This document shows positions 1 to 64,000 of a stretch of 64,000 bases of DNA, piece by piece. Position numbers and translations under genes: made by a program. The notes under the pieces are model-generated. The model saw nothing but the letters and a program-made list of their open reading frames with translations, searched no databases and was not told the DNA's origin. Source of the DNA: Streptomyces sp. CG1 (GTDB taxonomy: Bacteria > Actinomycetota > Actinomycetes > Streptomycetales > Streptomycetaceae). Position 1 is the stretch's first letter; every line of letters starts with the position of its first letter. The stretch covers positions 2,542,001 to 2,606,000 of the forward strand of contig NZ_CP163518.1 of the NCBI RefSeq assembly GCF_041080625.1. The letters run 5' to 3'.

Positions 1-1
1 C

Positions 2-274
2 GCCGACTACCGCCGCCTGGACACCCTGCTGCACCTGACCCTGGCCGAGCTGTGCGGCTCCCCCTCCCTGACCGCGCAGTACGCGGCGGTCCGGGCCACG
101 GTGAACGACCTGCTCGACTGCATCCCGCTGCTGGTGCGCAACCTGGAGCACTCGCAGCGCCAGCACAGCGCACTGGTGGAGGCGGTGCTGGACGGGGACG
201 CGGACGGCGCACGGGAGATGATGCGCGAGCACTGCGCGGGCACGGCGGCGCTGCTGCGGGGCTTCCTGGCGTGA
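2..274 (+). CDS. FadR/GntR-family regulator, C-terminal (FCD) fragment
   Basis: This is the 3' end of a gene that starts left of the window; about 90 codons are visible, ending in TGA at 272-274. The visible part looks like the end of an FCD effector-binding domain: a YRRLDTLLHL start, then helices, then LEHSQRQHSALVEAVLDGD followed by AREMMREHC, the usual pattern of metal-coordinating histidines in FCD regulators. The DNA-binding N-terminus is outside. It is followed after 52 bases by an amidotransferase gene on the same strand, so it may control gamma-glutamylated amine catabolism. That link is inference from neighbourhood only. Confidence 0.75.
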   Translation, partial: ADYRRLDTLLHLTLAELCGSPSLTAQYAAVRATVNDLLDCIPLLVRNLEHSQRQHSALVEAVLDGDADGAREMMREHCAGTAALLRGFLA

Positions 275-284
275 GCGTGTTCTG

Positions 285-308
285 CAAAGGTGTGAATGTG
301 AACCTTTG
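285..308. promoter_or_regulatory. Inverted repeat before the amidotransferase gene
   Basis: CAAAGGT at 285-291 is exactly complementary to ACCTTTG at 302-308, with 10 bases between them. It lies in the 52-base gap between the regulator stop and the amidotransferase start. It could be an operator for the upstream FadR-type regulator or a small RNA hairpin in the leader. The sequence does not decide between them. Confidence 0.4.
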
Positions 309-326
309 ACTGCCGGGGAGGGCAGC

Positions 327-1013
327 ATGACGGTACGGCCACTGATCGGTGTGAGCACATATCTGGAGTCCGGCGCCCGCTGGGGCGTGTGGGAGCTGGA
401 CGCGGCCCTGCTGCCGGCCGGCTATCCACGGCTGGTGCAGCGGGCCGGCGGGCTGGCCTGCATGCTACCGCCGGACGTGCCCGAACGCGCGGCGGAGACG
501 GTGGCCCGGCTGGACGGGCTGGTCATCGCGGGCGGCCCGGACGTGGACCCGGCCCGCTACGGCGCCGAACGCTCCCCGCGTACCGGGCCGCCCGCGCGGG
601 AGCGGGACGCGTGGGAGCTGGCACTGATCGACGCGGCGCTGGCGGCGCGGGTACCGCTGCTCGGGATCTGCCGGGGCATGCAACTGCTGAACGTCGCTCT
701 CGGCGGCGCACTCGTCCAGCATCTCGACGGGCATGCGGAGGTGATCGGGGCCTTCGGCAGCCATCCGGTCAAGCCGGTACCGGGGACGCTGTACGCCGGG
801 CTCGTGCCCGAGGAGACGGCCGTCCCGACCTACCACCACCAGGCGGTCGAGCGGCTCGGCCGGGGGCTGATCGCCTCGGCGTACGCGGCGGACGGCACGG
901 TGGAGGCGCTGGAGCTGCCGCCGGCCGAGGGCTGGGTCCTCGGAGTCCAGTGGCATCCGGAGATGGGTGAGGATCTGCGGGTGATGCGGGGGTTGGTCGC
1001 GGCGGCGGGCTGA
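327..1013 (+). CDS. Class I glutamine amidotransferase / gamma-glutamyl-GABA hydrolase-like protein
   Basis: A 228-residue peptidase C26 family protein, similar to PuuD, which hydrolyses gamma-glutamyl bonds of glutamylated amines. The nucleophile elbow is in LLGICRGMQLLNVALGG (Cys near residue 113), and the catalytic His is in VQWHPEM near the C-terminus. GGPDVDPARYG is the usual upstream loop. The ATG at 327 is preceded by GGGAGGGC. In S. coelicolor the neighbouring upstream genes include a gamma-glutamyl ethanolamide synthetase; if that holds here, this enzyme would release the amine oxidation product from glutamate. Substrate is inferred. Confidence 0.85.
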   Translation: MTVRPLIGVSTYLESGARWGVWELDAALLPAGYPRLVQRAGGLACMLPPDVPERAAETVARLDGLVIAGGPDVDPARYGAERSPRTGPPARERDAWELALIDAALAARVPLLGICRGMQLLNVALGGALVQHLDGHAEVIGAFGSHPVKPVPGTLYAGLVPEETAVPTYHHQAVERLGRGLIASAYAADGTVEALELPPAEGWVLGVQWHPEMGEDLRVMRGLVAAAG

Positions 1014-1017
1014 GCGG

Positions 1018-1997
1018 TCAACGCCACAGTCGCTTTCTGAGCCAGTGCAGGGCCGCGTCGCCCTGGGCGCGCTGGAAGGGGCGCAGGGTGGGCAGGCCCG
1101 GGGGTGCCGGGTTGAGAGAGTTGCACAAGAAGTAACCCGTCAGGGCGGCCAGCGCGGCGGTCACGGCGTCCGGGTCGGCGTCCCGGCCCAGCGGGTGTGC
1201 GGTGAACAGCTCCTCGGGATCGGGCCCGCCCTGCGCCCGTACGCACGGCAGCATGACGAGCAGGTCGAACCAGGGCGCGGCACGCCGGGCGTGCGGCCAG
1301 TCCACGAAGACGACGCCCGCGTCGGCCGTGAGCAGCACGTTGTCCGCGCGCAGGTCGCAGTGGGCCAGGGTGTCCCCCGAGGCGCCCTCGGCCCACCGGG
1401 CCTCCAGCGCGGCGAGGCCGGGCAGATGGCCGGCGGCCCAGGCATCGAGCCGCCCCCGCACGTCACCGGCCTCGCCGTCGAGCAGCCCGCGCCAGCCGCT
1501 GAAGGCGTCCGCCAGATCCTCGGCGACGGGCGGGACGTCCAGCGGGCACGGCGTGCCGGTGCGGCCGAGCACGGTCACGGCGTCGAGCACCCGGCCCAGC
1601 TCGTCCGGCCGCCAGGGCACATGCGGCTGACGCCCGGCCACCTCCTCGAAGACCAGCGCCACCCAGGTGCCGTCGTCGTACGTCCCGAGCAGGCGGGGTG
1701 CGGGTACGGCGGGCGGGGTGCGGGTACGGCGGGCGGGAGCGCGGCGGCGTTCCGTGCCTCGCGGCGGTGCAGGCCGGGACTGTGCGGATTGGCCTCGGCG
1801 CTCACCGCCTTGACGAAGCCGGTGCCGCCCGCGGCGGTGCGGACGCGGGCGGCGACGCCGGGTGAGAAGCCGCCGTTCTGTGTCACGGCCCGTACGACCG
1901 GGGCGCCGAGTGTCTCGCCCACGGCGTGCCGGACGGCGGGGGGGAGGTCTTCCCAGGGGGTGCGGGCGCCTGCGGCGGGCGGGGCGGTGACGGTCAT
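1018..1997 (-). pseudogene. Aminoglycoside phosphotransferase-family (APH) gene, frameshifted by a 20-bp tandem duplication
   Basis: The N-terminal part reads from ATG at 1997 (PWEDLPPAVRHAVGETLGAP, then VTQNGGFSPGVAARVRT, an APH-like nucleotide-binding start). The C-terminal part reads in another frame, with the catalytic loop HCDLRADNVLL and the metal-binding VFVDWPHA. The two frames meet at a perfect 20-bp tandem duplication at 1692-1731. Removing one copy leaves 960 bases, exactly 320 codons, and joins ALPPAVPAP smoothly to RLLGTYDD. The gene therefore looks recently inactivated, or variable in copy number. The family includes antibiotic and small-molecule kinases; the substrate cannot be told. 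It converges with the amidotransferase gene. Confidence 0.85.
1692..1737. repeat. 20-bp direct tandem repeat inside the phosphotransferase gene
   Basis: The unit GGCGGGGTGCGGGTACGGCG occurs at 1692-1711 and again at 1712-1731, followed by six matching bases. As 20 is not a multiple of 3, the second copy shifts the reading frame. Confidence 0.95.
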
Positions 1998-2210
1998 GCG
2001 GGCATGGTGCCGTGCCCTGCGGGCGGACGGCCACGGGATTTCGCCGTTGAGCCCGGGGCCGTCTGCCGGGTGCCGGGGCGTGGTGGGCTGGTCGCGCCCA
2101 CGCGGCGGTAGCCGCGTATCGATGCAGGCCCGCGCCCCTTGGGGAGTTGCAGTGCGGCCGGCTTCGAGGCGCCGCCGCTGCGGGCAAGCGACCCCCAGCG
2201 GCAGTACCCC

Positions 2211-3134
2211 TCACCCCCGAGTCAGCGACAGCAACTCCCGTGCAGGCCCCGTAGGCCGATGCCCCGTCGGCCACACCGCTCGCAGGTCGCGGCGGAGTGA
2301 GACGCCCTCCACCGGGATGCTGACCAGGCGCCGCATGGCGAGTTCCTCGCCCACCACCAGTTCGCTGAGGACCGAGGGGCCCGCGCCGCTGACTGCCGAT
2401 GCCTTGACCGCCGTGGTGGAGGACAGCTCGATCAGGGGGCGGGCGAGGCCGCCGAGGGCCGCGTCCAGGACCTGGCGGGTGCCGGAGCCGCGCTCACGGA
2501 GGATGAGCGGGGTGGAGGCCAGCTCCTTCGGCGTCAGAGGGCGCCGGCGCCGGGCCCAGGGATGGCCGGGGGCGGTGACGACGATCAGGTGGTCGCGGGC
2601 GATGACGGCGGAGTCCAGGCCCGTAGGGACCGACAGGCCCTCCACGAACCCCAGGTCCGCCTCGCCGGCCAGCAGGAGTTCCGCGACCTTCGCCGAGTTC
2701 CCGGCGAGGAGGGAGACCGCCGTGTCGGGGCGCTCGGCGTGCAGCGCGAGCAGCCAGCCGGGCAGCAGATACTCGGCGATGGTCATGCTCGCCGCCACCC
2801 GCAGCCGTGAGTCCCGGCGGTCGCGCAGGGCCCGCGCACCCGCGTCGAAGGAGGCCGCCGCCTCCACCACCCGGCGGGCCCAGTCCGTCACCAGCGCGCC
2901 CGCGTCCGTGAGCCGGGAACCACGCGGCGAACGGTCGACCAGGGCCACCCCCAACTGCCGTTCCATGGACCGGATCCGGCTGCTCGCGGCGGGCTGGGTG
3001 ATGCCGACCTCGCGCGCCGCCGCACCGAGACTGCCCAGCCGCGCCACCGCCAGCAGCAGCTCCAGTGCGCCCAGATCGGGCACCCGGTGTGCCAGTGATC
3101 CGGTGTGCTCTCGCTGCCCCTCCACCTCACTCAT
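2211..3134 (-). CDS. LysR-family transcriptional regulator
   Basis: A 307-residue LysR protein. The N-terminal winged helix-turn-helix spans about residues 18-77 (LELLLAVARLGSLGAAAREV, then TQPAASSRIRSMERQLGVAL), and the rest is a periplasmic-binding-like effector domain (RLRVAASMTIAEYLLPGWL, GEADLGFVEG). The subfamily resembles CysB/CbbR-type regulators. It is divergent from the TDT transporter gene, separated by only 70 bases containing two dyads, so it probably regulates that transporter and itself. The start codon ATG lies within one of the dyads, which supports autoregulation. The inducer is unknown. Confidence 0.9.
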   Translation of the reverse strand: MSEVEGQREHTGSLAHRVPDLGALELLLAVARLGSLGAAAREVGITQPAASSRIRSMERQLGVALVDRSPRGSRLTDAGALVTDWARRVVEAAASFDAGARALRDRRDSRLRVAASMTIAEYLLPGWLLALHAERPDTAVSLLAGNSAKVAELLLAGEADLGFVEGLSVPTGLDSAVIARDHLIVVTAPGHPWARRRRPLTPKELASTPLILRERGSGTRQVLDAALGGLARPLIELSSTTAVKASAVSGAGPSVLSELVVGEELAMRRLVSIPVEGVSLRRDLRAVWPTGHRPTGPARELLSLTRG

Positions 3135-3178
3135 AAGACCAGCTTATGCCCTGATAGCCAGGAACTCCCTGGTCAGGG
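3132..3178. promoter_or_regulatory. Two adjacent dyads between the LysR and transporter genes (candidate LysR operator)
   Basis: CATAAG (3132-3137) and CTTATG (3143-3148) form one inverted repeat around a 5-base spacer, overlapping the LysR start codon. CCCTGA (3149-3154) pairs with TCAGGG (3173-3178), and inside it CCAGG (3158-3162) pairs with CCTGG (3168-3172). The arrangement fits the divergent-promoter operators usual for LysR regulators. Which dyad is bound is inference. Confidence 0.5.
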
Positions 3179-3204
3179 GCGGACAGTGGCGGGACCGTGG
3201 AGTC

Positions 3205-4371
3205 ATGGTCACCGTAGCCCACCCCCTGCCCACCGTCTCCGTCCCGCGCGCCTCCCGGGTCCGCGGGCTCGGCCCCAACTGGTACGCCTCCGTCATGGGC
3301 ACCGCCATCCTCGGCTCCGCCGGTGTCGCGCTCCCCGCCCACTCGGCAGCCCTGCGCGAGGTGTTCGCGGGGGCCTGGGCGCTGTCCCTGATCATGCTGG
3401 TGGCCCTGCTGGCGGCTCGGACCGTGCACTGGACCCGGCACGGCGACCAGGCCCGCGCCCATCTCCTCGACCCGGCCGTGGCGCCCTTCTACGGCTGTCT
3501 GTCGATGGCCCTGCTGGCCGTGGGCGGCGGCGCCCTGACCGCCGGGCGCGATCTGATCGGCACCGGCACGGCCGTCGTGCTGGACGCCGTGCTGTTCACC
3601 GCCGGTACGGCGGTCGGGCTCGCGGCCGCCGTGGCCGTGCCGTACCTGATGGCCGTACGGCATCGGGTGGAGCCCGCGCAGGCGACCCCGGTGTGGCTGC
3701 TGCCGCTGGTCGCGCCCATGGTGTCGGCCGCGCTCGGCCCGCTGCTCGTGCCATATCTGCCGGCGGGGCAGCCCCGCGAGACCCTGTTGCTGGCGTGCCT
3801 GGCGATGTTCGGGCTGAGCCTGCTCGCGACGCTGCTGATGCTGCCGCTGGTCTTCGCCCGTCTGATCAGCTCCACCCCGCTGCCGCTCGCGCTCACCCCG
3901 ACCCTGTTCCTGGTCCTCGGTCCGCTCGGGCAGTCCACCACCGCGCTCGGCAAGATCGCGGACGTGGCACCCGGGGTCGTACCGGCTCCGTACGACCGTG
4001 GCCTCGGTGTCTTCGCCGTGCTGTACGGAGTGCCGGTGATGGGGTTCGCGATGATGTGGCTGGCGCTGGCGACCGCGCACGTGGTGCGGGCCCGCCGGCA
4101 GGGCATGGGGTTCGCGATGACCTGGTGGGCGTTCACCTTCCCGGTGGGCACCTGTGTGACCGGCGCGATGGCACTCGCCCGGCACACCGGTCTCGCGGTG
4201 TACGACGGGCTCGCCGTCGGCCTGTACGCCGTACTCGCCGCCGCCTGGCTCGCGGCCGCCGCCGGCACCGTACGCGGCCTGCTCAGCGGCGAGTTGCTCG
4301 CAGCGCCTCGGTCAGCACCCGTGGCGCTGTCCGCAGGGACGGGCCGTACCAGGTCAGGTGCCGGCCGCTGA
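3205..4371 (+). CDS. TDT-family transporter (TehA/SLAC1-like, C4-dicarboxylate or anion exporter)
   Basis: A 388-residue membrane protein with about ten hydrophobic segments. It opens with GPNWYASVMGTAILGSAG, the conserved first helix of tellurite-resistance/dicarboxylate transporters, and ends with a short basic tail. Family members export or channel anions such as malate, sulfite or nitrate. The ATG at 3205 is chosen because a long upstream open frame antisense to LysR is not plausible. The last 89 bases overlap the convergent receptor gene, an unusually long tail-to-tail overlap. It is divergent from the LysR gene, which probably controls it. The substrate is not evident. Confidence 0.85.
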   Translation: MVTVAHPLPTVSVPRASRVRGLGPNWYASVMGTAILGSAGVALPAHSAALREVFAGAWALSLIMLVALLAARTVHWTRHGDQARAHLLDPAVAPFYGCLSMALLAVGGGALTAGRDLIGTGTAVVLDAVLFTAGTAVGLAAAVAVPYLMAVRHRVEPAQATPVWLLPLVAPMVSAALGPLLVPYLPAGQPRETLLLACLAMFGLSLLATLLMLPLVFARLISSTPLPLALTPTLFLVLGPLGQSTTALGKIADVAPGVVPAPYDRGLGVFAVLYGVPVMGFAMMWLALATAHVVRARRQGMGFAMTWWAFTFPVGTCVTGAMALARHTGLAVYDGLAVGLYAVLAAAWLAAAAGTVRGLLSGELLAAPRSAPVALSAGTGRTRSGAGR

Positions 4372-5002
4372 CCAGGGCACAGGGCAGGCCGGGGAAGGCC
4401 TCCGCGCCGTCGTCGGCGGTGAAGCGGTAGGGCTCGTCGGGGAGGACCACCAGGTCCGGGGCGGCCGCGCGCAGTTCCTCCAGCGGGATACGGGGGTAGC
4501 GCTCGCGGTGGCCGGCGTACAGGTGGTCCACGCCGAGCCGAGCCAGGACGTCACCCGCGAAGGTGTCCCGGCCGAGGACCATCCAGGGCCGCCGCCAGAC
4601 CGGCACGACCGCCGTCCTACGGCCCTCCGGCCGCGGCGGGGCCCTCCATGCCTCCGCCGCCTCCACCAGCCAGTCCGGCCGTCCCCGCGCACCGCACGCA
4701 CTGAGCACCCGCTCCAGCTCGGTGAAAGCCTGCGGCACCCTGCGCACCTCGGTGACCAGCACCGAAAGGCCTGCGGCGCGGAGGGCGTCGAGGTCAGGGG
4801 CGCGGTTCTCCTCTTCGTTGGCGATCACGAGGTCGGGGGCAAGGGCGACGATCCGGTCCGTGTCCGGGTTCTTCGTACCGCCGATCCGGGTGACGTCCAG
4901 CTCCGCCGGGTGCGTGCACCAGTCGGTGGCGCCGACGAGGACTCCGGGGAGTGTCTCGGCGACGGCTTCGGTGAGGGACGGTACGAGAGAGACGACCCGC
5001 AC
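4283..5002 (-). CDS. Helical backbone metal receptor / cobalamin-binding-like protein (BtuF-type fold)
   Basis: A 239-residue protein with the PBP fold of cobalamin and ferric-siderophore receptors: MRVVSLVPSLTEAV at the N-terminus, TDWCTHP, IGGTKNPD, APDLVIANEEENR and PRIPLEELRAAAPDLVVLPDEPY. It has no signal peptide or lipobox, so unlike transport receptors it is probably cytoplasmic or uses another partner. Such stand-alone forms are common in actinobacteria and their role is unsettled. The GTG start overlaps the last base of the stop of the upstream XRE-cupin gene, indicating translational coupling. Its 3' end overlaps the TDT transporter gene on the other strand. Confidence 0.75.
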   Translation of the reverse strand: MRVVSLVPSLTEAVAETLPGVLVGATDWCTHPAELDVTRIGGTKNPDTDRIVALAPDLVIANEEENRAPDLDALRAAGLSVLVTEVRRVPQAFTELERVLSACGARGRPDWLVEAAEAWRAPPRPEGRRTAVVPVWRRPWMVLGRDTFAGDVLARLGVDHLYAGHRERYPRIPLEELRAAAPDLVVLPDEPYRFTADDGAEAFPGLPCALVSGRHLTWYGPSLRTAPRVLTEALRATRR

Positions 5003-5571
5003 TAACGGGACCGGTCCTGGAAGGCCTCGATGTGTTCGGCGACCGCCACCACGACGACCCGTGTGTCCGGGACCGTCGCGCGCCAGCGATGCCGGACTCC
5101 GCCGGTCAGATACAGGGTGTCGCCTCGGCCGAGGCGATATGCGCGGCCCTCGGCCTCGATCTCCACCGCGCCGTCGGCGACGTACATCAGCTCGTCGTTG
5201 CGGTGCTGGAACTCGCGGCCGGCGTCGTGGTCGCCGGTGAACTCGGAGGCGTGCAGCTGGTGGTGGCCGCGCACCAGGGAGCGGGTGCGGGGCGCGAAGT
5301 CGTCCTCGGCGGCCGGGTCGGCGCGCACGACGTCCACGCTGGCCGCCGGGTCGGCGGCGGCGAGGAGTTCGACGGCCGTGGTGCGCAGGGCATCGGCGAG
5401 CTTCTCCAGCGAGGTGCGGCTGGGGCGGGCCCGGTCGTTCTCGACCTGGCTGAGGAAGGGCACCGAGAGACCGGTGCGCTCGGCCACGACGGCGAGCGTC
5501 AGCTCCAGGGCGCGGCGGCGCCGCCGGACGGCCGCGCCCACCCGTACGGGCTGCTCTTTGTGGTCGCCCAT
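5002..5571 (-). CDS. XRE-family regulator with C-terminal cupin sensor
   Basis: A 189-residue regulator. Residues about 10-65 form an XRE helix-turn-helix (ALELTLAVVAERTGLSVPFL, then SQVENDRARPSRTSLEKLA). Residues about 110-180 form a cupin barrel (HHQLHASEFTGDHDAGREFQ, DGAVEIEAEGRAYRLGRGD, TLYLTGGVRHRWRA). Regulators of this design sense a small molecule in the cupin and often control adjacent catabolic or transport genes. It is translationally coupled to the receptor-like gene downstream. The ligand is unknown. Confidence 0.9.
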   Translation of the reverse strand: MGDHKEQPVRVGAAVRRRRRALELTLAVVAERTGLSVPFLSQVENDRARPSRTSLEKLADALRTTAVELLAAADPAASVDVVRADPAAEDDFAPRTRSLVRGHHQLHASEFTGDHDAGREFQHRNDELMYVADGAVEIEAEGRAYRLGRGDTLYLTGGVRHRWRATVPDTRVVVVAVAEHIEAFQDRSR

Positions 5572-5968
5572 CGCTCCGGCTCCCTCCCTCGCTCGTCGTG
5601 TCGCTGTTCTGGTGCCCCGGTCGGGGCAGCCGACTTCTGATGACTTCTCTGCACCCTACGCATGTTCGGCAAACCGTTTCACGCGCCTGTCACATCCCCG
5701 ACATGCCGCGGAGCCCCCGACCTCACGGTTCGCGCCAGTGTGACGGGGGTCCGTGCCCTCCCGGGACGCGCTCCCGGGCTGGGGTGAATATGCCCACCAG
5801 CCTGGCCAGGCACCCCAGCGAAGGCCAACGGTCATCACGGAATGCGATTGGCTGGATTCTTACCGTACCGACACAGGCCTGGAGACGCCGCGAGGGACGG
5901 GCCGCCGTCCGGCGCTCGGTGGCGTCCGGCGGTGCCCGCCCCTCGGGTGGCGGTCCGGGAAGGTCAGA
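5572..5968. other. 397-base intergenic region
   Basis: The region holds the promoter side of the XRE-cupin gene and the 3' side of the glycine betaine operon. A GGACGG/CCGTCC hairpin at 5895-5910 is the only candidate terminator for that operon and is short. I see no convincing gene, tRNA or riboswitch here. Confidence 0.5.
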
Positions 5969-7783
5969 TCACCCGGCCGCCTGGCTCCGGGCGTCTGCCT
6001 TGGCGACCGGGGCCCACTTGTCGACCAGGCCGGGGTTCTTGCGCAGCCAGCCGCGCACGGCGTCCTGCTCCTTGCCCTTGCCCGCCTTCTGGATCTGCGA
6101 CTCCAGGCCCGTGAGCTGCTGCTCGGTCATGGAGAAGCTCTTCAGCCACTTGCCGGCCTGCGGGTTGTCGCCGGCGAAGCCCTTGCGGGCGAGGGTGTGC
6201 ACGCCGTCGCCCTTGCCCCAGGCGCCCTGGGGGTCCTTGAGCTTCTTCAGGCCGTAGTCGCTGTAGGCCCAGTGCGGGGACCACAGGGTGACGACGACCG
6301 GCTCCTTCTTGGCGTAGGAGCGCTGGAGCTCGGCGAGCATGGCCGGGGTGGAGCCGTCGATCACCTGGTACGTGCCGTCGAGGCCGTACGCCTTGAGGAC
6401 CTTGCTCTTGAGCAGGCCCATCTCGCCCGCGCTGGGCTCGATGCCGACGATCTTCCCGCCGAACTCGGAGGCGTGGTCCTTCAGGTCCGCCAGGGAGTTG
6501 ACGTCCTTCACGTACGACGGGACGGTCAGCTCCAGGGAGGTGTGGCCGAACCACGAGCCGAGGTCGTCCAGCTGCTTGCCGTACTTCTTCTAGTACTCGG
6601 CGTGGGTGGTGGGCAGCCAGGAGTCGGTCTCGAAGTCGATCTGGCCGGTGGCGAGGCCGGTGTAGAGGGGGCCGGCCGCGTACTGGGTGGTGGTGACCTT
6701 GAAGCCGCGTTCCTCCAGGATCTCCTTCCAGAGGAAGGTCGAGGCGACGCCCTCGTCCCAGGGGATGTAGCCGATGTTGATCTCCTTGCCCTTGCCGACG
6801 TTGGCGCCGGAGGCCTCGGAGGTGCCGTCGGAGGAGCCGAAGATCCCCATGCCGCCCGCGACGAGCGCGAGGACGACGACGCCGATGACGGCGACGGCCG
6901 GGCGCGGCCGGTACGCCCACGCGCGCGTGGGCGCCTTGGCGGCGGCCCTGCGGCCCAGCGGGGAGAGCTGGGTGCCGAGCGCGCCGGTGATCCGGTCCAG
7001 GTAGATGGCGAGGACGACGATGCCGACGCCCGCCTCGAAGCCGTAGCCGATGTCGAGCTGGCCGATGGCCTCGTTCACGGCGCCGCCGAGGCCGCCGGTG
7101 CCGACCATGCCGGCGATGACGACCATGGACAGACCGAGCATGATCACCTGGTTGACGCCGGCCATGATGGTCGGCAGGGCGAGCGGCAGCTGGACGCGCC
7201 ACAGGATGTCCCGCGGGGTGGTGCCGAACGCCTCGGCGGCCTCGACCAGTTCGGCGTCGACCTGGCGGATGCCCAGCTCGGTCATGCGGACGCCGGGGGC
7301 CAGGGCGAAGATCAGCGTGGCGACGACACCGGCGGCGGTGCCGAGGCCGAAGAAGAGCATGGCCGGGATCAGCAGGACCATCGACGGCATCGTCTGGAGC
7401 AGGTCCAGGACGGGCCGTACGGCCGCGCTGACGGCCTTGGAGCGGGCCGCCCAGATGCCCAGCGGGAGGGAGATCACCAGCGCGAGCACGGTCGCCACCA
7501 GGACCAGGGCGAGCGTGGACATGGCCCGGTCCCACAGGTCGAGCGAGTCGACCAGCGCGAATCCGGCGAAGGCGAGGACGCCGGCGGTGAGTCCGCGCAG
7601 CCACCAGGCGATGACGGCGAGGATGCCGGCCATCAGCAGCGGCGCGGGCGCGCCGAGCACGGCGTCGATGCCGTTGTACATGCCCTCCATGACGGTCTTG
7701 ATGGCGTCGAAGAGCCAGGAGAGGTGATGGACCAGCCAGTTGACGCCGGAGTCGACCCAGTCGCCGAGGTGAATCCTAGGCAC
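5969..7783 (-). pseudogene. Glycine betaine/proline ABC permease fused to substrate-binding domain, interrupted by an in-frame TAG
   Basis: One reading frame of 605 codons encodes a ProW-like permease (residues about 1-290, with the inner-membrane signature VEAAEAFGTTPRDILWRVQLP), then a transmembrane linker (AVAVIGVVVLALVAGG) and an OpuAC-type binding domain (KEINIGYIPWDEGVASTFLW, TDSWLPTTHAEY, SLELTVPSYVKDVNSLADL). At codon 398 (bases 6590-6592) there is TAG, directly after THAEY, where relatives normally have Trp; TGG to TAG is a single change. Both sides remain in the same frame and look well conserved. The permease could still be made but would lack most of the receptor. GTG at 7783 overlaps the ATPase gene by 8 bases. 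Confidence 0.85.
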
Positions 7784-8852
7784 GGGCGGTCACCTTCCCG
7801 TCCGGGTTGTCGCAGGGCACGGGATCGGCCGTCTCGTCGCCGAGGAAGCCGACCACCCGCTGCCTGGGAACGACACCGATGACCCTGTTCGCCTCGTCCA
7901 CGACCGAGACGCGGTGCGACAGCCGGGCGCTGATCGCGCACAGTTCCGTGAACGGTGTGTCGCGGGTCGCGGTCTCGCAGCCGCAGAGGGGGCCGTCGCT
8001 GGTGACCGAGGTGTCCATGAGGGCGCCCGCCGTCAGCACGCGGGAGCGGTCGACGTCCTGGATGAAGGAGGCGACGTAGTCGTTCGCGGGGCGCAGCAGG
8101 ATGTCCTCGGCGGTGCCGGTCTGCACGATGCGGCCGTCGCGCATGACGGCGATACGGTCGCCGAGCCGCATGGCCTCGTTGAGGTCGTGGGTGATGAAGA
8201 CGATGGTCTTCTTCAGGGTCTTCTGCAGCTCCAGCAGCTGGTCCTGCATGTCGCGGCGGATCAGCGGGTCCAGGGCACTGAAGGACTCGTCCATGAGGAG
8301 CAGATCGGCGTCGGTGGCGAGGGCACGGGCGAGGCCGACGCGCTGCTGCATGCCGCCGGACAGTTCGTCGGGCCAGGAGTCCTCCCAGCCGGCGAGTCCG
8401 CACAGGGCGAGCGCCTCGTCGGCGCGGCGCTCGCGCTCGGCGCGGGGCACGCCCTGCACACCGAGGCCGTAGGCGGCGTTGTCGCGGACGCTGCGGTGCG
8501 GGAAGAGCGCGAAGTGCTGGAACACCATGCTGATCTTCTTCGAGCGCAGCTCGCGCAGTTCCCGGGCGGTCAGCCCGGTCAGGTCCTGGCCGTCGAAGCG
8601 GACGCTGCCCGCGGTCGGCTCCAGCAGGCCGTTGAGCGTGCGCAGCAGGGTGGACTTGCCGGAGCCCGACAGACCCATGACGACGAAGATCTCCCCGGCC
8701 TCGACGCGGAAGGAGGCGTCGATCACGGCGGCGGTGATGCCGTCGGCACGCAGCTCCTCCCGGTCGGCGCCCTGCCGCAGGCGCTGCACCGCTTCGTCCG
8801 GTCGTCTGCCGAACACCTTGAACAGGTGCTCGGTCTCAAGCCTCGGTTGCAC
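7776..8852 (-). CDS. proV: Glycine betaine/proline ABC transporter ATP-binding protein with CBS domains
   Basis: A 358-residue ATPase of the ProV/OpuAA type. Walker A is GLSGSGKST, the signature is LSGGMQQRVGLARAL, Walker B is LLLMDESFSALDP, and the switch His is in FITHDLNEAM. The C-terminal about 100 residues form a CBS module (SHRVSVVDEANRVIGVVPRQ), which in OpuA-type transporters senses ionic strength. GTG at 8852 is chosen because it follows GAGAGG and begins the family-typical sequence; an upstream extension lacks family similarity. It overlaps the permease-receptor gene by 8 bases. Osmoprotectant uptake would be compromised by the TAG in the partner gene. Confidence 0.92.
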   Translation of the reverse strand: MQPRLETEHLFKVFGRRPDEAVQRLRQGADREELRADGITAAVIDASFRVEAGEIFVVMGLSGSGKSTLLRTLNGLLEPTAGSVRFDGQDLTGLTARELRELRSKKISMVFQHFALFPHRSVRDNAAYGLGVQGVPRAERERRADEALALCGLAGWEDSWPDELSGGMQQRVGLARALATDADLLLMDESFSALDPLIRRDMQDQLLELQKTLKKTIVFITHDLNEAMRLGDRIAVMRDGRIVQTGTAEDILLRPANDYVASFIQDVDRSRVLTAGALMDTSVTSDGPLCGCETATRDTPFTELCAISARLSHRVSVVDEANRVIGVVPRQRVVGFLGDETADPVPCDNPDGKVTARA

Positions 8853-9024
8853 GCGTGCCTCTCGTCTCAGGAACAGAAAAGGAGACGAAGAGTCGCCAAC
8901 AGTTGAAAAGAGCAACCTCCCTCGCTCCGTGGCGGCGCCTGCCCAGGTCAAGCGGGGGCAAACCGCTCAGTGGCCGGGCTCACGGCGATGCGCATCGCGC
9001 AACGCGTTCCGGACGGAACGGCAG

Positions 9025-9047
9025 CTGTCAGTGCCGTGCGGCATGAT
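9025..9047 (+). promoter_or_regulatory. RecA-NDp/PafBC-like promoter of the exonuclease gene
   Basis: CTGTCAGTG (9025-9033), exactly 8 bases, then CATGAT (9042-9047). The consensus of PafBC-dependent promoters is TTGTCRGTG-N8-TANNNT. Eight of nine upstream positions match, and the -10 has A2 and T6. Six bases separate the -10 from the GTG at 9054, so the transcript would be leaderless. Similarity is read by eye. Confidence 0.6.
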
Positions 9048-9053
9048 GCGAGC

Positions 9054-9980
9054 GTGACCGGACGACTCATGCTTCTCGACACCGCATCGCTGTACTTCCG
9101 CGCCTATTTCGGCGTGCCGGACTCGGTGAGGGCACCGGACGGCACGCCGGTGAACGCCGTGCGCGGGCTGCTGGACTTCATCGACCGGCTGGTCAAGGAC
9201 CACCGGCCGGAACAGCTGGTGGCCTGTATGGACGCCGACTGGCGGCCGCAGTGGCGGGTGGACCTCATCCCCACCTACAAGGCGCACCGGGTCGCCGAGG
9301 AGCACGAGGGCGCCCCGGACGAGGAGGAGGTGCCCGACACCCTCTCCCCGCAGGTGCCCGTCATCGAGGCCGTCCTCGACGCCCTCGGCATCGCACGCGT
9401 GGGCGTCGAGCCGTACGAGGCGGACGACGTGATCGGCACGTTCACCGCGCACGCCAAGGGCCCGGTGGACATCGTCACCGGCGACCGCGATCTGTACCAG
9501 CTGGTGGACGACGCCCGTGGGATCCGGGTGCTGTATCCGCTGAAGGGCGTCGGCACGCTGCAGCTGACCGACGAGGCGGTGCTGCGCGAGAAGTACGGCG
9601 TGGACGGGCGGGGGTACGCGGATCTGGCGCTGCTGCGCGGCGACCCGAGCGACGGTCTGCCGGGCGTGGCCGGGATCGGCGAGAAGACGGCCGCCAAGCT
9701 GCTCGCGGAGTTCGGTGACCTGGCCGGGATCATGGCGGCGGTGGACGACCCGACGGCGAAGCTCACGCCGTCGCAGCGCAAGCGGCTGGACGAGTCCCGG
9801 CCGTATGTGGCGGTCGCCCCGAAGGTGGTGCGGGTGGCCGACGACGTACCGCTGCCGGACGTGGACACGGCCCTGCCGCACACTCCGCGCGATGCGGCGG
9901 CACTGGAGGAGCTGGCCGGGCGATGGGGGCTCGGCGGCTCCCTGCAGCGGCTGCTGACCACGCTCGCTGCTCGGCCTTGA
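9054..9980 (+). CDS. 5'-3' exonuclease (Pol I N-terminal domain family)
   Basis: A 308-residue stand-alone flap/5'-nuclease like the N-terminal domain of DNA polymerase I. Acidic metal-binding residues are seen in MLLDTASLYFRAY, ACMDADW, EADDVIGTF and TGDRDLYQLV; the H3TH motif is LPGVAGIGEKTAAKLLAEFG. GTG at 9054 is chosen because the protein family starts there and because the promoter element just upstream gives a leaderless start. The gene is divergent from the glycine betaine operon. It probably removes flaps or RNA primers in repair; its promoter suggests induction by DNA damage. Confidence 0.9.
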   Translation: MTGRLMLLDTASLYFRAYFGVPDSVRAPDGTPVNAVRGLLDFIDRLVKDHRPEQLVACMDADWRPQWRVDLIPTYKAHRVAEEHEGAPDEEEVPDTLSPQVPVIEAVLDALGIARVGVEPYEADDVIGTFTAHAKGPVDIVTGDRDLYQLVDDARGIRVLYPLKGVGTLQLTDEAVLREKYGVDGRGYADLALLRGDPSDGLPGVAGIGEKTAAKLLAEFGDLAGIMAAVDDPTAKLTPSQRKRLDESRPYVAVAPKVVRVADDVPLPDVDTALPHTPRDAAALEELAGRWGLGGSLQRLLTTLAARP

Positions 9981-10050
9981 CCGGAATTTTCCGGCAAAAG
10001 GCTTCATCCAGCTCTCAGGAAAACGGTGTTATGCGGAGGCAGATGCTAAC

Positions 10051-10069
10051 TTAGGTAAACCTAACCAAT
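10051..10069 (+). promoter_or_regulatory. Iron box (DmdR1/IdeR-type operator)
   Basis: TTAGGTAAACCTAACCAAT matches the actinobacterial iron-box consensus TTAGGTTAGGCTAACCTAA at 14 of 19 positions by eye. It ends 15 bases before the ATG of the siderophore-interacting protein, so iron-bound DmdR/IdeR repressor would block its transcription. Confidence 0.75.
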
Positions 10070-10084
10070 CTGCAGGAGGTCGTG

Positions 10085-10930
10085 ATGGCAGAGCGTCCGG
10101 GACGAAAGCCGCGCAAGGCTCGCATCGCCCAGGTGGTCCGCACCGAGCGACTGACCCCGCACATGCGGCGCGTGGTGCTCGGCGGCGAGGACCTGGCCGG
10201 CTTCGCGGCGGACACCTGCACCGACCACTACGTGAAACTGCTCTTCGGCCCCGCGGGCGTGACCTACCCGGAGCCCTTCGACCTGGAGCGGATCCGCGCC
10301 GAGTTCCCGCGGGAGCAGTGGCCGGTGACCCGGACGTACACCGTGCGTGCCTGGGATCCCGAACAGCTCGAGCTGACCCTGGACTTCGTCGTCCACGGCG
10401 ACGAGGGCCTGGCCGGCCCGTGGGCCGCCCGGGTGCGGCCGGGTGAGACGGTGCGCTTCATGGGCCCCGGTGGCGCCTACGCCCCCGACCCCGCTGCCGA
10501 CTGGCATCTGCTCGCCGGGGACGAGAGCGCCCTGCCCGCGATCGCGCGGTCCCTGGAGGCGCTGCCGGCCGGCGCCCGCGCCCACGTCTTCGTGGAGGTG
10601 TCCGGCCCCGAGGAGGAGCAGAAGATCGACTCCGATGTGGAGGTCGTCTGGCTGCACCGCGGGGACCGGCCGGTCGGCGAGGCCCTGGTGGCGGCCGTCC
10701 GCGCGCTGGAGTTCCCCGAGGGCCGGGTCTGCGCGTTCGTGCACGGCGAGGCGAGCTGGGTGAAGGAGCTGCGCCGGCTGCTGCGGATCGAGCGCGGCAT
10801 CCCGCGCGAGGACCTGTCGATCTCCGGGTACTGGCGCCTGGGCCACGACGAGGACGGCTGGCAGGCCTCCAAGCGGGACTGGAACGCCCGGATCGAGGCC
10901 GAGCAGGAGGGCGGCGCGGCGGCGGCCTGA
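10085..10930 (+). CDS. Siderophore-interacting protein, FAD-dependent ferric reductase
   Basis: A 281-residue SIP-family flavoprotein that reduces ferric siderophores in the cytoplasm to release iron. FAD-binding residues are in the segment VTRTYTVRAWDPEQLELTLD (residues 81-100), with HGDEGLAGPWAARVRPGE next. The NAD(P)H-binding half has LLAGDESALPAIARSLEAL, and HGEASWVKELRRLL and GYWRLGHDED complete the family pattern. ATG at 10085 has AGGAGGT six bases upstream; an overlapping GTG at 10082 is too close to that site. An iron box precedes it. It stands alone, convergent with a 5'-nucleotidase gene. Confidence 0.93.
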   Translation: MAERPGRKPRKARIAQVVRTERLTPHMRRVVLGGEDLAGFAADTCTDHYVKLLFGPAGVTYPEPFDLERIRAEFPREQWPVTRTYTVRAWDPEQLELTLDFVVHGDEGLAGPWAARVRPGETVRFMGPGGAYAPDPAADWHLLAGDESALPAIARSLEALPAGARAHVFVEVSGPEEEQKIDSDVEVVWLHRGDRPVGEALVAAVRALEFPEGRVCAFVHGEASWVKELRRLLRIERGIPREDLSISGYWRLGHDEDGWQASKRDWNARIEAEQEGGAAAA

Positions 10931-10937
10931 GCGTTTC

Positions 10938-11876
10938 TCAGGGCGCCGTCTCGTTGATCTTCCCGAAGGGAACGTGCACGCTGGGCGTCGTCCGGGACGT
11001 GCTCTCCAGGTGAGTCACCTGGTCGTCGAAGAAAATGTGCGGGTTCAGCACGCCCATGACCGCACCCTTGTCTATGCCGCCGAGGAAGAAGGCGTCGTTG
11101 ACCGCCACGCCCCACTGCTTGAGGCTCGTCACCGCCCGCTCGTGCGCCGGCGCGTTGCGGGCGGTCACGATGGAGACGTGGACCCGTGGTTCGTAGCCGG
11201 GATCGCTCTTGCGCCGCTCCAGCTCACGGCGCTGTATCCGGTTCACCCCGGCGAGGAAGTCGCGCAGTGGCCCGGGGTCGTGCGGGGTGGCCGCATTGCG
11301 CGCCTCGTGCGCGCGGAACTCCTCCAGTCCGGCGCTCTGGTAGACCTGTTCGGCCGCGTCGCCGGCGAGCACCCCGTCGAAGTCGAACGCGATCCGCAGC
11401 TCCTGGTCCTCGGGGTCGTCGGCGTACTGCGAACCCAGCACATGTCCGGCCGGCAGCCCGGCGGCGACGGCCTCCCGGACGTCCATTCCGTTCGCCGACA
11501 GGAACAGGGACATGTTCAGCGCCGGCATGAACTTGTGGGGGGAACGGCCCTGCATGAACACGGCCCGGCTGATGGGCAGTTCATGGGCCTGGATCGACCG
11601 CATGACCCTGAGGCCGGTGTCGGGGTCGTTGCGGGAGAGGATGATGACCTCGACGAGCGGATCGCCCGGCTCGCCGAGGTCGTTCAGCGACAGCAGCCTG
11701 CGGATGAACGCGAACGCGACTCCGGGCCGGAGCGTGTCGTCCACGTGCCGCTCCTGGTAGGCCCGGTAGGCCTCCTCGCCCTGCTCGCGGAAGACGGCGT
11801 CCGACTCCCGCAGATCGAACAGGGCACTGGAGGCGACACCGACGACGAGTCGGTTCGCGAGATCGTAGGCCGGCAT
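10938..11876 (-). CDS. 5'-nucleotidase (NT5C1-like family)
   Basis: A 312-residue protein of the cytosolic 5'-nucleotidase family related to mammalian NT5C1. Family-typical segments are LVVGVASSALFDL at the start, IILSRNDPDTGLRVMRSI, FMQGRSPHKFMPALN, IAFDFDGVLAGDAAE (HAD-like acidic motif), SIVTARNAPAHERA, and the final VNDAFFLGGIDKGAVMGVL with IFFDDQ. It probably dephosphorylates nucleoside monophosphates such as AMP. It is convergent with the siderophore reductase gene, with only 7 bases between the stops, and 11 bases from the ABC permease start behind it. Confidence 0.85.
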   Translation of the reverse strand: MPAYDLANRLVVGVASSALFDLRESDAVFREQGEEAYRAYQERHVDDTLRPGVAFAFIRRLLSLNDLGEPGDPLVEVIILSRNDPDTGLRVMRSIQAHELPISRAVFMQGRSPHKFMPALNMSLFLSANGMDVREAVAAGLPAGHVLGSQYADDPEDQELRIAFDFDGVLAGDAAEQVYQSAGLEEFRAHEARNAATPHDPGPLRDFLAGVNRIQRRELERRKSDPGYEPRVHVSIVTARNAPAHERAVTSLKQWGVAVNDAFFLGGIDKGAVMGVLNPHIFFDDQVTHLESTSRTTPSVHVPFGKINETAP

Positions 11877-11887
11877 GGACTACATCT

Positions 11888-12664
11888 TCACACCGACCGC
11901 TGGTAGGAGCGGAAGGTGCGGATCGACAGCCACACCGCCGCGATCGCCAGGGCGAGCAGCGCACCGCCGCGGCTGAGGACGCCGCCCCAGTCGGGATGCT
12001 CGGACAGCGCCGAACGGCCGGTCACCATCGCCCAGTTGAGCGGGTTGAAGTCGGCGATGTGCCGCATCCAGCCGGGCATCTGCGCGGGCGCCATGAAGGC
12101 GCTGGAGAGGAAGGTCAGCGGCAGCAGCAGGAAGGTGTTGATGCCGATGATCGACTCCCGTTCGCGTACCAGCATGCCGAGCGCGTTGGACAGGGCACCG
12201 AAGACCGTCCCGAGCAGCACGGCGGCCAGCACGAGGATCGCGATGCCGCCGATACCGCCCGGGTAGTCCGCGCCGCCGAGCAGGCCGAGCAGCACGATGA
12301 CCACCGACTGGCAGGCGGTGACCAGGCCGTTGTTGACCACGTTGCCGTTCATGAGCGCGGCCCGGCTGACCGGGGTGGTCAGGAACCGGTCGAGGGTGCC
12401 GCGCTGGATCTCCTCCAATGTGCCCATGCCGGCCCACATGTTGGAGCCGAGGGCGCTCATCACGACCACGCCCGGCACCAGGTAGTCCAGGTAGGAGGTG
12501 GTGCCGAAGCCGCCCAGCCCGACGACCTTCTTGAACAGGTTGCCGAACAGGAACAGCCAGATCACCGGCTGGATCAGGGTGATGACCGCGTAGGCGGGCT
12601 GCCGGGCGAACACCCGCAGCTGACGCTGCGCCATGTACCAGGTCTGGGTGAGGGCACCGCTCAT
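11888..12664 (-). CDS. ABC-2 type permease (DrrB-like exporter subunit)
   Basis: A 258-residue membrane protein with six predicted segments and the ABC-2 pattern (ALTQTWYMAQRQLRVFARQP near the start, YLDYLVPGVVVMSALG, ERESIIGINTFLLLPLTFLS, MPGWMRHIADFNPLNW). It is the membrane half of an exporter of the daunorubicin-resistance type. Its ATG overlaps the stop of the ATPase gene by four bases (ATGA), so the two are translationally coupled. Likely drug, lipid or metabolite efflux; the substrate cannot be told. Confidence 0.9.
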   Translation of the reverse strand: MSGALTQTWYMAQRQLRVFARQPAYAVITLIQPVIWLFLFGNLFKKVVGLGGFGTTSYLDYLVPGVVVMSALGSNMWAGMGTLEEIQRGTLDRFLTTPVSRAALMNGNVVNNGLVTACQSVVIVLLGLLGGADYPGGIGGIAILVLAAVLLGTVFGALSNALGMLVRERESIIGINTFLLLPLTFLSSAFMAPAQMPGWMRHIADFNPLNWAMVTGRSALSEHPDWGGVLSRGGALLALAIAAVWLSIRTFRSYQRSV

Positions 12665-13662
12665 CGCGCACCTCCCACGAGCACGGTCTCGGCCTCGGCC
12701 TCCGCGTAGCGGCGTCCGGCATGGCGGAGGTAGACGTCGTCCAGCGAGGGCCGGGCGACGGTGGCCGAGGCGACGGTGACCCCGGCCCGGTCCAGCGCGG
12801 CGAGCAGCGCGGGCACCGCGGCCGCCCCGTCGTCGGCGCGGACGCTGATCCGGCGCCCCTCACACAGCGCCTCGTGCACTCCGGGCAGTGCGGTCAGGGC
12901 GCCGGTGAGCAGCGTGCGGCCGGCCTCGCCGACCGGCTCGCGCAGTTCCATGTGCACGGCGTCGCCGCGCAGTTCGCCCTTGAGGGCGTCCGGGGTGCCC
13001 TCGACCACGATCCGGCCGCGGTCGACGATCGCGATGCGCTCGGCGAGCCGGTCCGCCTCTTCCAGATAGTGCGTGGTGAGCAGGATGGTCAGACCCTCCT
13101 CGCCGGCCAGCCGGCCGATCTCCTCCCACATCGCGGTGCGTGCCTCCGGGTCCAGCCCGGTGGTCGGCTCGTCCAGGAACAGCACCTCGGGCCGGTGCAG
13201 GAGCCCGAGGGCTACGTCGAGCCGGCGCCGCATGCCGCCCGAGTAGCCCTTGACCTGCCGGCGGGCGGCGTCGGCGAGGGTGAATCGCTCCAGCAGCTCG
13301 TCCACCCGGCGGTTCAGCGCGGTGCCGCCCAGGCCGTAGAGGCGGCCCTGGAGTTGCAGGTTCTCCCGGCCCGTGGCGACCGGGTCGGCGCCGGACTGCT
13401 GGGCGACCACGCCGATCGCGCGGCGCACCCGGTCGGGGTGGCGCAGCACGTCGTGCCCGGCGACGGAGGCGGTGCCGGAGTCCGGGCGGGCCAGGGTGGT
13501 CAGGATCTTGACGGTGGTGGACTTGCCGGCGCCGTTGGGGCCGAGGAGTCCGAAGACGGTACCCGGTGCCACGGTGATGTCCATGCCGGTCAGGGCGGTG
13601 ACGTCACCGGGATAGGTCTTGACGAGCTGGCGCGCCTCCACTGCGGGCGCACGGGTATTCAT
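12661..13662 (-). CDS. ABC transporter ATP-binding protein (DrrA-like)
   Basis: A 333-residue ATPase of the DrrA/CcmA group. Walker A is GLLGPNGAGKSTT, the signature is YSGGMRRRLDVALGL, Walker B is VLFLDEPTTGLDP, with LLTTHYLEEAD after it. The C-terminal extension (AVPALLAALDRAGVTVASAT, RPSLDDVYLRHAGRR) is typical of DrrA proteins. ATG at 13662 follows AGGAG. It forms an operon with the permease. The padR gene lies upstream in the same direction with a terminator-like hairpin and paired dyads between them. Confidence 0.93.
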   Translation of the reverse strand: MNTRAPAVEARQLVKTYPGDVTALTGMDITVAPGTVFGLLGPNGAGKSTTVKILTTLARPDSGTASVAGHDVLRHPDRVRRAIGVVAQQSGADPVATGRENLQLQGRLYGLGGTALNRRVDELLERFTLADAARRQVKGYSGGMRRRLDVALGLLHRPEVLFLDEPTTGLDPEARTAMWEEIGRLAGEEGLTILLTTHYLEEADRLAERIAIVDRGRIVVEGTPDALKGELRGDAVHMELREPVGEAGRTLLTGALTALPGVHEALCEGRRISVRADDGAAAVPALLAALDRAGVTVASATVARPSLDDVYLRHAGRRYAEAEAETVLVGGAR

Positions 13663-13680
13663 GACGACTGCTCTCCTGAA

Positions 13681-13735
13681 TGAGCGGATGACGGAAGATC
13701 CGCTGCGTGAGCGGATCGGGGAAGATCCGCGTGAA
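13681..13735. repeat. Two tandem 27-bp dyad repeats before the ABC exporter operon
   Basis: TGAGCGGAT...GAAGATCCGC occurs at 13681-13703 and again at 13708-13730, a 27-base period. Each copy carries the inverted repeat GCGGAT...ATCCGC. They lie 19 bases upstream of the ATPase start codon and look like tandem operator sites. Confidence 0.7.
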
Positions 13736-13811
13736 GAGCGCCGGGCTATCCTGGGTGTGCCGCACCTCGATCGCCCGGAGCCGCCGCACGGCGGATCCGT
13801 TTCGGGGTTCG

Positions 13812-13851
13812 CGACCCCGGCGGAGCTGCTGCAACAGCCCTGCCGGGGTCG
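13812..13851 (-). terminator. Hairpin terminator after padR
   Basis: CGACCCCGGC (13812-13821) pairs perfectly with GCCGGGGTCG (13842-13851). It follows the padR stop by 17 bases and separates padR from the exporter promoter. Confidence 0.6.
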
Positions 13852-13867
13852 GCTTTCTCTTCCGGGT

Positions 13868-14488
13868 TCAGCTGAATTCGTCCGGCAGCTCCCCCGTCTC
13901 GTGATAGCGCCGCCAGGCGTCCACGCCCGGCAGCGTGCCCTGCTGGATCTCCTCCAGGAAGCCGCGGACCCACTCGGTCTGCGCCTGCAGCATGTGCAGC
14001 TGGTACTCGGTCTCCACGAGGAAGAGCCGCGGAAGGGTCTCGTACAGCTTCTCCAGCGCGCCACGCCCGCTGGCCACCTGCACCTCGAGCGTGTTCAGCC
14101 GCTCCTGGAGCAGCCGCACCAGGTCATCGGGGTGCAGGACCCCCATGACGGACAGGGCGGTCTCGAAGATCGGGTACTCCTTGACCGGTACGGCCATCAG
14201 GTCCGACAGCCACTCGGTCAGCTCCTCGCGCCCGGCGTCGGTCAGTCCGTACACCGTGCGCTCGGGGCGGTTGCCCTGCCGCTCGACGTCGGTGATCTCC
14301 ACCAGGCCGTGTTTCTGGAGGCTCTGCACGACCGTGTAGAGCGAGCCGTAGTTGATCTTCGTGCTGCTGTCCTTGCCCTGGCGGCGCAGCGTCTGGGCGA
14401 TCTCGTACGGGTGCATGGGCTTCTGCCAGAGGGTCGCCAGGACCGCGAGCGCCAGCGGGTTGCCGAGCTTGCGCCGCTTCACGGCCAT
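13868..14488 (-). CDS. PadR-family transcriptional regulator
   Basis: A 206-residue PadR repressor. The winged helix occupies residues about 8-90 (LALAVLATLWQKPMHPYEIA, INYGSLYTVVQSLQKHGLVE, ERTVYGLTDAGREELTEWL), followed by a longer coiled-coil dimerisation tail (HPDDLVRLLQERLNTLEVQV). ATG at 14488 follows GAGGTG. PadR regulators commonly sit beside DrrAB exporters and repress them until a drug binds, so it probably controls the downstream ABC operon and itself. Candidate binding repeats lie in its own upstream region. Confidence 0.92.
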   Translation of the reverse strand: MAVKRRKLGNPLALAVLATLWQKPMHPYEIAQTLRRQGKDSSTKINYGSLYTVVQSLQKHGLVEITDVERQGNRPERTVYGLTDAGREELTEWLSDLMAVPVKEYPIFETALSVMGVLHPDDLVRLLQERLNTLEVQVASGRGALEKLYETLPRLFLVETEYQLHMLQAQTEWVRGFLEEIQQGTLPGVDAWRRYHETGELPDEFS

Positions 14489-14522
14489 GACGATCACCTC
14501 GCTCCCGAATATCCGTAGCCGA

Positions 14523-14570
14523 ACATATCGCGTTTTGCGCGCGAGGGCAACGCACACGATGTATCGCGTA
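14523..14570. promoter_or_regulatory. Direct repeats upstream of padR (candidate operator)
   Basis: ACATATCGCGT (14523-14533) and ATGTATCGCGT (14559-14569) share ATCGCGT with a common upstream T, 36 bases apart, in an AT-richer patch just upstream of padR. They may be PadR sites. The dyads before the ABC operon are different in sequence. Confidence 0.35.
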
Positions 14571-14607
14571 TGACGGGGCTACGCAAGGGGCGGACGCAAA
14601 GGGTTGG

Positions 14608-15146
14608 TCAGTCGCCGCGCACGCGGGCGTGGCGGTGCGTGTCGTGCCGGCCGTCGGGGTGGAGCAGGGCGCTGCGCTTGGTGCCCTCCGCGGCGAAGCC
14701 GGCCTTCTCTGCCACGCGACAGGAGGCCTCGTTGGCGGTGGCGTGCGAGAGTTCGAGGCGGCGGAGGCCGGTCTCGTCGAGCGCCCAGCGGGACAGGGTG
14801 GCGGTGGCCCGCACCGCGACACCCCGGCCGCGCGCTCGCGCGACCGTCCAGTACCCGACCTGGGCGCAGCCGTCGCCGAGCAGGATCCCGCGCAGCGCGA
14901 CCGGCCCCGCAGTTCACCGCTGTCCGTGTCCGCGACGGCCCACTGGGCCTGGCCGCTCGTCCTTCCAGCCGTTCCGCCACTGTGTGATCCAGCCGGCGAC
15001 CTCCTCCTCGGAGGCGGCGGCCCTGATGTGCCACTGGTGCATCAACGGATCCTGGAAGGCGGCGTGCACGGCGGGCGCGTCCCCGGCCCGCCAGGGGCGC
15101 AGCAGCAGGCCGTCGCCGGTGGACCTGCCGACGGCCCGACCGTCAC
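14608..15146 (-). pseudogene. GNAT acetyltransferase broken by two nearby indels
   Basis: Fragments of one GNAT acetyltransferase lie in two frames. The N-terminal part reads LLLRPWRAGDAPAVHAAF and WITQWRNGWKDER. A one-base excess near 14951-14954 moves the middle part (QAQWAVADTDSGELRG) to another frame. A one-base loss near 14901-14909 returns it to the first frame for VALRGILLGDGCAQVGYWTV, then LSRWALDETGLRRLELSHAT and SCRVAEKAGFAAEGTKRSAL, ending at 14608. The original frame meets TGA at 14914-14916. The start is unclear: the most likely GTG (15146) is out of frame with the N-terminal part, perhaps a third indel. It could be a decayed gene or sequencing error in GC-rich runs. Confidence 0.7.
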
Positions 15147-15177
15147 CGCAGCCGTTTCCCCCTCGTACCCTTGACCG

Positions 15178-16128
15178 GTGAGACGCCGTACGCCGCCCCC
15201 GCCCGCCCCGCTCCCCCAGCGCGACGGTGTGGATCCCGTGAGGGTGCGGCTGCCCTACGGCGGGACGTGGGCCACCGTGCGCGAGCATCTGGTGGAACGG
15301 CTGACGGGGGCCGCGCCGGGGATGGTCGCCTCGATGTTCGACGCGGGGCTGATCGTCGGCGCGGACGGGCGGGCGGTGGCGCCGGACGCGCCGTACGAGC
15401 CGGGGATGTTCGTGTGGTTCCACCGCGAGCTGCCGGCCGAGGTGCCGGTGCCGTTCCCGGTGGAGGTCGTGTACCGGGACGCGCACATCGTCGTCGCCGA
15501 CAAGCCGCACTTCCTCGCCACGACCCCGCGCGGCACGCATGTCGCGCAGACCGCGCTGGCCCGGCTGCGGCATGAGCTGGGCATCCCGGCGTTGTCCGCC
15601 GCGCACCGCCTGGACCGGCTGACGGCGGGGCTGGTGCTGTTCACCGTACGGCCCGAGGAGCGCGGGGCGTACCAGACGCTGTTCCGGGACCGGCGGGTGC
15701 GCAAGGAGTACGAGGCGATCGCACCGTACGACCCCGCGCTGGCGCTGCCCCGGACCGTGCGCAGCCGGATCGTGAAGGAGCGCGGGGTGCAGGCGGCCCG
15801 GGAGGTCGAGGGCGAGCCGAACGCCGAGACGTATGCGGAAGTGGCCGGGCACCGGGGCGGGCTGGGCCGGTACCGGCTGGTCCCGGCGACCGGGCAGACC
15901 CATCAGCTGCGCGTGCATCTGAACGCGCTCGGCGTGCCCATCCTCGGCGATCCGCTGTATCCCGAGGTGACGGGCCCGGTGCCGGCCGGCGACTTCCGGC
16001 GTCCGCTGCAACTGCTCGCGCGGAGGCTGGAGTTCACCGATCCGGTCACCGGCACGGAGCACGCCTTCATCAGCACACGCACGCTCCAGGCCTGGGTGTC
16101 GTACGACACCTGGGCCGGCGAGGGCTAG
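15178..16128 (+). CDS. RluA-family pseudouridine synthase
   Basis: A 316-residue RNA pseudouridine synthase. The catalytic Asp lies in AAHRLDRLTAGLVLF; IVVADKPHFLATTPRGTH and TGQTHQLRVHLNALGVPILGD are the other conserved motifs. The N-terminal 80 residues resemble a degenerate S4-like region (GTWATVREHLVERL). GTG at 15178 lies 6 bases after TACCCT, which looks like a -10 box, so the transcript may be leaderless. It is divergent from the broken GNAT gene and convergent with the P450 gene. The exact rRNA or tRNA target is not evident. Confidence 0.9.
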   Translation: MRRRTPPPPAPLPQRDGVDPVRVRLPYGGTWATVREHLVERLTGAAPGMVASMFDAGLIVGADGRAVAPDAPYEPGMFVWFHRELPAEVPVPFPVEVVYRDAHIVVADKPHFLATTPRGTHVAQTALARLRHELGIPALSAAHRLDRLTAGLVLFTVRPEERGAYQTLFRDRRVRKEYEAIAPYDPALALPRTVRSRIVKERGVQAAREVEGEPNAETYAEVAGHRGGLGRYRLVPATGQTHQLRVHLNALGVPILGDPLYPEVTGPVPAGDFRRPLQLLARRLEFTDPVTGTEHAFISTRTLQAWVSYDTWAGEG

Positions 16129-16150
16129 GGCCTGTCCGGCGGATCAGGCC
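16129..16150. other. GGCCTG/CAGGCC inverted repeat after the pseudouridine synthase gene
   Basis: GGCCTG (16129-16134) and CAGGCC (16145-16150) flank TCCGGCGGAT just after the stop codon. It is a weak hairpin that may help terminate the gene. Confidence 0.35.
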
Positions 16151-16285
16151 GCGGAACAGTGACGGTGCCTCATCAGCGCAGGTGAGCGGGGGCGATGGGG
16201 TGCCCCCACGCCGTTGAGGCAGTGGGGGCGGGGGTGTCGGCCTCCGCGTCCGGGACAGGATGCGCCGGACAGGCCTGGCCTCCGG

Positions 16286-17773
16286 TCACTCTCCGCGCCA
16301 CCAGCGGAGCAGCCGTCGCAGGATGCCCCGTCGGCGGGCCGGTTCCGGTGCCGTGGGGTGGGGCTCCGGGGTGGCGGGGGGCGGGGTGACGGGACGGGGC
16401 TCGGTGGCCGGGGTCTGCTCGGTGCGCAGGGTGCCGGCCTGCCAGGTGGAGCGCTGCGCGGGGACGGCCATGGGCCGCGGCGGAAGGGTGACGTCCTGCT
16501 GCGGCTTCGGCTCGAAGCGCACGGGCAGGGCCACCAGGTGCCGCGAGGCGATGGACGAGCGCCAGCGCAACTCCTCTTCCAGGCAGTCGAGTTGGACGTC
16601 GGACAGCCGCGTCAGCAGCGCGTCGACGCCGACGTCGGCGATGGCGCGGCCGATGTCCTGTCCGGGGCATTCGTGCGGGCCGCCGCCGAAGGCGAGGTGG
16701 GAGCGGTTGCCCTGCATGCTCGCGGACAGGTCCGGGCGGATCCGCGGGTCGAGGTTGCCCGGCGCGGGCGCGAAGAGCAGGCCGTCGCCCTTGCGGATGC
16801 GCTGCCCGCCCAGCTCGGTGTCCTGCTTGGCGTAGTAGCCCAGGACGGTGCTGAAGGGCGGCTCGTCCCACAGGGACTGCTCGATCGCCTCCGGCACGGT
16901 CATCTGGCCGCCGCTGAGCCGGGCGCGGAAGCCCGGCTCGGTGAGGACCATGCGCAGCGCGTTGGCGAGGAGGTTCGCGGTGGCCTCGTAGGCCGCGAAG
17001 AGGACGAGCCGCAGGTGTTCGCGGACCTCGTCGTCGCTGAGTCCGGCCGGGTGGGTGACGAGGTGGCTGGTGAAGTCCTCCTCGGGCCGGCCACGGCGCC
17101 GGGTGGTGAGCCGGCTCAGCGCGTCCATGACGTAGGTGTGGCTCTGGATGGCGGTCTCGGTGCCCTTCAGGGCGTCCCGCGCGGCCTGCACCATCCGGTC
17201 GTTGTACTCCTCGGGCATGCCGAGGATCTCGCACATGACGGCCATCGGCAGATGGTCGGCGAACTGGGAGACCAGGTCGGCCCGGCCGCGTTCGCAGAAC
17301 CTGTTGACCAGTGCCTGGGTGTGGAGGCCGATGTGGCGGCGCAGGGTGCGGTGGTCGATGGTGGTCATGGCCGCGGTGACCGCCGCGCGCAGCCGCTGGT
17401 GCTCGTCTCCCTCGGCGTGCGAGCAGATCGGCTGCCAGGCGATGTGCGGCATGAGCGGGTGGTCGGGCTTGACCGTGCCGTCCGCCAGCGGGCTCCAGAT
17501 CCGGCTGTCGCGGGTGAACAGGGAGGGGCTGCGCACCAAGTGCTGGTTCTCGGCGTGTCCGAGGACCACCCACATCGGTACGTCCTCGTGCAGCAGCACG
17601 GGCGCCACGGTGCCGTGCTGCTCCCGCAGCCGCTCGTAGAGGTCGCCCAGGTCCTGCGCGTCGGGGCCGTAGAGCCGGTGCAGACCGCCGGGTCCGAGGT
17701 TGTGCGCGGGGCAGCCGGGCGGCGGGCCGGGGGTGGGGTCGGTGTCGGTCAGCGAGGAGAAATCAGACGTCAC
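16286..17773 (-). CDS. Conservon cytochrome P450 (CvnE-type)
   Basis: A 495-residue P450. The haem ligand lies in FGGGPHECPGQDIGRA. The I-helix has AAYEATANLLANAL, with the usual acid-alcohol pair altered to Glu-Ala-Thr. The last about 70 residues after VALPVRFEPKPQ are a Pro-rich, then Arg-rich tail (PARRRGILRRLLRWW) absent from ordinary P450s, perhaps a membrane or protein contact. It follows four conservon genes after a 95-base gap, the arrangement of the cvn9/rar operon of S. coelicolor and S. griseus, which influences aerial mycelium formation. GTG at 17773 gives the family N-terminus. Substrate unknown. Confidence 0.9.
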   Translation of the reverse strand: MTSDFSSLTDTDPTPGPPPGCPAHNLGPGGLHRLYGPDAQDLGDLYERLREQHGTVAPVLLHEDVPMWVVLGHAENQHLVRSPSLFTRDSRIWSPLADGTVKPDHPLMPHIAWQPICSHAEGDEHQRLRAAVTAAMTTIDHRTLRRHIGLHTQALVNRFCERGRADLVSQFADHLPMAVMCEILGMPEEYNDRMVQAARDALKGTETAIQSHTYVMDALSRLTTRRRGRPEEDFTSHLVTHPAGLSDDEVREHLRLVLFAAYEATANLLANALRMVLTEPGFRARLSGGQMTVPEAIEQSLWDEPPFSTVLGYYAKQDTELGGQRIRKGDGLLFAPAPGNLDPRIRPDLSASMQGNRSHLAFGGGPHECPGQDIGRAIADVGVDALLTRLSDVQLDCLEEELRWRSSIASRHLVALPVRFEPKPQQDVTLPPRPMAVPAQRSTWQAGTLRTEQTPATEPRPVTPPPATPEPHPTAPEPARRRGILRRLLRWWRGE

Positions 17774-17868
17774 GGTGTCGCTCCGGAACGGGAAGGTTGT
17801 GGGGGTCGTACGACTGCGGTCGAATCAAGTGCGGATCAGGTCGGGTTCAGGTACGGATCGGGGGCGGA

Positions 17869-18489
17869 TCAGATGAGTGCGCGGGACATCGCGATCGAGT
17901 GCAGGAAGCGCGTCAGGGTCATCAGCACGTCCCTGCTGGAGGCCCGGCGCCGTACGTCGCACTCCATGATCGGGATCTCCGGGGTCAGGTCGAGCGCGGT
18001 GCGCAGTTCCTCGACGGGGTAACGGGGCGCGTCGGGGAAGGTGTTGACGGCGACGACGAAGGGCACACCGCATTCCTCCAGCCGGCCCATGACGTCGAAG
18101 CTGACCTCCAGACGCCGGGTGTCGACGAGGACCACGGCGCCGAGCGCGCCTTCGAACAGCCCGTTCCACAGGAACCAGAAGCGCTCCTGGCCGGGGGTGC
18201 CGAACAGATAGAGCACCAGCTTGCTGGTGATGCTGATGCGGCCGAAGTCCATGGCCACGGTGGTGGCCGTCTTGGACTCGGAGCCGTAGTTGTCGTCCAC
18301 GCCGATACCGGCCTGGGTCATGGTCTCCTCGGTGGTCAGCGGCCTGATCTCGCTGACGGAACCGACCATGGTGGTCTTGCCGACGCCGAAGCCGCCCACG
18401 ATCACGATCTTCACCGCGGTCTCCGCCGAGTGCGGCAGATGATCCTCGGTGCGTGGGCCGGGGATGGTGTCAGAGCCTTTGAAGTCCAT
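17869..18489 (-). CDS. Conservon small GTPase (CvnD-type)
   Basis: A 206-residue Ras-like GTPase. The P-loop is GGFGVGKTT, switch II is in LFGTPGQERFWFLW, and the base-recognition region is VVAVNTFPD, which replaces the classic NKxD. LVLVDTRR-like residues (AVVLVDTRRLEV) occupy the G3-G4 strand. In conservons the GTPase forms a membrane-associated complex with the kinase-like CvnA, roadblock CvnB and DUF742 CvnC. Its start overlaps the upstream cvnC gene by 20 bases. Confidence 0.93.
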   Translation of the reverse strand: MDFKGSDTIPGPRTEDHLPHSAETAVKIVIVGGFGVGKTTMVGSVSEIRPLTTEETMTQAGIGVDDNYGSESKTATTVAMDFGRISITSKLVLYLFGTPGQERFWFLWNGLFEGALGAVVLVDTRRLEVSFDVMGRLEECGVPFVVAVNTFPDAPRYPVEELRTALDLTPEIPIMECDVRRRASSRDVLMTLTRFLHSIAMSRALI

Positions 18490-18892
18490 GCATCACCGCT
18501 TCGAGGATGGAACGGTCGGGAACCGCCTGACGGGCGATCGGGGCGCGTGCCTGCACCAGTTCGGCCGTGATCATCTCGGTGATCAGGACGGTCATCGCGC
18601 TGAACGGCAGGTTCAGATAGGCCGAGAGTTCGGCCACGGACAGGGGGTTGGCGCAGAGCCGCAGCACCGACGCCTGCTCCGGCGAGGCGGCCACCTGCGG
18701 CGCGTCGCGCGCCACGATCAACGTCACGAGGTCGAGTTCGGCGCGTGCCCCGTCCTCGGATCCGGCGACCGTGTACAGCCGTTCGGGGTTCTTGGGTGCG
18801 GGTGCGGCCTCGCCGTCGGCCGCGATGGGCGCCGGTGGCGGCGGAGGAGGCGGTGGCTTCGGCTCGCGCCGTTTGCGTCGTGGAGGAGTCAT
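18470..18892 (-). CDS. Conservon DUF742 protein (CvnC-type)
   Basis: A 140-residue protein. The first about 40 residues are Pro/Lys/Arg-rich and probably disordered (MTPPRRKRREPKPPPP). The DUF742 domain follows: RLYTVAGSEDGARAELDLVT, VLRLCANPLSVAELSAYLNL and AMTVLITEMI, which resembles a winged-helix fold. It overlaps the cvnB stop by four bases (ATGA) and the cvnD start by 20, so the set is translationally coupled. Confidence 0.93.
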   Translation of the reverse strand: MTPPRRKRREPKPPPPPPPPAPIAADGEAAPAPKNPERLYTVAGSEDGARAELDLVTLIVARDAPQVAASPEQASVLRLCANPLSVAELSAYLNLPFSAMTVLITEMITAELVQARAPIARQAVPDRSILEAVMHGLQRL

Positions 18893-19293
18893 ACGGTCTG
18901 CCCGTTCCGCCGGGGCGGACTGGTGAGATGGGCGCCGATCCGGACGACGAGGTCGCGCATCATGCCGCTCATCCGGCCCGGCTCGCAGGTCACGTCGGCG
19001 AGTACGGCGAGGTAGGCGTTGTCGCCGGCGTTCATGAGGTAGAAGTAGCCGCCGTCGATCTCGAAGACGACGACCTTCATGTCGCCGGCGCCCGGGAGTT
19101 CCTGGATGATGGCGCCGGCCAGGCTCTGCACGCCCGCGCAGGCGGCGGCCACGCGGTCGGCGGCGTCGGGGTCGCCGCCGTAGCGGGCGATGCGCAGTCC
19201 GTCCGCGGAGAGGACCACGATCATCTCGATGCCCGGCACGCCGTCGTTCAGCTGCTTGAGCATCCAGTCGATGTTGCCTCGCTGCTGGATCAC
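18889..19293 (-). CDS. Conservon roadblock/LC7 protein (CvnB-type)
   Basis: A 134-residue roadblock/LC7 domain protein, opening with NIDWMLKQLNDGVPGIEMIV and LSADGLRIARYGGDPDAADR and containing VVFEIDGGYFYLMNAG. The family, like MglB, modulates small GTPases; here the partner is the CvnD GTPase two genes on. GTG at 19293 overlaps the stop of cvnA by four bases (GTGA). Confidence 0.93.
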   Translation of the reverse strand: MIQQRGNIDWMLKQLNDGVPGIEMIVVLSADGLRIARYGGDPDAADRVAAACAGVQSLAGAIIQELPGAGDMKVVVFEIDGGYFYLMNAGDNAYLAVLADVTCEPGRMSGMMRDLVVRIGAHLTSPPRRNGQTV

Positions 19294-20954
19294 TTGAGGT
19301 CCCCCTCGTCGTCGGCCCCGGTGGCGGCCTCGGTGGCGGTGTCCGAATCGTTGAGCAGGTGCACGTACTTTTCCGGGTGCCGGGTGAAGTCGGTCAGTTC
19401 GGGCCCGGTGGCGTCCTCGGGCATGCCCTTGCGCAGGCCGTTCCAGAAGTCCTCGATGCCCTGGCCGATCGGCCGCTCCCTGAGCTTCTTGATCTCGGGG
19501 TCCATCTCGGGCTCCGGTTCGGGCTTGGGCTGCGACCAGATGGTGGGCCTGCCCTCGCGCTCGGCCTGCTCGACCTCGGCCTTCTCGGCGAAGCGCTGGC
19601 TCAGCGGGGTCTTCATCCGGCTGCGGCGCTGCGGCAGTCCGCCCGCGGTCCACTCGGTGACCACGGGGACGTCGTCCTCCATGGAGATCCCGGCGGGAAT
19701 CTTGGGGCTGGTGGGGCGGCGCTTCTTCGGCGGGCGCTTGGGGCCCTCCACGGCGCCCAACTGAGGCATAGGGGTGCCGGTGGCACCGATTCCGTGGGCC
19801 GCGCCCACGCCGGGCTCGGTGGTCGTCATGACGCGCGGCACGACGAGGATCGCGCGGCAGCCGCCGTAGGCGGAGGCCCGCAGCGAGACCTCCATGTCGA
19901 ACATCTTGCACAGGCGGCCGACGACGGCCAGACCGAGACTCGGGTTCTCGCCGAGGTTGTGGGCGTCGTCGAGGTTCTTGGCGTCCTCGATCATCTTCTC
20001 GATGCGGGCGCGGGACTCCTCGGTGAGACTGACACCGGCGTCCTCGATCTCGATGACGATGCCGGTCTGCACCTCGGTGGCGGTGACATGCACCTTGGCC
20101 GTGGGCGGCGAGTAGCGGGTGGCGTTGTCGAGGAGTTCGGCGGCGGCGTGGATGACCGGCTCGACGGAGGTGCCCTTGATGTTGATGTTGACGATGGAGT
20201 TCAGCTGGATGCGGCGGTACTCCAGGATGCGCGACATGGCGCCGCGCAGCGTGCTGTAGAGGGAGACCGGCAGGGGCCACTGGCGGCCGGGGCGGCCGCC
20301 GCCGAGGACGGAGATGGTGTCGGCGAGACGGCCGATCAGCGAGGTGCCGTGGTCGATGCGCAGCAGGTCGTCGAAGACCTCGGGGTTACGGCCGTGGTCC
20401 TCCTCCATCTCCCGCAGTTCCTTGGACTGCTGGTGCACGATGGCCTGGACGCGGCGGGCGATGCTCACGTACGAGCGCTCGGTGGCGTCGCGCATCGAGA
20501 TCTCGTGGTCGGCGCCGCGCAGCGAGACGCGGAACATCTCGCGGTACATGTCCGGCAGGGCGCGCAGCTCGGGGTCGGCGTCGTAGATGTTGGTCAGGAC
20601 GTCCCGGAGCGGTTCTCCGGCGCGCAGCCGCAGCAGACCGGTGGGGATGATGTCGGTGGCGAACTTCTCGATCAGCTCGTCCTGGGCGGCGATCCGGTGC
20701 TGCAGATACGCGGCGTGACGGGCGTGCTCGGCCTGTTCCTCGCGGAGCCTGCGGCCACGGCGGGCCGCCTCGGCGCCCGTGGCGAGGACCAGCAGCACGG
20801 CCAGTGCCCCGGTCACGCCGACGGCGATCCGGGCCGACGGCGGCGCCAGGGCGACGGCGGCCCCGGTCGCGGCGGCCATCAATATGGCGGGCGGCAACAG
20901 CACGCGCGCATAGGGACGTTCACGGCGACCGGGAGGCTTCTGAACACTCACCAT
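19290..20954 (-). CDS. Conservon sensor histidine kinase-like protein (CvnA-type)
   Basis: A 554-residue membrane protein. Two hydrophobic segments near residues 18-60 (LLPPAILMAAATGAAVAL, VTGALAVLLVLATG) anchor it. A coiled region follows, then an H-box-like RIDHGTSLIGRLADTISVLG and an HATPase domain (ELLDNATRYSPP N-box, IEDAGVSLTEESRARI, SLGLAVVGRLCKMFD). The C-terminal about 150 residues are charged and Pro-rich. Members of this family bind ATP, and it is unclear whether they phosphorylate. It heads the conservon. A 290-base region before it holds its promoter. Confidence 0.93.
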   Translation of the reverse strand: MVSVQKPPGRRERPYARVLLPPAILMAAATGAAVALAPPSARIAVGVTGALAVLLVLATGAEAARRGRRLREEQAEHARHAAYLQHRIAAQDELIEKFATDIIPTGLLRLRAGEPLRDVLTNIYDADPELRALPDMYREMFRVSLRGADHEISMRDATERSYVSIARRVQAIVHQQSKELREMEEDHGRNPEVFDDLLRIDHGTSLIGRLADTISVLGGGRPGRQWPLPVSLYSTLRGAMSRILEYRRIQLNSIVNINIKGTSVEPVIHAAAELLDNATRYSPPTAKVHVTATEVQTGIVIEIEDAGVSLTEESRARIEKMIEDAKNLDDAHNLGENPSLGLAVVGRLCKMFDMEVSLRASAYGGCRAILVVPRVMTTTEPGVGAAHGIGATGTPMPQLGAVEGPKRPPKKRRPTSPKIPAGISMEDDVPVVTEWTAGGLPQRRSRMKTPLSQRFAEKAEVEQAEREGRPTIWSQPKPEPEPEMDPEIKKLRERPIGQGIEDFWNGLRKGMPEDATGPELTDFTRHPEKYVHLLNDSDTATEAATGADDEGDLK

Positions 20955-21283
20955 GGATGCCTTCTGAGACGAATCGGCTGGGTGTCGGGGGAGCTTTTGT
21001 GGGGAAGGTTCATGGAACTGTCGGGATCTATCGCATGTTTGGGAACAGACGCACGAATTAGCTCAACTCGGTGCGCCGCGGGCGAGCTTAGTCCGACCGG
21101 ATCATCGCCGTGTCATATTCAGCAAGCACCTGAAATCGCCCTTGCGGCAGGAGTACGCTCAGGCGTATTTACACACTCAGCTGCAATTCGAACACGTTCG
21201 GTAACGGTATATGGGCATGCGGAAACTACTCACCGTAATGAGTGAAGGGGCCGCAGAAGCGGCCCCTCAAAGCGCCCGGCAGG
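20955..21283. other. Promoter region of the conservon and 3' flank of helY
   Basis: This stretch has no convincing gene. It holds the upstream region of cvnA, noticeably less GC-rich than the flanks, and at its right end the helY terminator. CGAACACGTTCG near 21188 has the halves of a LexA-type site but only two bases between them, so I do not call one. Confidence 0.5.
21247..21266. terminator. helY terminator hairpin
   Basis: GGGGCCGC-AGAA-GCGGCCCC forms a perfect 8-bp stem with a four-base loop, 18 bases after the helY stop. Confidence 0.8.
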
Positions 21284-24091
21284 TCATCCCACGGACGAGT
21301 AGGCGACCACACCCCGCAGCAACTGATCAACGGCCTTGCGCGCGGCCTTGGCCACGGTCGAGCCCTCGACGGGCGCCGCGGCGGAAATCTGCCCCAGCAC
21401 GTCGATGACCTGCTTGCACCACCGCACGAAGTCCCCCGCCGGCATGTCCGCCTCGCGCAGCACCTCGTCGAGCCCCTTGCCCGAGGCCCACATGTACGCG
21501 GCCCACGCGAAGCCGAGATCCGGCTCACGCTGCCCGACGCCCTCGGTCTGGTTGATCCGGAAGTCCTCCTCCAGACCGTCGAGCCGGCCCCAGATCCGGA
21601 CCATCTCACCGAGCGCGGCCTTCGCCTTGCCCGAGGGCAGCTTGGGTGCCATCGCATCGTCGCTGACCCGCGCCTCATACACCAACGCCGAGACACACGC
21701 GGCGAGTTCGGCCGGGGCGAGCCCCTCCCAGACTCGCTCGCGCAGGCATTCGCTGGCGAGCAGGTCGAGTTCGCCGTACAGCCGGGCGAGTCGCTTGCCG
21801 TGTTCGGTGACCTCGTCGCCGCGCAGATAGTCCAGTTCGGTCAGCAGCGCCACGATCCGGTCGAAGGTCCGCGCGATGGTGTTCGTACGGCCCTCGATAC
21901 GGCGCTCCAGCTGCGAGGTGTCGCGCAGCAGCCGGTGGTAGCGCTCGGCCCAACGGGCGTGGTCCTCACGGTCGTTGCAGCCGTGGCAGGGGTGCGCGCG
22001 GAGGGCGGTGCGCAGCCGGGCGATCTCGCGGTCGTCGGCGGCCTGCGAGCGCTTCTTGCGGGCCCGCTCCGGCGGGATGTGCCCGGCCTTGCTGCGCAGC
22101 GCGGAGGCCAGGTCCCGGCGCGACTGCGGGGAGCGCGGGTTGAAGGACTTGGGGATCCGCATCCGGTCCAGCGGCTCGACCGGCACCGGGAAGTCCATCG
22201 ACGCCAGCCGCTTGACCTGCCGCTCGGCGGTGAGCACCAGCGGGCGCGGGCCGTCGTGATGGTCGAAGCCGCGGTGGCCGTTGGAGCGGCCGGCGGGCAG
22301 GCCGGGGTCCAGCACGAGGGCCAGACCGGCGTACTTGCCCGTGGGTACGTGGATGACGTCGCCCGGCTTGAGCTTCTCCAGGGCCACCGCGGCCTCGGCG
22401 CGCCGCTGGTTGACGCCCTGCCGGGCCAGCTCGGTCTCGCGGTCCTTCAGCTCGCGGCGCAGCCGCGCGTACTCCTCGAAGTCGCCGAGGTGGCAGATCA
22501 TGGAGGCCTTGTAGCCGGCCAGGCCCTCTTCGTTGCGCTGCACCTGGCGGGAGATCCCGACGACCGACTTGTCGGCCTGGAACTGCGCGAAGGAGGTCTC
22601 CAGCAGCTCGCGCGAGCGGTGCCGGCCGAACTGCTCGACCAGGTTGACCGCCATGTTGTACGACGGCTTGAAGCTGGAGCGCAGCGGGTACGTACGCGTG
22701 CCCGCGAGACCGGCCAGGTGCTCGGGGCTCATCCCGCGCTGCCACAGCACGACCGCGTGGCCCTCGATGTCGATGCCACGCCGGCCCGCACGGCCGGTGA
22801 GCTGGGTGTACTCGCCGGGGGTGATGTCGGCGTGCTGTTCGCCGTTCCACTTGACGAGCTTTTCCAGCACCACGGAGCGGGCGGGCATGTTGATGCCGAG
22901 CGCGAGGGTCTCGGTCGCGAACACGGCCTTGACCAGGCCGCGTACGAACAGTTCCTCGACGACCTCCTTGAAGGTCGGCAGCATGCCCGCGTGATGGGCG
23001 GCGATACCGCGCTCCAGGCCCTCCAGCCATTCGTAGTACCCGAGGACGTGCAGGTCCTCGGACGGGATGGAGGCGGTGCGCTCCTCGACCAGGGCACGGA
23101 CCTGCTCCCGCGCCTCCTCGTCGTTGAGTCTGAGGCCCGCGTACAGGCACTGCTGGACGGCGGCCTCGCAGGCGGCGCGGCTGAAGATGAAGGTGATGGC
23201 GGGGAGCAGGCCCTCGGAGTCGAGGCGCTCGATGACCTCGGGGCGGCCCGGCGTCCACACGCGCGAGCGCTGTCTGCGCTCCCGCTCCCGGTCGGCCTCG
23301 CGCATCGCCCGGCCGCGCCTGCGGTCCTGGTACGACGGTCTGGTGGCCTCCATGCGGGCCAGGCGGGCCAGGTCGGGGTTGACGGCCTTCTTGTGGCCCT
23401 CGCCCTCCTCGAACAGGTCGTACATCCGGCGTCCGGCGAGCACGTGCTGGAACAGCGGCACGGGCCGGTGCTCGGAGACGATCACCTCGGTGTCGCCACG
23501 GACGGTGTCCAGCCAGTCACCGAACTCCTCGGCGTTGGACACGGTCGCCGACAGTGACACCAGGGTCACCGACTCGGGCAGGTGGATGATCACCTCTTCC
23601 CAGACGGCGCCACGGAAGCGGTCGGAGAGGTAGTGCACCTCGTCCATGACCACGTAGCCGAGGCCGAGGAGGGTCTGGGAGCCGGCGTAGAGCATGTTCC
23701 GCAGGACCTCGGTGGTCATGACGACCACCGGGGCTTCGGAGTTGACGCTGTTGTCGCCGGTGAGGAGGCCGACCTTGCCGGTGCCGTAGCGGCGGCACAG
23801 GTCGGCGTACTTCTGGTTCGACAGCGCCTTGATGGGTGTCGTGTAGAAACACTTCTTGCCCTGCTGCAGGGCGAGGTGGACGGCGAACTCGCCCACGATC
23901 GTCTTGCCCGAGCCGGTGGGGGCGGCCACCAGCACGCCCTTCCCCGTCTCGAGCGCCTCACAGGCCTCGATCTGGAAGGGGTCGAGGCCGAAGTCGTACA
24001 TCTCGCGGAAGGACGCGAGCGCGGTGGCCTGCTCGGCTGCCCGCCTGCGGGCTGCCGCGTACCGCTCGGCCGGTGAGAGGTCCTCTGTCAT
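21284..24091 (-). CDS. helY: DEVH-box superfamily 2 helicase, HelY (Ski2/Mtr4-like)
   Basis: A 935-residue helicase. Walker A is APTGSGKT, motif II is VMDEVHYLSD (DEVH), motif III is SLSATVSN, motif V/VI is TETLALGINMPA and QLTGRAGRRGID. A long C-terminal region with rRNA-processing-arch-like and DSHCT features follows (LPSGKAKAALGEMVRIWGRL). Such proteins unwind RNA or DNA; the actinobacterial cellular role is not settled. ATG at 24091 starts the conserved MTEDLSPAERY; a much longer open frame upstream reaches into tatC and is not expected. A PafBC-like promoter element lies 10 bases before the start. Downstream is a strong terminator. Confidence 0.92.
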   Translation of the reverse strand: MTEDLSPAERYAAARRRAAEQATALASFREMYDFGLDPFQIEACEALETGKGVLVAAPTGSGKTIVGEFAVHLALQQGKKCFYTTPIKALSNQKYADLCRRYGTGKVGLLTGDNSVNSEAPVVVMTTEVLRNMLYAGSQTLLGLGYVVMDEVHYLSDRFRGAVWEEVIIHLPESVTLVSLSATVSNAEEFGDWLDTVRGDTEVIVSEHRPVPLFQHVLAGRRMYDLFEEGEGHKKAVNPDLARLARMEATRPSYQDRRRGRAMREADRERERRQRSRVWTPGRPEVIERLDSEGLLPAITFIFSRAACEAAVQQCLYAGLRLNDEEAREQVRALVEERTASIPSEDLHVLGYYEWLEGLERGIAAHHAGMLPTFKEVVEELFVRGLVKAVFATETLALGINMPARSVVLEKLVKWNGEQHADITPGEYTQLTGRAGRRGIDIEGHAVVLWQRGMSPEHLAGLAGTRTYPLRSSFKPSYNMAVNLVEQFGRHRSRELLETSFAQFQADKSVVGISRQVQRNEEGLAGYKASMICHLGDFEEYARLRRELKDRETELARQGVNQRRAEAAVALEKLKPGDVIHVPTGKYAGLALVLDPGLPAGRSNGHRGFDHHDGPRPLVLTAERQVKRLASMDFPVPVEPLDRMRIPKSFNPRSPQSRRDLASALRSKAGHIPPERARKKRSQAADDREIARLRTALRAHPCHGCNDREDHARWAERYHRLLRDTSQLERRIEGRTNTIARTFDRIVALLTELDYLRGDEVTEHGKRLARLYGELDLLASECLRERVWEGLAPAELAACVSALVYEARVSDDAMAPKLPSGKAKAALGEMVRIWGRLDGLEEDFRINQTEGVGQREPDLGFAWAAYMWASGKGLDEVLREADMPAGDFVRWCKQVIDVLGQISAAAPVEGSTVAKAARKAVDQLLRGVVAYSSVG

Positions 24092-24101
24092 CGTGCTTTC
24101 G

Positions 24102-24124
24102 AGCGTACCGGGCCCCATTGACAA
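24102..24124 (-). promoter_or_regulatory. RecA-NDp/PafBC-like promoter of helY
   Basis: On the minus strand TTGTCAATG (24124-24116), 8 bases, then TACGCT (24107-24102). Eight of nine upstream positions match TTGTCRGTG, and the -10 fits TANNNT. The start codon follows 10 bases later. Confidence 0.55.
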
Positions 24125-24200
24125 CAGGACGATCATTATCCGAACGTGGACTGATCGACAAAGACGGCTGATCCACGGCACCGCTGACCGGCGAAGGCGA

Positions 24201-24237
24201 ATGCCCCCGTCCCGGGAGTCGTCCGGGGCGGGGGCAT
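24201..24237 (-). terminator. Terminator after tatC
   Basis: ATGCCCCCGTCCCGG (24201-24215) pairs with CCGGGGCGGGGGCAT (24223-24237), 15 bp with one G-U pair, between the tatC stop and the helY promoter. Confidence 0.8.
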
Positions 24238-24258
24238 CGTGCGCGGTGCGTTGCGGGC

Positions 24259-25203
24259 TCAGGTCACGTCGTCGTAGCCGTTGACCCGGTCCGTTCCCGA
24301 CTGCTCGGGCAGCGCCCGGGCGGCCGGGACGGGCTCGACCTCGCCGACGTCCTCGGGGGTTAGGTCCAGCTCGGAGGCCTCGTCGTCGGCGGGTCCCTCG
24401 GCCGCCCGGCGTGCCTTGCGCCGGTCGTTGAGCAGCGAGACGGCCACGGCGATGAAGAACAGCGCCCAGATCGGCGCCGCGAGCGCCAGCATCGTCCCCG
24501 GGTCGGGGCTGGGCGTGGCCACGGCCGCGAAGGCGGCGATGCCGACGATCATGCCGCGCCACCAGCCGAGCATCCGCCGGCCGGACAGGACGCCGGTGAG
24601 GTTCAGCATGACGAGCAGCAACGGCATCTCGAAGGCGAGGCCGAAGACGACGATCATGCGGGTGACCAGGTCGACCAGGTCGACCGCCGGCAGCAGGTTC
24701 TCGGCGCCCCTGGGCGTGAGGTCGATCATGACCTTCGCCGTCATGGGCAGCACGTGGTACGCGATGTAGCCGCCGGCGAGGAAGAGCGGGAAGCCGAATC
24801 CGACGAACGCGTAGGCGTACTTCTTCTCGTGCCGGTGCAGGCCGGGCGCGACGAACGCCCACAGCTGGTAGAGCCAGACCGGGGAAGCCAGCACGATGCC
24901 CGCCGTCAGCGCGACCTTCAGGGCCAGTGTGAAGGGCGCCAGCAGGCCGCTGACCGTGATGTGCGCGCAGTGGGCGTTCTTGGTCTTGGCCAGCTGCCCG
25001 AGGGACTGTGAGCAGCCGACCGAGTCGAGCACCGGCTTGGTGACGAAGTTGATGATGTCCTGGTAGAAGAAGGCGGACACGATCGTGACGACGACGATCG
25101 CCAGGACGGCCTTCGCGAGCCGGTTGCGCAGCTCACGCAAGTGATCCGCGAGTGGCATACGCCCCTCGGGATCCCTCTCCTTCTTGCGGGCAGACTTGGG
25201 CAA
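24259..25203 (-). CDS. tatC: Sec-independent protein translocase TatC
   Basis: A 314-residue protein with six membrane segments, the receptor for twin-arginine signal peptides in the Tat export pathway. Conserved elements are RMPLADHLRELRNRLAKAVL at the cytoplasmic N-terminus, PVWLYQLWAFVAPGLHRHEKK after helix 2, FGLAFEMPLLLVMLNLTGVL and AAVATPSPDP. The C-terminal about 50 residues are an acidic tail. The TTG at 25203 is chosen because the protein then begins with the actinobacterial MPKSARKK-type lead; an ATG 45 bases later is possible. It lies 47 bases after tatA in the same direction, so they form an operon. Confidence 0.95.
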   Translation of the reverse strand: MPKSARKKERDPEGRMPLADHLRELRNRLAKAVLAIVVVTIVSAFFYQDIINFVTKPVLDSVGCSQSLGQLAKTKNAHCAHITVSGLLAPFTLALKVALTAGIVLASPVWLYQLWAFVAPGLHRHEKKYAYAFVGFGFPLFLAGGYIAYHVLPMTAKVMIDLTPRGAENLLPAVDLVDLVTRMIVVFGLAFEMPLLLVMLNLTGVLSGRRMLGWWRGMIVGIAAFAAVATPSPDPGTMLALAAPIWALFFIAVAVSLLNDRRKARRAAEGPADDEASELDLTPEDVGEVEPVPAARALPEQSGTDRVNGYDDVT

Positions 25204-25250
25204 CCCACATCCTCATCTCGTGCAGCGGACCGGATGCCCCGGTCCTCGCG

Positions 25251-25538
25251 TCAGCGCTGGGTCGTCGTGTCCGTCTGCTCGTTCACCGGCCGGGAGCTGG
25301 TCACGTCGCCGGGCGAGGCCTGGATCGTGCGCTGAGCCGGGGTCTGCTCCTCGGCGGGCTGGGCGGAGGTGGTGGACTGCTTGCCGTCGTCCTTCATCGC
25401 CTTGGCCTCGCTCTTCAGGATGCGAGCGGACTTGCCGAGCGAGCGCGCCATGTCCGGAAGCTTCTTGGAGCCGAACACGAGGACGATCACCAGAACCAGG
25501 AGCACCAGGTGCCACGGCTCAAGTGCGTTGCGGAACAT
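25251..25538 (-). CDS. tatA: Twin-arginine translocase subunit TatA
   Basis: A 95-residue Tat pore subunit: a short N-terminus, one membrane helix (LEPWHLVLLVLVIVLVFGSK), then the amphipathic helix KLPDMARSLGKSARILKSEA and an unstructured Ser/Thr/Gln-rich tail. It oligomerises around TatC to export folded proteins. It precedes tatC. Its leader carries two overlapping palindromes. Confidence 0.95.
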   Translation of the reverse strand: MFRNALEPWHLVLLVLVIVLVFGSKKLPDMARSLGKSARILKSEAKAMKDDGKQSTTSAQPAEEQTPAQRTIQASPGDVTSSRPVNEQTDTTTQR

Positions 25539-25575
25539 AAGTCTTCACCTTCTCACTGAGGCGGGGCGACGGGGC

Positions 25576-25603
25576 TTGTCCGACGGGTCGGACAATTGTC
25601 TGA
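25576..25603. promoter_or_regulatory. Overlapping palindromes upstream of tatA
   Basis: TTGTCCGA-CGGG-TCGGACAA (25576-25595) is a perfect 8-bp stem. It overlaps TCGGACAATTGTCTGA (25588-25603), a 16-bp palindrome with one mismatched pair. They lie 38-65 bases before the tatA start. Either a regulator site or a leader hairpin is possible. Confidence 0.45.
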
Positions 25604-25779
25604 CCATCGTGCTGGGAGCGATCGTATCGCCCGGGGATGAACGTAAAACAATCCCCGTGCGTACTCCCGCTCTGTCTGCGGACCGCGCCTCGTTTTTCCG
25701 GGCCGCGACCAGCAGCGTACCTGGCCGGACCGACACGGTGACAGGGCGAAGTGACCCAAAGCGCATGGGCTGAGGCAAT

Positions 25780-25974
25780 CTACAACGCATCCACGGCGCG
25801 GGCCGTGCTGACGGCCGCCCGCTCCAGGTCCTCGGCCGCCCTGTTGATACGGCGGGCGGAATCCGCGACCTGCTGCCCGAGGCGCCGCGCCTCCAGGAAG
25901 ACCCGGACGGCGAGCACCCCCAGCACCGCGAGACCCAGGAAACCCACCGCTACCGCGCACATCGGCCAGAACAT
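25780..25974 (-). CDS. Small single-pass membrane protein of unknown function
   Basis: A 64-residue protein: a membrane helix at residues 5-27 (MCAVAVGFLGLAVLGVLAVR) followed by an amphipathic helix with heptad-like spacing (EARRLGQQVADSARRINRAA, then EDLERAAVSTARAVDAL). The layout resembles a miniature TatA/TatB or a DUF948-like protein, and its place next to tatA makes a Tat-related role conceivable, but nothing in the sequence shows it. Confidence 0.7.
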   Translation of the reverse strand: MFWPMCAVAVGFLGLAVLGVLAVRVFLEARRLGQQVADSARRINRAAEDLERAAVSTARAVDAL

Positions 25975-26016
25975 GACGTCGAGACTAGACCGTCCCCGGC
26001 CGTGCGGCGCAGCCGC

Positions 26017-26310
26017 CTACACCGTGGAGTGCAGCCGCAGTGTGCTGACCCCGCCGTCGGTGAGCAGCTCGACGATGCGCTCGCCCGCGGGCTTGCGGAC
26101 GGCGGTGCCGCACTCGGGGCAGGTGAAGGAGTAGAACGTGGTGCGGCTGCTGGCGCCGATGGCGAGGCGCAGCGCGCTCGCGGCGAGTTCGAAGCGGCCC
26201 CGGCAGTCCGGGCAGCCCGCCTTGAACACCACGGGTACGACTCTCTTCATCCCGGCGAAGGCTGTCGCCACCGTCATCTCACCCGCACCGGACACCGGAG
26301 ACTCGCTCAC
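26017..26310 (-). CDS. Small zinc-ribbon protein of unknown function
   Basis: A 97-residue protein with two Cys pairs (CPDC and CPEC, 30 residues apart) that should bind one zinc ion, around a beta-rich core (ELAASALRLAIGASSRTTFYS, FTCPECGTAVRKPAGERIVE). GTG at 26310 follows GAGG. It lies 62 bases after pafC in the same direction. This gene order seems usual in Streptomyces, but no function is known to me. It may bind nucleic acid or act as a small scaffold. Confidence 0.7.
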   Translation of the reverse strand: MSESPVSGAGEMTVATAFAGMKRVVPVVFKAGCPDCRGRFELAASALRLAIGASSRTTFYSFTCPECGTAVRKPAGERIVELLTDGGVSTLRLHSTV

Positions 26311-26372
26311 AGCCCTCGCTCCTCATTTCGTGGTCGTACGCCAAGCGCGCCACGCGCACCTTGGGGGCGCTC

Positions 26373-27377
26373 TCACTGCCCGGAGTTCGCCGACTGCACC
26401 GTGTCATACGCCTCCAGGGCCTCGCGGGCCGCCCGGCGGGCGCTGTCGGCCAGGTCGGACGGGGAGACGATCCGGCCGTCCCGGCCGAGCCGCAGCGCCA
26501 GCCGGCGCAGCGAGGCCGGGTCGGGGGTGCGCAGAGTGATACGCAGCCCGCCGTCGGGAAGCTCATCCGCGCTGTCGTGCGGGTAGTACTCGGCCACCCA
26601 GCGGCCGCCCGGGCCGACCTCGATGACGACCTCCGGGTCCTCGGCGGCCGGCTGCACCAGCGCCTCGGAGAGGTCACGCAGCTCCATCTCCGGGGGCGCG
26701 GACGGCTCGTCCAGGATTCTGATCTCGGCGACCCGGTCGAGCCGGAAGGTGCGCCGGGCCTCGGAGCGGCGGCACCAGGCCTCGACATAGGTGTGTCCGA
26801 CGCTGACCAGGCGGATGGGGTCGATCTCGCGCTCGGTGACCTCGTCGCGGGCCGGCGAGTAGTAGCGGATCCACAGCCGGCGGCGCTCGGAGATTGCCCG
26901 GTCGACGTCGGCGAAGACCCCGCCCTCGGACTCGAAAGTCACCGACAGCCGGGCGCTGGCGCCCGCGGCCTCACCGGCGGCGGCCTCCACTTTGGCGGTG
27001 GCCCGCAGCAGCGCCTGCCGGTCGCCCTCGCGCAGACCCGGCAGGGTCGAGACCGCGCGGGCGGCCACCAGCAGGGCGGTCGCCTCGTCGGCGGCGAGCC
27101 GCAGCGGCTCGGCGGCCTCCTCGCCGAGCGCGGCCGGATTGTGCCACCAGATGCGCTCGCCGTCGGTGTCGATGTCCAGCAGATCGCCGCCGCGGAAGCT
27201 GGTGCCGCACATGGGCAGCAGATCGAGGTCGGCCACCAGCTCGTCCTCGGTGATACCGAAGGCACGCGCCACATCCGCGATCCGCGCGCCGGGCCGCTCC
27301 CTGAGATATGTCACCAGGGAGAGCATCCGCCGGGTCTGGTCGATGGCGTTCACGGTCCTGACCGGTTTGCCTGCCAC
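26373..27377 (-). CDS. pafC: WYL-domain transcription activator PafC
   Basis: A 334-residue protein: winged helix at the start (RRMLSLVTYLRERPGARIAD, VARAFGITEDELVADLDLLP), WYL domain in the middle (ERRRLWIRYYSPARDEVTER, HTYVEAWCRRSEARRTFRLD) and a C-terminal extension. With PafB it forms the PafBC activator, which in mycobacteria turns on most DNA-damage genes independently of LexA. GTG at 27377 lies 15 bases after pafB, so the two are cotranscribed. The classical WYL Trp-Tyr-Leu is not intact, as often in PafC. Confidence 0.9.
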   Translation of the reverse strand: MAGKPVRTVNAIDQTRRMLSLVTYLRERPGARIADVARAFGITEDELVADLDLLPMCGTSFRGGDLLDIDTDGERIWWHNPAALGEEAAEPLRLAADEATALLVAARAVSTLPGLREGDRQALLRATAKVEAAAGEAAGASARLSVTFESEGGVFADVDRAISERRRLWIRYYSPARDEVTEREIDPIRLVSVGHTYVEAWCRRSEARRTFRLDRVAEIRILDEPSAPPEMELRDLSEALVQPAAEDPEVVIEVGPGGRWVAEYYPHDSADELPDGGLRITLRTPDPASLRRLALRLGRDGRIVSPSDLADSARRAAREALEAYDTVQSANSGQ

Positions 27378-27392
27378 AGTCCTGCTCCCCCT

Positions 27393-28346
27393 TCAGCCCT
27401 TGGCCACGGCCCGCAGCCGGTCCACCACGTCCGCGCGCAGCTCGGCCGGCTCCAGGACCACCACGTCCGGCCCGAACTCCACCAGCCAGGCGTCCAGGCC
27501 GTGCCCGTACGGAATCTCCAACTCGTCCCAGCCGTCGCCTAGTTCCCGCACCCTGGTGGCCTTCGCCCGAAGGGGGTAACCGGCGCCGGAACGCAGCCGG
27601 ATCAGGGCCGTACCGTCGGCGATCTCGCCCGCCCAGCTCGCGACGGTCTCCCGCACGGTGACGACATCGGGCACCGGAGCGGTGAAGCCCGTACCGCGCG
27701 AGCGCACGCGGCCGGTGATCCGGGAGAGCCGGAAGACACGCTCGGCAGCCCGGTCGCGGTCGAAACCGGCCAGGTACCAGTGCCCGCGCCAGCACTCGAG
27801 GGCCCACGGCTCCACATGCCGGGGCTCGGGGCGGGCGGCGGAGGCCTTGCGGTAGTCGAAGACGACCGGGCGGCGGTCGCGGCAGGCCAGCATCAGCGGC
27901 TCGAAGGCGGCCTCGTGCACCGGGATCCGGGGTTCCAGGGCGCCGTGTGCCTCGTACGGGTCGACGTCCTCGGGCAGCCCCGCGGCGCGCAGCTTCTGCA
28001 GGGCGCCACTGGCCGCGCCGGCCAGGCGGGCCTGCTGCCAGACCTTCGCGGCGAGGCCGAGCGCCGCGGCCTCCTCGGCGTCCAGGGTGATGGGCGGCAG
28101 GCGGTTGCTGTCACGGCGGGCCAGATAGCCGACCTCGCCGTCCAGGTTCTCGACCGTCTCGATCACCAGGCCCAGCTCGCGCAGATCGTCCTTGTCCCGC
28201 TCGAACATCCGGTTGAAGGAGTCGTCACTGCCCGCTTCGAGGTAGGCCTCGATGGACGCACGCAGCTCCCGCTTGCTGAGTGGCCGCCGTGTGCCGAGCA
28301 GACACAGCGCGAGGTTCATCAGCCGCTCTGCCTTGGCAATGGCCAT
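27393..28346 (-). CDS. pafB: WYL-domain transcription activator PafB
   Basis: A 317-residue protein: winged helix at residues about 5-65 (ERLMNLALCLLGTRRPLSKR, FNRMFERDKDDLRELGLVIE), then the WYL domain (RRPVVFDYRKASAARPEPRH, CWRGHWYLAGFDRDRAAERV), and a C-terminal domain (WDELEIPYGHGLDAWLVEFG). PafB partners PafC in DNA-damage transcription. ATG at 28346 starts the family sequence MAIAKAERLMNL; a longer frame upstream runs into a terminator and is rejected. Four genes in this window have promoters resembling PafBC targets. Confidence 0.92.
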   Translation of the reverse strand: MAIAKAERLMNLALCLLGTRRPLSKRELRASIEAYLEAGSDDSFNRMFERDKDDLRELGLVIETVENLDGEVGYLARRDSNRLPPITLDAEEAAALGLAAKVWQQARLAGAASGALQKLRAAGLPEDVDPYEAHGALEPRIPVHEAAFEPLMLACRDRRPVVFDYRKASAARPEPRHVEPWALECWRGHWYLAGFDRDRAAERVFRLSRITGRVRSRGTGFTAPVPDVVTVRETVASWAGEIADGTALIRLRSGAGYPLRAKATRVRELGDGWDELEIPYGHGLDAWLVEFGPDVVVLEPAELRADVVDRLRAVAKG

Positions 28347-28420
28347 CGACGCCCTTCGCCTTTCCTTTGGTGCTTCCGAGCGACGACCGTACCGCTCCTC
28401 AGTGGGGTGACAAAAGCCGA

Positions 28421-28448
28421 GGGCCCATGCCCGGACAGGCATGGGCCC
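28421..28448 (-). terminator. Terminator after the cytoplasmic FKBP gene
   Basis: GGGCCCATGCC (28421-28431) pairs perfectly with GGCATGGGCCC (28438-28448). On the minus strand it is followed by TCGGCTTTTGTC, so it ends the FKBP transcript before pafB. Confidence 0.8.
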
Positions 28449-28538
28449 CAGGTGATCGGATCCGGTCGGACCCGGCCGGACGACCGGGCACGGCCCCGGC
28501 CGGACCCGGCAGACGATCACGGGTGGATCAGGCCGGGA

Positions 28539-28910
28539 TCAGACGGCGATCAGGTCCACCACGAAGATCAGCGTCTCGCCCGGCTGGATCGCCGGAGTCG
28601 GGCTCTGGTTGCCGTAGGCGAGGTGGGCGGGGATGGTCAGCTGGCGACGGCCGCCGACCTTCATGCCCTGCACGCCCAGGTCCCAGCCCTTGATGACACG
28701 GCCCCCGCCGAGCGGGAAGCGGAACGGAGCGCCCCGGTTCCAGCTGGCGTCGAACTCCTCGCCGGTGCTGAAGGCGACACCCACGTAGTGCACGGTGACG
28801 GTCTGACCCTCCTTGGCGACCTCGCCGTTGCCCTCCCAGATGTCCTTGATCTCCAGGTCGGCCGGGGGCTCGCCACCAGGGAAGTCGATCTCGGGCTTGT
28901 CGATGCTCAC
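28539..28910 (-). CDS. FKBP-type peptidyl-prolyl isomerase, cytoplasmic
   Basis: A 123-residue single-domain FKBP. The catalytic pocket residues are seen in VTVHYVGVAFSTGEEFDASW, GGGRVIKGWDLGVQGMKVGG and IPAHLAYGNQSPTPAIQPGE, with the final TLIFVVDLIAV. It speeds proline isomerisation in protein folding. No signal peptide. It lies 84 bases after the secreted two-domain FKBP gene on the same strand, and the two probably share a transcript. Confidence 0.93.
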   Translation of the reverse strand: MSIDKPEIDFPGGEPPADLEIKDIWEGNGEVAKEGQTVTVHYVGVAFSTGEEFDASWNRGAPFRFPLGGGRVIKGWDLGVQGMKVGGRRQLTIPAHLAYGNQSPTPAIQPGETLIFVVDLIAV

Positions 28911-28994
28911 GTCAAAAGCTCCTGCTTGTGTACGACACGAAACGCGGACAGTCTTTCACCTCCGCAGCTCCACCGCCCGCCACGGCCACACCGC

Positions 28995-29999
28995 TTACAT
29001 CGCCGCGAGGATGTCCACCGTGAACACAAGCGTCGCGCCCTTCTTGATGATGCCGCCGCTCGGCGGAGTGTCGCCGTAACCCAGCTCCGGCGGCACCACG
29101 ATCAGCACCCGGCTGCCCACCTTCTTACCGGTCAGCCCCTGCGCCAGACCCTTGACCGCCTGCTGCATCTGCTCCAGCGCGAACTGGCTGAGCCGGCCCG
29201 AGCCATACGTCCGCTGAAACGTCTTGCCACTGTCCCAGACCAGCCCCTGGAACTGGCACAGAACCGCCTGGTCGGCCTTCAGCTCCGGCCCGTCGCCCTC
29301 CAGGACATACGTCGACACCAGCTTCTTCGGCGCAGCCGTCTTCGGAACCGTGACCTTGGGGACGTTCCCGTCGGTGTTCGTGTCCACCTTGGGCAATGAG
29401 GCGTCGCTCTGCGCCACCGGCTTGCCCTTGGCCGAACTCTTCGAGTTGAAGACATCGATCACATCGATGACGAACACCAGCGTGTCCGTGCCCTTGATAC
29501 CCGCCTGCGGCTCACCGTCCTTGCCGTAACCCCAGGTGGGCGGCACCGCCATCTGCACACGGCTGCCGGTCTTCTTGCCCGCCAGCCCATACCGCCAGCC
29601 ATCGATCACGCCACCCTCGGCAAGCTGCAGCACCAGCGGACGCTTCTTGTCGTACGAGTTGTCGAAGACCTTGGCCGTGTCCCAGATCTGACCCAGATAG
29701 TTCGCCTGGATGAAGTCGTTCTCCGCGATCGTGGAACCACTGCCCGCGATCACCGTCTTCACCGCCAGGTTCTTCGACGGCGCCCCCGGCCCCTTGGCCA
29801 CCGTCGGCTTCTCACCGAACTTCGCGCCCCCCGTGATCGCCGGCAACGGCCCCTCCACGATCTTCGGCGGCGGCGCCGACGGCACCGAGGGCGACGGCGA
29901 GGCACTGGCCTTGCTGGAGGCGGACTTGCCGTCACCACACGCGGCGAGAGTGACCAGACCTGCGGGAACAGCGGCGAGGAGAAGTGAACGTCGGCGCAC
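28995..29999 (-). CDS. Secreted lipoprotein with two FKBP isomerase domains
   Basis: A 334-residue protein. The signal peptide (MRRRSLLLAAVPAGLVTLAA) ends in a lipobox with Cys at residue 21, so it is anchored outside the membrane. A Ser/Ala/Pro linker follows, then FKBP domain 1 (GVIDGWRYGLAGKKTGSRVQ, VPPTWGYGKDGEPQAGIKGT) and FKBP domain 2 (GLAQGLTGKKVGSRVLIVVP, PELGYGDTPPSGGIIKKGAT). It probably folds exported proteins. GTG at 29999 gives the basic MRRR lead expected for a signal peptide. Confidence 0.93.
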   Translation of the reverse strand: MRRRSLLLAAVPAGLVTLAACGDGKSASSKASASPSPSVPSAPPPKIVEGPLPAITGGAKFGEKPTVAKGPGAPSKNLAVKTVIAGSGSTIAENDFIQANYLGQIWDTAKVFDNSYDKKRPLVLQLAEGGVIDGWRYGLAGKKTGSRVQMAVPPTWGYGKDGEPQAGIKGTDTLVFVIDVIDVFNSKSSAKGKPVAQSDASLPKVDTNTDGNVPKVTVPKTAAPKKLVSTYVLEGDGPELKADQAVLCQFQGLVWDSGKTFQRTYGSGRLSQFALEQMQQAVKGLAQGLTGKKVGSRVLIVVPPELGYGDTPPSGGIIKKGATLVFTVDILAAM

Positions 30000-30061
30000 G
30001 GAAGAGCCTCGTAATCGGTCGATCTTGCGGATGGCGTGCGCGCAACTCTACGGCGTGAGAA

Positions 30062-30090
30062 GGGCGCCGTACGGGAAACGTACGACGCCC
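30062..30090 (-). terminator. Hairpin after pafA
   Basis: GGGCG-C-CGTACG (30062-30073) pairs with CGTACG-A-CGCCC (30079-30090) around a five-base loop, 53 bases downstream of the pafA stop. Confidence 0.6.
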
Positions 30091-30142
30091 GTGTGGCGTT
30101 CCGGCAATTCACACCCGAAACACTTGACTCACCCGGTTCCCC

Positions 30143-31504
30143 CTACATTCCGGCGATCAGCTTCTCCACCCGGTCGTCCACCGAACGGAACGGGTCCTTG
30201 CACAACACGGTGCGCTGCGCCTGGTCGTTGAGCTTCAGATGCACCCAGTCGACCGTGAAGTCCCTGCGCTGCTCCTGCGCCCGCCGGATGAAGTCACCCC
30301 GCAGCCGCGCCCGAGTCGTCTGCGGCGGCACCGACTTGCCCTCGAAGATCTTCAAGTCGTCGCACACCCGGGCTGCTTGGCCCTTCCTCTCCAGCAAGTA
30401 GTACAGACCACGACGGCGATGGATGTCGTGGTACGCGAGGTCTATCTGAGCGACCCGCGGATGCGACATCGTCATGTTGTGCTTGGCCCGGTACCGCTCG
30501 ATGAGCTTGTACTTCATCACCCAGTCGATCTCGGTCGCGATCCGGTCCAGCTCCTCGGACTCGATCGCGTCCAACGTACGGCCCCACAGCTCCAGGACCT
30601 GCGCCACCGTACCCGTACGGATCCCCCGGCGGTCACAGAAGTCCACGGCCTTGTCGAAGTACTCCCGCTGCACCTCCAGCGCCGACGCCTCCCGGCCACT
30701 GGCCAACCGCACCTTGCGCCGGCCCGTGATGTCATGACTGACCTCACGGATCGCCCGGATCGGGTTCTCCAGCGTCAGATCACGCATCACCGTGCCCGCC
30801 TCGATCATGCGCAGCACCAGATCCGTGGCACCGACCTTCAGCAGCATCGTCGTCTCGGACATGTTCGAGTCACCGACGATGACATGCAGCCGGCGATACC
30901 GCTCCGCGTCCGCGTGCGGCTCGTCACGCGTGTTGATGATCGGCCTCGAACGCGTCGTCGCCGAGGACACACCCTCCCAGATGTGCTCCGCACGCTGACT
31001 GACGCAGTACACCGCACCACGCGGCGTCTGCAGCACCTTCCCCGCCCCGCACAACAGCTGCCGGGTCACCAGGAACGGGATCAGGATGTCCGCGAGCCGG
31101 GAGAACTCCCCGTGCCGGGCCACCAGATAGTTCTCATGGCAGCCGTACGAGTTGCCCGCCGAGTCGGTGTTGTTCTTGAACAGGTAGACGTCGCCCGCGA
31201 TTCCTTCCTCGTGCAGGCGTCGTTCCGCGTCCACCAGGAGTCCTTCGAGAATGCGCTCGCCGGCCTTGTCGTGAGTGACCAGTTCGATCACATTGTCACA
31301 CTCGGGTGTCGCGTATTCCGGATGTGAGCCCACGTCGAGATACAGCCGGGCGCCGTTCCGCAGAAAGACATTGCTACTGCGGCCCCATGACACGACACGG
31401 CGGAAGAGGTACCGCGCCACCTCGTCAGGAGACAGGCGCCGCTGTCCCCTGAACGTGCACGTGACGCCGTACTCGTTCTCCAGCCCGAAAATGCGGCGGT
31501 CCAT
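30143..31504 (-). CDS. pafA: Pup-protein ligase PafA
   Basis: A 453-residue carboxylate-amine ligase that phosphorylates the C-terminal glutamate of Pup and attaches it to lysines of target proteins. It starts with the ATP/Mg site [18 protein letters not shown] (the second Glu of GLENEYG binds metal), and [19 protein letters not shown] carries the catalytic Asp. [17 protein letters not shown] and [18 protein letters not shown] are shared with Dop. It lies 9 bases after the MFS gene in the same direction, and the two look cotranscribed. Dop, its paralogue, is 5 kb away in the same window. Confidence 0.96.
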
Positions 31505-31513
31505 GACTGAACA

Positions 31514-32773
31514 TTACGCCCGATCCCCTGAGCTGAAACGGGGTTCGACAGCACGATTTGGATCATTTTCCGATGAAGCCGCAACCACCCCGCCCCGCGC
31601 GGGAGCTGCGAGGACCCGCCCCGTGACAAGCAGGACCAGCAGCGACACGGCCCCCGCCGCACCCGGCACCGCGAACCCCCACACCGTGCCACCGGCCTGG
31701 ACCACAGGCCCCGCCACACCCGTCCCCACCGAGGCACCCACCGTGAACGTCGTCACAAGCCAGGAGAACGCCTCGGTGACCGTCCCGCCCGGCGCATGCC
31801 GGTCCACGATGATGAACGCACAGGCGATACAAGGCGCCAGAAACACCCCCGACACCACCGAGAGCAGCACCATGGCCACCGCCCCCGGCGTCAGCATCAA
31901 CGGCAGGTAACACACCGCCAGAAGAGCCACCAGCATCCGCAGCCGCCGCTCCGGCGAACCACCCCACCGACGGGCGCCGTACACCGTGCCACCCACCAGC
32001 GCGCCCAGCCCCAGCCCCGCCATCATCCAGCCGTACACCGCGTCACCACCATGCCCGTCGGCGTACGACACCGACGCGACCGTGATCGAGCCCAAGGCGA
32101 TACCCACGAACAGGAAAGCCCCCAGCAGCGCCAGCAGACCCGGCGAACGCAGCGCACCCAGCCAGTGCGCCTCACGCGGAGCCGACCGCCACGCGCGCGA
32201 AGGCGGCGAAACCACCACCGAGAGCGCACCCAGCACGCCCAGCAGGTTCAGCACGAGCAGCGCGGCACGCTCGTCCCACAGGGACACGCACAGCGTCACC
32301 AGCAGCGGCCCCAGCGTGAACATGACCTCCTGCGCGATCGCATCCATGGCGTACGCAGTGTGCACCTGCTCCTCACGCCGCAGCACCGACGGCCACAGCG
32401 CCCGCAAACCCCCCTCCAGAGGAGGAGTGAACAAACCCGCCGCCGCCACGGACACATACGCGAGCGGCAGCGGATCCGTGCCGGAGAACGCGAACAGCGT
32501 CATCGACAGGGCCGCGAGAACGGCCGCGGGCAGCTGCACCCGCGGCTGCCCGTACAGGTCCACCAGCCGGCCCAGCACCGGCTGACCGACGGCATTGGCC
32601 ACGCCGTACACGGCCGCCAGAGCGCCCGCGAGGCTGTACGTACCGCCCTCGGCACGCACGAACAGCACCAGGGCGATCGCAGCCGTCGCATTGGGCAGCC
32701 GCCCCACCAGCGTGCCGGTCAGCAGCCGCAGCGCATGCCTGGCCCGGAGTATCTCCAGATAACCCGTGGCCAT
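31514..32773 (-). CDS. Major facilitator superfamily transporter
   Basis: A 419-residue protein with about twelve membrane segments. The MFS loop 2-3 motif is GQPVLGRLVDLYGQPRVQLP, with a matching motif in the second half (GARRWGGSPERRLRMLVALL). The substrate is unknown; similarity is to drug/sugar efflux carriers. ATG at 32773 follows GAGGGCAG. It is divergent from a LacI regulator, with a dyad between, so the LacI protein may control it. It lies just upstream of pafA, which could put the Pup ligase partly under the same promoter. Confidence 0.9.
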   Translation of the reverse strand: MATGYLEILRARHALRLLTGTLVGRLPNATAAIALVLFVRAEGGTYSLAGALAAVYGVANAVGQPVLGRLVDLYGQPRVQLPAAVLAALSMTLFAFSGTDPLPLAYVSVAAAGLFTPPLEGGLRALWPSVLRREEQVHTAYAMDAIAQEVMFTLGPLLVTLCVSLWDERAALLVLNLLGVLGALSVVVSPPSRAWRSAPREAHWLGALRSPGLLALLGAFLFVGIALGSITVASVSYADGHGGDAVYGWMMAGLGLGALVGGTVYGARRWGGSPERRLRMLVALLAVCYLPLMLTPGAVAMVLLSVVSGVFLAPCIACAFIIVDRHAPGGTVTEAFSWLVTTFTVGASVGTGVAGPVVQAGGTVWGFAVPGAAGAVSLLVLLVTGRVLAAPARGGVVAASSENDPNRAVEPRFSSGDRA

Positions 32774-32822
32774 GTGCTGCCCTCCAGCGACTCGGCCAGG
32801 CCGCAGCGACGACCCGACGTTT

Positions 32823-32849
32823 TACGTATAACTTCCGCTCCCATACGTA
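32823..32849. promoter_or_regulatory. TACGTAT-N13-ATACGTA dyad between MFS and LacI genes
   Basis: TACGTAT (32823-32829) is exactly complementary to ATACGTA (32843-32849), and each arm contains the palindrome TACGTA. It sits in the 171-base divergent intergenic region and is a candidate operator for the LacI-family protein. Confidence 0.55.
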
Positions 32850-32944
32850 CTATGTGCGCTGTTCACACGTCCAGACGACGGAAGTGAGCCCGAGGGCCGA
32901 AACCCCCGCAGGCAAACGACCGCACACAGAGGAGCAGGCCCACG

Positions 32945-33961
32945 GTGGCACGCAGCAGCACGCGCCCGACCAGCCGGGACGTCGCCCAGGCAGCCGGAGT
33001 CTCCCAAGCCGCCGTCTCCCTCGTCCTCGGCGACAAATGGCGCGGCCGGGTATCCGAAACCACCGCCGAACGCGTCCGCCACGCCGCACGCGAACTCGGC
33101 TACCGCCCCAACCTCGCCGCCCGCAACCTCCGCCTCGGCCGCACCCGCACCGTCCTGCTCGTCGTACCCGCCCTGACCACGGAGTTCTTCGCCGGCGTCT
33201 ACACCGGCGCCGCCCGCGTCGCCGCCCAGAACGGCTTCGGCGTCGTCCTCTACCCCTCCCCCGAAGGCATCGGCCCCGCCCGCGACCCCTTCGCCTCCGC
33301 ACAAGCCGCCCTCGACGGCGTCATCGCCTCCTCCATGGCCGCCGACGCCCTCACCGCCATCCGCGGCGACCAACTCCCCCTCGTCATGCTCGACAGCGAC
33401 CCACAAGGCAGCCTCGGCGCCGCCACCGTCAACCTCGACATCGCCGACGGCATCCGCCAGGTCACCGAACACCTCCTCGGCCTCGGCCACCGCCACATCC
33501 TGCACCTCGCCGCCGACGTGCCCTCCTGGACCTTCGACATCCGCGCGAAAGAACTGGCAGCACGCATGGCGGCCGCACCGGGAACGCAGGTGCACACGGC
33601 CCGGGCCCCCATCTCCATCGAAGGCGCCCTCACCGCCACCGAGAAAGCCCTCACCACACCCGGCCCCCGGCCCACCGCCATCGTCTGCGACGACGACAAA
33701 CTCGCCGCCGGCGCCTACAAAGCCCTCCGCCGCCTCGACCTGCGCATCCCCGACGACATCTCCGTCACCGGCGTCGACGACCTCGGCCTGGCCACCGCCA
33801 TCGACCCCGAACTGACCACCGTACGACTCGACGCCGAACTCTTCGGCGAACGCGGCATGCAGGCCCTGCTCGCCGTCCTGGAGGGGCGGGAGCCCGAGGC
33901 CGGGGACATCCCGGTCCACCTCGTCGTCCGAGGCTCCACAGCCCCGCCACGGGCCGCCTAG
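32945..33961 (+). CDS. LacI-family transcriptional regulator
   Basis: A 338-residue repressor. The N-terminal helix-turn-helix is TSRDVAQAAGVSQAAVSLVL (residues about 9-28) with the hinge ELGYRPNLAARNLRL. The effector domain follows (VVPALTTEFFAGVYTGAARV, DGVIASSMAADALTAIRGDQ, PDDISVTGVDDLGLATAIDP). GTG at 32945 has GAGGAGCAG upstream. It is divergent from the MFS transporter. Ligand may be a sugar or nucleoside taken up or exported by that carrier; this is inferred from position. Confidence 0.92.
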   Translation: MARSSTRPTSRDVAQAAGVSQAAVSLVLGDKWRGRVSETTAERVRHAARELGYRPNLAARNLRLGRTRTVLLVVPALTTEFFAGVYTGAARVAAQNGFGVVLYPSPEGIGPARDPFASAQAALDGVIASSMAADALTAIRGDQLPLVMLDSDPQGSLGAATVNLDIADGIRQVTEHLLGLGHRHILHLAADVPSWTFDIRAKELAARMAAAPGTQVHTARAPISIEGALTATEKALTTPGPRPTAIVCDDDKLAAGAYKALRRLDLRIPDDISVTGVDDLGLATAIDPELTTVRLDAELFGERGMQALLAVLEGREPEAGDIPVHLVVRGSTAPPRAA

Positions 33962-33988
33962 CCGTCCCACACCAGAGCACCCGAACGC

Positions 33989-34024
33989 CGTGTGCCCCGG
34001 CCAGAAAAACGGCCGGGGCACACG
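33989..34024. terminator. Bidirectional terminator between lacI-type gene and prcA
   Basis: CGTGTGCCCCGGCC (33989-34002) and GGCCGGGGCACACG (34011-34024) form a perfect 14-bp stem around AGAAAAAC, between two convergent genes. Confidence 0.88.
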
Positions 34025-34049
34025 AAACAGGCAAACAGGGTGGAACTGA

Positions 34050-34802
34050 TCACTCCTCCTCGGAGCCGTCCTCCTCAGCACTCTCCGCCTCCGTGGCCGC
34101 ACCATCCGCAGCCAGCAGACGCGACAACTGACGACCCACAATCCGCCTGAACTTACGCTTCTGCGGACGCGCGCGGTCCAGCACGGCCACCTCAAGACGC
34201 TCCGCGGGAATCTCCCGCTCACTCCCATTGGTGTCACGCGACAGCGCCTGCACCGCCAGCTTCAGCGCCTCGGCGAGGCTCATCCCGTCACGGTGACGCT
34301 GATCCAGGAAACTACTGATCTGCTCCGCATTACCACCCACCGCGACCGAACCGTGCTCATCCACGATCGAACCGTCATGCGGCAGCCGATAGATCTGATC
34401 ACCCTCCGGGGTCTCCCCCACCTCGGCCACGACCAACTCCACCTCATACGGCTTCTCAGCAGCCGAGGAAAAGATCGTGCCGAGCGTCTGGGCATACACG
34501 TTCGCCAGACCACGGGCGGTCACATCATCACGGTCATAGGTGTAACCCCGCAGGTCGGCGTAGCGAACACCACCGATGCGCAGGTTCTCGTACTCGTTGT
34601 ACTTACCGGCGGCCGCGAAACCGATCCGGTCATAGATCTCGCTGAACTTGTGCAGCGCACGGGACGGGTTCTCACCGACGAACACAATCCCGTCGGCATA
34701 CTGCATGACCACCAGACTGCGGCCACGCGCGATGCCCTTCCGGGCATACTCCGCCCGGTCCGCCATCGCCTGCTGGGGTGAGACATAGAACGGCGTCGAC
34801 AC
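34050..34802 (-). CDS. prcA: 20S proteasome alpha subunit
   Basis: A 250-residue alpha subunit forming the outer rings and gate of the bacterial proteasome. It opens with [20 protein letters not shown], then [20 protein letters not shown], typical of PrcA, and ends with an acidic tail. [20 protein letters not shown] and [14 protein letters not shown] match the family. GTG at 34802 lies 65 bases after the prcB stop. ARC binds the alpha ring through its C-terminal residues. Confidence 0.96.
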
Positions 34803-34867
34803 CGGTTATCCGTCCCTTTCTGTCCTGGTCACTGGATCACCTTCACAAGAAACCGGGGCCCGCGCCC

Positions 34868-35713
34868 TCAGAGCAGGGCGGCCTTCGGACCGTCCGGCTC
34901 CTCCAGACGCCGCTGGAGCACCGCACGCGCGAGCTCTGAGGACTCCTCCTCCGTGAGCCGACGGAAACCGTCCTCGGTGATCACCGTGATGATCGGGTAG
35001 ATCCGGCGGGCGACATCGGGACCACCGGTCGCCGAGTCATCGTCAGCCGCGTCATACAGAGCCTGCACCACCAACGTGGTCGCCTGCTCCTCACTCAGGT
35101 CGCCACGGAACAACTTCTTCATCGCACCACGCGCGAAGATCGAGCCGGACCCGGTCGCCGCGAAGTTGCGCTCCTCGCTGCGGCCGCCCGTGACGTCGTA
35201 AGAGAAGATGCGGCCCTTCTCCCGGTCCAGGTCGAACCCCGCGAAGAGCGGCACCACGGCCAAGCCCTGCATGGCCATGCCCAGATTGGAACGAATCATG
35301 GTCGACAGCCGGTTCGCCTTGCCCTCCAGCGACAGCTGCGCACCCTCGACCTTCTCGAAGTGCTCCAGCTCCAGCTGGAAGAGCTTCACCATCTCCACGG
35401 CGAGACCGGCGGTGCCGGCGATACCGACAGCCGAGTACTCATCCGCCGGGAAGACCTTCTCGATATCCCGCTGAGCGATCACATTGCCCATCGTGGCCCG
35501 CCGGTCACCGGCAAGCACCACGCCCCCGGGGAACGTCACGGCCACGATCGTCGTCCCATGCGGCGCCTCGATCACACCGTGTGTGGGCGGCAGCTGCCGC
35601 TTGCCGGGCAGCAGCTCCGGCTGATGCTCGGAGAGAAAGTCCATGAAGGAGGAGGACCCTGGCGTCAGGAAGGCAGCTGGTAGACGCCCTGTGCTACGAG
35701 TGTTGGCTTCCAC
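34868..35713 (-). CDS. prcB: 20S proteasome beta subunit
   Basis: A 281-residue catalytic subunit. The propeptide covers residues 1-53 and ends at PHG; the N-terminal nucleophile is then Thr54 (TTIVAVTF). [20 protein letters not shown] and [20 protein letters not shown] match the family. GTG at 35713 gives the usual propeptide length; it overlaps the upstream endonuclease gene by 49 bases, so translation of the two is probably linked. Cleaves unfolded, pupylated substrates delivered by ARC. Confidence 0.96.
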
Positions 35714-36282
35714 AAGTTTCCTTCCAGATAGGCGGCTGCCCGGCGTACGGCATCGGGGTTGTCACCCAACTTGCCGATGGCCGAGTTGCAGTTGAAGCAC
35801 AGTACGCCTCGGACCCTACCCGTCTTGTGGCAGTGATCCACATGCACGGGCGGGGCGGCCAGGCAGATCGCACACAGGCCGCGCTGGGAGACGATCACCG
35901 CGTCGCGTTCGGTTTCGGTGAGGCCGTAGTTGCGCTTGAGATGGTGCTGCCGACCCTTCACCGCCTTGCACGCCTTACAGAGGGTTGCCAGGCCGTCCGA
36001 GGCGCTACTGTTCCGCGTCCACTCGCTGTGCGGCTTGGTCTCGCCACAGGTACGGCAGTACTTGTGGCCCAGTGGCACTTCCACTCGAGGCCGGACGCTG
36101 CGCCCCTTGGCCACCTGCCGCTGCTGGTGGTACGCCGCCGCGCACTCACGGCAATAGACCTGCAGCCCATCGCGCATCGCCTTGTTCCGTGCGAACGCCG
36201 CCCGCGGCTTGTACTGCTTACACCGCGAGCAGCGCTTCACACCTTCTTGACTTTCCAAGGCAGACTCCCCCACCACCTTCAA
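35665..36282 (-). CDS. HNH/endonuclease VII-like zinc nuclease inside the proteasome operon
   Basis: A 205-residue protein. Two zinc-finger units come first: [20 protein letters not shown] with [13 protein letters not shown], and [20 protein letters not shown] with [12 protein letters not shown]. The C-terminal domain has the recombination endonuclease VII pattern: [41 protein letters not shown]. That fold cleaves branched or otherwise altered DNA in phage T4. It lies 8 bases after pup and overlaps prcB by 49 bases, so it belongs to the pup-prcB-prcA unit. Its early codons (TCT, TTG, GAA, AGT, CAA) are less GC-biased than neighbours, which suggests a later arrival. No role in proteolysis is known to me. 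Confidence 0.85.
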
Positions 36283-36290
36283 TTCGAAGG

Positions 36291-36509
36291 CTACTGGCCG
36301 CCTTTTTGAACGAAACTTCGGACGAAGTCCTCTGCGTTCTCCTCGAGCACATCATCGATTTCGTCCAGCACGGAGTCCACGTCATCGCTCAGCTTCTCGT
36401 GCCGCTCCTTGAGGTCCTCCGCAGCCTGCGCGTCCTGCGCCTGCTCCTCGACCTCTTCCGTGGAACGCGTGGCCTTCTGCTGGCCGCCGCCGGTGTCCTT
36501 GGTTGCCAT
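36291..36509 (-). CDS. pup: Prokaryotic ubiquitin-like protein Pup
   Basis: A 72-residue intrinsically disordered protein tag. The C-terminus is FVQKGGQ, so the terminal Gln must be deamidated by Dop to Glu before ligation. The middle is helical and acidic (HEKLSDDVDSVLDEIDDVLE), the region bound by the ARC coiled coil. ATG at 36509 is preceded by GGTGAGGG. On the minus strand upstream, ATGTCGGAC-N8-TAGGGT (36576-36554) has a good -10 and a weak resemblance (6 of 9) to PafBC-type promoters. It is followed at once by the endonuclease gene. Confidence 0.96.
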   Translation of the reverse strand: MATKDTGGGQQKATRSTEEVEEQAQDAQAAEDLKERHEKLSDDVDSVLDEIDDVLEENAEDFVRSFVQKGGQ

Positions 36510-36681
36510 AACCCTCACCCCGCTCAGTTCGCCTGCCGATCGGTGATGATCAGACCCTACAAGCCGGGTCCGACATCGGCCCCGCAGTTTCTCCAACGTA
36601 CGGGGGCCACCTCGATGATTCCCGGGCGGTGGGATTTCCACCCTGTCCGCTCGGGGTGGGCCGGGTGCCCGCCTGGTCCGC

Positions 36682-38193
36682 TCAGCCGCCTGACAGGACC
36701 CTGACCAGGTCTTCCGCGGTGCGGCAGCGGTCCAGCAGTTCCTTGACGTGATTTCGCGTTCCGCGTAGCGGTTCCAGGGTTGGGACGCGCTGCAGCGAGT
36801 CCCGGCCAGGGAGGTCGAAGATGACCGAGTCCCATGAGGCTGCCGCGACGTCGTCGGCGTACTGCTCCAGGCAGCGTCCGCGGAAGTACGCCCGGGTGTC
36901 TTCTGGTGGCTTCGTCATGGCCTGCTCGACGTCTGTTTCGTCGAGGAGGCGCTTGATGCGGCCGCGGGCCGCGAGGCGGTTGTAGAGGCCTTTCTCGGCG
37001 CGTACGTCGGCGTACTGGAGGTCGACGAGGTGGAGGCGGGCGGCGTCCCAGTCAAGGCCGTCCCGGCGGCGGTAGCCCTCCATCAGCTCTCGCTTGGCGA
37101 CCCAGTCGAGTTCGCCGGCGAGGCTCATCGGGTCGTTCTCGAGGCGTGTGAGGGTGTCTTCCCAGCGGGTCAGGATGTCCTTGGTCTGTTCGTCGGCGTC
37201 GGCGCCGTAACGCTCCTCGACGTATTTGCGTGACAGCTCGAAGTACTCCATCTGCAGTTGGACGGCTGTCAGGGTCCGACCGCTACGCAGTGTGACCAGG
37301 CGCTTGAGTGAGGGGTCGTGGGAGACCTGGTGCAGGGTGCGTACGGGCTGGTCGACCGCGAGGTCCACCGCGATGAAGCCGTCCTCGATCATGGACAGGA
37401 CCAGGGAGGTCGTGCCGAGTTTGAGGTAGGTCGAGATCTCGGAGAGGTTCGCGTCGCCGATGATCACATGGAGGCGGCGGTATTTCTCGGCGTCGGCGTG
37501 CGGTTCGTCGCGGGTGTTGATGATCGGGCGCTTGAGGGTGGTCTCCAGGCCGACTTCGACTTCGAAGTAGTCGGCGCGCTGGCTGATCTGGAAGCCGTGT
37601 TCGTGGCCGTCCTGGCCGATGCCGACGCGGCCGGCTCCGGCGAAGACCTGGCGGGAGACGAAGAAGGGGGTGAGGTGGCGCACGATGTCGGAGAAGGGGG
37701 TTTCCCGCTTCATCAGGTAGTTTTCGTGCGTGCCGTAGCTGGCGCCCTTGTTGTCTGTGTTGTTCTTGTAGAGGTGGATGGGCTGGGCGCCGGGGAGCTG
37801 GGCGGCTCGCTCTGCGGCTTCTGCCATGATGCGTTCGCCGGCCTTGTCCCAGAGGACGGCGTCGCGTGGGTTGGTGACCTCTGGGGCGCTGTATTCGGGG
37901 TGGGCGTGGTCGACGTAGAGTCGCGCGCCGTTGGTGAGGATGACGTTGGCGAGGCCGATGTCCTCGTCGGTGAGCTGGCTGGCGTCGGCGGCCTCGCGGG
38001 CGAGGTCGAAGCCTCGCGCGTCCCGTAGCGGGTTCTCTTCCTCGAAGTCCCAGCGGGCTCGGCGGGCCCGGTGCATCGCCGCTGCGTAGGCGTTGACGAT
38101 CTGGGACGAGGTGAGCATGGCATTGGCGTTGGGGTGGCCGGGGACGGAGATTCCGTACTCCGTCTCGATGCCCATTACTCGCCGTACGGTCAT
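36682..38193 (-). CDS. dop: Pup deamidase/depupylase Dop
   Basis: A 503-residue paralogue of PafA that converts the Gln end of Pup to Glu and removes Pup from targets. It starts [20 protein letters not shown] (Glu in the ATP/Mg site) and contains [16 protein letters not shown] with the catalytic Asp. [17 protein letters not shown] and [18 protein letters not shown] match PafA. The Dop-loop-like insertion [20 protein letters not shown] distinguishes it. ATG at 38193 has AAGGAGG upstream. It precedes pup with a 172-base gap. Confidence 0.96.
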
Positions 38194-38381
38194 GCGGCCC
38201 TCCTTGCCAGGCGGCACCCTCGGTCGTGGGCGCCGCTCAAGTACCGCTGGCGCTCCGGTGCGTGTGCGGTGCCCGTCCCGCACTGCGCGACTCGGCGGTA
38301 GGAACGAGCCTAGAACGCCTTTGCGCTGGTGGGGAGATCATTTGCGTCATTGCCTGTTCCGGTTGTGGCCGGAAAAGCAGT

Positions 38382-38416
38382 CGGCTGCGGGTACCCGGTG
38401 AGGGGACCCGCAGCCG
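38382..38416 (-). terminator. Terminator after arc
   Basis: CGGCTGCGGGT (38382-38392) pairs with ACCCGCAGCCG (38406-38416), with further inner pairing after one mismatch. On the minus strand CTGCTTTTCC follows closely. Confidence 0.75.
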
Positions 38417-38424
38417 CCCTGCTT

Positions 38425-40191
38425 TTACAGGTACTGGCCGGTGTTCGCCACCGTGTCGATGGAGCGTCCGGTGTCTGCGCCCTGTTTTCCGGTGATGAGG
38501 GTGCGGATGTAGACGATCCGTTCGCCCTTCTTTCCGGAGATTCGGGCCCAGTCGTCGGGGTTGGTGGTGTTGGGCAGGTCTTCGTTCTCCTTGAACTCGT
38601 CCACGCAGGCTTGGAGGAGGTGGGAGACGCGGAGGCCTTTTTGGGTTTTTTCGAGGAAGTCCTTGATCGCCATTTTTTTGGCGCGACCGACGATGTTTTC
38701 GATCATGGCGCCGGAGTTGAAGTCCTTGAAGTAGAGGACTTCCTTGTCGCCGTTGGCGTAGGTGACTTCCAGGAAGCGGTTTTCCTCGGATTCGGCGTAC
38801 ATCTGCTCGACCGCCGTCTGGATCATGCTTTGGACGGTGGTGGCCTTGTCGCCGCCGTGTTCGCCGAGGTCGTCGGCGTGCAGCGGGAGGCGTTCGGTGA
38901 GGTATTTGCCGAAGATGTCCTTGGCGGCTTCGGCGTCGGGGCGCTCGATCTTGATCTTCACGTCGAGTCGGCCGGGGCGCAGGATGGCGGGGTCGATCAT
39001 GTCCTCGCGGTTGGAGGCGCCGATGACGACTACGTTCTGCAGGCCTTCCACGCCGTCGATCTCGGCGAGCAGCTGGGGGACGATGGTGTTTTCCACGTCG
39101 GAGCTGACGCCGGAGCCGCGGGTGCGGAAGAGGGATTCCATCTCGTCGAAGAAGACGATGACGGGGGTGCCTTCGCTGGCCTTCTCGCGTGCACGCTGGA
39201 AGACGAGGCGGATCTGCCGCTCGGTCTCGCCGACGTATTTGTTGAGGAGCTCGGGGCCCTTGATGTTGAGGAAGAAGCTCTTGCCGGCGGCTTGGCCGGT
39301 GACTTCGGCGACCTTTTTGGCGAGTGAGTTGGCGACGGCTTTGGCGATGAGTGTCTTGCCGCAGCCGGGGGGGCCGTAGAGCAGGACGCCCTTGGGTGGG
39401 CGCAGCTCGTGCTCCTTGAACAGGTCCGGGTAGAGGTAGGGCAGCTCGACCGCGTCGCGGATGGCTTCGATCTGGTTGCCGAGTCCGCCGATCTGGTCGT
39501 AGCCGATGTCGGGGACCTCTTCGAGGACGAGTTCTTCGACTTCGCTCTTGGGGACGACTTCGTAGACGTAGCCGGAGCGGGGTTCGAGCAGGAGGGCGTC
39601 GCCGGGGCGGATGGTGACGTCCAGCAGTGGCTCGGCGAGCCGTACCACCCGTTCCTCGTCGGTGTGGCCCAGTACGAGGGCGCGCTCGCCGTCCTCGAGG
39701 ATTTCCTTGAGGGTGACGATGTCGCCGACGCGCTCGTATTCCATGGCTTCGACCACGTTGAGCGCTTCGTTGAGCATGACTTCCTGGCCGCGCCGCAGGT
39801 CGTCGAGGTCGACGCTTGGGCTGACGTTCACCCGGAGTTTGCGGCCGCCGGTGAAGATGTCGGCGGTGGCGTCTTCGTTGGCTTGCAGGAAGACTCCGAA
39901 GCCGGCCGGTGGCTGGGCGAGCCGGTCGACTTCTTCCTTGAGGGCCACGATCTGGTCGCGGGCCTCGCGGAGGGTGTTGGCCAGTCGTTCGTTCTGGGCG
40001 GACACGCCGGCCAGGTTGGTCTGCAGCTCGACGATCCGCTCTTCGAGAATCCTCGTGTGTCGCGGAGAGTCGGCGAGCTTGCGTCGCAGGACGGCGATCT
40101 CCTGCTCAAGGTAGGCGATCTGCCCGGCCGGGTCGTCGGACCCTCGTCCCGGGCGGATGCCGCGGTTCATGTCGTCGTCGTGGGCTGCCAC
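38425..40191 (-). CDS. arc: Proteasome-associated AAA ATPase ARC (Mpa)
   Basis: A 588-residue ring ATPase that recognises pupylated proteins, unfolds them and feeds the proteasome. In order: coiled coil that captures Pup ([40 protein letters not shown]), tandem OB folds ([20 protein letters not shown]), and AAA module (Walker A GPPGCGKT, Walker [12 protein letters not shown], arginine-finger region [11 protein letters not shown]). The C-terminal GQYL is the proteasome-docking tail. GTG at 40191 lies behind GGAGGAGGTGAGG; a TTG 18 bases upstream is possible. It is a single transcription unit, divergent from the ferredoxin gene. Confidence 0.96.
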
Positions 40192-40717
40192 GGTCCTCAC
40201 CTCCTCCAAGGGGAGCTGGACGCTTCCAGACCCTACCTGGGTGGGTGTCGATTGAAACCCCTAGATCACCAAGACTGTCAAGGTGTGTCGTCGGTCACCC
40301 GGTGCGCTCTCCCTCGCACGGAGGGGATACCCACTCAACGTGATGTGGAAGCAGCTTGTTCCGGGCGTCGCATGGTCGAAACCCTTCAGGAGTGGGCGGA
40401 GTTGTCCGGTGCGGGCTGTTGGGCCCGGTGGCGGGCAGGGGACGGTGCGCTCGTACGGTCGTTACGCAGAGCGACGGTGCGGGCGGGGGGTGTCACTGTC
40501 GGCCCGGCTTGATGCGGTCGTTCCCCTGGTGGGGACTCCGGTGTGCTGATCGGGCGCTGTTACCCGGGTGGGCGGGGGTGGAAACCCGGTGGCGGTGGAG
40601 GTCGGCCGGATTGTGGGCGGGGGTAGGGTCGGGGGTGTTCAACAGCCGTTGGAGCGGACCTGGCTGGCCCTGGTGGTGCCGGTGTCGCCCGGCGTATCTA
40701 TGGCAGGAGAGGTGACC
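40192..40717. other. 526-base divergent intergenic region between arc and the ferredoxin gene
   Basis: It contains the arc promoter, with a likely -10 TAGGGT on the minus strand at 40235-40230, and a TTGACA at 40281-40276 that is too far to pair with it. Toward the ferredoxin gene TAGGGT occurs near 40625. Several in-frame stretches exist but none looks like a protein family. I see no RNA gene. Confidence 0.45.
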
Positions 40718-41014
40718 GTGCAGCAGGAGGCCCCGGGCGGGGAGGCGCTGGAGGTCTGGATCGACCAGGATCTGTGTACCGGCGACGGGATCTGCGCCCA
40801 GTACGCCCCTGAGGTGTTCGAGCTGGACATCGATGGGCTGGCCTATGTGAAGGGCGGGGACGACGAGCTGCTGCAGGCGGTGGGGGCGACTGCGCCGGTG
40901 CCGTTGCCGTTGCTGGTGGATGTGGTGGATTCGGCGCGTGAGTGTCCCGGTGAGTGCATTCATGTGCGCCGGGTTTCGGACAAGGTCGAGGTGTACGGGC
41001 CCGACGCGGACTGA
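40718..41014 (+). CDS. Ferredoxin, single Fe-S cluster type
   Basis: A 98-residue acidic ferredoxin. The cluster ligands are in DLCTGDGICAQYAPEVFELD (Cys-x5-Cys spacing, typical of 3Fe-4S or 4Fe-4S ferredoxins that serve P450s) and ARECPGECIHV. There is a Pro-Leu-rich stretch between. GTG at 40718 is chosen because AGGAGAGG lies six bases before it; GTG at 40712 or ATG at 40700 would overlap the ribosome site. The P450 of the conservon is 23 kb away, so a partnership is only possible. Confidence 0.87.
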   Translation: MQQEAPGGEALEVWIDQDLCTGDGICAQYAPEVFELDIDGLAYVKGGDDELLQAVGATAPVPLPLLVDVVDSARECPGECIHVRRVSDKVEVYGPDAD

Positions 41015-41049
41015 GTCCGGTCGGGCTCGGGCGCCGGGTGGGGCCGGGG

Positions 41050-41631
41050 TCAGACGCGGTGGGCGTCCGAGGGTGTGGAGCGGATGAAGGCGTTGCCGTT
41101 CCACTGCCAGGTGACGGGGGTCTTCAGGTCAGGGCAGCAGTTGGGGACGGCGGCGGACGAGTAGCCGAGCAGGGTGGCGCCGACGGTGCCCGCGTGCAGG
41201 GTGAAGTCGGTGACGGTGAGCCGGTCCTTGGGGTCGATGAGGGTGGCGACGATGCGTGGCGTACCGCTGTCGGCGGTGCGGGTGAGGACGTAGACGCCGT
41301 CGGGCGGGGTGCCCATGGCGGAGTCGCAGTGGACGACTGCGACGGTTTCCGGTCTGCCGTCGCCGTCGAGGTCTCCGGTGGCTTTCTTGGCGACCACGGC
41401 TTTGACGTGTCCGCACTGCAGGGGGAAGTCGACGCCGGTGGTGCCGGGCGGCTGGGCGGCCGCGTGGGCGGGCTTGTTCCGGGTGCCGGTGGTGGGCTGG
41501 GCGGCCGTGGCCGATGCGGGCTGTACGACGGAGGAGAGGGCCACGACGCCGGCGACGGCTGTGGCGGTGGCGACCCAGTGGATGGGCCGGGTCTGGGTGT
41601 GGGCGAGCTCCGGAACGGCGGATTGCTGCAC
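41050..41631 (-). CDS. Secreted or membrane-anchored protein of unknown function
   Basis: A 193-residue protein with an internal hydrophobic segment (IHWVATATAVAGVVALSSVV) that may be a signal anchor or cleaved peptide, then an Ala/Pro/Thr-rich linker and a C-terminal domain with GDLDGDGRPETVAVVHC, reminiscent of calcium-binding FG-GAP/VCBS loops. Four Cys are present in the secreted part, including the CC pair in VPNCCPDL. GTG at 41631 follows ACAGGAG. It stands convergent with the ferredoxin gene and behind trmI with a long hairpin between. Confidence 0.7.
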   Translation of the reverse strand: MQQSAVPELAHTQTRPIHWVATATAVAGVVALSSVVQPASATAAQPTTGTRNKPAHAAAQPPGTTGVDFPLQCGHVKAVVAKKATGDLDGDGRPETVAVVHCDSAMGTPPDGVYVLTRTADSGTPRIVATLIDPKDRLTVTDFTLHAGTVGATLLGYSSAAVPNCCPDLKTPVTWQWNGNAFIRSTPSDAHRV

Positions 41632-41793
41632 TAGGAGTGTCTCCTGTGAGGGCTGTGCCGGTGGGGGTGGCCAGCATGGTGCCACACGTCACAGTGCGGG
41701 GGAACGGCGGGGTCCGGGATTCCCGCAGGCGGGAGCCCGCGCGTGGGGCGGACGTTGGGGCCGTGGGGGGTTGCGGGGGTCCTGGTGTCCTGT

Positions 41794-41861
41794 CAACGCA
41801 AGGGCGCCGTGCCCGAGTTCCCGTGGATCGGTGGGAACTCAGGCACGGCGCCCTTGCGTTG
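41794..41861 (-). terminator. Very long terminator hairpin after trmI
   Basis: CAACGCAAGGGCGCCGTGCC (41794-41813) pairs perfectly with 41842-41861, then after one mismatch GAGTTCCC (41815-41822) pairs with GGGAACTC (41833-41840). The total stem is 28 bp with a 10-base loop. Confidence 0.85.
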
Positions 41862-41879
41862 TGCTGTGTGCGGGGTGGG

Positions 41880-42782
41880 TCAGCGGCCGGTGCCGCCGTC
41901 GGCGTTGGGGCCGGCGTAGTCCTCGCCGTAGGCGCCCTTGGCGGGGCGGCGGCGGCGCATGGGCGGCTCGACGCCGTCGGCGAGGCGGCGGGCGGTGAGC
42001 AGGAAGCCGGTGTGGCCGATCATGCGGTGGTCGGGGCGGACGGCGAGACCTTCGATGTGCCAGTTGCGGATCATGGTTTCCCAGGCGGTCGGCTCGTTGA
42101 AGCAGCCGATCTCGCGGATGGATTCCACGGTCCGGGCGAGCTGGGTGGTGGTGGCGACGTAGCAGCACAGGATGCCGCCGGGGACGAGGGCCTTGGAGAC
42201 GGCCTCCAGGCATTCCCAGGGGGCGAGCATGTCGAGGATGACGCGGTCGACGTCGGTGTCGGACAGGTTGTCCTGGAGGTCGCCGACGGTGAGCTGCCAG
42301 GCGGGGTGGGGGCCGCCGAAGTAGCGCTCCACGTTCTGCTGGGCGATCTCGGCGAAGTCCTCGCGGCGCTCGTAGGAGTGCAGCATGCCCTGGTCGCCGA
42401 TGGCGCGCAGCAGGAAGCTGCTGAGCGAGCCGGAGCCGACGCCGGCTTCCACGACGCGGGCGCCGGGGAAGATGTCGGCGAAGGCGAGGATCTGCCCCGC
42501 GTCCTTGGGGTAGACGACGGCTGCCCCGCGGGGCATGGACAGGACGTAGTCGGGGAGCAGGGGGCGCAGCGCGAGGTAGGCGACGTTGCCGGTGGTGCGG
42601 ACAACGCTGCCCTCGGGAGCGCCGATCAGTTCGTCGTGCGGGAAGGAGCCCTTGTGGGTGTGGAAGTTCTTCCCGGCTTCGAGCGTGAACGTGTAGTGGC
42701 GGCCCTTGGGGTCGGTCAGCTGTACCTGGTCCCCGACCTTGAAGGGCCCGCGCCTGCGGGCGGCACCGGTCGGTTCGGACAT
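41880..42782 (-). CDS. trmI: tRNA (adenine-58-N1)-methyltransferase TrmI
   Basis: A 300-residue enzyme that makes m1A58 in the T-loop of tRNA using S-adenosylmethionine. The SAM-binding motif is VVEAGVGSGSLSSFLLRAIG, with HSYERREDFAEIAQQNVERY after it and VDRVILDMLAPWECLEAVSK as motif IV region. The N-terminal beta domain (GDQVQLTDPKGRHYTFTLEA) is typical of the family. ATG at 42782 lies 6 bases after TACGCT, so the transcript may be leaderless. It is close behind the site-2 protease gene (137 bases). Confidence 0.94.
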   Translation of the reverse strand: MSEPTGAARRRGPFKVGDQVQLTDPKGRHYTFTLEAGKNFHTHKGSFPHDELIGAPEGSVVRTTGNVAYLALRPLLPDYVLSMPRGAAVVYPKDAGQILAFADIFPGARVVEAGVGSGSLSSFLLRAIGDQGMLHSYERREDFAEIAQQNVERYFGGPHPAWQLTVGDLQDNLSDTDVDRVILDMLAPWECLEAVSKALVPGGILCCYVATTTQLARTVESIREIGCFNEPTAWETMIRNWHIEGLAVRPDHRMIGHTGFLLTARRLADGVEPPMRRRRPAKGAYGEDYAGPNADGGTGR

Positions 42783-42919
42783 GTGACCAGCGTACCGGTT
42801 CCCTGCGGGGGGCTTGGCCAACGAAGGGGGTGGGGGCAGCGCTGGGTCGAGCAGTGCCGGTCGTATGTGGCTGAGCGCGCAGTTCCCCGCGCCCCTTTGG
42901 GGCGCTTCGGTACGGGGCG

Positions 42920-44581
42920 TTATGCAGCGGGTCTTGCCATGGCCTGGACGAAGGCCCGCTCCACGTCTGCCGCGGACAGGACGCCGTAGATCTCGCCGGT
43001 TTCCTCTACGACGAGGTACTCGGTGGCCGGGGTGGCTCGCAGGACGTCGAGGAGTTCTTCTCCGGACAGTTCGGCGGAGACACGCATGCCGTCGGTGAGG
43101 TCCTGGGCGAGGCCGCTGACGGCGACCCAGGGGCGGCGGTGTTCGGGTACGCCGACGATGGCGGACTCGCGGACGAGGGAGAGGGGGTTGCCATGGGCGT
43201 CCACGACGACGAGGGCGCGGGCTCCGGCGGCGTTGGCGCGGCGCAGGGCTTCGGAGAGGGGGGTGTCGGTCTGGACGGGTACGGCGCGGCGGGTGAGGGT
43301 GCGGGCGCGTAGTTCGGGGAGGTGTTCGCGCAGGCGGGCCATGCGCAGGCTGTTGCCGGCGCCGGTCCAGATGATCGCGGCGAGGATGGCGGCGAGCAGG
43401 GCGTCGGTGACGGTGTCCATGCCGCCGGCGTCGGTGTTGTCGCCACCGAGGGCGCCGGACTGGTTGAGCAGGGGCAGGCCGATGAGGACGGCGACGGCGA
43501 GGGCGCGGCCGACCCAGGCGGCGGCGACGGTGCCGCTCATGGGTTTGCCGGTGATTTTCCAGACGACGGCGCGGAGCATGCGGCCGCCGTCGAGGGGCAG
43601 GCCGGGGAGGAGGTTGAAGATCGCCACGATGAGGTTGGAGATCATCAGGCCGGCCAGCAGGACGCCGGGGACGGTGCCGGGTTCGACGGGTTTCATGGCC
43701 AGGTAGAACAGGCCGGCGAGGATGAGGGAGAGGAGTGGGCCTACGAAGGCCAGGACGAACTCGCGGCCCGGGGTCTCGGCTTCCTTCTCGATCTCGGAGA
43801 CGCCGCCGAAGAACTGCAGCTGGATGCGGCGGACGGGGAGTTTGAAGCGGATCGCGGCGACCGTGTGGGCCAGTTCGTGGACCAGGACGGAGGCGTAGAA
43901 GGCGACGGCGAAGAACAGGGAGACCAGATAGCGGGCGGCGCCGAGCCCGGGCAGCACGCGGTCGAGCTGGCCGCCGAAGACCCAGGTGATCAGTGCGGCG
44001 ACGAGGAACCAGCTGGGCGCGACGTACACCGGCACGCCGAAGGGCCGGCCCATGAGGATGCCGCCACCGGGTTCCTTGGGCCGCGGCTGCGGCGGCTCGC
44101 CCTTGGCGATCCCGGAGTGCGCGAGGGAGCGATGCTCGCCGTGCGGGTCGCGGGGGCCGGGGGCCGGGGTGTCGGTGCCGGGGGTGTCGTCCTTGGTGTC
44201 TTTGGCCGCGTCGGGGTCGAAGCGGCTGCCGGTGTCGGTCGTCGTGGCGTCGGTGGCGTTGGCCTCTGTGCCGCTGGTGGGGTTCTCGGCGGCCGCGCCG
44301 GTGCCGGTGTTGCCGGCGTCCTCAGGGGTGCCGGTTGCGGCCTGGACAGGGGGCGCTGCGGCCGGTCCGCTGGTCGGCTCCCCGGTGACCTCGGCGTCGG
44401 ACGGGTCGGACGGGTCTCGGTCCGTGGTGTCCTCGTGGGGAGCCGCGCCAGGCGTGCGGGGCTGGGGCTCCGGGCCGGGATCGTGGGTGAGGCCGGTCGT
44501 CGGGGCCGTTGGACCTGCGGGGTGCTGGGCCGGCTCGTCTTTGCCGGACCGCGGCTGCCCGCTCCCGCCGCTCACGTCCAC
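42920..44581 (-). CDS. Site-2-type M50 zinc metalloprotease with CBS domains (Rip3-like)
   Basis: A 553-residue protein. Residues 1-175 are disordered and rich in Pro, Thr, Asp and Gly. Six membrane segments follow with the zinc motif HELAH (in YASVLVHELAHTVAAIRF) and the second metal motif NLLPGLPLDGGRML. The C-terminal about 120 residues are a pair of CBS modules (DTPLSEALRRANAAGARALV, VSAELSGEELLDVLRATPAT). S2P proteases cut membrane-bound regulators such as anti-sigma factors; CBS domains may sense nucleotides. GTG at 44581 follows GAGGGG. The substrate is unknown. It is divergent from the RecB-like nuclease. Confidence 0.9.
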   Translation of the reverse strand: MDVSGGSGQPRSGKDEPAQHPAGPTAPTTGLTHDPGPEPQPRTPGAAPHEDTTDRDPSDPSDAEVTGEPTSGPAAAPPVQAATGTPEDAGNTGTGAAAENPTSGTEANATDATTTDTGSRFDPDAAKDTKDDTPGTDTPAPGPRDPHGEHRSLAHSGIAKGEPPQPRPKEPGGGILMGRPFGVPVYVAPSWFLVAALITWVFGGQLDRVLPGLGAARYLVSLFFAVAFYASVLVHELAHTVAAIRFKLPVRRIQLQFFGGVSEIEKEAETPGREFVLAFVGPLLSLILAGLFYLAMKPVEPGTVPGVLLAGLMISNLIVAIFNLLPGLPLDGGRMLRAVVWKITGKPMSGTVAAAWVGRALAVAVLIGLPLLNQSGALGGDNTDAGGMDTVTDALLAAILAAIIWTGAGNSLRMARLREHLPELRARTLTRRAVPVQTDTPLSEALRRANAAGARALVVVDAHGNPLSLVRESAIVGVPEHRRPWVAVSGLAQDLTDGMRVSAELSGEELLDVLRATPATEYLVVEETGEIYGVLSAADVERAFVQAMARPAA

Positions 44582-44729
44582 GGTGTCCCCTCGTTCGAAG
44601 CGTCTTCCGTACCTGCCGGACGGAAGGGTCTCTGGTCGATGGTATGCGGCCGTGGTGACGCGTTTCGCCCCGGCACCCCTTGTGTTTGCCCCGCTGTCCT
44701 ACGGTCGAACACGGGCGGCGGCTGGGTCA

Positions 44730-44752
44730 CTGTCAGTGGCGGGCCGTAAGGT
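44730..44752 (+). promoter_or_regulatory. RecA-NDp/PafBC-like promoter of the RecB-like nuclease gene
   Basis: CTGTCAGTG (44730-44738), 8 bases, then TAAGGT (44747-44752). Eight of nine upstream positions fit TTGTCRGTG and the -10 fits TANNNT fully. ATG at 44761 is 9 bases from the last -10 base, so the transcript would start at or just before it. Confidence 0.68.
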
Positions 44753-44760
44753 CTGTGGGC

Positions 44761-45852
44761 ATGGACAGCAGTATCGAGGACGCGGGAGCCCCGGCGGGCA
44801 GCGCCGAGCAGACGGGACCGGCCGAGGCGCCGCAGCAGACGCCCACGACGGCTGCGCCGGCGACGGCCGCGGAGCCGGTGCCCAGCCCCTCGATACCTGC
44901 GGTGGCGGCCGAGGAAATCCCAGCGACTGAGAAGGCGCTCCCCGGGACCGAGACGCCTCCCGCTGCCGCGGCACCCGCCGTGCCCGGTGCCGAGCGGGCC
45001 GCCGTCCCGCCCACCTCGCTCTCTCCTTCCCGGGCCGGCGATTTCATGCAGTGCCCGTTGCTGTACCGGTTCAGAGTGATCGACCGGCTGCCGGAGAAGC
45101 CGAGCGCGGTGGCGACCCGGGGCACGCTGGTGCACGCGGTGCTGGAGCGGCTGTTCGACGCGCCCGCCGCGGAGCGGACCGCGCCGCGGGCCAAGGCGCT
45201 GGTCCCGGGACAGTGGGACCGGCTGCGGGAGAGCCGGCCGGAGGTCACGGAGCTGTTCGCGGACGACCCGGACGGGGAGCGGCTGGCGGGGTGGCTGGCG
45301 GAGGCCGAGCGGCTCGTGGAGCGCTGGTTCACGCTGGAGGATCCGACGCGGCTGGAGCCGGCCGAGCGGGAGCTGTTCGTGGAGACCGAGCTGGAGTCGG
45401 GGCTGCGGCTGCGCGGGATCATCGACCGGGTGGACGTGGCGCCGACCGGTGAGGTGCGGATCGTCGACTACAAGACGGGGAAGGCGCCGAGGCCGGAGTA
45501 CTCCGAGGGCGCGCTGTTCCAGATGAAGTTCTACGCCCTGGTCGTGTGGCGGTTGAAGCGGGTGGTCCCGCGCCGGCTCCAGCTGGTGTATCTGGGCAGC
45601 GGGGATGTGCTGACGTACGACCCGGTGCTCGCCGATCTCGAGCGGGTCGAGCGCAAGCTGCACGCGCTGTGGGAGGCGATCGAGCGGGCCACGCAGACAG
45701 GTGAGTGGCGGCCCCGGCCGACCAAGCTGTGCGGCTGGTGCGACCATCAGGCGCACTGCCCGGAGTTCGGCGGCACTCCCCCGGCGTATCCGCTGCCGGT
45801 GAGGGCGGCCGAGTCCGGGCGCGTGGAGCAGGGCAGAATGGGCCCGGACTAG
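44761..45852 (+). CDS. RecB-family PD-(D/E)XK nuclease with an Fe-S cluster motif
   Basis: A 363-residue nuclease. The first 90 residues are Ala/Pro-rich and look disordered. The domain starts at LSPSRAGDFMQCPLLYRFRV, with the first cluster Cys, and has GTLVHAVLERLF, then the active site LRLRGIIDRVDVAPTGEVRI and VDYKTGK. Near the end CGWCDHQAHC supplies three more Cys, as in AddB/Cas4-type 4Fe-4S nucleases. It is stand-alone, without helicase subunits nearby. ATG at 44761 is next to a PafBC-like promoter. A response regulator follows after 14 bases. Role in recombination repair is inferred. Confidence 0.87.
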   Translation: MDSSIEDAGAPAGSAEQTGPAEAPQQTPTTAAPATAAEPVPSPSIPAVAAEEIPATEKALPGTETPPAAAAPAVPGAERAAVPPTSLSPSRAGDFMQCPLLYRFRVIDRLPEKPSAVATRGTLVHAVLERLFDAPAAERTAPRAKALVPGQWDRLRESRPEVTELFADDPDGERLAGWLAEAERLVERWFTLEDPTRLEPAERELFVETELESGLRLRGIIDRVDVAPTGEVRIVDYKTGKAPRPEYSEGALFQMKFYALVVWRLKRVVPRRLQLVYLGSGDVLTYDPVLADLERVERKLHALWEAIERATQTGEWRPRPTKLCGWCDHQAHCPEFGGTPPAYPLPVRAAESGRVEQGRMGPD

Positions 45853-45866
45853 CGAAGGAGTGTCAC

Positions 45867-46538
45867 GTGGCCATCCGTGTCCTACTGGTCGACGACCAGC
45901 CCCTGCTGCGTACGGGTTTCCGGATGATCCTGGAGGCCGAGCAGGACATCGCGGTCGTGGGCGAGGCCGGTGACGGTCTGCAGGCCCTCGATCAGGTGCG
46001 GGCCCTGCAGCCGGACGTGGTGTTGATGGACATCCGCATGCCGCGGATGGACGGGGTGGAGGCGACCCGGCAGATCACCGGTCCCGACCGGTCCGGCCCG
46101 GCGAAGGTGCTGGTGCTGACCACGTTCGATCTGGACGAGTACGTGGTGGAGGCGCTGCGCGCCGGTGCGAGCGGTTTTCTTCTGAAGGACGCGCCCGCCA
46201 ATGAACTGGTGCAGGCCATCCGGGTGGTGGCGGGGGGTGAGGCGATGCTGGCGCCGAGCATCACGCGCCGGCTGCTGGACAAGTACGCCACGCATCTGCC
46301 CTCCGGTGACGAGCCGGTGCCGGACACGCTGAACACCCTCACCGACCGTGAGGTGGAGGTGCTGAAGCTGGTGGCGCGCGGCCTGTCGAACGCGGAGATC
46401 GCGGCCGATCTGTTCGTCAGCGAGACGACGGTGAAGACGCATGTGGGGCATGTGCTGACCAAGCTGGGCCTCAGGGACCGCGTGCAGGCGGCGGTGTACG
46501 CGTACGAGAGCGGTCTGGTGCGCCCCGGCGCCCAGTGA
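45867..46538 (+). CDS. NarL/FixJ-family response regulator (orphan)
   Basis: A 223-residue two-domain regulator. The receiver domain has the acidic pair VLLVDDQPLLR, phospho-accepting Asp in VVLMDIRMPRMDGVE, Thr in VLVLTTFDLDEYV and Lys in GFLLKDAPANEL. The LuxR helix-turn-helix is LTDREVEVLKLVARGLSNAE, then IAADLFVSETTVKTHVGHVL. GTG at 45867 follows AGGAGTGT. No sensor kinase is adjacent. It begins 14 bases after the nuclease stop, so it shares that transcript, which may be damage-inducible. A strong terminator follows. Confidence 0.93.
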   Translation: MAIRVLLVDDQPLLRTGFRMILEAEQDIAVVGEAGDGLQALDQVRALQPDVVLMDIRMPRMDGVEATRQITGPDRSGPAKVLVLTTFDLDEYVVEALRAGASGFLLKDAPANELVQAIRVVAGGEAMLAPSITRRLLDKYATHLPSGDEPVPDTLNTLTDREVEVLKLVARGLSNAEIAADLFVSETTVKTHVGHVLTKLGLRDRVQAAVYAYESGLVRPGAQ

Positions 46539-46557
46539 GCGGACGGTGTCCGGTACG

Positions 46558-46603
46558 ACGCGAAGGGCGCCCCTCCCGGCATGGGGAGGGGCGCCCTTCG
46601 CGT
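46558..46603. terminator. Bidirectional terminator after the response regulator
   Basis: ACGCGAAGGGCGCCCCTCCC (46558-46577) pairs perfectly, 20 bp, with 46584-46603 around GGCATG. It lies between two convergent genes. Confidence 0.9.
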
Positions 46604-46621
46604 CGACAGGGTCAATGGGTG

Positions 46622-48208
46622 TCAGCTCTTGCTGAGTTCCCAGAACCGGAACACCGTGGAGGCGTCCAGGCAGTACTCCAGGCCGTAGACGCCGTCGCGG
46701 GCGACGGCGTACTGCTTGGCCTGCCAGACCGGCAGGACGGGTAGTTCGGTGGCGACGATGTTCTGCAGCCGGCCGAAGTTCTGGTCGGTGGCGCCGCGGT
46801 CGCTCTGTGCGGCCGTGCTGGGGATGAGCGAGCCGGTGATGGTGCTGTTGCTGTAGTTGTTGTCCAGCACGTTGCCCTTGCCGAAGAAGGGCGCGGTGAA
46901 GTTGTCGGCGTCCGGGTAGTCCGGCACCCAGCCCTTGACGTAGACGCCGTACTTGTCGGCGGTGATGTCCTTCTCGTACTGGTCGAAGGCGACGGACTTG
47001 ACGTCGGCGTCGAACAGGCCGCTGGCGTTGAGCTGGCCGGCGATGGCCTTCAGCTCTTCGTCGGTGGCGGGGCCGTAGCGCGACGGCGTGGACCACAGGG
47101 TGAGCTTGACCTTGCCGGTGATGCCGTCGGCGTGCAGCGCGGCGGCGGCCTTGGCCTGGGAGGGGCGGGCGCCGTAGGTGTCGAAGAAGGCGGTGTTGTG
47201 GCCGACGATGCCCGCCGGGATGATCGAGTACAGCGGGGTGGCGGTGCCCTGGTAGACGTTCTTGATGAGGGCGTCGCGGTCGATGAGGTAGGCCATCGCC
47301 TTGCGGACGCCCACCTTTCCGGCGACCGGGTCCTTCATGTTGAAGACCAGGTGCTGGACTTCGGCGCTGGTGCCCTCGATGACGTCGACGCCCTTGCTGC
47401 CGCCCTGCTTGTCGAGGCCGGCGATGTCGGAGGCGGACAGGCCTCGGTAGGCGATGTCGACCTTGCCGTCGAGGAGTGCCTGCTTCAGGGCGGTGCGGTC
47501 GCCGTGGAAGAACTTCAGGGTGACGCCGGAGTTCTTGACCTTGGCGGTGCCCTTGTAGTTGCCGTTGACGGAGAAGACCGCTTTGTCCTTGTCGAAGGAG
47601 TCCAGCTTGTAGGGGCCGGAGCCGACGGCCTGGTGGTCGGTGCGCAGTCCGTTCGCGTCGTACTGACTGTGGTCCACGATGGAACCGGCACCGGAGGCGA
47701 TCTTGCTGGGGAAGGTGGCGTCGGAGGACTTCAGGTGGAAGACCACCGTCTTCGCGTCGGGTGTGCCGATGCTGCCGAGCATCGGGAACATGACCGCGGG
47801 TCCGGCCGAGTCGTTGATCTTCAGCATGCGGTCGAAGGAGAACTTCACGTCCTTCGAGGTGAGGTCGTCACCATTGCTGAATTTCAGGCCGTCCTTCAGC
47901 TCGCACTTGTAGACGGTGGCCCGGGAGTCGGTGAAGGAGCACTCCTTGGCCAGTTCGGGCTGGGGTTCGGTCGCGCCCTTGGGGAAGCTGAGCAGCGACT
48001 GGAAGACGTTGTCGAACAACAGCCAGGAGCCGGGGTCGTAGCCGGAGGCCGGGTCCGTGGCGAGGACGTCGTCGGACATCCCCATCACCACGGAGGAGCC
48101 GGTCCCCCCGGAATCACCGCTCCCCGAGCCGCAGCCGGTCAACAGGCCGGAGGCCAGTCCCGCCACGACGGGCAGGACTGGCCACTGGTTGCGCAGGTTC
48201 ACTCGCAT
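46622..48208 (-). CDS. Peptide ABC transporter substrate-binding lipoprotein, copy 1 (DppA/OppA-like)
   Basis: A 528-residue family 5 solute-binding protein. The signal peptide ends in a lipobox with LTGCGSGSG. Family features: GLKFSNGDDLTSKDVKFSFD, GSGPYKLDSFDKDKAVFSVN, AEVQHLVFNMKDPVAGKVGV and PVWQAKQYAVARDGVYGLEY at the end. It is tandem with a second, clearly related copy upstream, and no permease or ATPase gene lies nearby, so both are orphans that must use a permease encoded elsewhere. ATG at 48208 follows AAGG; GTG at 48232 is possible. It may bind peptides, opines or nickel-type ligands. Confidence 0.9.
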   Translation of the reverse strand: MRVNLRNQWPVLPVVAGLASGLLTGCGSGSGDSGGTGSSVVMGMSDDVLATDPASGYDPGSWLLFDNVFQSLLSFPKGATEPQPELAKECSFTDSRATVYKCELKDGLKFSNGDDLTSKDVKFSFDRMLKINDSAGPAVMFPMLGSIGTPDAKTVVFHLKSSDATFPSKIASGAGSIVDHSQYDANGLRTDHQAVGSGPYKLDSFDKDKAVFSVNGNYKGTAKVKNSGVTLKFFHGDRTALKQALLDGKVDIAYRGLSASDIAGLDKQGGSKGVDVIEGTSAEVQHLVFNMKDPVAGKVGVRKAMAYLIDRDALIKNVYQGTATPLYSIIPAGIVGHNTAFFDTYGARPSQAKAAAALHADGITGKVKLTLWSTPSRYGPATDEELKAIAGQLNASGLFDADVKSVAFDQYEKDITADKYGVYVKGWVPDYPDADNFTAPFFGKGNVLDNNYSNSTITGSLIPSTAAQSDRGATDQNFGRLQNIVATELPVLPVWQAKQYAVARDGVYGLEYCLDASTVFRFWELSKS

Positions 48209-48296
48209 GTGCCTTATTCGTCGGTTCGTCACCCCGGGGCCCCGTCCTGGCCCCGGGTCTCCGGGGCAGCCGTCCCTGGCCCCCGGACGAGAGCCG

Positions 48297-49901
48297 TCAG
48301 CCGCTCACACCGCGGCCGAGCTCCCACAGCTGAAGCGTCGAGGAGGAGTTGAGGGCGTACGCGACACCCGTGATGTCGCTCCGCGCGGCGACGTACTGCT
48401 TGCCCTGCCACAGCGGCAGGATCGGGACGTCGTCGGCGACGGTGTCCTGGATCGCGGTGAGGCTCTTGGCGGCGGCAAGCCGGTCGGCCTCGCGGCGGGA
48501 GTCCGGGATCAGCGTGTTCTGGATGGTGGCGTTGGAGTACGGCGAGCCGAGGAAGTTGCCCTTGTCGAGGAACGGCGCGAGGAAGTTGTCGGCGTCGGGG
48601 AAGTCGGGGAACCAGCCCATGCCGTAGACGTCGTACTGCCCCTTCTTCTCGGCGGGCCGGAAGGTTTCCCAGGTGTGGCCCTGGATCGACGCGTCGAACA
48701 GTCCGCTGTCGTTGAGCTGCTGCTGCAGGACCTCGAACTCCTTCTTCTCCGCGGAGCCGTAGTGGTCGGTCGTGTAGTGCAGGGTCAGCTTCACCGGGGT
48801 GGTGATGCCGGCCTTGGCGAGCAGGCTCTTGGCCTTGTCGGCACTTGGGTTGCCGTACTTGTTGAAGAACGAGTTGGAGTGGCCGGTGACGGTGGCCGGG
48901 ACCAGCGAGTACAGCGGCTCGGCCTGGGTGCCGTAGACCTTGCCGACCAGTGCCGCGCGGTCGATGAGCTGGGCCATGGCCTGGCGTACGGCCTTGGACT
49001 TCACACTGGGCGCGTTGGTGTTGAAGGCCAGGTAGCGGATTTCCAGGCCCGGCATGTCGACCAGGTCGACCTTGTTGCCGCCGCCGGCGTCCAGCTTCTG
49101 GATCTGCTCGGGCGACATGGTGCGGGTCATGACGTCGATGTCACCCTTGTCGATCGCGGCGCCCATGGCGTCGGCGTCGGAGAAGGAGCGCAGCTCGACC
49201 TTGCCGTTGTTCACCTTCACATAGCCCTTGTAGTTGGGGTTCTTGGTGAAGGTGGCGGTGGTGATCGCGTTGCCGTCGGTATCCGCGTGGAAGGTGTACG
49301 GGCCGGAGCCGTCGACCTCGAAGCCGTCGCGCAGCTTGTCCTTCGGGTAGTCCTTCGGGTTGATGATGCCCGCGACCGGCGTGGACAGCTTGTACGGGAA
49401 AGTGGCGTCGGCCGTCTTGAGGTGGAAGATGACCTCGCGGTCGCCCTGCGTCTCGATGGTGTCGATGGTGTTGAGCAGGGAGGCGACGCCACTGTCGGCC
49501 TTGATGCGCAGGGCGCGCTCGATGGAGTACTTGACGTCCTGGGCGGTGACCTGGTCGCCGCTGGCGAACTTGAGGCCGTCGCGGAGCTTGCAGGCGTAGC
49601 GCTCGCTGCCGCTGTCGGTGAAGGAGCAGCTCTCGGCCGCGTCCGGGACGGGGTCGCCCTCGCCCTTGGGCTGGGCCATCAGGGTCTGCACGCTCTGGCG
49701 CAGGATGTTCCAGGTGCCGACGTCGTAGGCGTAGGCCGGGTCGAGGGGCGCCGGGGCGTCGTTGGTGGTGGTGAACCGGTCCGTGGTGCCGACGACGATG
49801 GCGTCGCCGCTCTTGCTCCCGCTGCTGGATCCGCCGCATGCGGCGAGAACCGGGGTGAGCAGGCCGGCTACCGCCGGCAGCACCAAAGTCTTGCGGTTCA
49901 T
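48297..49901 (-). CDS. Peptide ABC transporter substrate-binding lipoprotein, copy 2 (DppA/OppA-like)
   Basis: A 534-residue paralogue of the downstream gene with the same architecture: signal peptide and lipobox (GLLTPVLAACGGSS), GDAIVVGTTDRFTTTNDAPA, DGLKFASGDQVTAQDVKYSI, GSGPYTFHADTDGNAITTAT, and the closing VLQQQLNDSGLFDASIQGHT with PILPLWQGKQYVAARSDITG. The two copies share many identical blocks (for example, Q-E-aromatic substrate-loop patterns and the ISDPDADNF-type segment) but differ at the ligand side. ATG at 49901. The pair probably arose by tandem duplication. Confidence 0.9.
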   Translation of the reverse strand: MNRKTLVLPAVAGLLTPVLAACGGSSSGSKSGDAIVVGTTDRFTTTNDAPAPLDPAYAYDVGTWNILRQSVQTLMAQPKGEGDPVPDAAESCSFTDSGSERYACKLRDGLKFASGDQVTAQDVKYSIERALRIKADSGVASLLNTIDTIETQGDREVIFHLKTADATFPYKLSTPVAGIINPKDYPKDKLRDGFEVDGSGPYTFHADTDGNAITTATFTKNPNYKGYVKVNNGKVELRSFSDADAMGAAIDKGDIDVMTRTMSPEQIQKLDAGGGNKVDLVDMPGLEIRYLAFNTNAPSVKSKAVRQAMAQLIDRAALVGKVYGTQAEPLYSLVPATVTGHSNSFFNKYGNPSADKAKSLLAKAGITTPVKLTLHYTTDHYGSAEKKEFEVLQQQLNDSGLFDASIQGHTWETFRPAEKKGQYDVYGMGWFPDFPDADNFLAPFLDKGNFLGSPYSNATIQNTLIPDSRREADRLAAAKSLTAIQDTVADDVPILPLWQGKQYVAARSDITGVAYALNSSSTLQLWELGRGVSG

Positions 49902-50334
49902 GCGGGGGTTTCTCCAGAGCTGTTCGGGTCCGTGTATCCGGCATGCATGGGTGGTGCGGCGGACCACGGGGGTAGCGGCGATGTTCTCGCGACGAGATTA
50001 GTCGGCGCCCGCAGGAGGGTTCACGGTCGCGTGAGTTGACCCGCCATCACGCAGGGGAACCGGGTGCGGACACACCGAAAACCCGACAGCGGCAGGATTA
50101 GTGCAGCTTCCCATCAATCGGGACACAAAGACCCGTCGGCCGGGCTTGAACAGGGGCGTTCAGCACACTTGCCCCTGACTGTCGAGGGCCCTCAAAGTGG
50201 CGAACGTCACACTTCCAACTGTGCGGTGAGTCAGTGGAATTCGGCCGGACGGCCCGGGCTGGAATTCCCCGCGGGTGGTACTTCCCCGGAAATGTGTCCA
50301 GCGGGCCTATGGACTTTTCACGCTGGGTGAACGA
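49902..50334. other. 433-base intergenic region upstream of the peptide-binding genes
   Basis: It lies between the HAD gene stop and the copy 2 start, both on the minus strand, so it contains the promoter of the peptide-binding genes. The middle part (50080-50330) is slightly less GC-rich. I find no convincing gene, strong hairpin or riboswitch. Confidence 0.4.
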
Positions 50335-51036
50335 CTAGGGCATTTCCGTCATCAGGCCACGCAGAAATGCCAGGTCGACCTCTTCCAGAGAGGTGACCAC
50401 GGTGCGTCCCCCGGACGAGGTGATGGGGGCGACGGAGGGTACGGCGACCACGCGGCAGCCCGCGGCCTCGGCGGCGGCGACTCCGGTCGCCGTGTCCTCG
50501 ACCACCGCACACCGGTCGGGCTGTGCGCCGAGCCCGGCGGCGGCGAGCAGATAGGGGTCGGGGAAGGGCTTGGTGCGCGAGACCTCGTCGCCCGCGATGG
50601 ACAGGGCGAAGTGATGCGGGCCGAGCACCTTCAGCACCCGGTCGATGATGCGCCGATGGGAGGCCGAGACGAGGGCCGTCGGGATGGCGTGCTCGTGGAG
50701 TTCGGCGAGCAGGCGGGCGGCACCGGGCATCAGCGGCAGGGCATGGTCGATACGGTCCTCGAAGCCGTCGTTGAGCAGCTCGGTGAGCTCGGTGAGCGGG
50801 ATGTCGGCGCCGGTGGCCTCGATGAGGAAGCCGGCGCTGCGGGTCATGGGTCCGCCGACCACGACATGCCGCCAGGATTCGTCCAGGGTGTGGCCGAGGC
50901 GGGCGAAGATCTCGACCTCGACGTCCCACCAGAAGCCCTCGGTGTCCACCAGGGTGCCGTCCATGTCGAGAAGCACCGCCTGCAGGGCGGAGCCTTCGGC
51001 CGTACGGGTTCCGAGCGCGGGGACCGTACTGGTCAT
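50335..51036 (-). CDS. HAD-superfamily phosphatase (beta-phosphoglucomutase/phosphoglycolate type)
   Basis: A 233-residue HAD hydrolase. Motif I is VLLDMDGTLVDTEGFWW (nucleophile Asp and acid/base Asp), motif II is TALVSASHRR, motif III includes the Lys of SRTKPFPDPYLLAAAGLG, and motif IV is CAVVEDTATGVAAAEAAG. The cap domain is the small helical C1 type. It dephosphorylates a small metabolite; relatives include sugar phosphatases. ATG at 51036 follows AAGGAGG. It is preceded by the metH terminator. Confidence 0.9.
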   Translation of the reverse strand: MTSTVPALGTRTAEGSALQAVLLDMDGTLVDTEGFWWDVEVEIFARLGHTLDESWRHVVVGGPMTRSAGFLIEATGADIPLTELTELLNDGFEDRIDHALPLMPGAARLLAELHEHAIPTALVSASHRRIIDRVLKVLGPHHFALSIAGDEVSRTKPFPDPYLLAAAGLGAQPDRCAVVEDTATGVAAAEAAGCRVVAVPSVAPITSSGGRTVVTSLEEVDLAFLRGLMTEMP

Positions 51037-51062
51037 CCGGGCGCACCTCCTTGAGGGACGAT

Positions 51063-51093
51063 CAGGCCGGTTCCCGGACAGGGAACCGGCCTG
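51063..51093 (-). terminator. Terminator after metH
   Basis: CAGGCCGGTTCCC (51063-51075) and GGGAACCGGCCTG (51081-51093) form a perfect 13-bp stem with a 5-base loop, between metH and the HAD gene. Confidence 0.85.
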
Positions 51094-51233
51094 CAGTGGA
51101 CCGACCAGTGTACGACTCCGGCGCCCGAAGCGCCTCGTTTATCACTCGCGCACGGGGGTATCCCTGAAAACACCCCGGCACAGGTCAGAGGGCCGGCGGC
51201 GTGCCCGCCGACGGCCGCTCAGCCCCGGAGGGC

Positions 51234-54200
51234 TCACCTGGCGTTGAAATACTTCGCCTCCGGGTGGTGGATCACGATCGCGTCCGTGGACTGCTCGGGG
51301 TGCAGCTGGAACTCCTCGGAGAGGTGGACACCGATGCGTTCGGGCTGGAGCAGGTCGGCGATCTTGGCGCGGTCCTCCAGGTTCGGGCAGGCGCCGTAGC
51401 CGAGGGAGAAGCGGGCGCCCCGGTACTTCAGGGCGAACATGTCCTCGATGTCGGCCGGGTCCTCGCCGGCGAAGCCCAGCTCCATGCGCACGCGCGCGTG
51501 CCAGTACTCGGCGAGTGCCTCGGCCAACTGGACGGACAGGCCGTGCAGTTCGAGGTAGTCGCGGTAGGAGTTGGCCGCGAAGAGCTTGGCGGTCTCCTCG
51601 CCGATCCGGGAGCCGACGGTGACGACCTGGAGTCCGACGACGTCGGTCTCGCCGGACTCCTCCGGGCGGAAGAAGTCGGCCAGGCACAGCCGGCGGCCAC
51701 GGCGCTGGCGCGGGAAGGTGAACCGGGTGCGCTCGTTGCCCTGCTCGTCCAGAATGATCAGGTCGTCGTCCTTGGAGACGCAGGGGAAGTAGCCGTAGAC
51801 GACGGCCGCTTCGAGCAGGTTCTCCGTCTGGAGCCGGTCCAGAAGGCCGCGCAGCCGGGGCCGGCCCTCGCTCTCCGCCAGTTCCTCGTACGACGGTCCC
51901 TCGCCGGTGCGGGCCTGCTTCAGCCCCCACTGGCCCTTGAACAGCGCGCCCTCGTCGAGCCAGCTCGCGTACTCCTTGAGCGGGATGCCCTTGACGATCC
52001 GGGTGTCCCAGAACGGCGGGGCCGGCACCGGGTTGTCGGTGGCGACGTCGGAGCGGATGTGCCCCTCCTCCGGGCGCTCCTCGACCTCGACGGCGGCGGT
52101 GGCGCGGACGCGTCGTTGTTTCAGGTCGGGCAGCTTGGCGCCGGGCACGCCGCGCTTGACGCCGATGAGGGCGTCCATCAGGTGCAGGCCCTCGAAGGCG
52201 TCGCGGGCGTAGCGGACCTCGCCCTCGTAGATCTCGTGCAGGTCCTGCTCGACGTAGGCGCGGGTGAGGGCGGCGCCGCCGAGGATCACCGGGAAGCGGG
52301 CGGCCAGGCCGCGCTGGTTCAGCTCCTCCAGGTTCTCCTTCATGATCACCGTGGACTTCACCAGCAGCCCGGACATGCCGATGACGTCGGCCCGGTGCTC
52401 CTCGGCGGCATCCAGGATCGCGGAGACCGGCTGCTTGATGCCCAGGTTGACGACGTTGTAGCCGTTGTTGGACAGGATGATGTCGACGAGGTTCTTGCCG
52501 ATGTCGTGCACATCGCCGCGCACGGTCGCCAGCACGATCGTGCCCTTGCCCTCGGAATCCGACTTCTCCATGTGCGGCTCGAGATGGGCGACGGCGGCCT
52601 TCATGACCTCGGCGGACTGCAGGACGAACGGCAGCTGCATCTGCCCGGAGCCGAACAGCTCGCCGACGACCTTCATGCCGTCCAGCAGGGTCTCGTTGAC
52701 GATGTCGAGCGCCGGGCGGTCCTCGAGAGCGGCGTCCAGGTCGGCCTCCAGGCCGTTCTTCTCACCGTCGATGATCCGCCGCTTCAGACGCTCCTCCAGC
52801 GGCAGCGCGGCCAGCTCCTCGGCCTTGCCGGCCTTCAGCGACTTCGCCGTCGCCCCCTCGAAGAGCTGCATCAGCTTCTGGAGCGGGTCGTACCCCTCGG
52901 CGCGCCGGTCGTAGATCAGGTCCAGGGCCGTGGTGACCTGCTCCTCGTCGAAACGGGCGATCGGCAGGATCTTGGAGGCGTGCACGATCGCCGAGTCCAG
53001 ACCGGCCTTGACGCATTCGTCGAGGAAGACGGAGTTCAGCAGGATACGGGCGGCCGGGTTCAGACCGAAGGAGATGTTCGACAGGCCGAGGGTGGTCTGC
53101 ACGGCCGGGTGGCGGCGCTTGAGCTCGCGGATCGCCTCGATCGTCGCGATGCCGTCCCTGCGGGACTCCTCCTGACCGGTGCAGATGGTGAAGGTCAGGG
53201 TGTCGATGAGGATGTCGTCCTCGCGGATGCCCCAGTTCCCGGTCAGGTCGCCGATCAGCCGTTCGGCGATCTCGACCTTCTTCTCGGGGGTACGGGCCTG
53301 GCCCTCCTCGTCGATGGTGAGCGCGATCAGCGCGGCGCCGTGCTCCCCCGCGAGCTTCGTCACGCGCGCGAACCGCGACTCCGGGCCGTCGCCGTCCTCG
53401 TAGTTCACGGAGTTGATCACCGCGCGGCCGCCGAGCTTCTCCAGGCCGGCCTGGATGACATCGACCTCGGTGGAGTCCAGCACGATCGGCAAAGTGGACG
53501 CGGTGGCGAAACGGCCGGCGAGTTCCTCCATGTCGGCGACCCCGTCGCGGCCGACGTAGTCCACACACAGGTCGAGCATGTGCGCGCCCTCACGGATCTG
53601 CTCGCGCGCCATCTCCACACAGTCGTCCCAGCGGGCCTCGAGCATGGCCTCGCGGAACTTCTTGGAGCCGTTGGCGTTCGTACGCTCACCGATGGCCAGA
53701 TAGGAGGTGTCCTGGCGGAACGGCACCGTCTGGTAGAGGGAGGCGGCACCGGGCTCGGGGCGCGGATCGCGCTCGGCCGGGGTGAGGCCCCGGACACGCT
53801 CGACGACCTGACGCAGGTGCTCGGGCGTCGTACCGCAGCAGCCGCCGACGAGCGACAGGCCGTACTCCCGGACGAAGGTCTCCTGCGCGTCGGCCAGCTC
53901 GGGTGCGGTCAGCGGGTAGTGGGCGCCGTCCTTGCCGAGGACGGGCAGGCCCGCGTTGGGCATGCAGGACAGCGGGATACGGGCGTTGCGGGCGAGGTAG
54001 CGCAGGTGCTCGCTCATCTCGGCCGGGCCGGTGGCGCAGTTCAGGCCGATCATGTCGATGCCGAGCGGTTCCAGCGCGGTCAGCGCGGCGCCGATCTCGG
54101 AGCCGAGCAGCATGGTGCCGGTGGTCTCGACGGTCACCGACACGATGAGCGGCAGGTCCAGGCCGAGGGCTTCGAGGCCGCGGCGGGCGCCGAGGACGGC

Positions 54201-54749
54201 CGCCTTGGTCTGCAGCAGGTCCTGGGTGGTCTCCACCAGCAGCGCGTCGGCGCCGCCGGCGACCAGGCCCTCGGCGTTGCGCTGGTAGGCGTCGCGCAGG
54301 GTGGTGTAGGGGGCGTGGCCGAGGGTGGGCAGCTTGGTGCCGGGGCCCATGGAGCCGAGGACCCAGCGGGGGCGGCCGTCCTGGGCCGTGAACGCGTCGG
54401 CGGCCTCGCGGGCCACGCGGGCACCGGCCTCGGACAGCTCGTGCACGCGCTCGGGAATGTCGTACTCACCGAGGGCGGAGTGGTTGGCCCCGAAGGTGTT
54501 GGTCTCGACGCAGTCGACGCCCACGGAGAAGTACGCCTCGTGGACCGAGCGGACGATGTCGGGCCGGGTGAGGTTGAGGATCTCGTTGCAGCCCTCGAGC
54601 TGCTGGAAGTCCTCCAGCGTGGGTTCCTGCGCCTGGAGCATGGTGCCCATGGCTCCGTCGGCGACCACCACGCGTGTGGCGAGCGCCTCTCGGAGCGCGG
54701 ACGCACGGGTCCGGCTGTCGGCGGAAGGGGACGGTGGCAACGAGGCCAT
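51234..54749 (-). CDS. metH: Cobalamin-dependent methionine synthase
   Basis: A 1171-residue enzyme transferring the methyl group of methyltetrahydrofolate to homocysteine through methylcobalamin. In order: homocysteine domain with zinc Cys (IGLNCATG and GGCCGTTPEHLR), pterin domain (YLAIGERTNANGSKKFREAM), B12-binding domain with the His ligand in VRGDVHDIGKNLVDIILSNN, and the activation domain (LADFFRPEESGETDVVGLQV, FSLGYGACPNLEDRAKIADL). Length matches full MetH. ATG at 54749 follows GAGGGAG; an in-frame extension upstream is not conserved. It is divergent from gylR. Confidence 0.97.
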   Translation of the reverse strand: MASLPPSPSADSRTRASALREALATRVVVADGAMGTMLQAQEPTLEDFQQLEGCNEILNLTRPDIVRSVHEAYFSVGVDCVETNTFGANHSALGEYDIPERVHELSEAGARVAREAADAFTAQDGRPRWVLGSMGPGTKLPTLGHAPYTTLRDAYQRNAEGLVAGGADALLVETTQDLLQTKAAVLGARRGLEALGLDLPLIVSVTVETTGTMLLGSEIGAALTALEPLGIDMIGLNCATGPAEMSEHLRYLARNARIPLSCMPNAGLPVLGKDGAHYPLTAPELADAQETFVREYGLSLVGGCCGTTPEHLRQVVERVRGLTPAERDPRPEPGAASLYQTVPFRQDTSYLAIGERTNANGSKKFREAMLEARWDDCVEMAREQIREGAHMLDLCVDYVGRDGVADMEELAGRFATASTLPIVLDSTEVDVIQAGLEKLGGRAVINSVNYEDGDGPESRFARVTKLAGEHGAALIALTIDEEGQARTPEKKVEIAERLIGDLTGNWGIREDDILIDTLTFTICTGQEESRRDGIATIEAIRELKRRHPAVQTTLGLSNISFGLNPAARILLNSVFLDECVKAGLDSAIVHASKILPIARFDEEQVTTALDLIYDRRAEGYDPLQKLMQLFEGATAKSLKAGKAEELAALPLEERLKRRIIDGEKNGLEADLDAALEDRPALDIVNETLLDGMKVVGELFGSGQMQLPFVLQSAEVMKAAVAHLEPHMEKSDSEGKGTIVLATVRGDVHDIGKNLVDIILSNNGYNVVNLGIKQPVSAILDAAEEHRADVIGMSGLLVKSTVIMKENLEELNQRGLAARFPVILGGAALTRAYVEQDLHEIYEGEVRYARDAFEGLHLMDALIGVKRGVPGAKLPDLKQRRVRATAAVEVEERPEEGHIRSDVATDNPVPAPPFWDTRIVKGIPLKEYASWLDEGALFKGQWGLKQARTGEGPSYEELAESEGRPRLRGLLDRLQTENLLEAAVVYGYFPCVSKDDDLIILDEQGNERTRFTFPRQRRGRRLCLADFFRPEESGETDVVGLQVVTVGSRIGEETAKLFAANSYRDYLELHGLSVQLAEALAEYWHARVRMELGFAGEDPADIEDMFALKYRGARFSLGYGACPNLEDRAKIADLLQPERIGVHLSEEFQLHPEQSTDAIVIHHPEAKYFNAR

Positions 54750-55097
54750 GAAGGGGCTCCCTCTATGCGACGGCTGTCGGCTATGTGGCTCCCGGGCGGG
54801 CCGGGATGCCGCACGGCGCCAGCGTAACCGGGAGTCGGCTTGGATGGGCAGCGGCGTCCACGGGGCGGACTCGGGTGGCCCTGCCGCCACGGACAGGTCA
54901 CGTGTGATGTAACAGGTGCCGACCGACGGTTAGCGGGAGGTCGGCATGGACCGGTAGTGTTCGACATTGCCGAACGACGGGTAACACGACGTTACGACGG
55001 TGTATGAAGCAGTCGCGGTGTACGACAACGGTCGGCACCGGTGGACGGCGCGACCGGCCGTTCGACGGCGGTCGAAGGGGACGGAGGCAGGACGGCG
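54750..55097. other. 348-base divergent region between metH and gylR
   Basis: It holds the promoters of both genes and the GylR operator at 54958. TACGCT on the minus strand at 54826-54821 is a possible metH -10, giving a leader of about 65 bases. I looked for cobalamin, SAM and SAH riboswitch cores in the metH leader and saw none. Confidence 0.5.
54958..54975. promoter_or_regulatory. GylR operator, copy upstream of gylR
   Basis: TGTTCGACATTGCCGAAC, with the inverted repeat GTTCG-N7-CGAAC. A second copy, in the other orientation, precedes glpF. Confidence 0.65.
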
Positions 55098-55862
55098 ATG
55101 GCACGGAACATCCAGTCGCTCGAACGGGCGGCCGCGATGCTGCGGCTGCTCGCGGGCGGCGAGCGACGGCTCGGCCTGTCGGACATCGCCTCGTCACTGA
55201 GTCTCGCCAAGGGCACCGCCCACGGCATCCTGCGCACCCTGCAGCAGGAGGGGTTCGTGGAGCAGGACGACTCCTCCGGTCGCTATCAGCTGGGCGCGGA
55301 GCTGCTGCGCCTCGGCACCACCTACCTGGACGTGCACGAGCTGCGGGCCAGGGCCCTGGTGTGGACCGACGACCTGGCCCGCTCCAGCGGCGAGAGCGTC
55401 TACCTGGGCGTCCTGCACCAGCAGGGCGTGCTGATCGTGCACCACGTCTTCCGGCCGGACGACAGCCGGCAGGTGCTGGAGATCGGCGCCATGCAGCCGC
55501 TGCACTCCACCGCCCTCGGCAAGGTGCTCTCGGCGTACGACCCGGTGGCGCACAGCGAGTCGCTGGAGACCGAGCGGAAGGCCTTCACCGACCGCACGGT
55601 GTGCGACGCGGGGGACTTCGAGCGCCTGCTCGACCTCACACGCGCGCGCGGCTACGCGGCGGACGTGGAGGAGACATGGGAGGGCGTGGCGTCCCTCGCC
55701 GCGCCCATCCATGACCGGCGCCGTATGCCCGTGGGCGCGGTCGGCATCACCGGCGCCGTGGAACGGCTGCGCCGGGACGGCGAGCTGCGTCCCGAGCTGA
55801 TCGCGGCGGTGCGCGACTGCGCCCGCGCGGTGTCCAGGGATCTGGGCGCGGGCCGGTTCTGA
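55098..55862 (+). CDS. gylR: IclR-family regulator of glycerol catabolism (GylR)
   Basis: A 254-residue IclR protein. The winged helix covers residues about 5-65 (MARNIQSLERAAAMLRLLAG, LGLSDIASSLSLAKGTAHGI), and the effector domain has HQQGVLIVHHVF, MQPLHSTALGKVLSAY and VEETWEGVASLAAPIHDR. It lies immediately before glpF-glpK-glpD. In S. coelicolor GylR represses this operon and itself in the absence of glycerol. ATG at 55098 follows ACGGAGGCAGG. Operator-like sequences stand before both gylR and glpF. Confidence 0.93.
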   Translation: MARNIQSLERAAAMLRLLAGGERRLGLSDIASSLSLAKGTAHGILRTLQQEGFVEQDDSSGRYQLGAELLRLGTTYLDVHELRARALVWTDDLARSSGESVYLGVLHQQGVLIVHHVFRPDDSRQVLEIGAMQPLHSTALGKVLSAYDPVAHSESLETERKAFTDRTVCDAGDFERLLDLTRARGYAADVEETWEGVASLAAPIHDRRRMPVGAVGITGAVERLRRDGELRPELIAAVRDCARAVSRDLGAGRF

Positions 55863-55909
55863 GCGGGCGCGGGACGGCTCTCAGCACTGCGCGCTCACCC
55901 CAGGATGCG

Positions 55910-55926
55910 CCGGGGAATCTCCCCGG
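55910..55926 (+). terminator. Short hairpin after gylR
   Basis: CCGGGGA-ATC-TCCCCGG is a perfect 7-bp stem with a three-base loop, 48 bases after the gylR stop. Confidence 0.5.
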
Positions 55927-56106
55927 GGGACGACCGGGATGCCAGGCGGCGTTCCGGGTCTCGCCCTACCCTGAAGTGGACATATCCGGCTAAACCCTGC
56001 GTCTGGGCGCGAAGAGTGATAACCGGCAGCGATCAATAACGATCCTGTTTTCAATAACAGAACCCTTGACGCATGCGTAACGCCGAAGCAAGACTCCCGT
56101 CCATCG

Positions 56107-56122
56107 GTCGGCATTGTCGAAC
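56107..56122. promoter_or_regulatory. GylR operator, copy upstream of glpF
   Basis: GTCGGCATTGTCGAAC. Its reverse complement, GTTCGACAATGCCGAC, matches the gylR-side copy at 14 of 16 positions. Confidence 0.65.
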
Positions 56123-56251
56123 ACCTACCGGCAATACGCGCTAGAGTGTGACAACGCCAAGGACCGGCATCGCTCTCACCCCCGAGGGCGCCAGAACCTC
56201 CGGCGGGACCGGGGTTCGGCTATCCCTGGACGAAGGACAAAGGAGTCGCGG

Positions 56252-57046
56252 GTGTCCAGCTCCGACATCTTCATCGGCGAGACCATCGGTACCGCCATAC
56301 TCATCCTGCTCGGCGGCGGCGTGTGCGCGGCCGTCACGCTGAAGGCCTCCAAGGCCCGTAACGCCGGTTGGCTCGCCATCGCCTTCGGGTGGGGCTTCGC
56401 CGTCATGACGGCCGTATACATCTCCGGACCGCTCTCCGGTGCGCACCTCAACCCGGCCGTCACCGTCGCCCTGGCCATCAAGAGCGGCGACTGGACCAAC
56501 GTTCCGGTCTACTTCGCCGGCCAGCTGCTCGGCGCGATGATCGGCGCGGCCCTGGTGTGGGTCGCCTACTACGGCCAGTTCCACGCCCACCTCACCGACA
56601 AGGAGATCGTCGGCGGTCCGGGCGCGCAGGCCACCACGGCCAAGGCGGTCGAGGCCCAGGAGAAGGGCGCCGGCCCGGTCCTCGGCATCTTCTCCACCGG
56701 TCCGGAGATCCGTAACGCGGCGCAGAACCTCGCCACGGAGATCATCGGCACGGTCGTGCTGATCCTCGCGGTCCTCACGCAGGGCCTGAACGACAAGGGC
56801 AACGGCCTCGGCATCCTCGGCGGTCTGATCACCGCGTTCGTGGTGGTGTCGATCGGTCTCTCCCTCGGCGGCCCGACGGGCTACGCGATCAACCCGGCCC
56901 GTGACCTGGGCCCGCGTATCGTGCACGCCCTGCTGCCGCTGCCCAACAAGGGCGGTTCCGACTGGGCTTACGCCTGGATCCCGATCGTCGGTCCGCTGGT
57001 CGGCGGCGCGATCGCTGCAGGCATCTACAACGTCGCATTCGCTTAA
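56252..57046 (+). CDS. glpF: Glycerol uptake facilitator (aquaglyceroporin)
   Basis: A 264-residue MIP-family channel with six membrane helices and two half-helices carrying NPA boxes ([19 protein letters not shown] and [18 protein letters not shown]). The Asp after the second NPA marks glycerol-conducting members rather than water channels. It passes glycerol into the cell for GlpK. GTG at 56252 has AAAGGAG upstream. First gene of the glpF-glpK-glpD operon. Confidence 0.95.
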
Positions 57047-57106
57047 GACGTATAAGCACGCGCCGTACGTAAAGCCCCCTCACCACGGATCTTTCAGGAG
57101 CACACA

Positions 57107-58645
57107 GTGACCGACGCCCACACCGCAGGCCCGTTCATCGCCGCGATCGACCAGGGCACGACCTCCTCGCGCTGCATCGTCTTCGACAAGGACGGCCGGA
57201 TCGTCTCCGTCGACCAGAAGGAGCACGAGCAGATCTTCCCGAAGCCGGGCTGGGTCGAGCACAACGCCAACGAGATCTGGACCAACGTCCAGGAGGTCGT
57301 CGCCGGAGCCATCCAGAAGGCCGGCATCACCCGTGACGACATCAAGGCCATCGGCATCACCAACCAGCGCGAGACCACCGTGCTGTGGGACAAGAACACC
57401 GGTGAGCCCGTCTACAACGCCCTCGTCTGGCAGGACACCCGCACCGACAGCCTCTGCAGGGAGCTGGGCCGCAACGTCGGCCAGGACCGCTTCCGCCGCG
57501 AGACCGGTCTCCCGCTGGCCTCGTACTTCTCCGGCCCCAAGGCCCGCTGGCTGCTCGACAACGTCGAGGGCCTCAAGGAGCGCGCCGAGGCCGGCGACAT
57601 CCTCTTCGGCACCATGGACACCTGGGTCATCTGGAACCTGACCGGTGGTGTCGACGGCGGCAAGCACGTCACCGACGTGACCAACGCCTCCCGCACCCTT
57701 CTCATGAACCTGCACACCATGCAGTGGGACGAGAAGATCGCCGAGTCGATCGGTGTGCCGCTGCAGATCCTGCCCGAGATCCGCTCCTCCGCCGAGGTCT
57801 ACGGCGAGGTCACCGGCGGCAAGCTCGGCGACCTGCTCGGCGGCATCCCGGTCGCCTCCGCGCTCGGTGACCAGCAGGCGGCCCTGTTCGGCCAGTGCTG
57901 CTTCGCCGAGGGCGAGACCAAGTCCACCTACGGCACCGGCACCTTCATGGTGATGAACACCGGCGACAAGATCATCAACTCTTACGCCGGTCTGCTGACC
58001 ACGGTCGGTTACAAGATCGGCGAGCAGCCGACGGTGTACGCCCTGGAGGGCTCGATCGCCGTCACCGGCTCGCTGGTGCAGTGGATGCGCGACCAGATGG
58101 GCCTCATCTCCACCGCCGCCGAGATCGAGACGCTCGCGCTCTCGGTCGAGGACAACGGCGGTGCCTACTTCGTGCCGGCCTTCTCCGGCCTGTTCGCCCC
58201 GCACTGGCGTTCCGACGCCCGCGGTGTGATCGCCGGTCTGACCCGGTACGTCACCAAGGCGCACCTCGCGCGCGCCGTCCTGGAGGCCACCGCCTGGCAG
58301 ACCCGGGAGATCGCCGACGCCATGGTGAAGGACTCCGGCGACGAGCTGGTGGCCCTCAAGGTCGACGGTGGCATGACCGCCAACAACCTGCTGATGCAGA
58401 CGCTCTCCGACGTCCTGGACGCGCCAGTGGTGCGCCCGATGGTCGCCGAGACCACCTGCCTCGGCGCCGCCTACGCCGCCGGCCTCGCCGTCGGCTTCTG
58501 GTCCAGCACCGACGAACTGCGCGCCAACTGGCGCCGGGCCGCCGAGTGGACCCCCCGCATGGACGCGGAGACCCGCGACCGTGAGTACAAGAACTGGCTC
58601 AAGGCCGTCGACCGGACCATGGGCTGGATCGAGGACGAGAGCTGA
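57107..58645 (+). CDS. glpK: Glycerol kinase
   Basis: A 512-residue FGGY kinase that phosphorylates glycerol to glycerol-3-phosphate. The phosphate loop is [17 protein letters not shown], and [31 protein letters not shown] and [17 protein letters not shown] with [10 protein letters not shown] follow. GTG at 57107 follows CAGGAGCACACA. It lies 60 bases after glpF. Confidence 0.97.
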
Positions 58646-58687
58646 GCTGCCCCACAGACCAGCTCTGACGAGGAGTAAGTACCCGAC

Positions 58688-60304
58688 ATGACCAGTCAGT
58701 CCACCCTGCAGTCCGTGCCTGCCCTCGGGACGCACCCGGCCTCGGGCTCCAACCCGAGCCGCGCCGAGACCCGGGAGCAGCTCTCCAAGGCGTCGTACGA
58801 CCTTCTGGTGATCGGCGGCGGCATCCTGGGCATCTCCACCGCCTGGCACGCCGCGCAGTCCGGCCTGAGGGTGGCTCTGGTCGACGCCGGCGACTTCGCC
58901 GGCGCCACCTCCTCCGCCTCCTCCAAGCTGCTCCACGGCGGTCTGCGCTACCTGCAGACCGGTGCGGTGAAGCTGGTGGCGGAGAACCACTTCGAGCGCC
59001 GTGCGGTCTCCCGTCAGGTGGCCCCCCACCTGGCGAACCCGCTCACCTTCTACCTCCCCGTGTACAAGGGCGGGCCGCACGGCGCGGCGAAGCTCGGCGC
59101 GGGCGTCTTCGCCTACTCCGCGCTCTCCGCGTTCGGCGACGGCGTCGGCCACCTGCTCTCCCCCGCCCGGGCGGCGCAGGACGTGCCCGAGCTGCGCACC
59201 GAGAACCTCAAGGCCGTGGCCGTGTACGGCGACGACCAGATGAACGACGCGCGCATGGCGCTGATGACGGTCCGTGCGGCCGTCGAGTCGGGCGCCGTCG
59301 TCCTCAACCACGCCGAGGTCACCGGGCTGCGGTTCACCAAGGGCCGGGTCACCGGCGCCGAGCTCAAGGACCGGCTCTCCGGTGCGGAGTTCGGGGTCAA
59401 CGCCCGCCTGGTGCTGAACGCGACCGGCCCCTGGGTGGACCACCTGCGCAAGCTGGAGGACCCGAACGCGGCGCCGTCCATCCGCCTGTCGAAGGGCGCG
59501 CACCTGGTCCTGAAGCGGACCTCCCCGTGGAAGGCCGCGCTGGCGACCCCCATCGACAAGTACCGGATCACCTTCGCCCTCCCCTGGGAGGACATGCTGC
59601 TGCTCGGCACGACCGACGAGGAGTACGAGGGCGACCCGGCGGACGTCGACGTCAACGAGAAGGACATAGCCCAGATCCTGGACGAGGCCGCGTTCTCCGT
59701 GCGCGACCAGCAGCTCAAGCGTGACCTCATCACCTACGCGTTCGCCGGTCTGCGGGTGCTGCCGGGCGGCCCCGGCGACACCGCCAAGGCCAAGCGCGAG
59801 ACCGTGGTGACCGAGGGCAAGGGCGGCATGCTGTCCGTCGCGGGCGGCAAGTGGACGACGTTCCGGCACATCGGCCGTACGGTGATGCAGAAGCTGGAGG
59901 CGCTGCCGGGTCACCCTCTCGGCGATGACTTCGAACCGATCTCCTCGCTGCCGAAGAAGCTGCCGCTGCCCGGTGTCGCCAACCCGCGCGCGGTCGCCCA
60001 CCGCCTGCTGGTGGACCACCCGGCCCCGGGTCCGCGCATGGCCGCCGACACCGCCAAGCACCTGGCGACGCACTACGGTTCGCTGGCCTTCGACATCGCC
60101 CGCCTGGCGAACGAGAACCCGGATCTGGCCGAGCGCGTCCACCCCGACGCCCCGGAGATCTGGGCGCAGGTCGTCTGGGCCCGCGACCACGAGTGGGCCG
60201 AGACGCAGGACGACGTGCTGCGCCGCCGTACGACGCTGACCATCCGGGGCCTGGCCACGGACGAGGTCCGCGCCAAGGTGCAGGACCTGCTCGACAAGAA
60301 GTAA
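58688..60304 (+). CDS. glpD: Aerobic glycerol-3-phosphate dehydrogenase
   Basis: A 538-residue FAD enzyme oxidising glycerol-3-phosphate to dihydroxyacetone phosphate at the membrane. FAD-binding is shown by YDLLVIGGGILGISTAWHAA and SSKLLHGGLRYLQTG; ALPWEDMLLLGTTDEEYEG and GGKWTTFRHIGRTVM complete the family pattern. The first 35 residues are an extra tail. ATG at 58688 follows GAGGAG. It ends the operon. Confidence 0.96.
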   Translation: MTSQSTLQSVPALGTHPASGSNPSRAETREQLSKASYDLLVIGGGILGISTAWHAAQSGLRVALVDAGDFAGATSSASSKLLHGGLRYLQTGAVKLVAENHFERRAVSRQVAPHLANPLTFYLPVYKGGPHGAAKLGAGVFAYSALSAFGDGVGHLLSPARAAQDVPELRTENLKAVAVYGDDQMNDARMALMTVRAAVESGAVVLNHAEVTGLRFTKGRVTGAELKDRLSGAEFGVNARLVLNATGPWVDHLRKLEDPNAAPSIRLSKGAHLVLKRTSPWKAALATPIDKYRITFALPWEDMLLLGTTDEEYEGDPADVDVNEKDIAQILDEAAFSVRDQQLKRDLITYAFAGLRVLPGGPGDTAKAKRETVVTEGKGGMLSVAGGKWTTFRHIGRTVMQKLEALPGHPLGDDFEPISSLPKKLPLPGVANPRAVAHRLLVDHPAPGPRMAADTAKHLATHYGSLAFDIARLANENPDLAERVHPDAPEIWAQVVWARDHEWAETQDDVLRRRTTLTIRGLATDEVRAKVQDLLDKK

Positions 60305-60317
60305 CCGGTCACGGCAC

Positions 60318-60349
60318 AGGGGCTGTTCCACGGCGGTGGGGCGGCCCCT
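60318..60349 (+). terminator. Weak hairpin after glpD
   Basis: AGGGGCTG (60318-60325) can pair with CGGCCCCT (60342-60349) with one G-U pair and a 16-base loop. A plausible but weak terminator. Confidence 0.35.
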
Positions 60350-60367
60350 TCCGCCTGCTCGGGGGCA

Positions 60368-60390
60368 TTGTCAGTGCCGGGTGCTTCCAT
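60368..60390 (+). promoter_or_regulatory. RecA-NDp/PafBC-like promoter of the SMI1-like gene
   Basis: TTGTCAGTG (60368-60376), a perfect match to TTGTCRGTG, exactly 8 bases, then TTCCAT (60385-60390), which has T1 and T6 but not A2 of TANNNT. Six bases then lead to ATG at 60397, so the transcript would be leaderless. Confidence 0.65.
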
Positions 60391-60396
60391 GGGGGC

Positions 60397-60942
60397 ATGA
60401 ACAACGATCACGTGGATCCGGCGGACGTCGCGGCCCTGCGCGAGGCGTTCGGCATCGGCGACGGGGGCGAGTCGGCGCTGGGCTGGGAGGCGGTGCGGGC
60501 CTTCGAGGCGGAGCACGGCGTGATACTGCCGGAGCCGTACCGGACGTGCGTCGCGGAGGTGACGGACGGGTCGTTCCAGGGACCGCCGGAGTACGGACTG
60601 GTGGCACTGGCCGAGGGCGGCGGCAAGCAGCGGCTGGCCGAGCCGTTCCCCCTCACCCGGATATGGCTGTGGGAGGAGGACGACGGGGGGTACGAGGATC
60701 CGGACGCCGTCGTCGAGCAGGTCGCCGGTGACGGGTCGATCGTGCTGGGCACCGACGGCTGCGGCATGGACTGGCATCTGATCGTCAGCGGTCCCCACCG
60801 GGGTCATATATGGCAGATCACCGGCGAGGGCGCGGTTCCGTTCGGCGCGGAGTTCGGTCATACCACGGCCGAACCGGGCTTCGCCGGCTGGGTGCGGCAC
60901 TGGGCGGACGGCAAGGAGTGGTTCGACGGCTCGGCCACCTGA
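60397..60942 (+). CDS. SMI1/KNR4-like protein
   Basis: A 181-residue soluble protein. ALGWEAVRAFEAEHGVILPE with PYRTCVAEVTDG, WLWEEDDGG and GTDGCGMDWHLIVSGPHRGH is the SMI1/KNR4 (SUKH) pattern. Bacterial members often neutralise nuclease or other polymorphic toxins, but no toxin gene is adjacent. ATG at 60397 fits the promoter element seven bases before it. The start of a DNA-damage-type promoter suggests a stress role. Family assignment is by eye and moderate. Confidence 0.65.
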   Translation: MNNDHVDPADVAALREAFGIGDGGESALGWEAVRAFEAEHGVILPEPYRTCVAEVTDGSFQGPPEYGLVALAEGGGKQRLAEPFPLTRIWLWEEDDGGYEDPDAVVEQVAGDGSIVLGTDGCGMDWHLIVSGPHRGHIWQITGEGAVPFGAEFGHTTAEPGFAGWVRHWADGKEWFDGSAT

Positions 60943-60963
60943 GGTCCGGCCGCATAATGTGCT

Positions 60964-60978
60964 GAGACATCCGATGTC
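60964..60978. promoter_or_regulatory. Perfect palindromic operator before the FadR gene
   Basis: AGACATC-C-GATGTCT, 7-bp arms with a single central base. It lies just downstream of a likely -10 (TAATGT, 60955-60960) and 32 bases before the ATG at 61011. It probably is the autoregulatory site. Confidence 0.75.
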
Positions 60979-61010
60979 TGAGGCATGGGGCGGGCGACAG
61001 GAGGCCGGGC

Positions 61011-61682
61011 ATGGCAGTCACCGACGAGGCGATCGAGAAGATCAAGGACATGATCGTCTCCGGTGCGCTGCGCCCCGGAGACCGGTTGCCCAAGGAGAGC
61101 GAACTGGCGGCCGAATTGGGCCTGTCCCGCAATTCGCTGCGGGAGGCCGTACGGGCCCTGTCGCTGATCCGGATCCTGGACGTGCGCCAGGGCGACGGCA
61201 CCTATGTCACCAGCCTCGACCCGCAGCTGCTGCTGGAGGCGATGAGCTTCGTCGTGGACTTCCACCGCGACGACACCGTGCTGGAGTTCCTGGCGGTGCG
61301 CCGGATCCTGGAGCCGGCCGCGACAGCGATGGCGGCCTTCAAGATCAGCGAGCAGCAACTGGACGCCCTGTCCGCCCAGTTGGACGCGCTCGGCGAGGAA
61401 CCCTCGGTGGAGGAGCTGGTCGCCGCCGACCTGGAGTTCCATCGCGGCATCGTGCGCGGCGCCGGCAACTCGGTGCTGTGCTCGCTGCTGGACGGCCTGT
61501 CGGGGCCAACCACACGGGCCCGGATCTGGCGCGGTCTGACCCAGGAGGACGCGGTGGGCCGCACCCTGCGCGAGCACCGGGCGATCCTGGCCGCACTGCG
61601 CGACCGGGACGCGGAGGCGGCCCGCTCCTGGGCGACCGTGCACATCGCGAGCGTGGAGCAGTGGCTGCGCAGCACGCTGTGA
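61011..61682 (+). CDS. FadR-family GntR transcriptional regulator
   Basis: A 223-residue GntR regulator of the FadR group. The winged helix is IEKIKDMIVSGALRPGDRLP with SELAAELGLSRNSLREAVRA (residues about 8-60). The FCD domain has DLEFHRGIVRGAGN and HRAILAALRDRDAEAARSWA, with metal-type His/Asp residues. ATG at 61011 follows AGGAGG-like GACAGGAGGCC. A perfect palindrome upstream is its likely operator. The effector and targets beyond itself are unknown. Confidence 0.92.
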   Translation: MAVTDEAIEKIKDMIVSGALRPGDRLPKESELAAELGLSRNSLREAVRALSLIRILDVRQGDGTYVTSLDPQLLLEAMSFVVDFHRDDTVLEFLAVRRILEPAATAMAAFKISEQQLDALSAQLDALGEEPSVEELVAADLEFHRGIVRGAGNSVLCSLLDGLSGPTTRARIWRGLTQEDAVGRTLREHRAILAALRDRDAEAARSWATVHIASVEQWLRSTL

Positions 61683-61847
61683 AACGCCTGTACGGAACGG
61701 TCGGGGCTCCCGGTTGACGGAGGGTGTTCCCCGGTGGCGATCGGGGCAGTGATCCGGTCACTCCCCCACGCAGGGGGCTGCGGGCGCCCCCGCCGGACGC
61801 CGTAAGGTTGGTGAGTCAAGCGAGGGCACGTCGGAAGGAGGCACTGG

Positions 61848-62864
61848 GTGATCGAGCTGGAGGGGGTTCCCGAGCTGATCGACCCAGTCATGGTGGCCGC
61901 GTTCGAGGGCTGGAACGATGCCGGCGACGCCGCCTCCACGGCGGTCGCGCATCTGGAACGCGAATGGAAGGGCGAGGTGTTCGCGGCGCTGGACGCCGAG
62001 GACTACTACGACTTCCAGGTGAACCGCCCCACGGTGTTCATGGACGGCGGTGTACGCAAGATCACCTGGCCGACGACAAGGCTGTCGGTGGTGCGGGTCG
62101 GCGGCGAGAAGCCGCGTGACCTGGTGCTGGTCCGCGGCATCGAACCGTCCATGCGCTGGCGCTCGTTCTGCAACGAGCTGCTCGGCTTCGCGCACGAGCT
62201 GGGCGTGGAGTTGGTGGTCATCCTGGGCGCGCTGCTCGGTGACACCCCGCACACGCGTCCGGTGCCGGTCAGCGGGGTCACGTCAGACCCGGACCTGGCC
62301 GAGCGGATGGATCTGGAGGAGACCAAGTACGAGGGCCCGACGGGCATCGTCGGCGTCCTGCAGGAGGCGTGCACGCACGCCGGTGTCCCGGCGGTGTCGC
62401 TGTGGGCGGCCGTACCGCACTACGTCTCCCAGCCGCCCAACCCCAAGGCCACGCTGGCGCTGCTCAACCGCCTGGAGGACCTGCTGGACCTGCGCATTCC
62501 GCAGGGCGAGCTGCCCGAGGACGCGCGGGCCTGGCAGGTCGGTGTGGACCAGCTGGCCGCCGAGGACAGCGAGGTCGCCGAGTACGTCCAGACGCTGGAG
62601 GAGGCCCGGGACACCGCGGAGCTGCCGGAGGCGTCGGGTGAGGCGATCGCCCGCGAGTTCGAACGGTATCTGCGGCGCCGGGACGTCAGCCCGCCCCCTC
62701 CGGGCGGGCACGCGACGGCGGACGGCGGGGACGGCGGGCCCTGGCTTCGGGACAGCCCGAGCGGGAAGACGCGCCCGCCGAATGCCTCGGGCGGTTCCGG
62801 CGGTTCCGGCGGTTCGAAGGGCACCGACTCCAAGGGCGACGACGAGGACGACCCGGAGGACTGA
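61848..62864 (+). CDS. PAC2-family protein, possible ParJ homologue
   Basis: A 338-residue protein. The PAC2 domain (residues about 1-270) has VMVAAFEGWNDAGDAASTAV, ITWPTTRLSVVRVGGEKPRD, LVRGIEPSMRWRSFCNELLG and EGPTGIVGVLQEACTHAGVP. The last about 60 residues are Gly/Ser/Asp-rich and disordered. In S. coelicolor the protein encoded next to mshC, as I recall it, is ParJ (SCO1662), a regulator of ParA polymerisation; position and family suggest the same here, but I cannot verify it. GTG at 61848 follows GGAAGGAGG. A terminator separates it from mshC. Confidence 0.75.
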   Translation: MIELEGVPELIDPVMVAAFEGWNDAGDAASTAVAHLEREWKGEVFAALDAEDYYDFQVNRPTVFMDGGVRKITWPTTRLSVVRVGGEKPRDLVLVRGIEPSMRWRSFCNELLGFAHELGVELVVILGALLGDTPHTRPVPVSGVTSDPDLAERMDLEETKYEGPTGIVGVLQEACTHAGVPAVSLWAAVPHYVSQPPNPKATLALLNRLEDLLDLRIPQGELPEDARAWQVGVDQLAAEDSEVAEYVQTLEEARDTAELPEASGEAIAREFERYLRRRDVSPPPPGGHATADGGDGGPWLRDSPSGKTRPPNASGGSGGSGGSKGTDSKGDDEDDPED

Positions 62865-62871
62865 GAGTACG

Positions 62872-62907
62872 GAAAGGGCGGTTCCCTCTGCCGGGAACCG
62901 CCCTTTC
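62872..62907. terminator. Bidirectional terminator between the PAC2 gene and mshC
   Basis: GAAAGGGCGGTTCCC (62872-62886) and GGGAACCGCCCTTTC (62893-62907) form a perfect 15-bp stem with TCTGCC loop. Confidence 0.9.
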
Positions 62908-62949
62908 TGCCGCACCCCTACTTTTTTGGGGGGCGGCTCTGCTCGGCGC

Positions 62950-64000
62950 TTAGAGAGCCACTCCCAGCAGCGCGTCCACCGCTCGCGTCACCACGCCCGG
63001 CGCGCCCGTGTCGGTGCCGTCCTCCGTCTCCTGCCGCTCCGCCCAGCGGTCCACCGCGGCCAGCGCCGCGGGCGCGTCGAGGTCGTTCGTGAGGGCCTCA
63101 CGGATTTCCTCGACCAGCGCGTCGGCGGACGGGCCGTCGGGGCGGGAGACGGCGGCGCGCCAGCGGCCGAGGCGGGCCATGGCGTCCTGGAGGACCTCGT
63201 CGGTCCACTCCCAGTCGGCGCGGTAGTGGTGGCCCAGCAGGGCGAGGCGGATGGCGGCCGGGTCAACGCCGTCGCGGCGCAGCTGCGAGACGAAGACGAG
63301 GTTGCCCTTGGACTTGGACATCTTCGCGCCGTGCAGGGCGACCATGCCGGCGTGCACATAGGCCTTGGCCATGGGGAACTCGCCAGTGAGCACCTGGGCG
63401 TGCGAGGCGCCCATCTCGTGGTGCGGGAAGGCGAGGTCGGAGCCGCCGCCCTGGACGTCGAAGCCCATGCCGAGGTGGTCGAGGGCGATGGCCACACACT
63501 CGATGTGCCAGCCGGGCCGGCCCCGGCCGAGCGAGGCGCCGTCCCAGCTGGGCTCGCCCTCGCGGGCGGCCATCCACAGCATCGGGTCGAGGGGGTTCTT
63601 CTTGCCCGGGCGGTCCGGGTCACCGCCGCGCTCGGCGGACAGCAGCCGCATGGCGGCCGCGTCGAGGTTCGAGACCGAGCCGAAGTTCGCGTCGGACTCG
63701 ACGGAGAAGTAGATGTCGCCCTCCAGCTCGTAGGCCGCGCCGAGTTCACGCAGCCGCTCCACGAGCGGGACGATGCCGGGTATCGCCTCGACGGCGCCTA
63801 TGTAGTGCTGGGGCGGGAGTATGCGCAGGGCGGTCATGTCCTCGCGGAAGAGGGCCGTCTCCTTCTCGGCGAGGGCGACCCAGTCGACGCCGTCCCGCTC
63901 CGCGCGCTCCAGCAGCGGATCATCGACATCGGTCACGTTCTGGACGTAGTGGACCTGCCGCTTGGTGTCAAGCCACACGCGCTGCACGAGGTCGAACGCG
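62950..64000 (-). CDS. mshC: Cysteine--glucosaminyl-inositol ligase MshC (3' part)
   Basis: About 350 residues of the enzyme that joins cysteine to GlcN-inositol in mycothiol biosynthesis; the N-terminus lies beyond the window. It reads [40 protein letters not shown], and has the ligase zinc/AMP-site segments [20 protein letters not shown] and [20 protein letters not shown]. The KMSKS-type loop is [14 protein letters not shown]. It is a cysteinyl-tRNA-synthetase relative without an anticodon-binding domain. It ends at TAA 62952-62950 and converges on the PAC2 gene. Confidence 0.95.

Follow-up and report, generated by a model that had tools for sequence, protein, structure and literature searches.

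The window, a 64,000-nucleotide stretch of the Streptomyces sp. CG1 genome, contains pafB and pafC together with four genes that each begin shortly downstream of a sequence resembling the PafBC, or RecA-NDp, promoter consensus. This consensus consists of a -26 box, an 8-base spacer and a -10 element (TTGTCRGTG-N8-TANNNT). It reportedly originates with Gamulin in 2004, and the RecA-NDp promoter of S. rimosus recA is said to have been the work of Ahel in 2002. The coordinates of all features are collected in Table 1.

Table 1 Candidate promoters, their downstream genes and the pafBC genes in the window.
Feature	Position	Strand	Details
Candidate exonuclease promoter	9025..9047	+	CTGTCAGTG 9025-9033, N8, CATGAT 9042-9047
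5'-3' exonuclease	9054..9980	+	PF02739, PF01367; GTG 6 bases past -10
helY helicase	21284..24091	-	DEAD, DSHCT; ATG 10 bases past -10
Candidate helY promoter	24102..24124	-	TTGTCAATG 24124-24116, N8, TACGCT 24107-24102
pafC, proposed sigma region 4 contact	26373..27377	-	HTH_PafC, WYL, WCX
pafB, proposed -26 box reader	27393..28346	-	WYL, WCX; likely start 28346
Candidate RecB-like nuclease promoter	44730..44752	+	CTGTCAGTG 44730-44738, N8, TAAGGT 44747-44752
RecB-like PD-(D/E)XK nuclease	44761..45852	+	PF12705; ATG 8 bases past -10
Weak candidate SMI1-like promoter	60368..60390	+	TTGTCAGTG 60368-60376, N8, TTCCAT 60385-60390
SMI1/KNR4-like (SUKH) gene	60397..60942	+	ATG 6 bases past -10

The preliminary description had given the four strings, their N8 spacers and the distances from -10 to start codon, and all of these proved exact to the base. 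The gene identities it proposed were likewise borne out by Pfam for the exonuclease, the PD-(D/E)XK nuclease and the DEAD/DSHCT helicase, with the SMI1-like protein scoring below the cut-off (21.5 bits to PF09346 against a Pfam cut-off of 25.4), and pafB and pafC were both confirmed in the window by their domains.

The whole 8+6-base core is matched only at 44730, each of the other three sites carrying one core mismatch. The -26 box TGTCRGTG is perfect at 9025, 44730 and 60368 and has one mismatch at 24124 (TGTCAATG); the -10 element TANNNT fits at 44730 and 24124 but not at 9025 (CATGAT) or 60368 (TTCCAT). The spacer measures 8 bases in all four. A window scan with TTGTCRGTG-N8-TANNNT, allowing up to two mismatches, returned 9 matches versus 1.86 expected, a count reached by none of 100 shuffles. 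The five matches beyond the four sites above carry two mismatches each.

Motif frequency and targets in the genome

The perfect motif TGTCRGTG-N8-TANNNT occurs at 62 sites in the genome, compared to 2 for the reversed control. When gaps of 3 to 13 bases were allowed, 62 of 67 matches had exactly N8, and the five others were left out of the N8 counts. A mechanically called start codon lies at +6 to +10 in 31 of the 62 sites, compared to 5.9% of random positions, with a peak at +7 (18 sites). This count includes recA as leaderless by a GTG at +7, although its true start may be an ATG at +43. By the rule used, 4 of the 62 sites lack a downstream frame, and one 76-codon frame fell outside the domain scan. 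A motif frequency no higher than chance had been named beforehand as one outcome that would refute a regulon; the frequency observed is far above chance. The reversed-pattern control, the spacing, the start-codon placement and the genus-wide counts presented below rule out a chance origin of the motif. An ordinary -35/-10 promoter is ruled out on spacing, since TTGTCA lies 11 bases from the -10 and is thus not a usual -35.

Repair or replication genes lie downstream of 19 of the 62 sites (a raw count, without a genome-wide background), and those with perfect sites include recA, ruvC, uvrA, uvrB, uvrC and two uvrD genes. Going by their names, most of the targets are not concerned with repair and include MoaA-like, FolB and MFS transporter genes among others; of 10 unknown targets compared with NCBIfam, 8 had no match. 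This majority would suit a constitutive or growth-linked promoter type to which damage is irrelevant. That reading is very improbable, however, given the 19 repair and replication targets and the behaviour of related genes elsewhere. In S. venezuelae, mitomycin C raises expression of both recA (9.07-fold) and ruvC (2.78-fold), an effect credited there to LexA (PMC9380542), and SCO6735, which has the same promoter type, is induced 5-fold by UV in S. coelicolor (PMC5087735).

LexA could itself control the repair genes, the TGTC box being incidental. In S. venezuelae, recA and ruvC are LexA targets and uvrA has a LexA ChIP peak (PMC9380542), and the same SOS-box letters, CGAACATCCATTC, are present 113 bases upstream of the recA box here. 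Additionally, an SOS-like box with at most two mismatches lies within 150 bases of 14 of the 62 sites, a raw count without a chance control. At the four window sites, however, the best SOS-like box between -200 and +150 has 3–4 mismatches of 10 and none has two or fewer, and LexA was rejected as the cause of these sites on that ground. LexA control also leaves the fixed 8-base spacing and the association with PafC described below unexplained, and we give it very little weight as a general account.

Conservation of the individual sites

The preliminary description had looked to conservation in other Streptomyces for support. Such conservation was found for the RecB-like site and, among near relatives, for the exonuclease and helY sites; in divergent genomes the exonuclease box is often missing and the helY box is never perfect, and the SMI1-like gene is accessory (present in 22 of 101 genus genomes). 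The sites are unequal: the RecB-like site is strong by sequence, the exonuclease site is good within its own clade, the helY box is perfect in near relatives with one mismatch in its own genome, and the SMI1-like site is weak.

For the RecB-like site, 20 divergent regions were compared; five had no RecB-like match, and in one more the alignment starts only at residue 200. Of the 15 Streptomyces loci, 11 were perfect, three degraded and one unread, and the start codon lay at +7 or +8 in all 14 readable loci. A longer form of the site is matched exactly in 38 named genome records. Of 29 near relatives, 26 retain the exonuclease TGTC box at N8, and 23 of these have perfect TGTCRGTG. Among 20 divergent genomes the box is perfect in six, absent in 10 and badly decayed in two more, and the -10 is quite different in two. 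We regard both genes, for the RecB-like nuclease and for the exonuclease, as very probable PafBC-type targets; with its GTG 6 bases past the -10, the exonuclease mRNA is probably leaderless.

The SMI1-like and helY sites, with one core mismatch each and a -10 of TTCCAT at the former, might alone be chance or decayed matches. Genome-wide, N8 sites with one mismatch number 192 versus 75 in the control (254-62 versus 77-2), so that roughly 39% of such sites are background (75/192) and a single one taken alone is about 61% signal. The divergent helY set (19 of 20 regions) keeps TGTC in 18 loci and a -10 of TAGNCT in all 19, with perfect TGTCRGTG in none; in 16 more distant SMI1-like loci the perfect box was never the best match. 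Against this, the start codons fall at +6 (SMI1-like) and +10 (helY), and a one-mismatch site with a start at +6 to +10 has odds of roughly 13:1 in its favor, assuming half of true sites and 5.9% of random positions to have such a start. The nearer helY set (20 regions fetched, helY with upstream DNA in 10) has perfect TGTCRGTG in 9 of 10 loci. Among the 7 closest SMI1-like homologues, 6 have TGTC at the same spacing, three of them with perfect TGTCRGTG. A chance or decayed origin of these two sites is unlikely, though a serious contender; by sequence, helY is a probable PafBC-type target and the SMI1-like gene a possible one.

Distribution of the motif and candidate readers

Every genome in a 200-genome sample of the genus has at least 13 perfect sites, with the control reaching at most 3; over 96 of these genomes the sites sum to 4504 versus 51 for the control. 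With gaps of 3 to 13, motif and control counts were 48:1 in S. narbonensis, 44:8 in S. zaomyceticus, 54:7 in S. gardneri and 44:1 in S. filamentosus, some of which we take to be close to S. venezuelae. A published initial search suggested that the PafBC motif of M. smegmatis has not been conserved in S. venezuelae (PMC9380542). Judged by the species scanned here, that statement looks mistaken for the genus.

Across 296 Actinomycetota, with counts pooled by group and kinship uncorrected, the motif was enriched only where the PafC helix-turn-helix was clearly present. Pooled motif and control counts were 576:11 for 12 Streptomyces and 341:10 for 23 further genomes of the same class. In other classes, the 117 genomes with a strong PafC helix-turn-helix gave 164:35, whereas the 84 with a weak one (33:29) and the 60 with none (53:55) showed no pooled enrichment. 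By a simple 3-fold rule applied genome by genome, 21 of 23 genomes passed within the class. Outside it, 88 genomes had a PafC-like protein (E <=1e-30), of which 18 passed, as did 2 of the 125 without such a protein; most PafC-bearing genomes outside the class individually lack a clear motif excess.

The closest solved relatives of the window pafB and pafC products are PafBC. The alignment of PafB with its M. smegmatis namesake (7p5x, E 1.9e-57) begins at residue 1, and PafC matched PF19187 at 94.5 bits and PafC of 7p5x at E 2.1e-52. As we read the alignments, both recognition-helix arginines (Aau R44/R48) are conserved in PafB, as are the ssDNA residues R181, Y196, R204 and R208. With 8 PF19187 matches in the genome, however, the reader could be a PafC-like paralogue, and the promoters, while real, could answer to another WYL or PafC-like activator instead of PafBC. 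SiwR, a different WYL activator, also needs a -26 region (PMC10693628). This alternative is improbable, since the motif fits the mycobacterial PafBC element, the recognition-helix arginines are conserved, and pooled enrichment tracks a strong PafC helix-turn-helix and is absent with a weak one. Proteins with weak PF19187 matches were rejected as readers on the last of these grounds.

Proposed mechanism and relation to known systems

The sites very likely act as promoters in a PafBC-type DNA-damage regulon of Streptomyces, operating by sigma adaptation with HrdB. The regulon was already proposed in the preliminary description, and motif frequency, fixed spacing, placement at repair genes, genus-wide excess and the pooled link to PafC all favor it; it is only partly supported as first put because the four sites are unequal and because its operation independently of LexA is a prediction. 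By analogy with mycobacterial work, we infer PafBC binding, activation by ssDNA, induction by damage and the transcription starts. Damage would yield single-stranded DNA that binds the PafBC WYL domains, and PafBC would then let the housekeeping polymerase with HrdB initiate at a -26 TGTCRGTG, an exact N8 and a -10, the -26 box standing in for the usual -35 box. Transcription would start about 7 bases past the -10, leaving the mRNA leaderless at about half of the targets. Leaderlessness of about half of such promoters is our best reading of the start-codon positions.

The mycobacterial PafBC regulon (M. smegmatis, M. tuberculosis) shares the -26 box, N8, -10, repair-gene targets, pafB and pafC near pafA, and a RecB-like nuclease as target; the present case differs in being from Streptomyces, in its genome-wide count and in half of the sites being leaderless by position. 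The window RecB-like nuclease presumably corresponds to rv2119. Overexpression of rv2119, a recB-like exonuclease, followed mitomycin treatment of M. tuberculosis deleted for recA (PMC8151990), and a PafBC-polymerase complex on promoter DNA with ssDNA has been demonstrated for M. smegmatis (PMC11804915). Earlier Streptomyces cases of this promoter type, recA and SCO6735, were described as single genes, unlike the genome- and genus-wide counts above. SiwR of M. smegmatis is similarly linked to genotoxic stress but uses a GGA triplet, with one operon described (PMC10693628). AfsR/SARP of S. coelicolor likewise adapts HrdB, and is compared with PafBC in its report, but has no WYL domain, a different box and antibiotic genes as targets (PMC10936776).

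The LexA/SOS system of S. venezuelae overlaps in its targets recA, ruvC and uvrA but works by a repressor and an SOS box, the latter absent from the four window sites; that study did not settle whether the genus also has a damage response independent of RecA/LexA (PMC9380542). The present data suggest that Streptomyces have a second damage response of the mycobacterial type, a second possible cause of repair-gene induction currently attributed to LexA. The motif's abundance across the genus and its presence at many well-known repair genes of this genome provide a list of candidate targets with which mutants could show whether such a response exists.

The same promoter was also observed on one clade of DISARM anti-phage operons (drmABC), in a scan of one strand over the first 1.7 kb per locus. 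A leaderless-type TGTCRGTG-N8-TANNNT stands at the drmA start codon. According to a 2023 paper, regulation of phage defence by a WYL factor had not been described in Actinobacteria (PMC10693628). A link to an anti-phage system is possible, and we see an even chance that the Streptomyces PafBC-type response also arms phage defence: the promoter is kept among DrmA proteins just 58–88% identical, so ssDNA arising in the course of infection or from damage would turn DISARM on.

Frequency, spacing and start codons of the motif

The preliminary description had placed PafBC-type (RecA-NDp) promoters with an 8-base spacer upstream of four genes in the window, and its four strings, spacers and distances to the start codon were all found to be exact when the sequence was re-read. 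Among these sites, the core (8 + 6 bases) is perfect only at the RecB-like gene, and an SOS-like box with two or fewer mismatches was not detected near any of the four. A scan of the window allowing up to two mismatches gave nine matches compared to 1.86 expected, a number attained in 0 of 100 shuffles.

In the 11.1 Mb genome containing the window, TGTCRGTG followed by TANNNT at a gap of 3–13 bases occurs 67 times, versus 20 for the reversed motif used as control. All 67 matches were inspected with 3 kb of surrounding sequence; the gap is exactly 8 in 62. At gap 8 alone the control occurs twice, which bears out the expectation of a motif frequency above chance, and with one mismatch allowed the counts are 254 for the motif and 77 for the control. 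In 31 of the 62 cases with gap 8, a coding-like frame opens with ATG or GTG 6 to 10 bases after the -10 box (+6 to +10), versus 5.9% of random window positions (binomial p ~ 5e-22), with a peak at +7 (18 sites). Since the start codon approximately coincides with the expected transcription start, the mRNAs from these 31 sites should be leaderless, a prediction made from sequence. Bases beyond the searched core are also skewed: 92% have G or A at -2, and 95% have G or C at +8.

Genes downstream of the motif

A downstream frame is present at 58 of the 62 sites; 56 were scanned directly, the RecB-like gene was assessed through its window copy, and L001 was left unscanned. Repair or replication functions were found at 19 of the 62 sites (L009 to L057 in the table, except L036), in agreement with the proposed placement of the motif at repair genes. 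The remaining 43 have no obvious repair role (e.g. MoaA-like, MiaB-like, FolB, ECF sigma factor, TerD, SUKH-4, WGR and transporters) and include sites without a known family or without a frame. The targets of L027, L066, L063, L010 and L013, which have no Pfam or NCBIfam match, are candidate unknown damage genes; the start codons of L027 and L066 are at +7. A second SUKH-family gene, SUKH-4 at L029, follows a perfect site and has its GTG at +8; SUKH-type candidates are hence not limited to the SMI1-like gene.

Motif sites and other features, with positions where available
Site	Position	Downstream gene or feature
	9025	5'-3' exonuclease
	24124 (minus)	helY
	24130-24140 (minus)	stretch just upstream of helY box
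	25714-25736 (minus)	near match, tatA-like start
	60368	SMI1-like
L009		UDG
L011		RarA/MgsA
L012		RuvC
L014	44730	RecB-like
L015		RecD2-type HHH
L018		UvrC
L019		UvrA
L021		UvrB
L022		O6-methylguanine methyltransferase
L024		DNA polymerase III alpha
L032		AlkZ
L034		DnaX
L035		S6, SSB downstream
L036	1501-1522; G000:C1:5457084	drmA-drmB-drmC
L037		endonuclease III
L040		RadA-like Zn-ribbon/AAA/Lon-C protein
L044, L049		UvrD (two sites)
L055		RecA
L057		DinG-like helicase
L220	16873-18003	capP-like gene in DISARM locus

A DISARM operon is preceded by the perfect site L036, and a frame of 51 codons that begins at +8 separates this site from drmA. DrmA of this type is encoded in 30 of 295 genus genomes, this genome counted, and 30 DISARM loci were examined. 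In the 42–44% identity group (L247-L252), drmA itself starts at +6 to +8 from the box in five of six loci (L247, L248, L249, L251 and L252); the box is perfect in four of these and reads TGTCAGCG in the fifth. The five DrmA proteins share 58–88% identity, and a drmABC operon was verified in two cases. Counting against this pattern, the box was found in none of seven loci of the 80% identity group, and the other 16 loci gave one weak case only (L242). Among the papers listed in literature searches, no title or abstract dealt with a link of DISARM to PafBC, or to a DNA-damage promoter in Streptomyces. The L220 gene matches capP and, weakly, capH of an ssDNA-responsive peptidase/repressor module.

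PafBC and reach across the genus and phylum

The RecA-NDp promoter type has reportedly been assigned to Streptomyces recA. This kind of promoter is already known: it is described for SCO6735 in PMC5087735 and is stated to reach other Actinobacteria (PMC8223512), and PMC9380542 reports the motif as not conserved in S. venezuelae, leaving open the existence of a RecA/LexA-independent damage response. In two further papers, PafBC is treated in M. smegmatis (PMC11077062) and a SARP is compared with M. smegmatis PafBC (PMC10936776). An experimental PafBC study in Streptomyces was not found by title or abstract, nor was a prior description of the size, spacing rule, leaderless placement or genus-wide reach in Streptomyces, many journals being outside the search.

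Window PafB and PafC both have matches in M. smegmatis PafBC as solved in 7p5x and 9fnd. In Arthrobacter, two arginines point outward from the recognition helix, R44 and R48 (PMC6789036); they align with window PafB arginines 46 and 50 by hand count on the alignment. All four M. smegmatis PafB residues reported in PMC11804915 as tested for ssDNA binding (R181, Y196, R204 and R208) are conserved in window PafB.

Each of 200 genus genomes surveyed contains at least 13 perfect gap-8 motifs and at most three controls; four named species have 44–54 motifs versus 1–8 controls at gap 3–13. The motif and control were also counted in 296 genomes of the phylum, where PafC was sought by protein search and by its HTH family. 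For the 12 genomes of the genus the motif:control count was 576:11, and for the 23 other members of the class it was 341:10. In the remaining genomes it was 164:35 where the PafC HTH match was strong (117 genomes, E below 1e-15), 33:29 where it was weak (84) and 53:55 where there was none (60). Because the genomes are related, these totals are not independent of one another. The protein-search split agrees (142:24 in 88 genomes with a PafC-like protein at E 1e-30 or better, 25:23 in a further 48 and 83:72 in 125 without one). Excess in single genomes is clear in 12/12 of the genus and 21/23 other members of the class, then in 18/88, 2/48 and 2/125 of the protein-search groups; many PafC-bearing genomes outside the class are thus without visible excess.

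Conservation of individual promoters

Conservation in other Streptomyces, which the preliminary description had proposed as support for each site, holds for the RecB-like promoter, is good among near relatives for the exonuclease, is mostly perfect among near relatives for helY, and is weak for the SMI1-like gene. The RecB-like promoter is perfect in 11 of 15 divergent genomes with the gene, degraded in three and unreadable in one, and all 14 readable loci have their start codon at +7 or +8 despite a highly variable protein N-terminus. Its long form matches 38 records exactly, of which 37 are titled Streptomyces. JOFO01000010.1 (L212), titled Microtetraspora glauca, is probably a misnamed genome of the same genus.

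The exonuclease keeps its TGTC box at gap 8 in 26 of the 29 near relatives, and the box is perfect in 23 of these; among 20 divergent genomes six boxes are perfect, two are one base off, two are two off and ten loci have no box. TGTCRGTG is repeated before the exonuclease start in L070 (two boxes, 22 bases apart) and L085 (five within 185 bases), and L098 and L100, where the box is absent, have another -10-like sequence (TAACAT, TAAAAT).

The helY box is perfect in nine of ten loci of the nearer set where helY was found, so that TGTCAATG looks private to this genome. Across 19 divergent loci the box is never perfect; all 19 retain the -10, 18 retain TGTC and nine read TGTCRGAG. The SMI1-like gene is present in 22 of 101 genomes. 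Its seven closest homologues have TGTC at gap 8 in six cases, three of them perfect, and in 16 more distant loci a perfect box was never the best match.

Just upstream of the helY box, a stretch resembling GATAATGATCG / GATAAAGATCG recurs in a majority of the 29 displayed relatives. The near match listed in the table, GTGTCGGTC-N8-TACGCT, lies ~175 bases upstream of a start resembling tatA by sight and is not leaderless.
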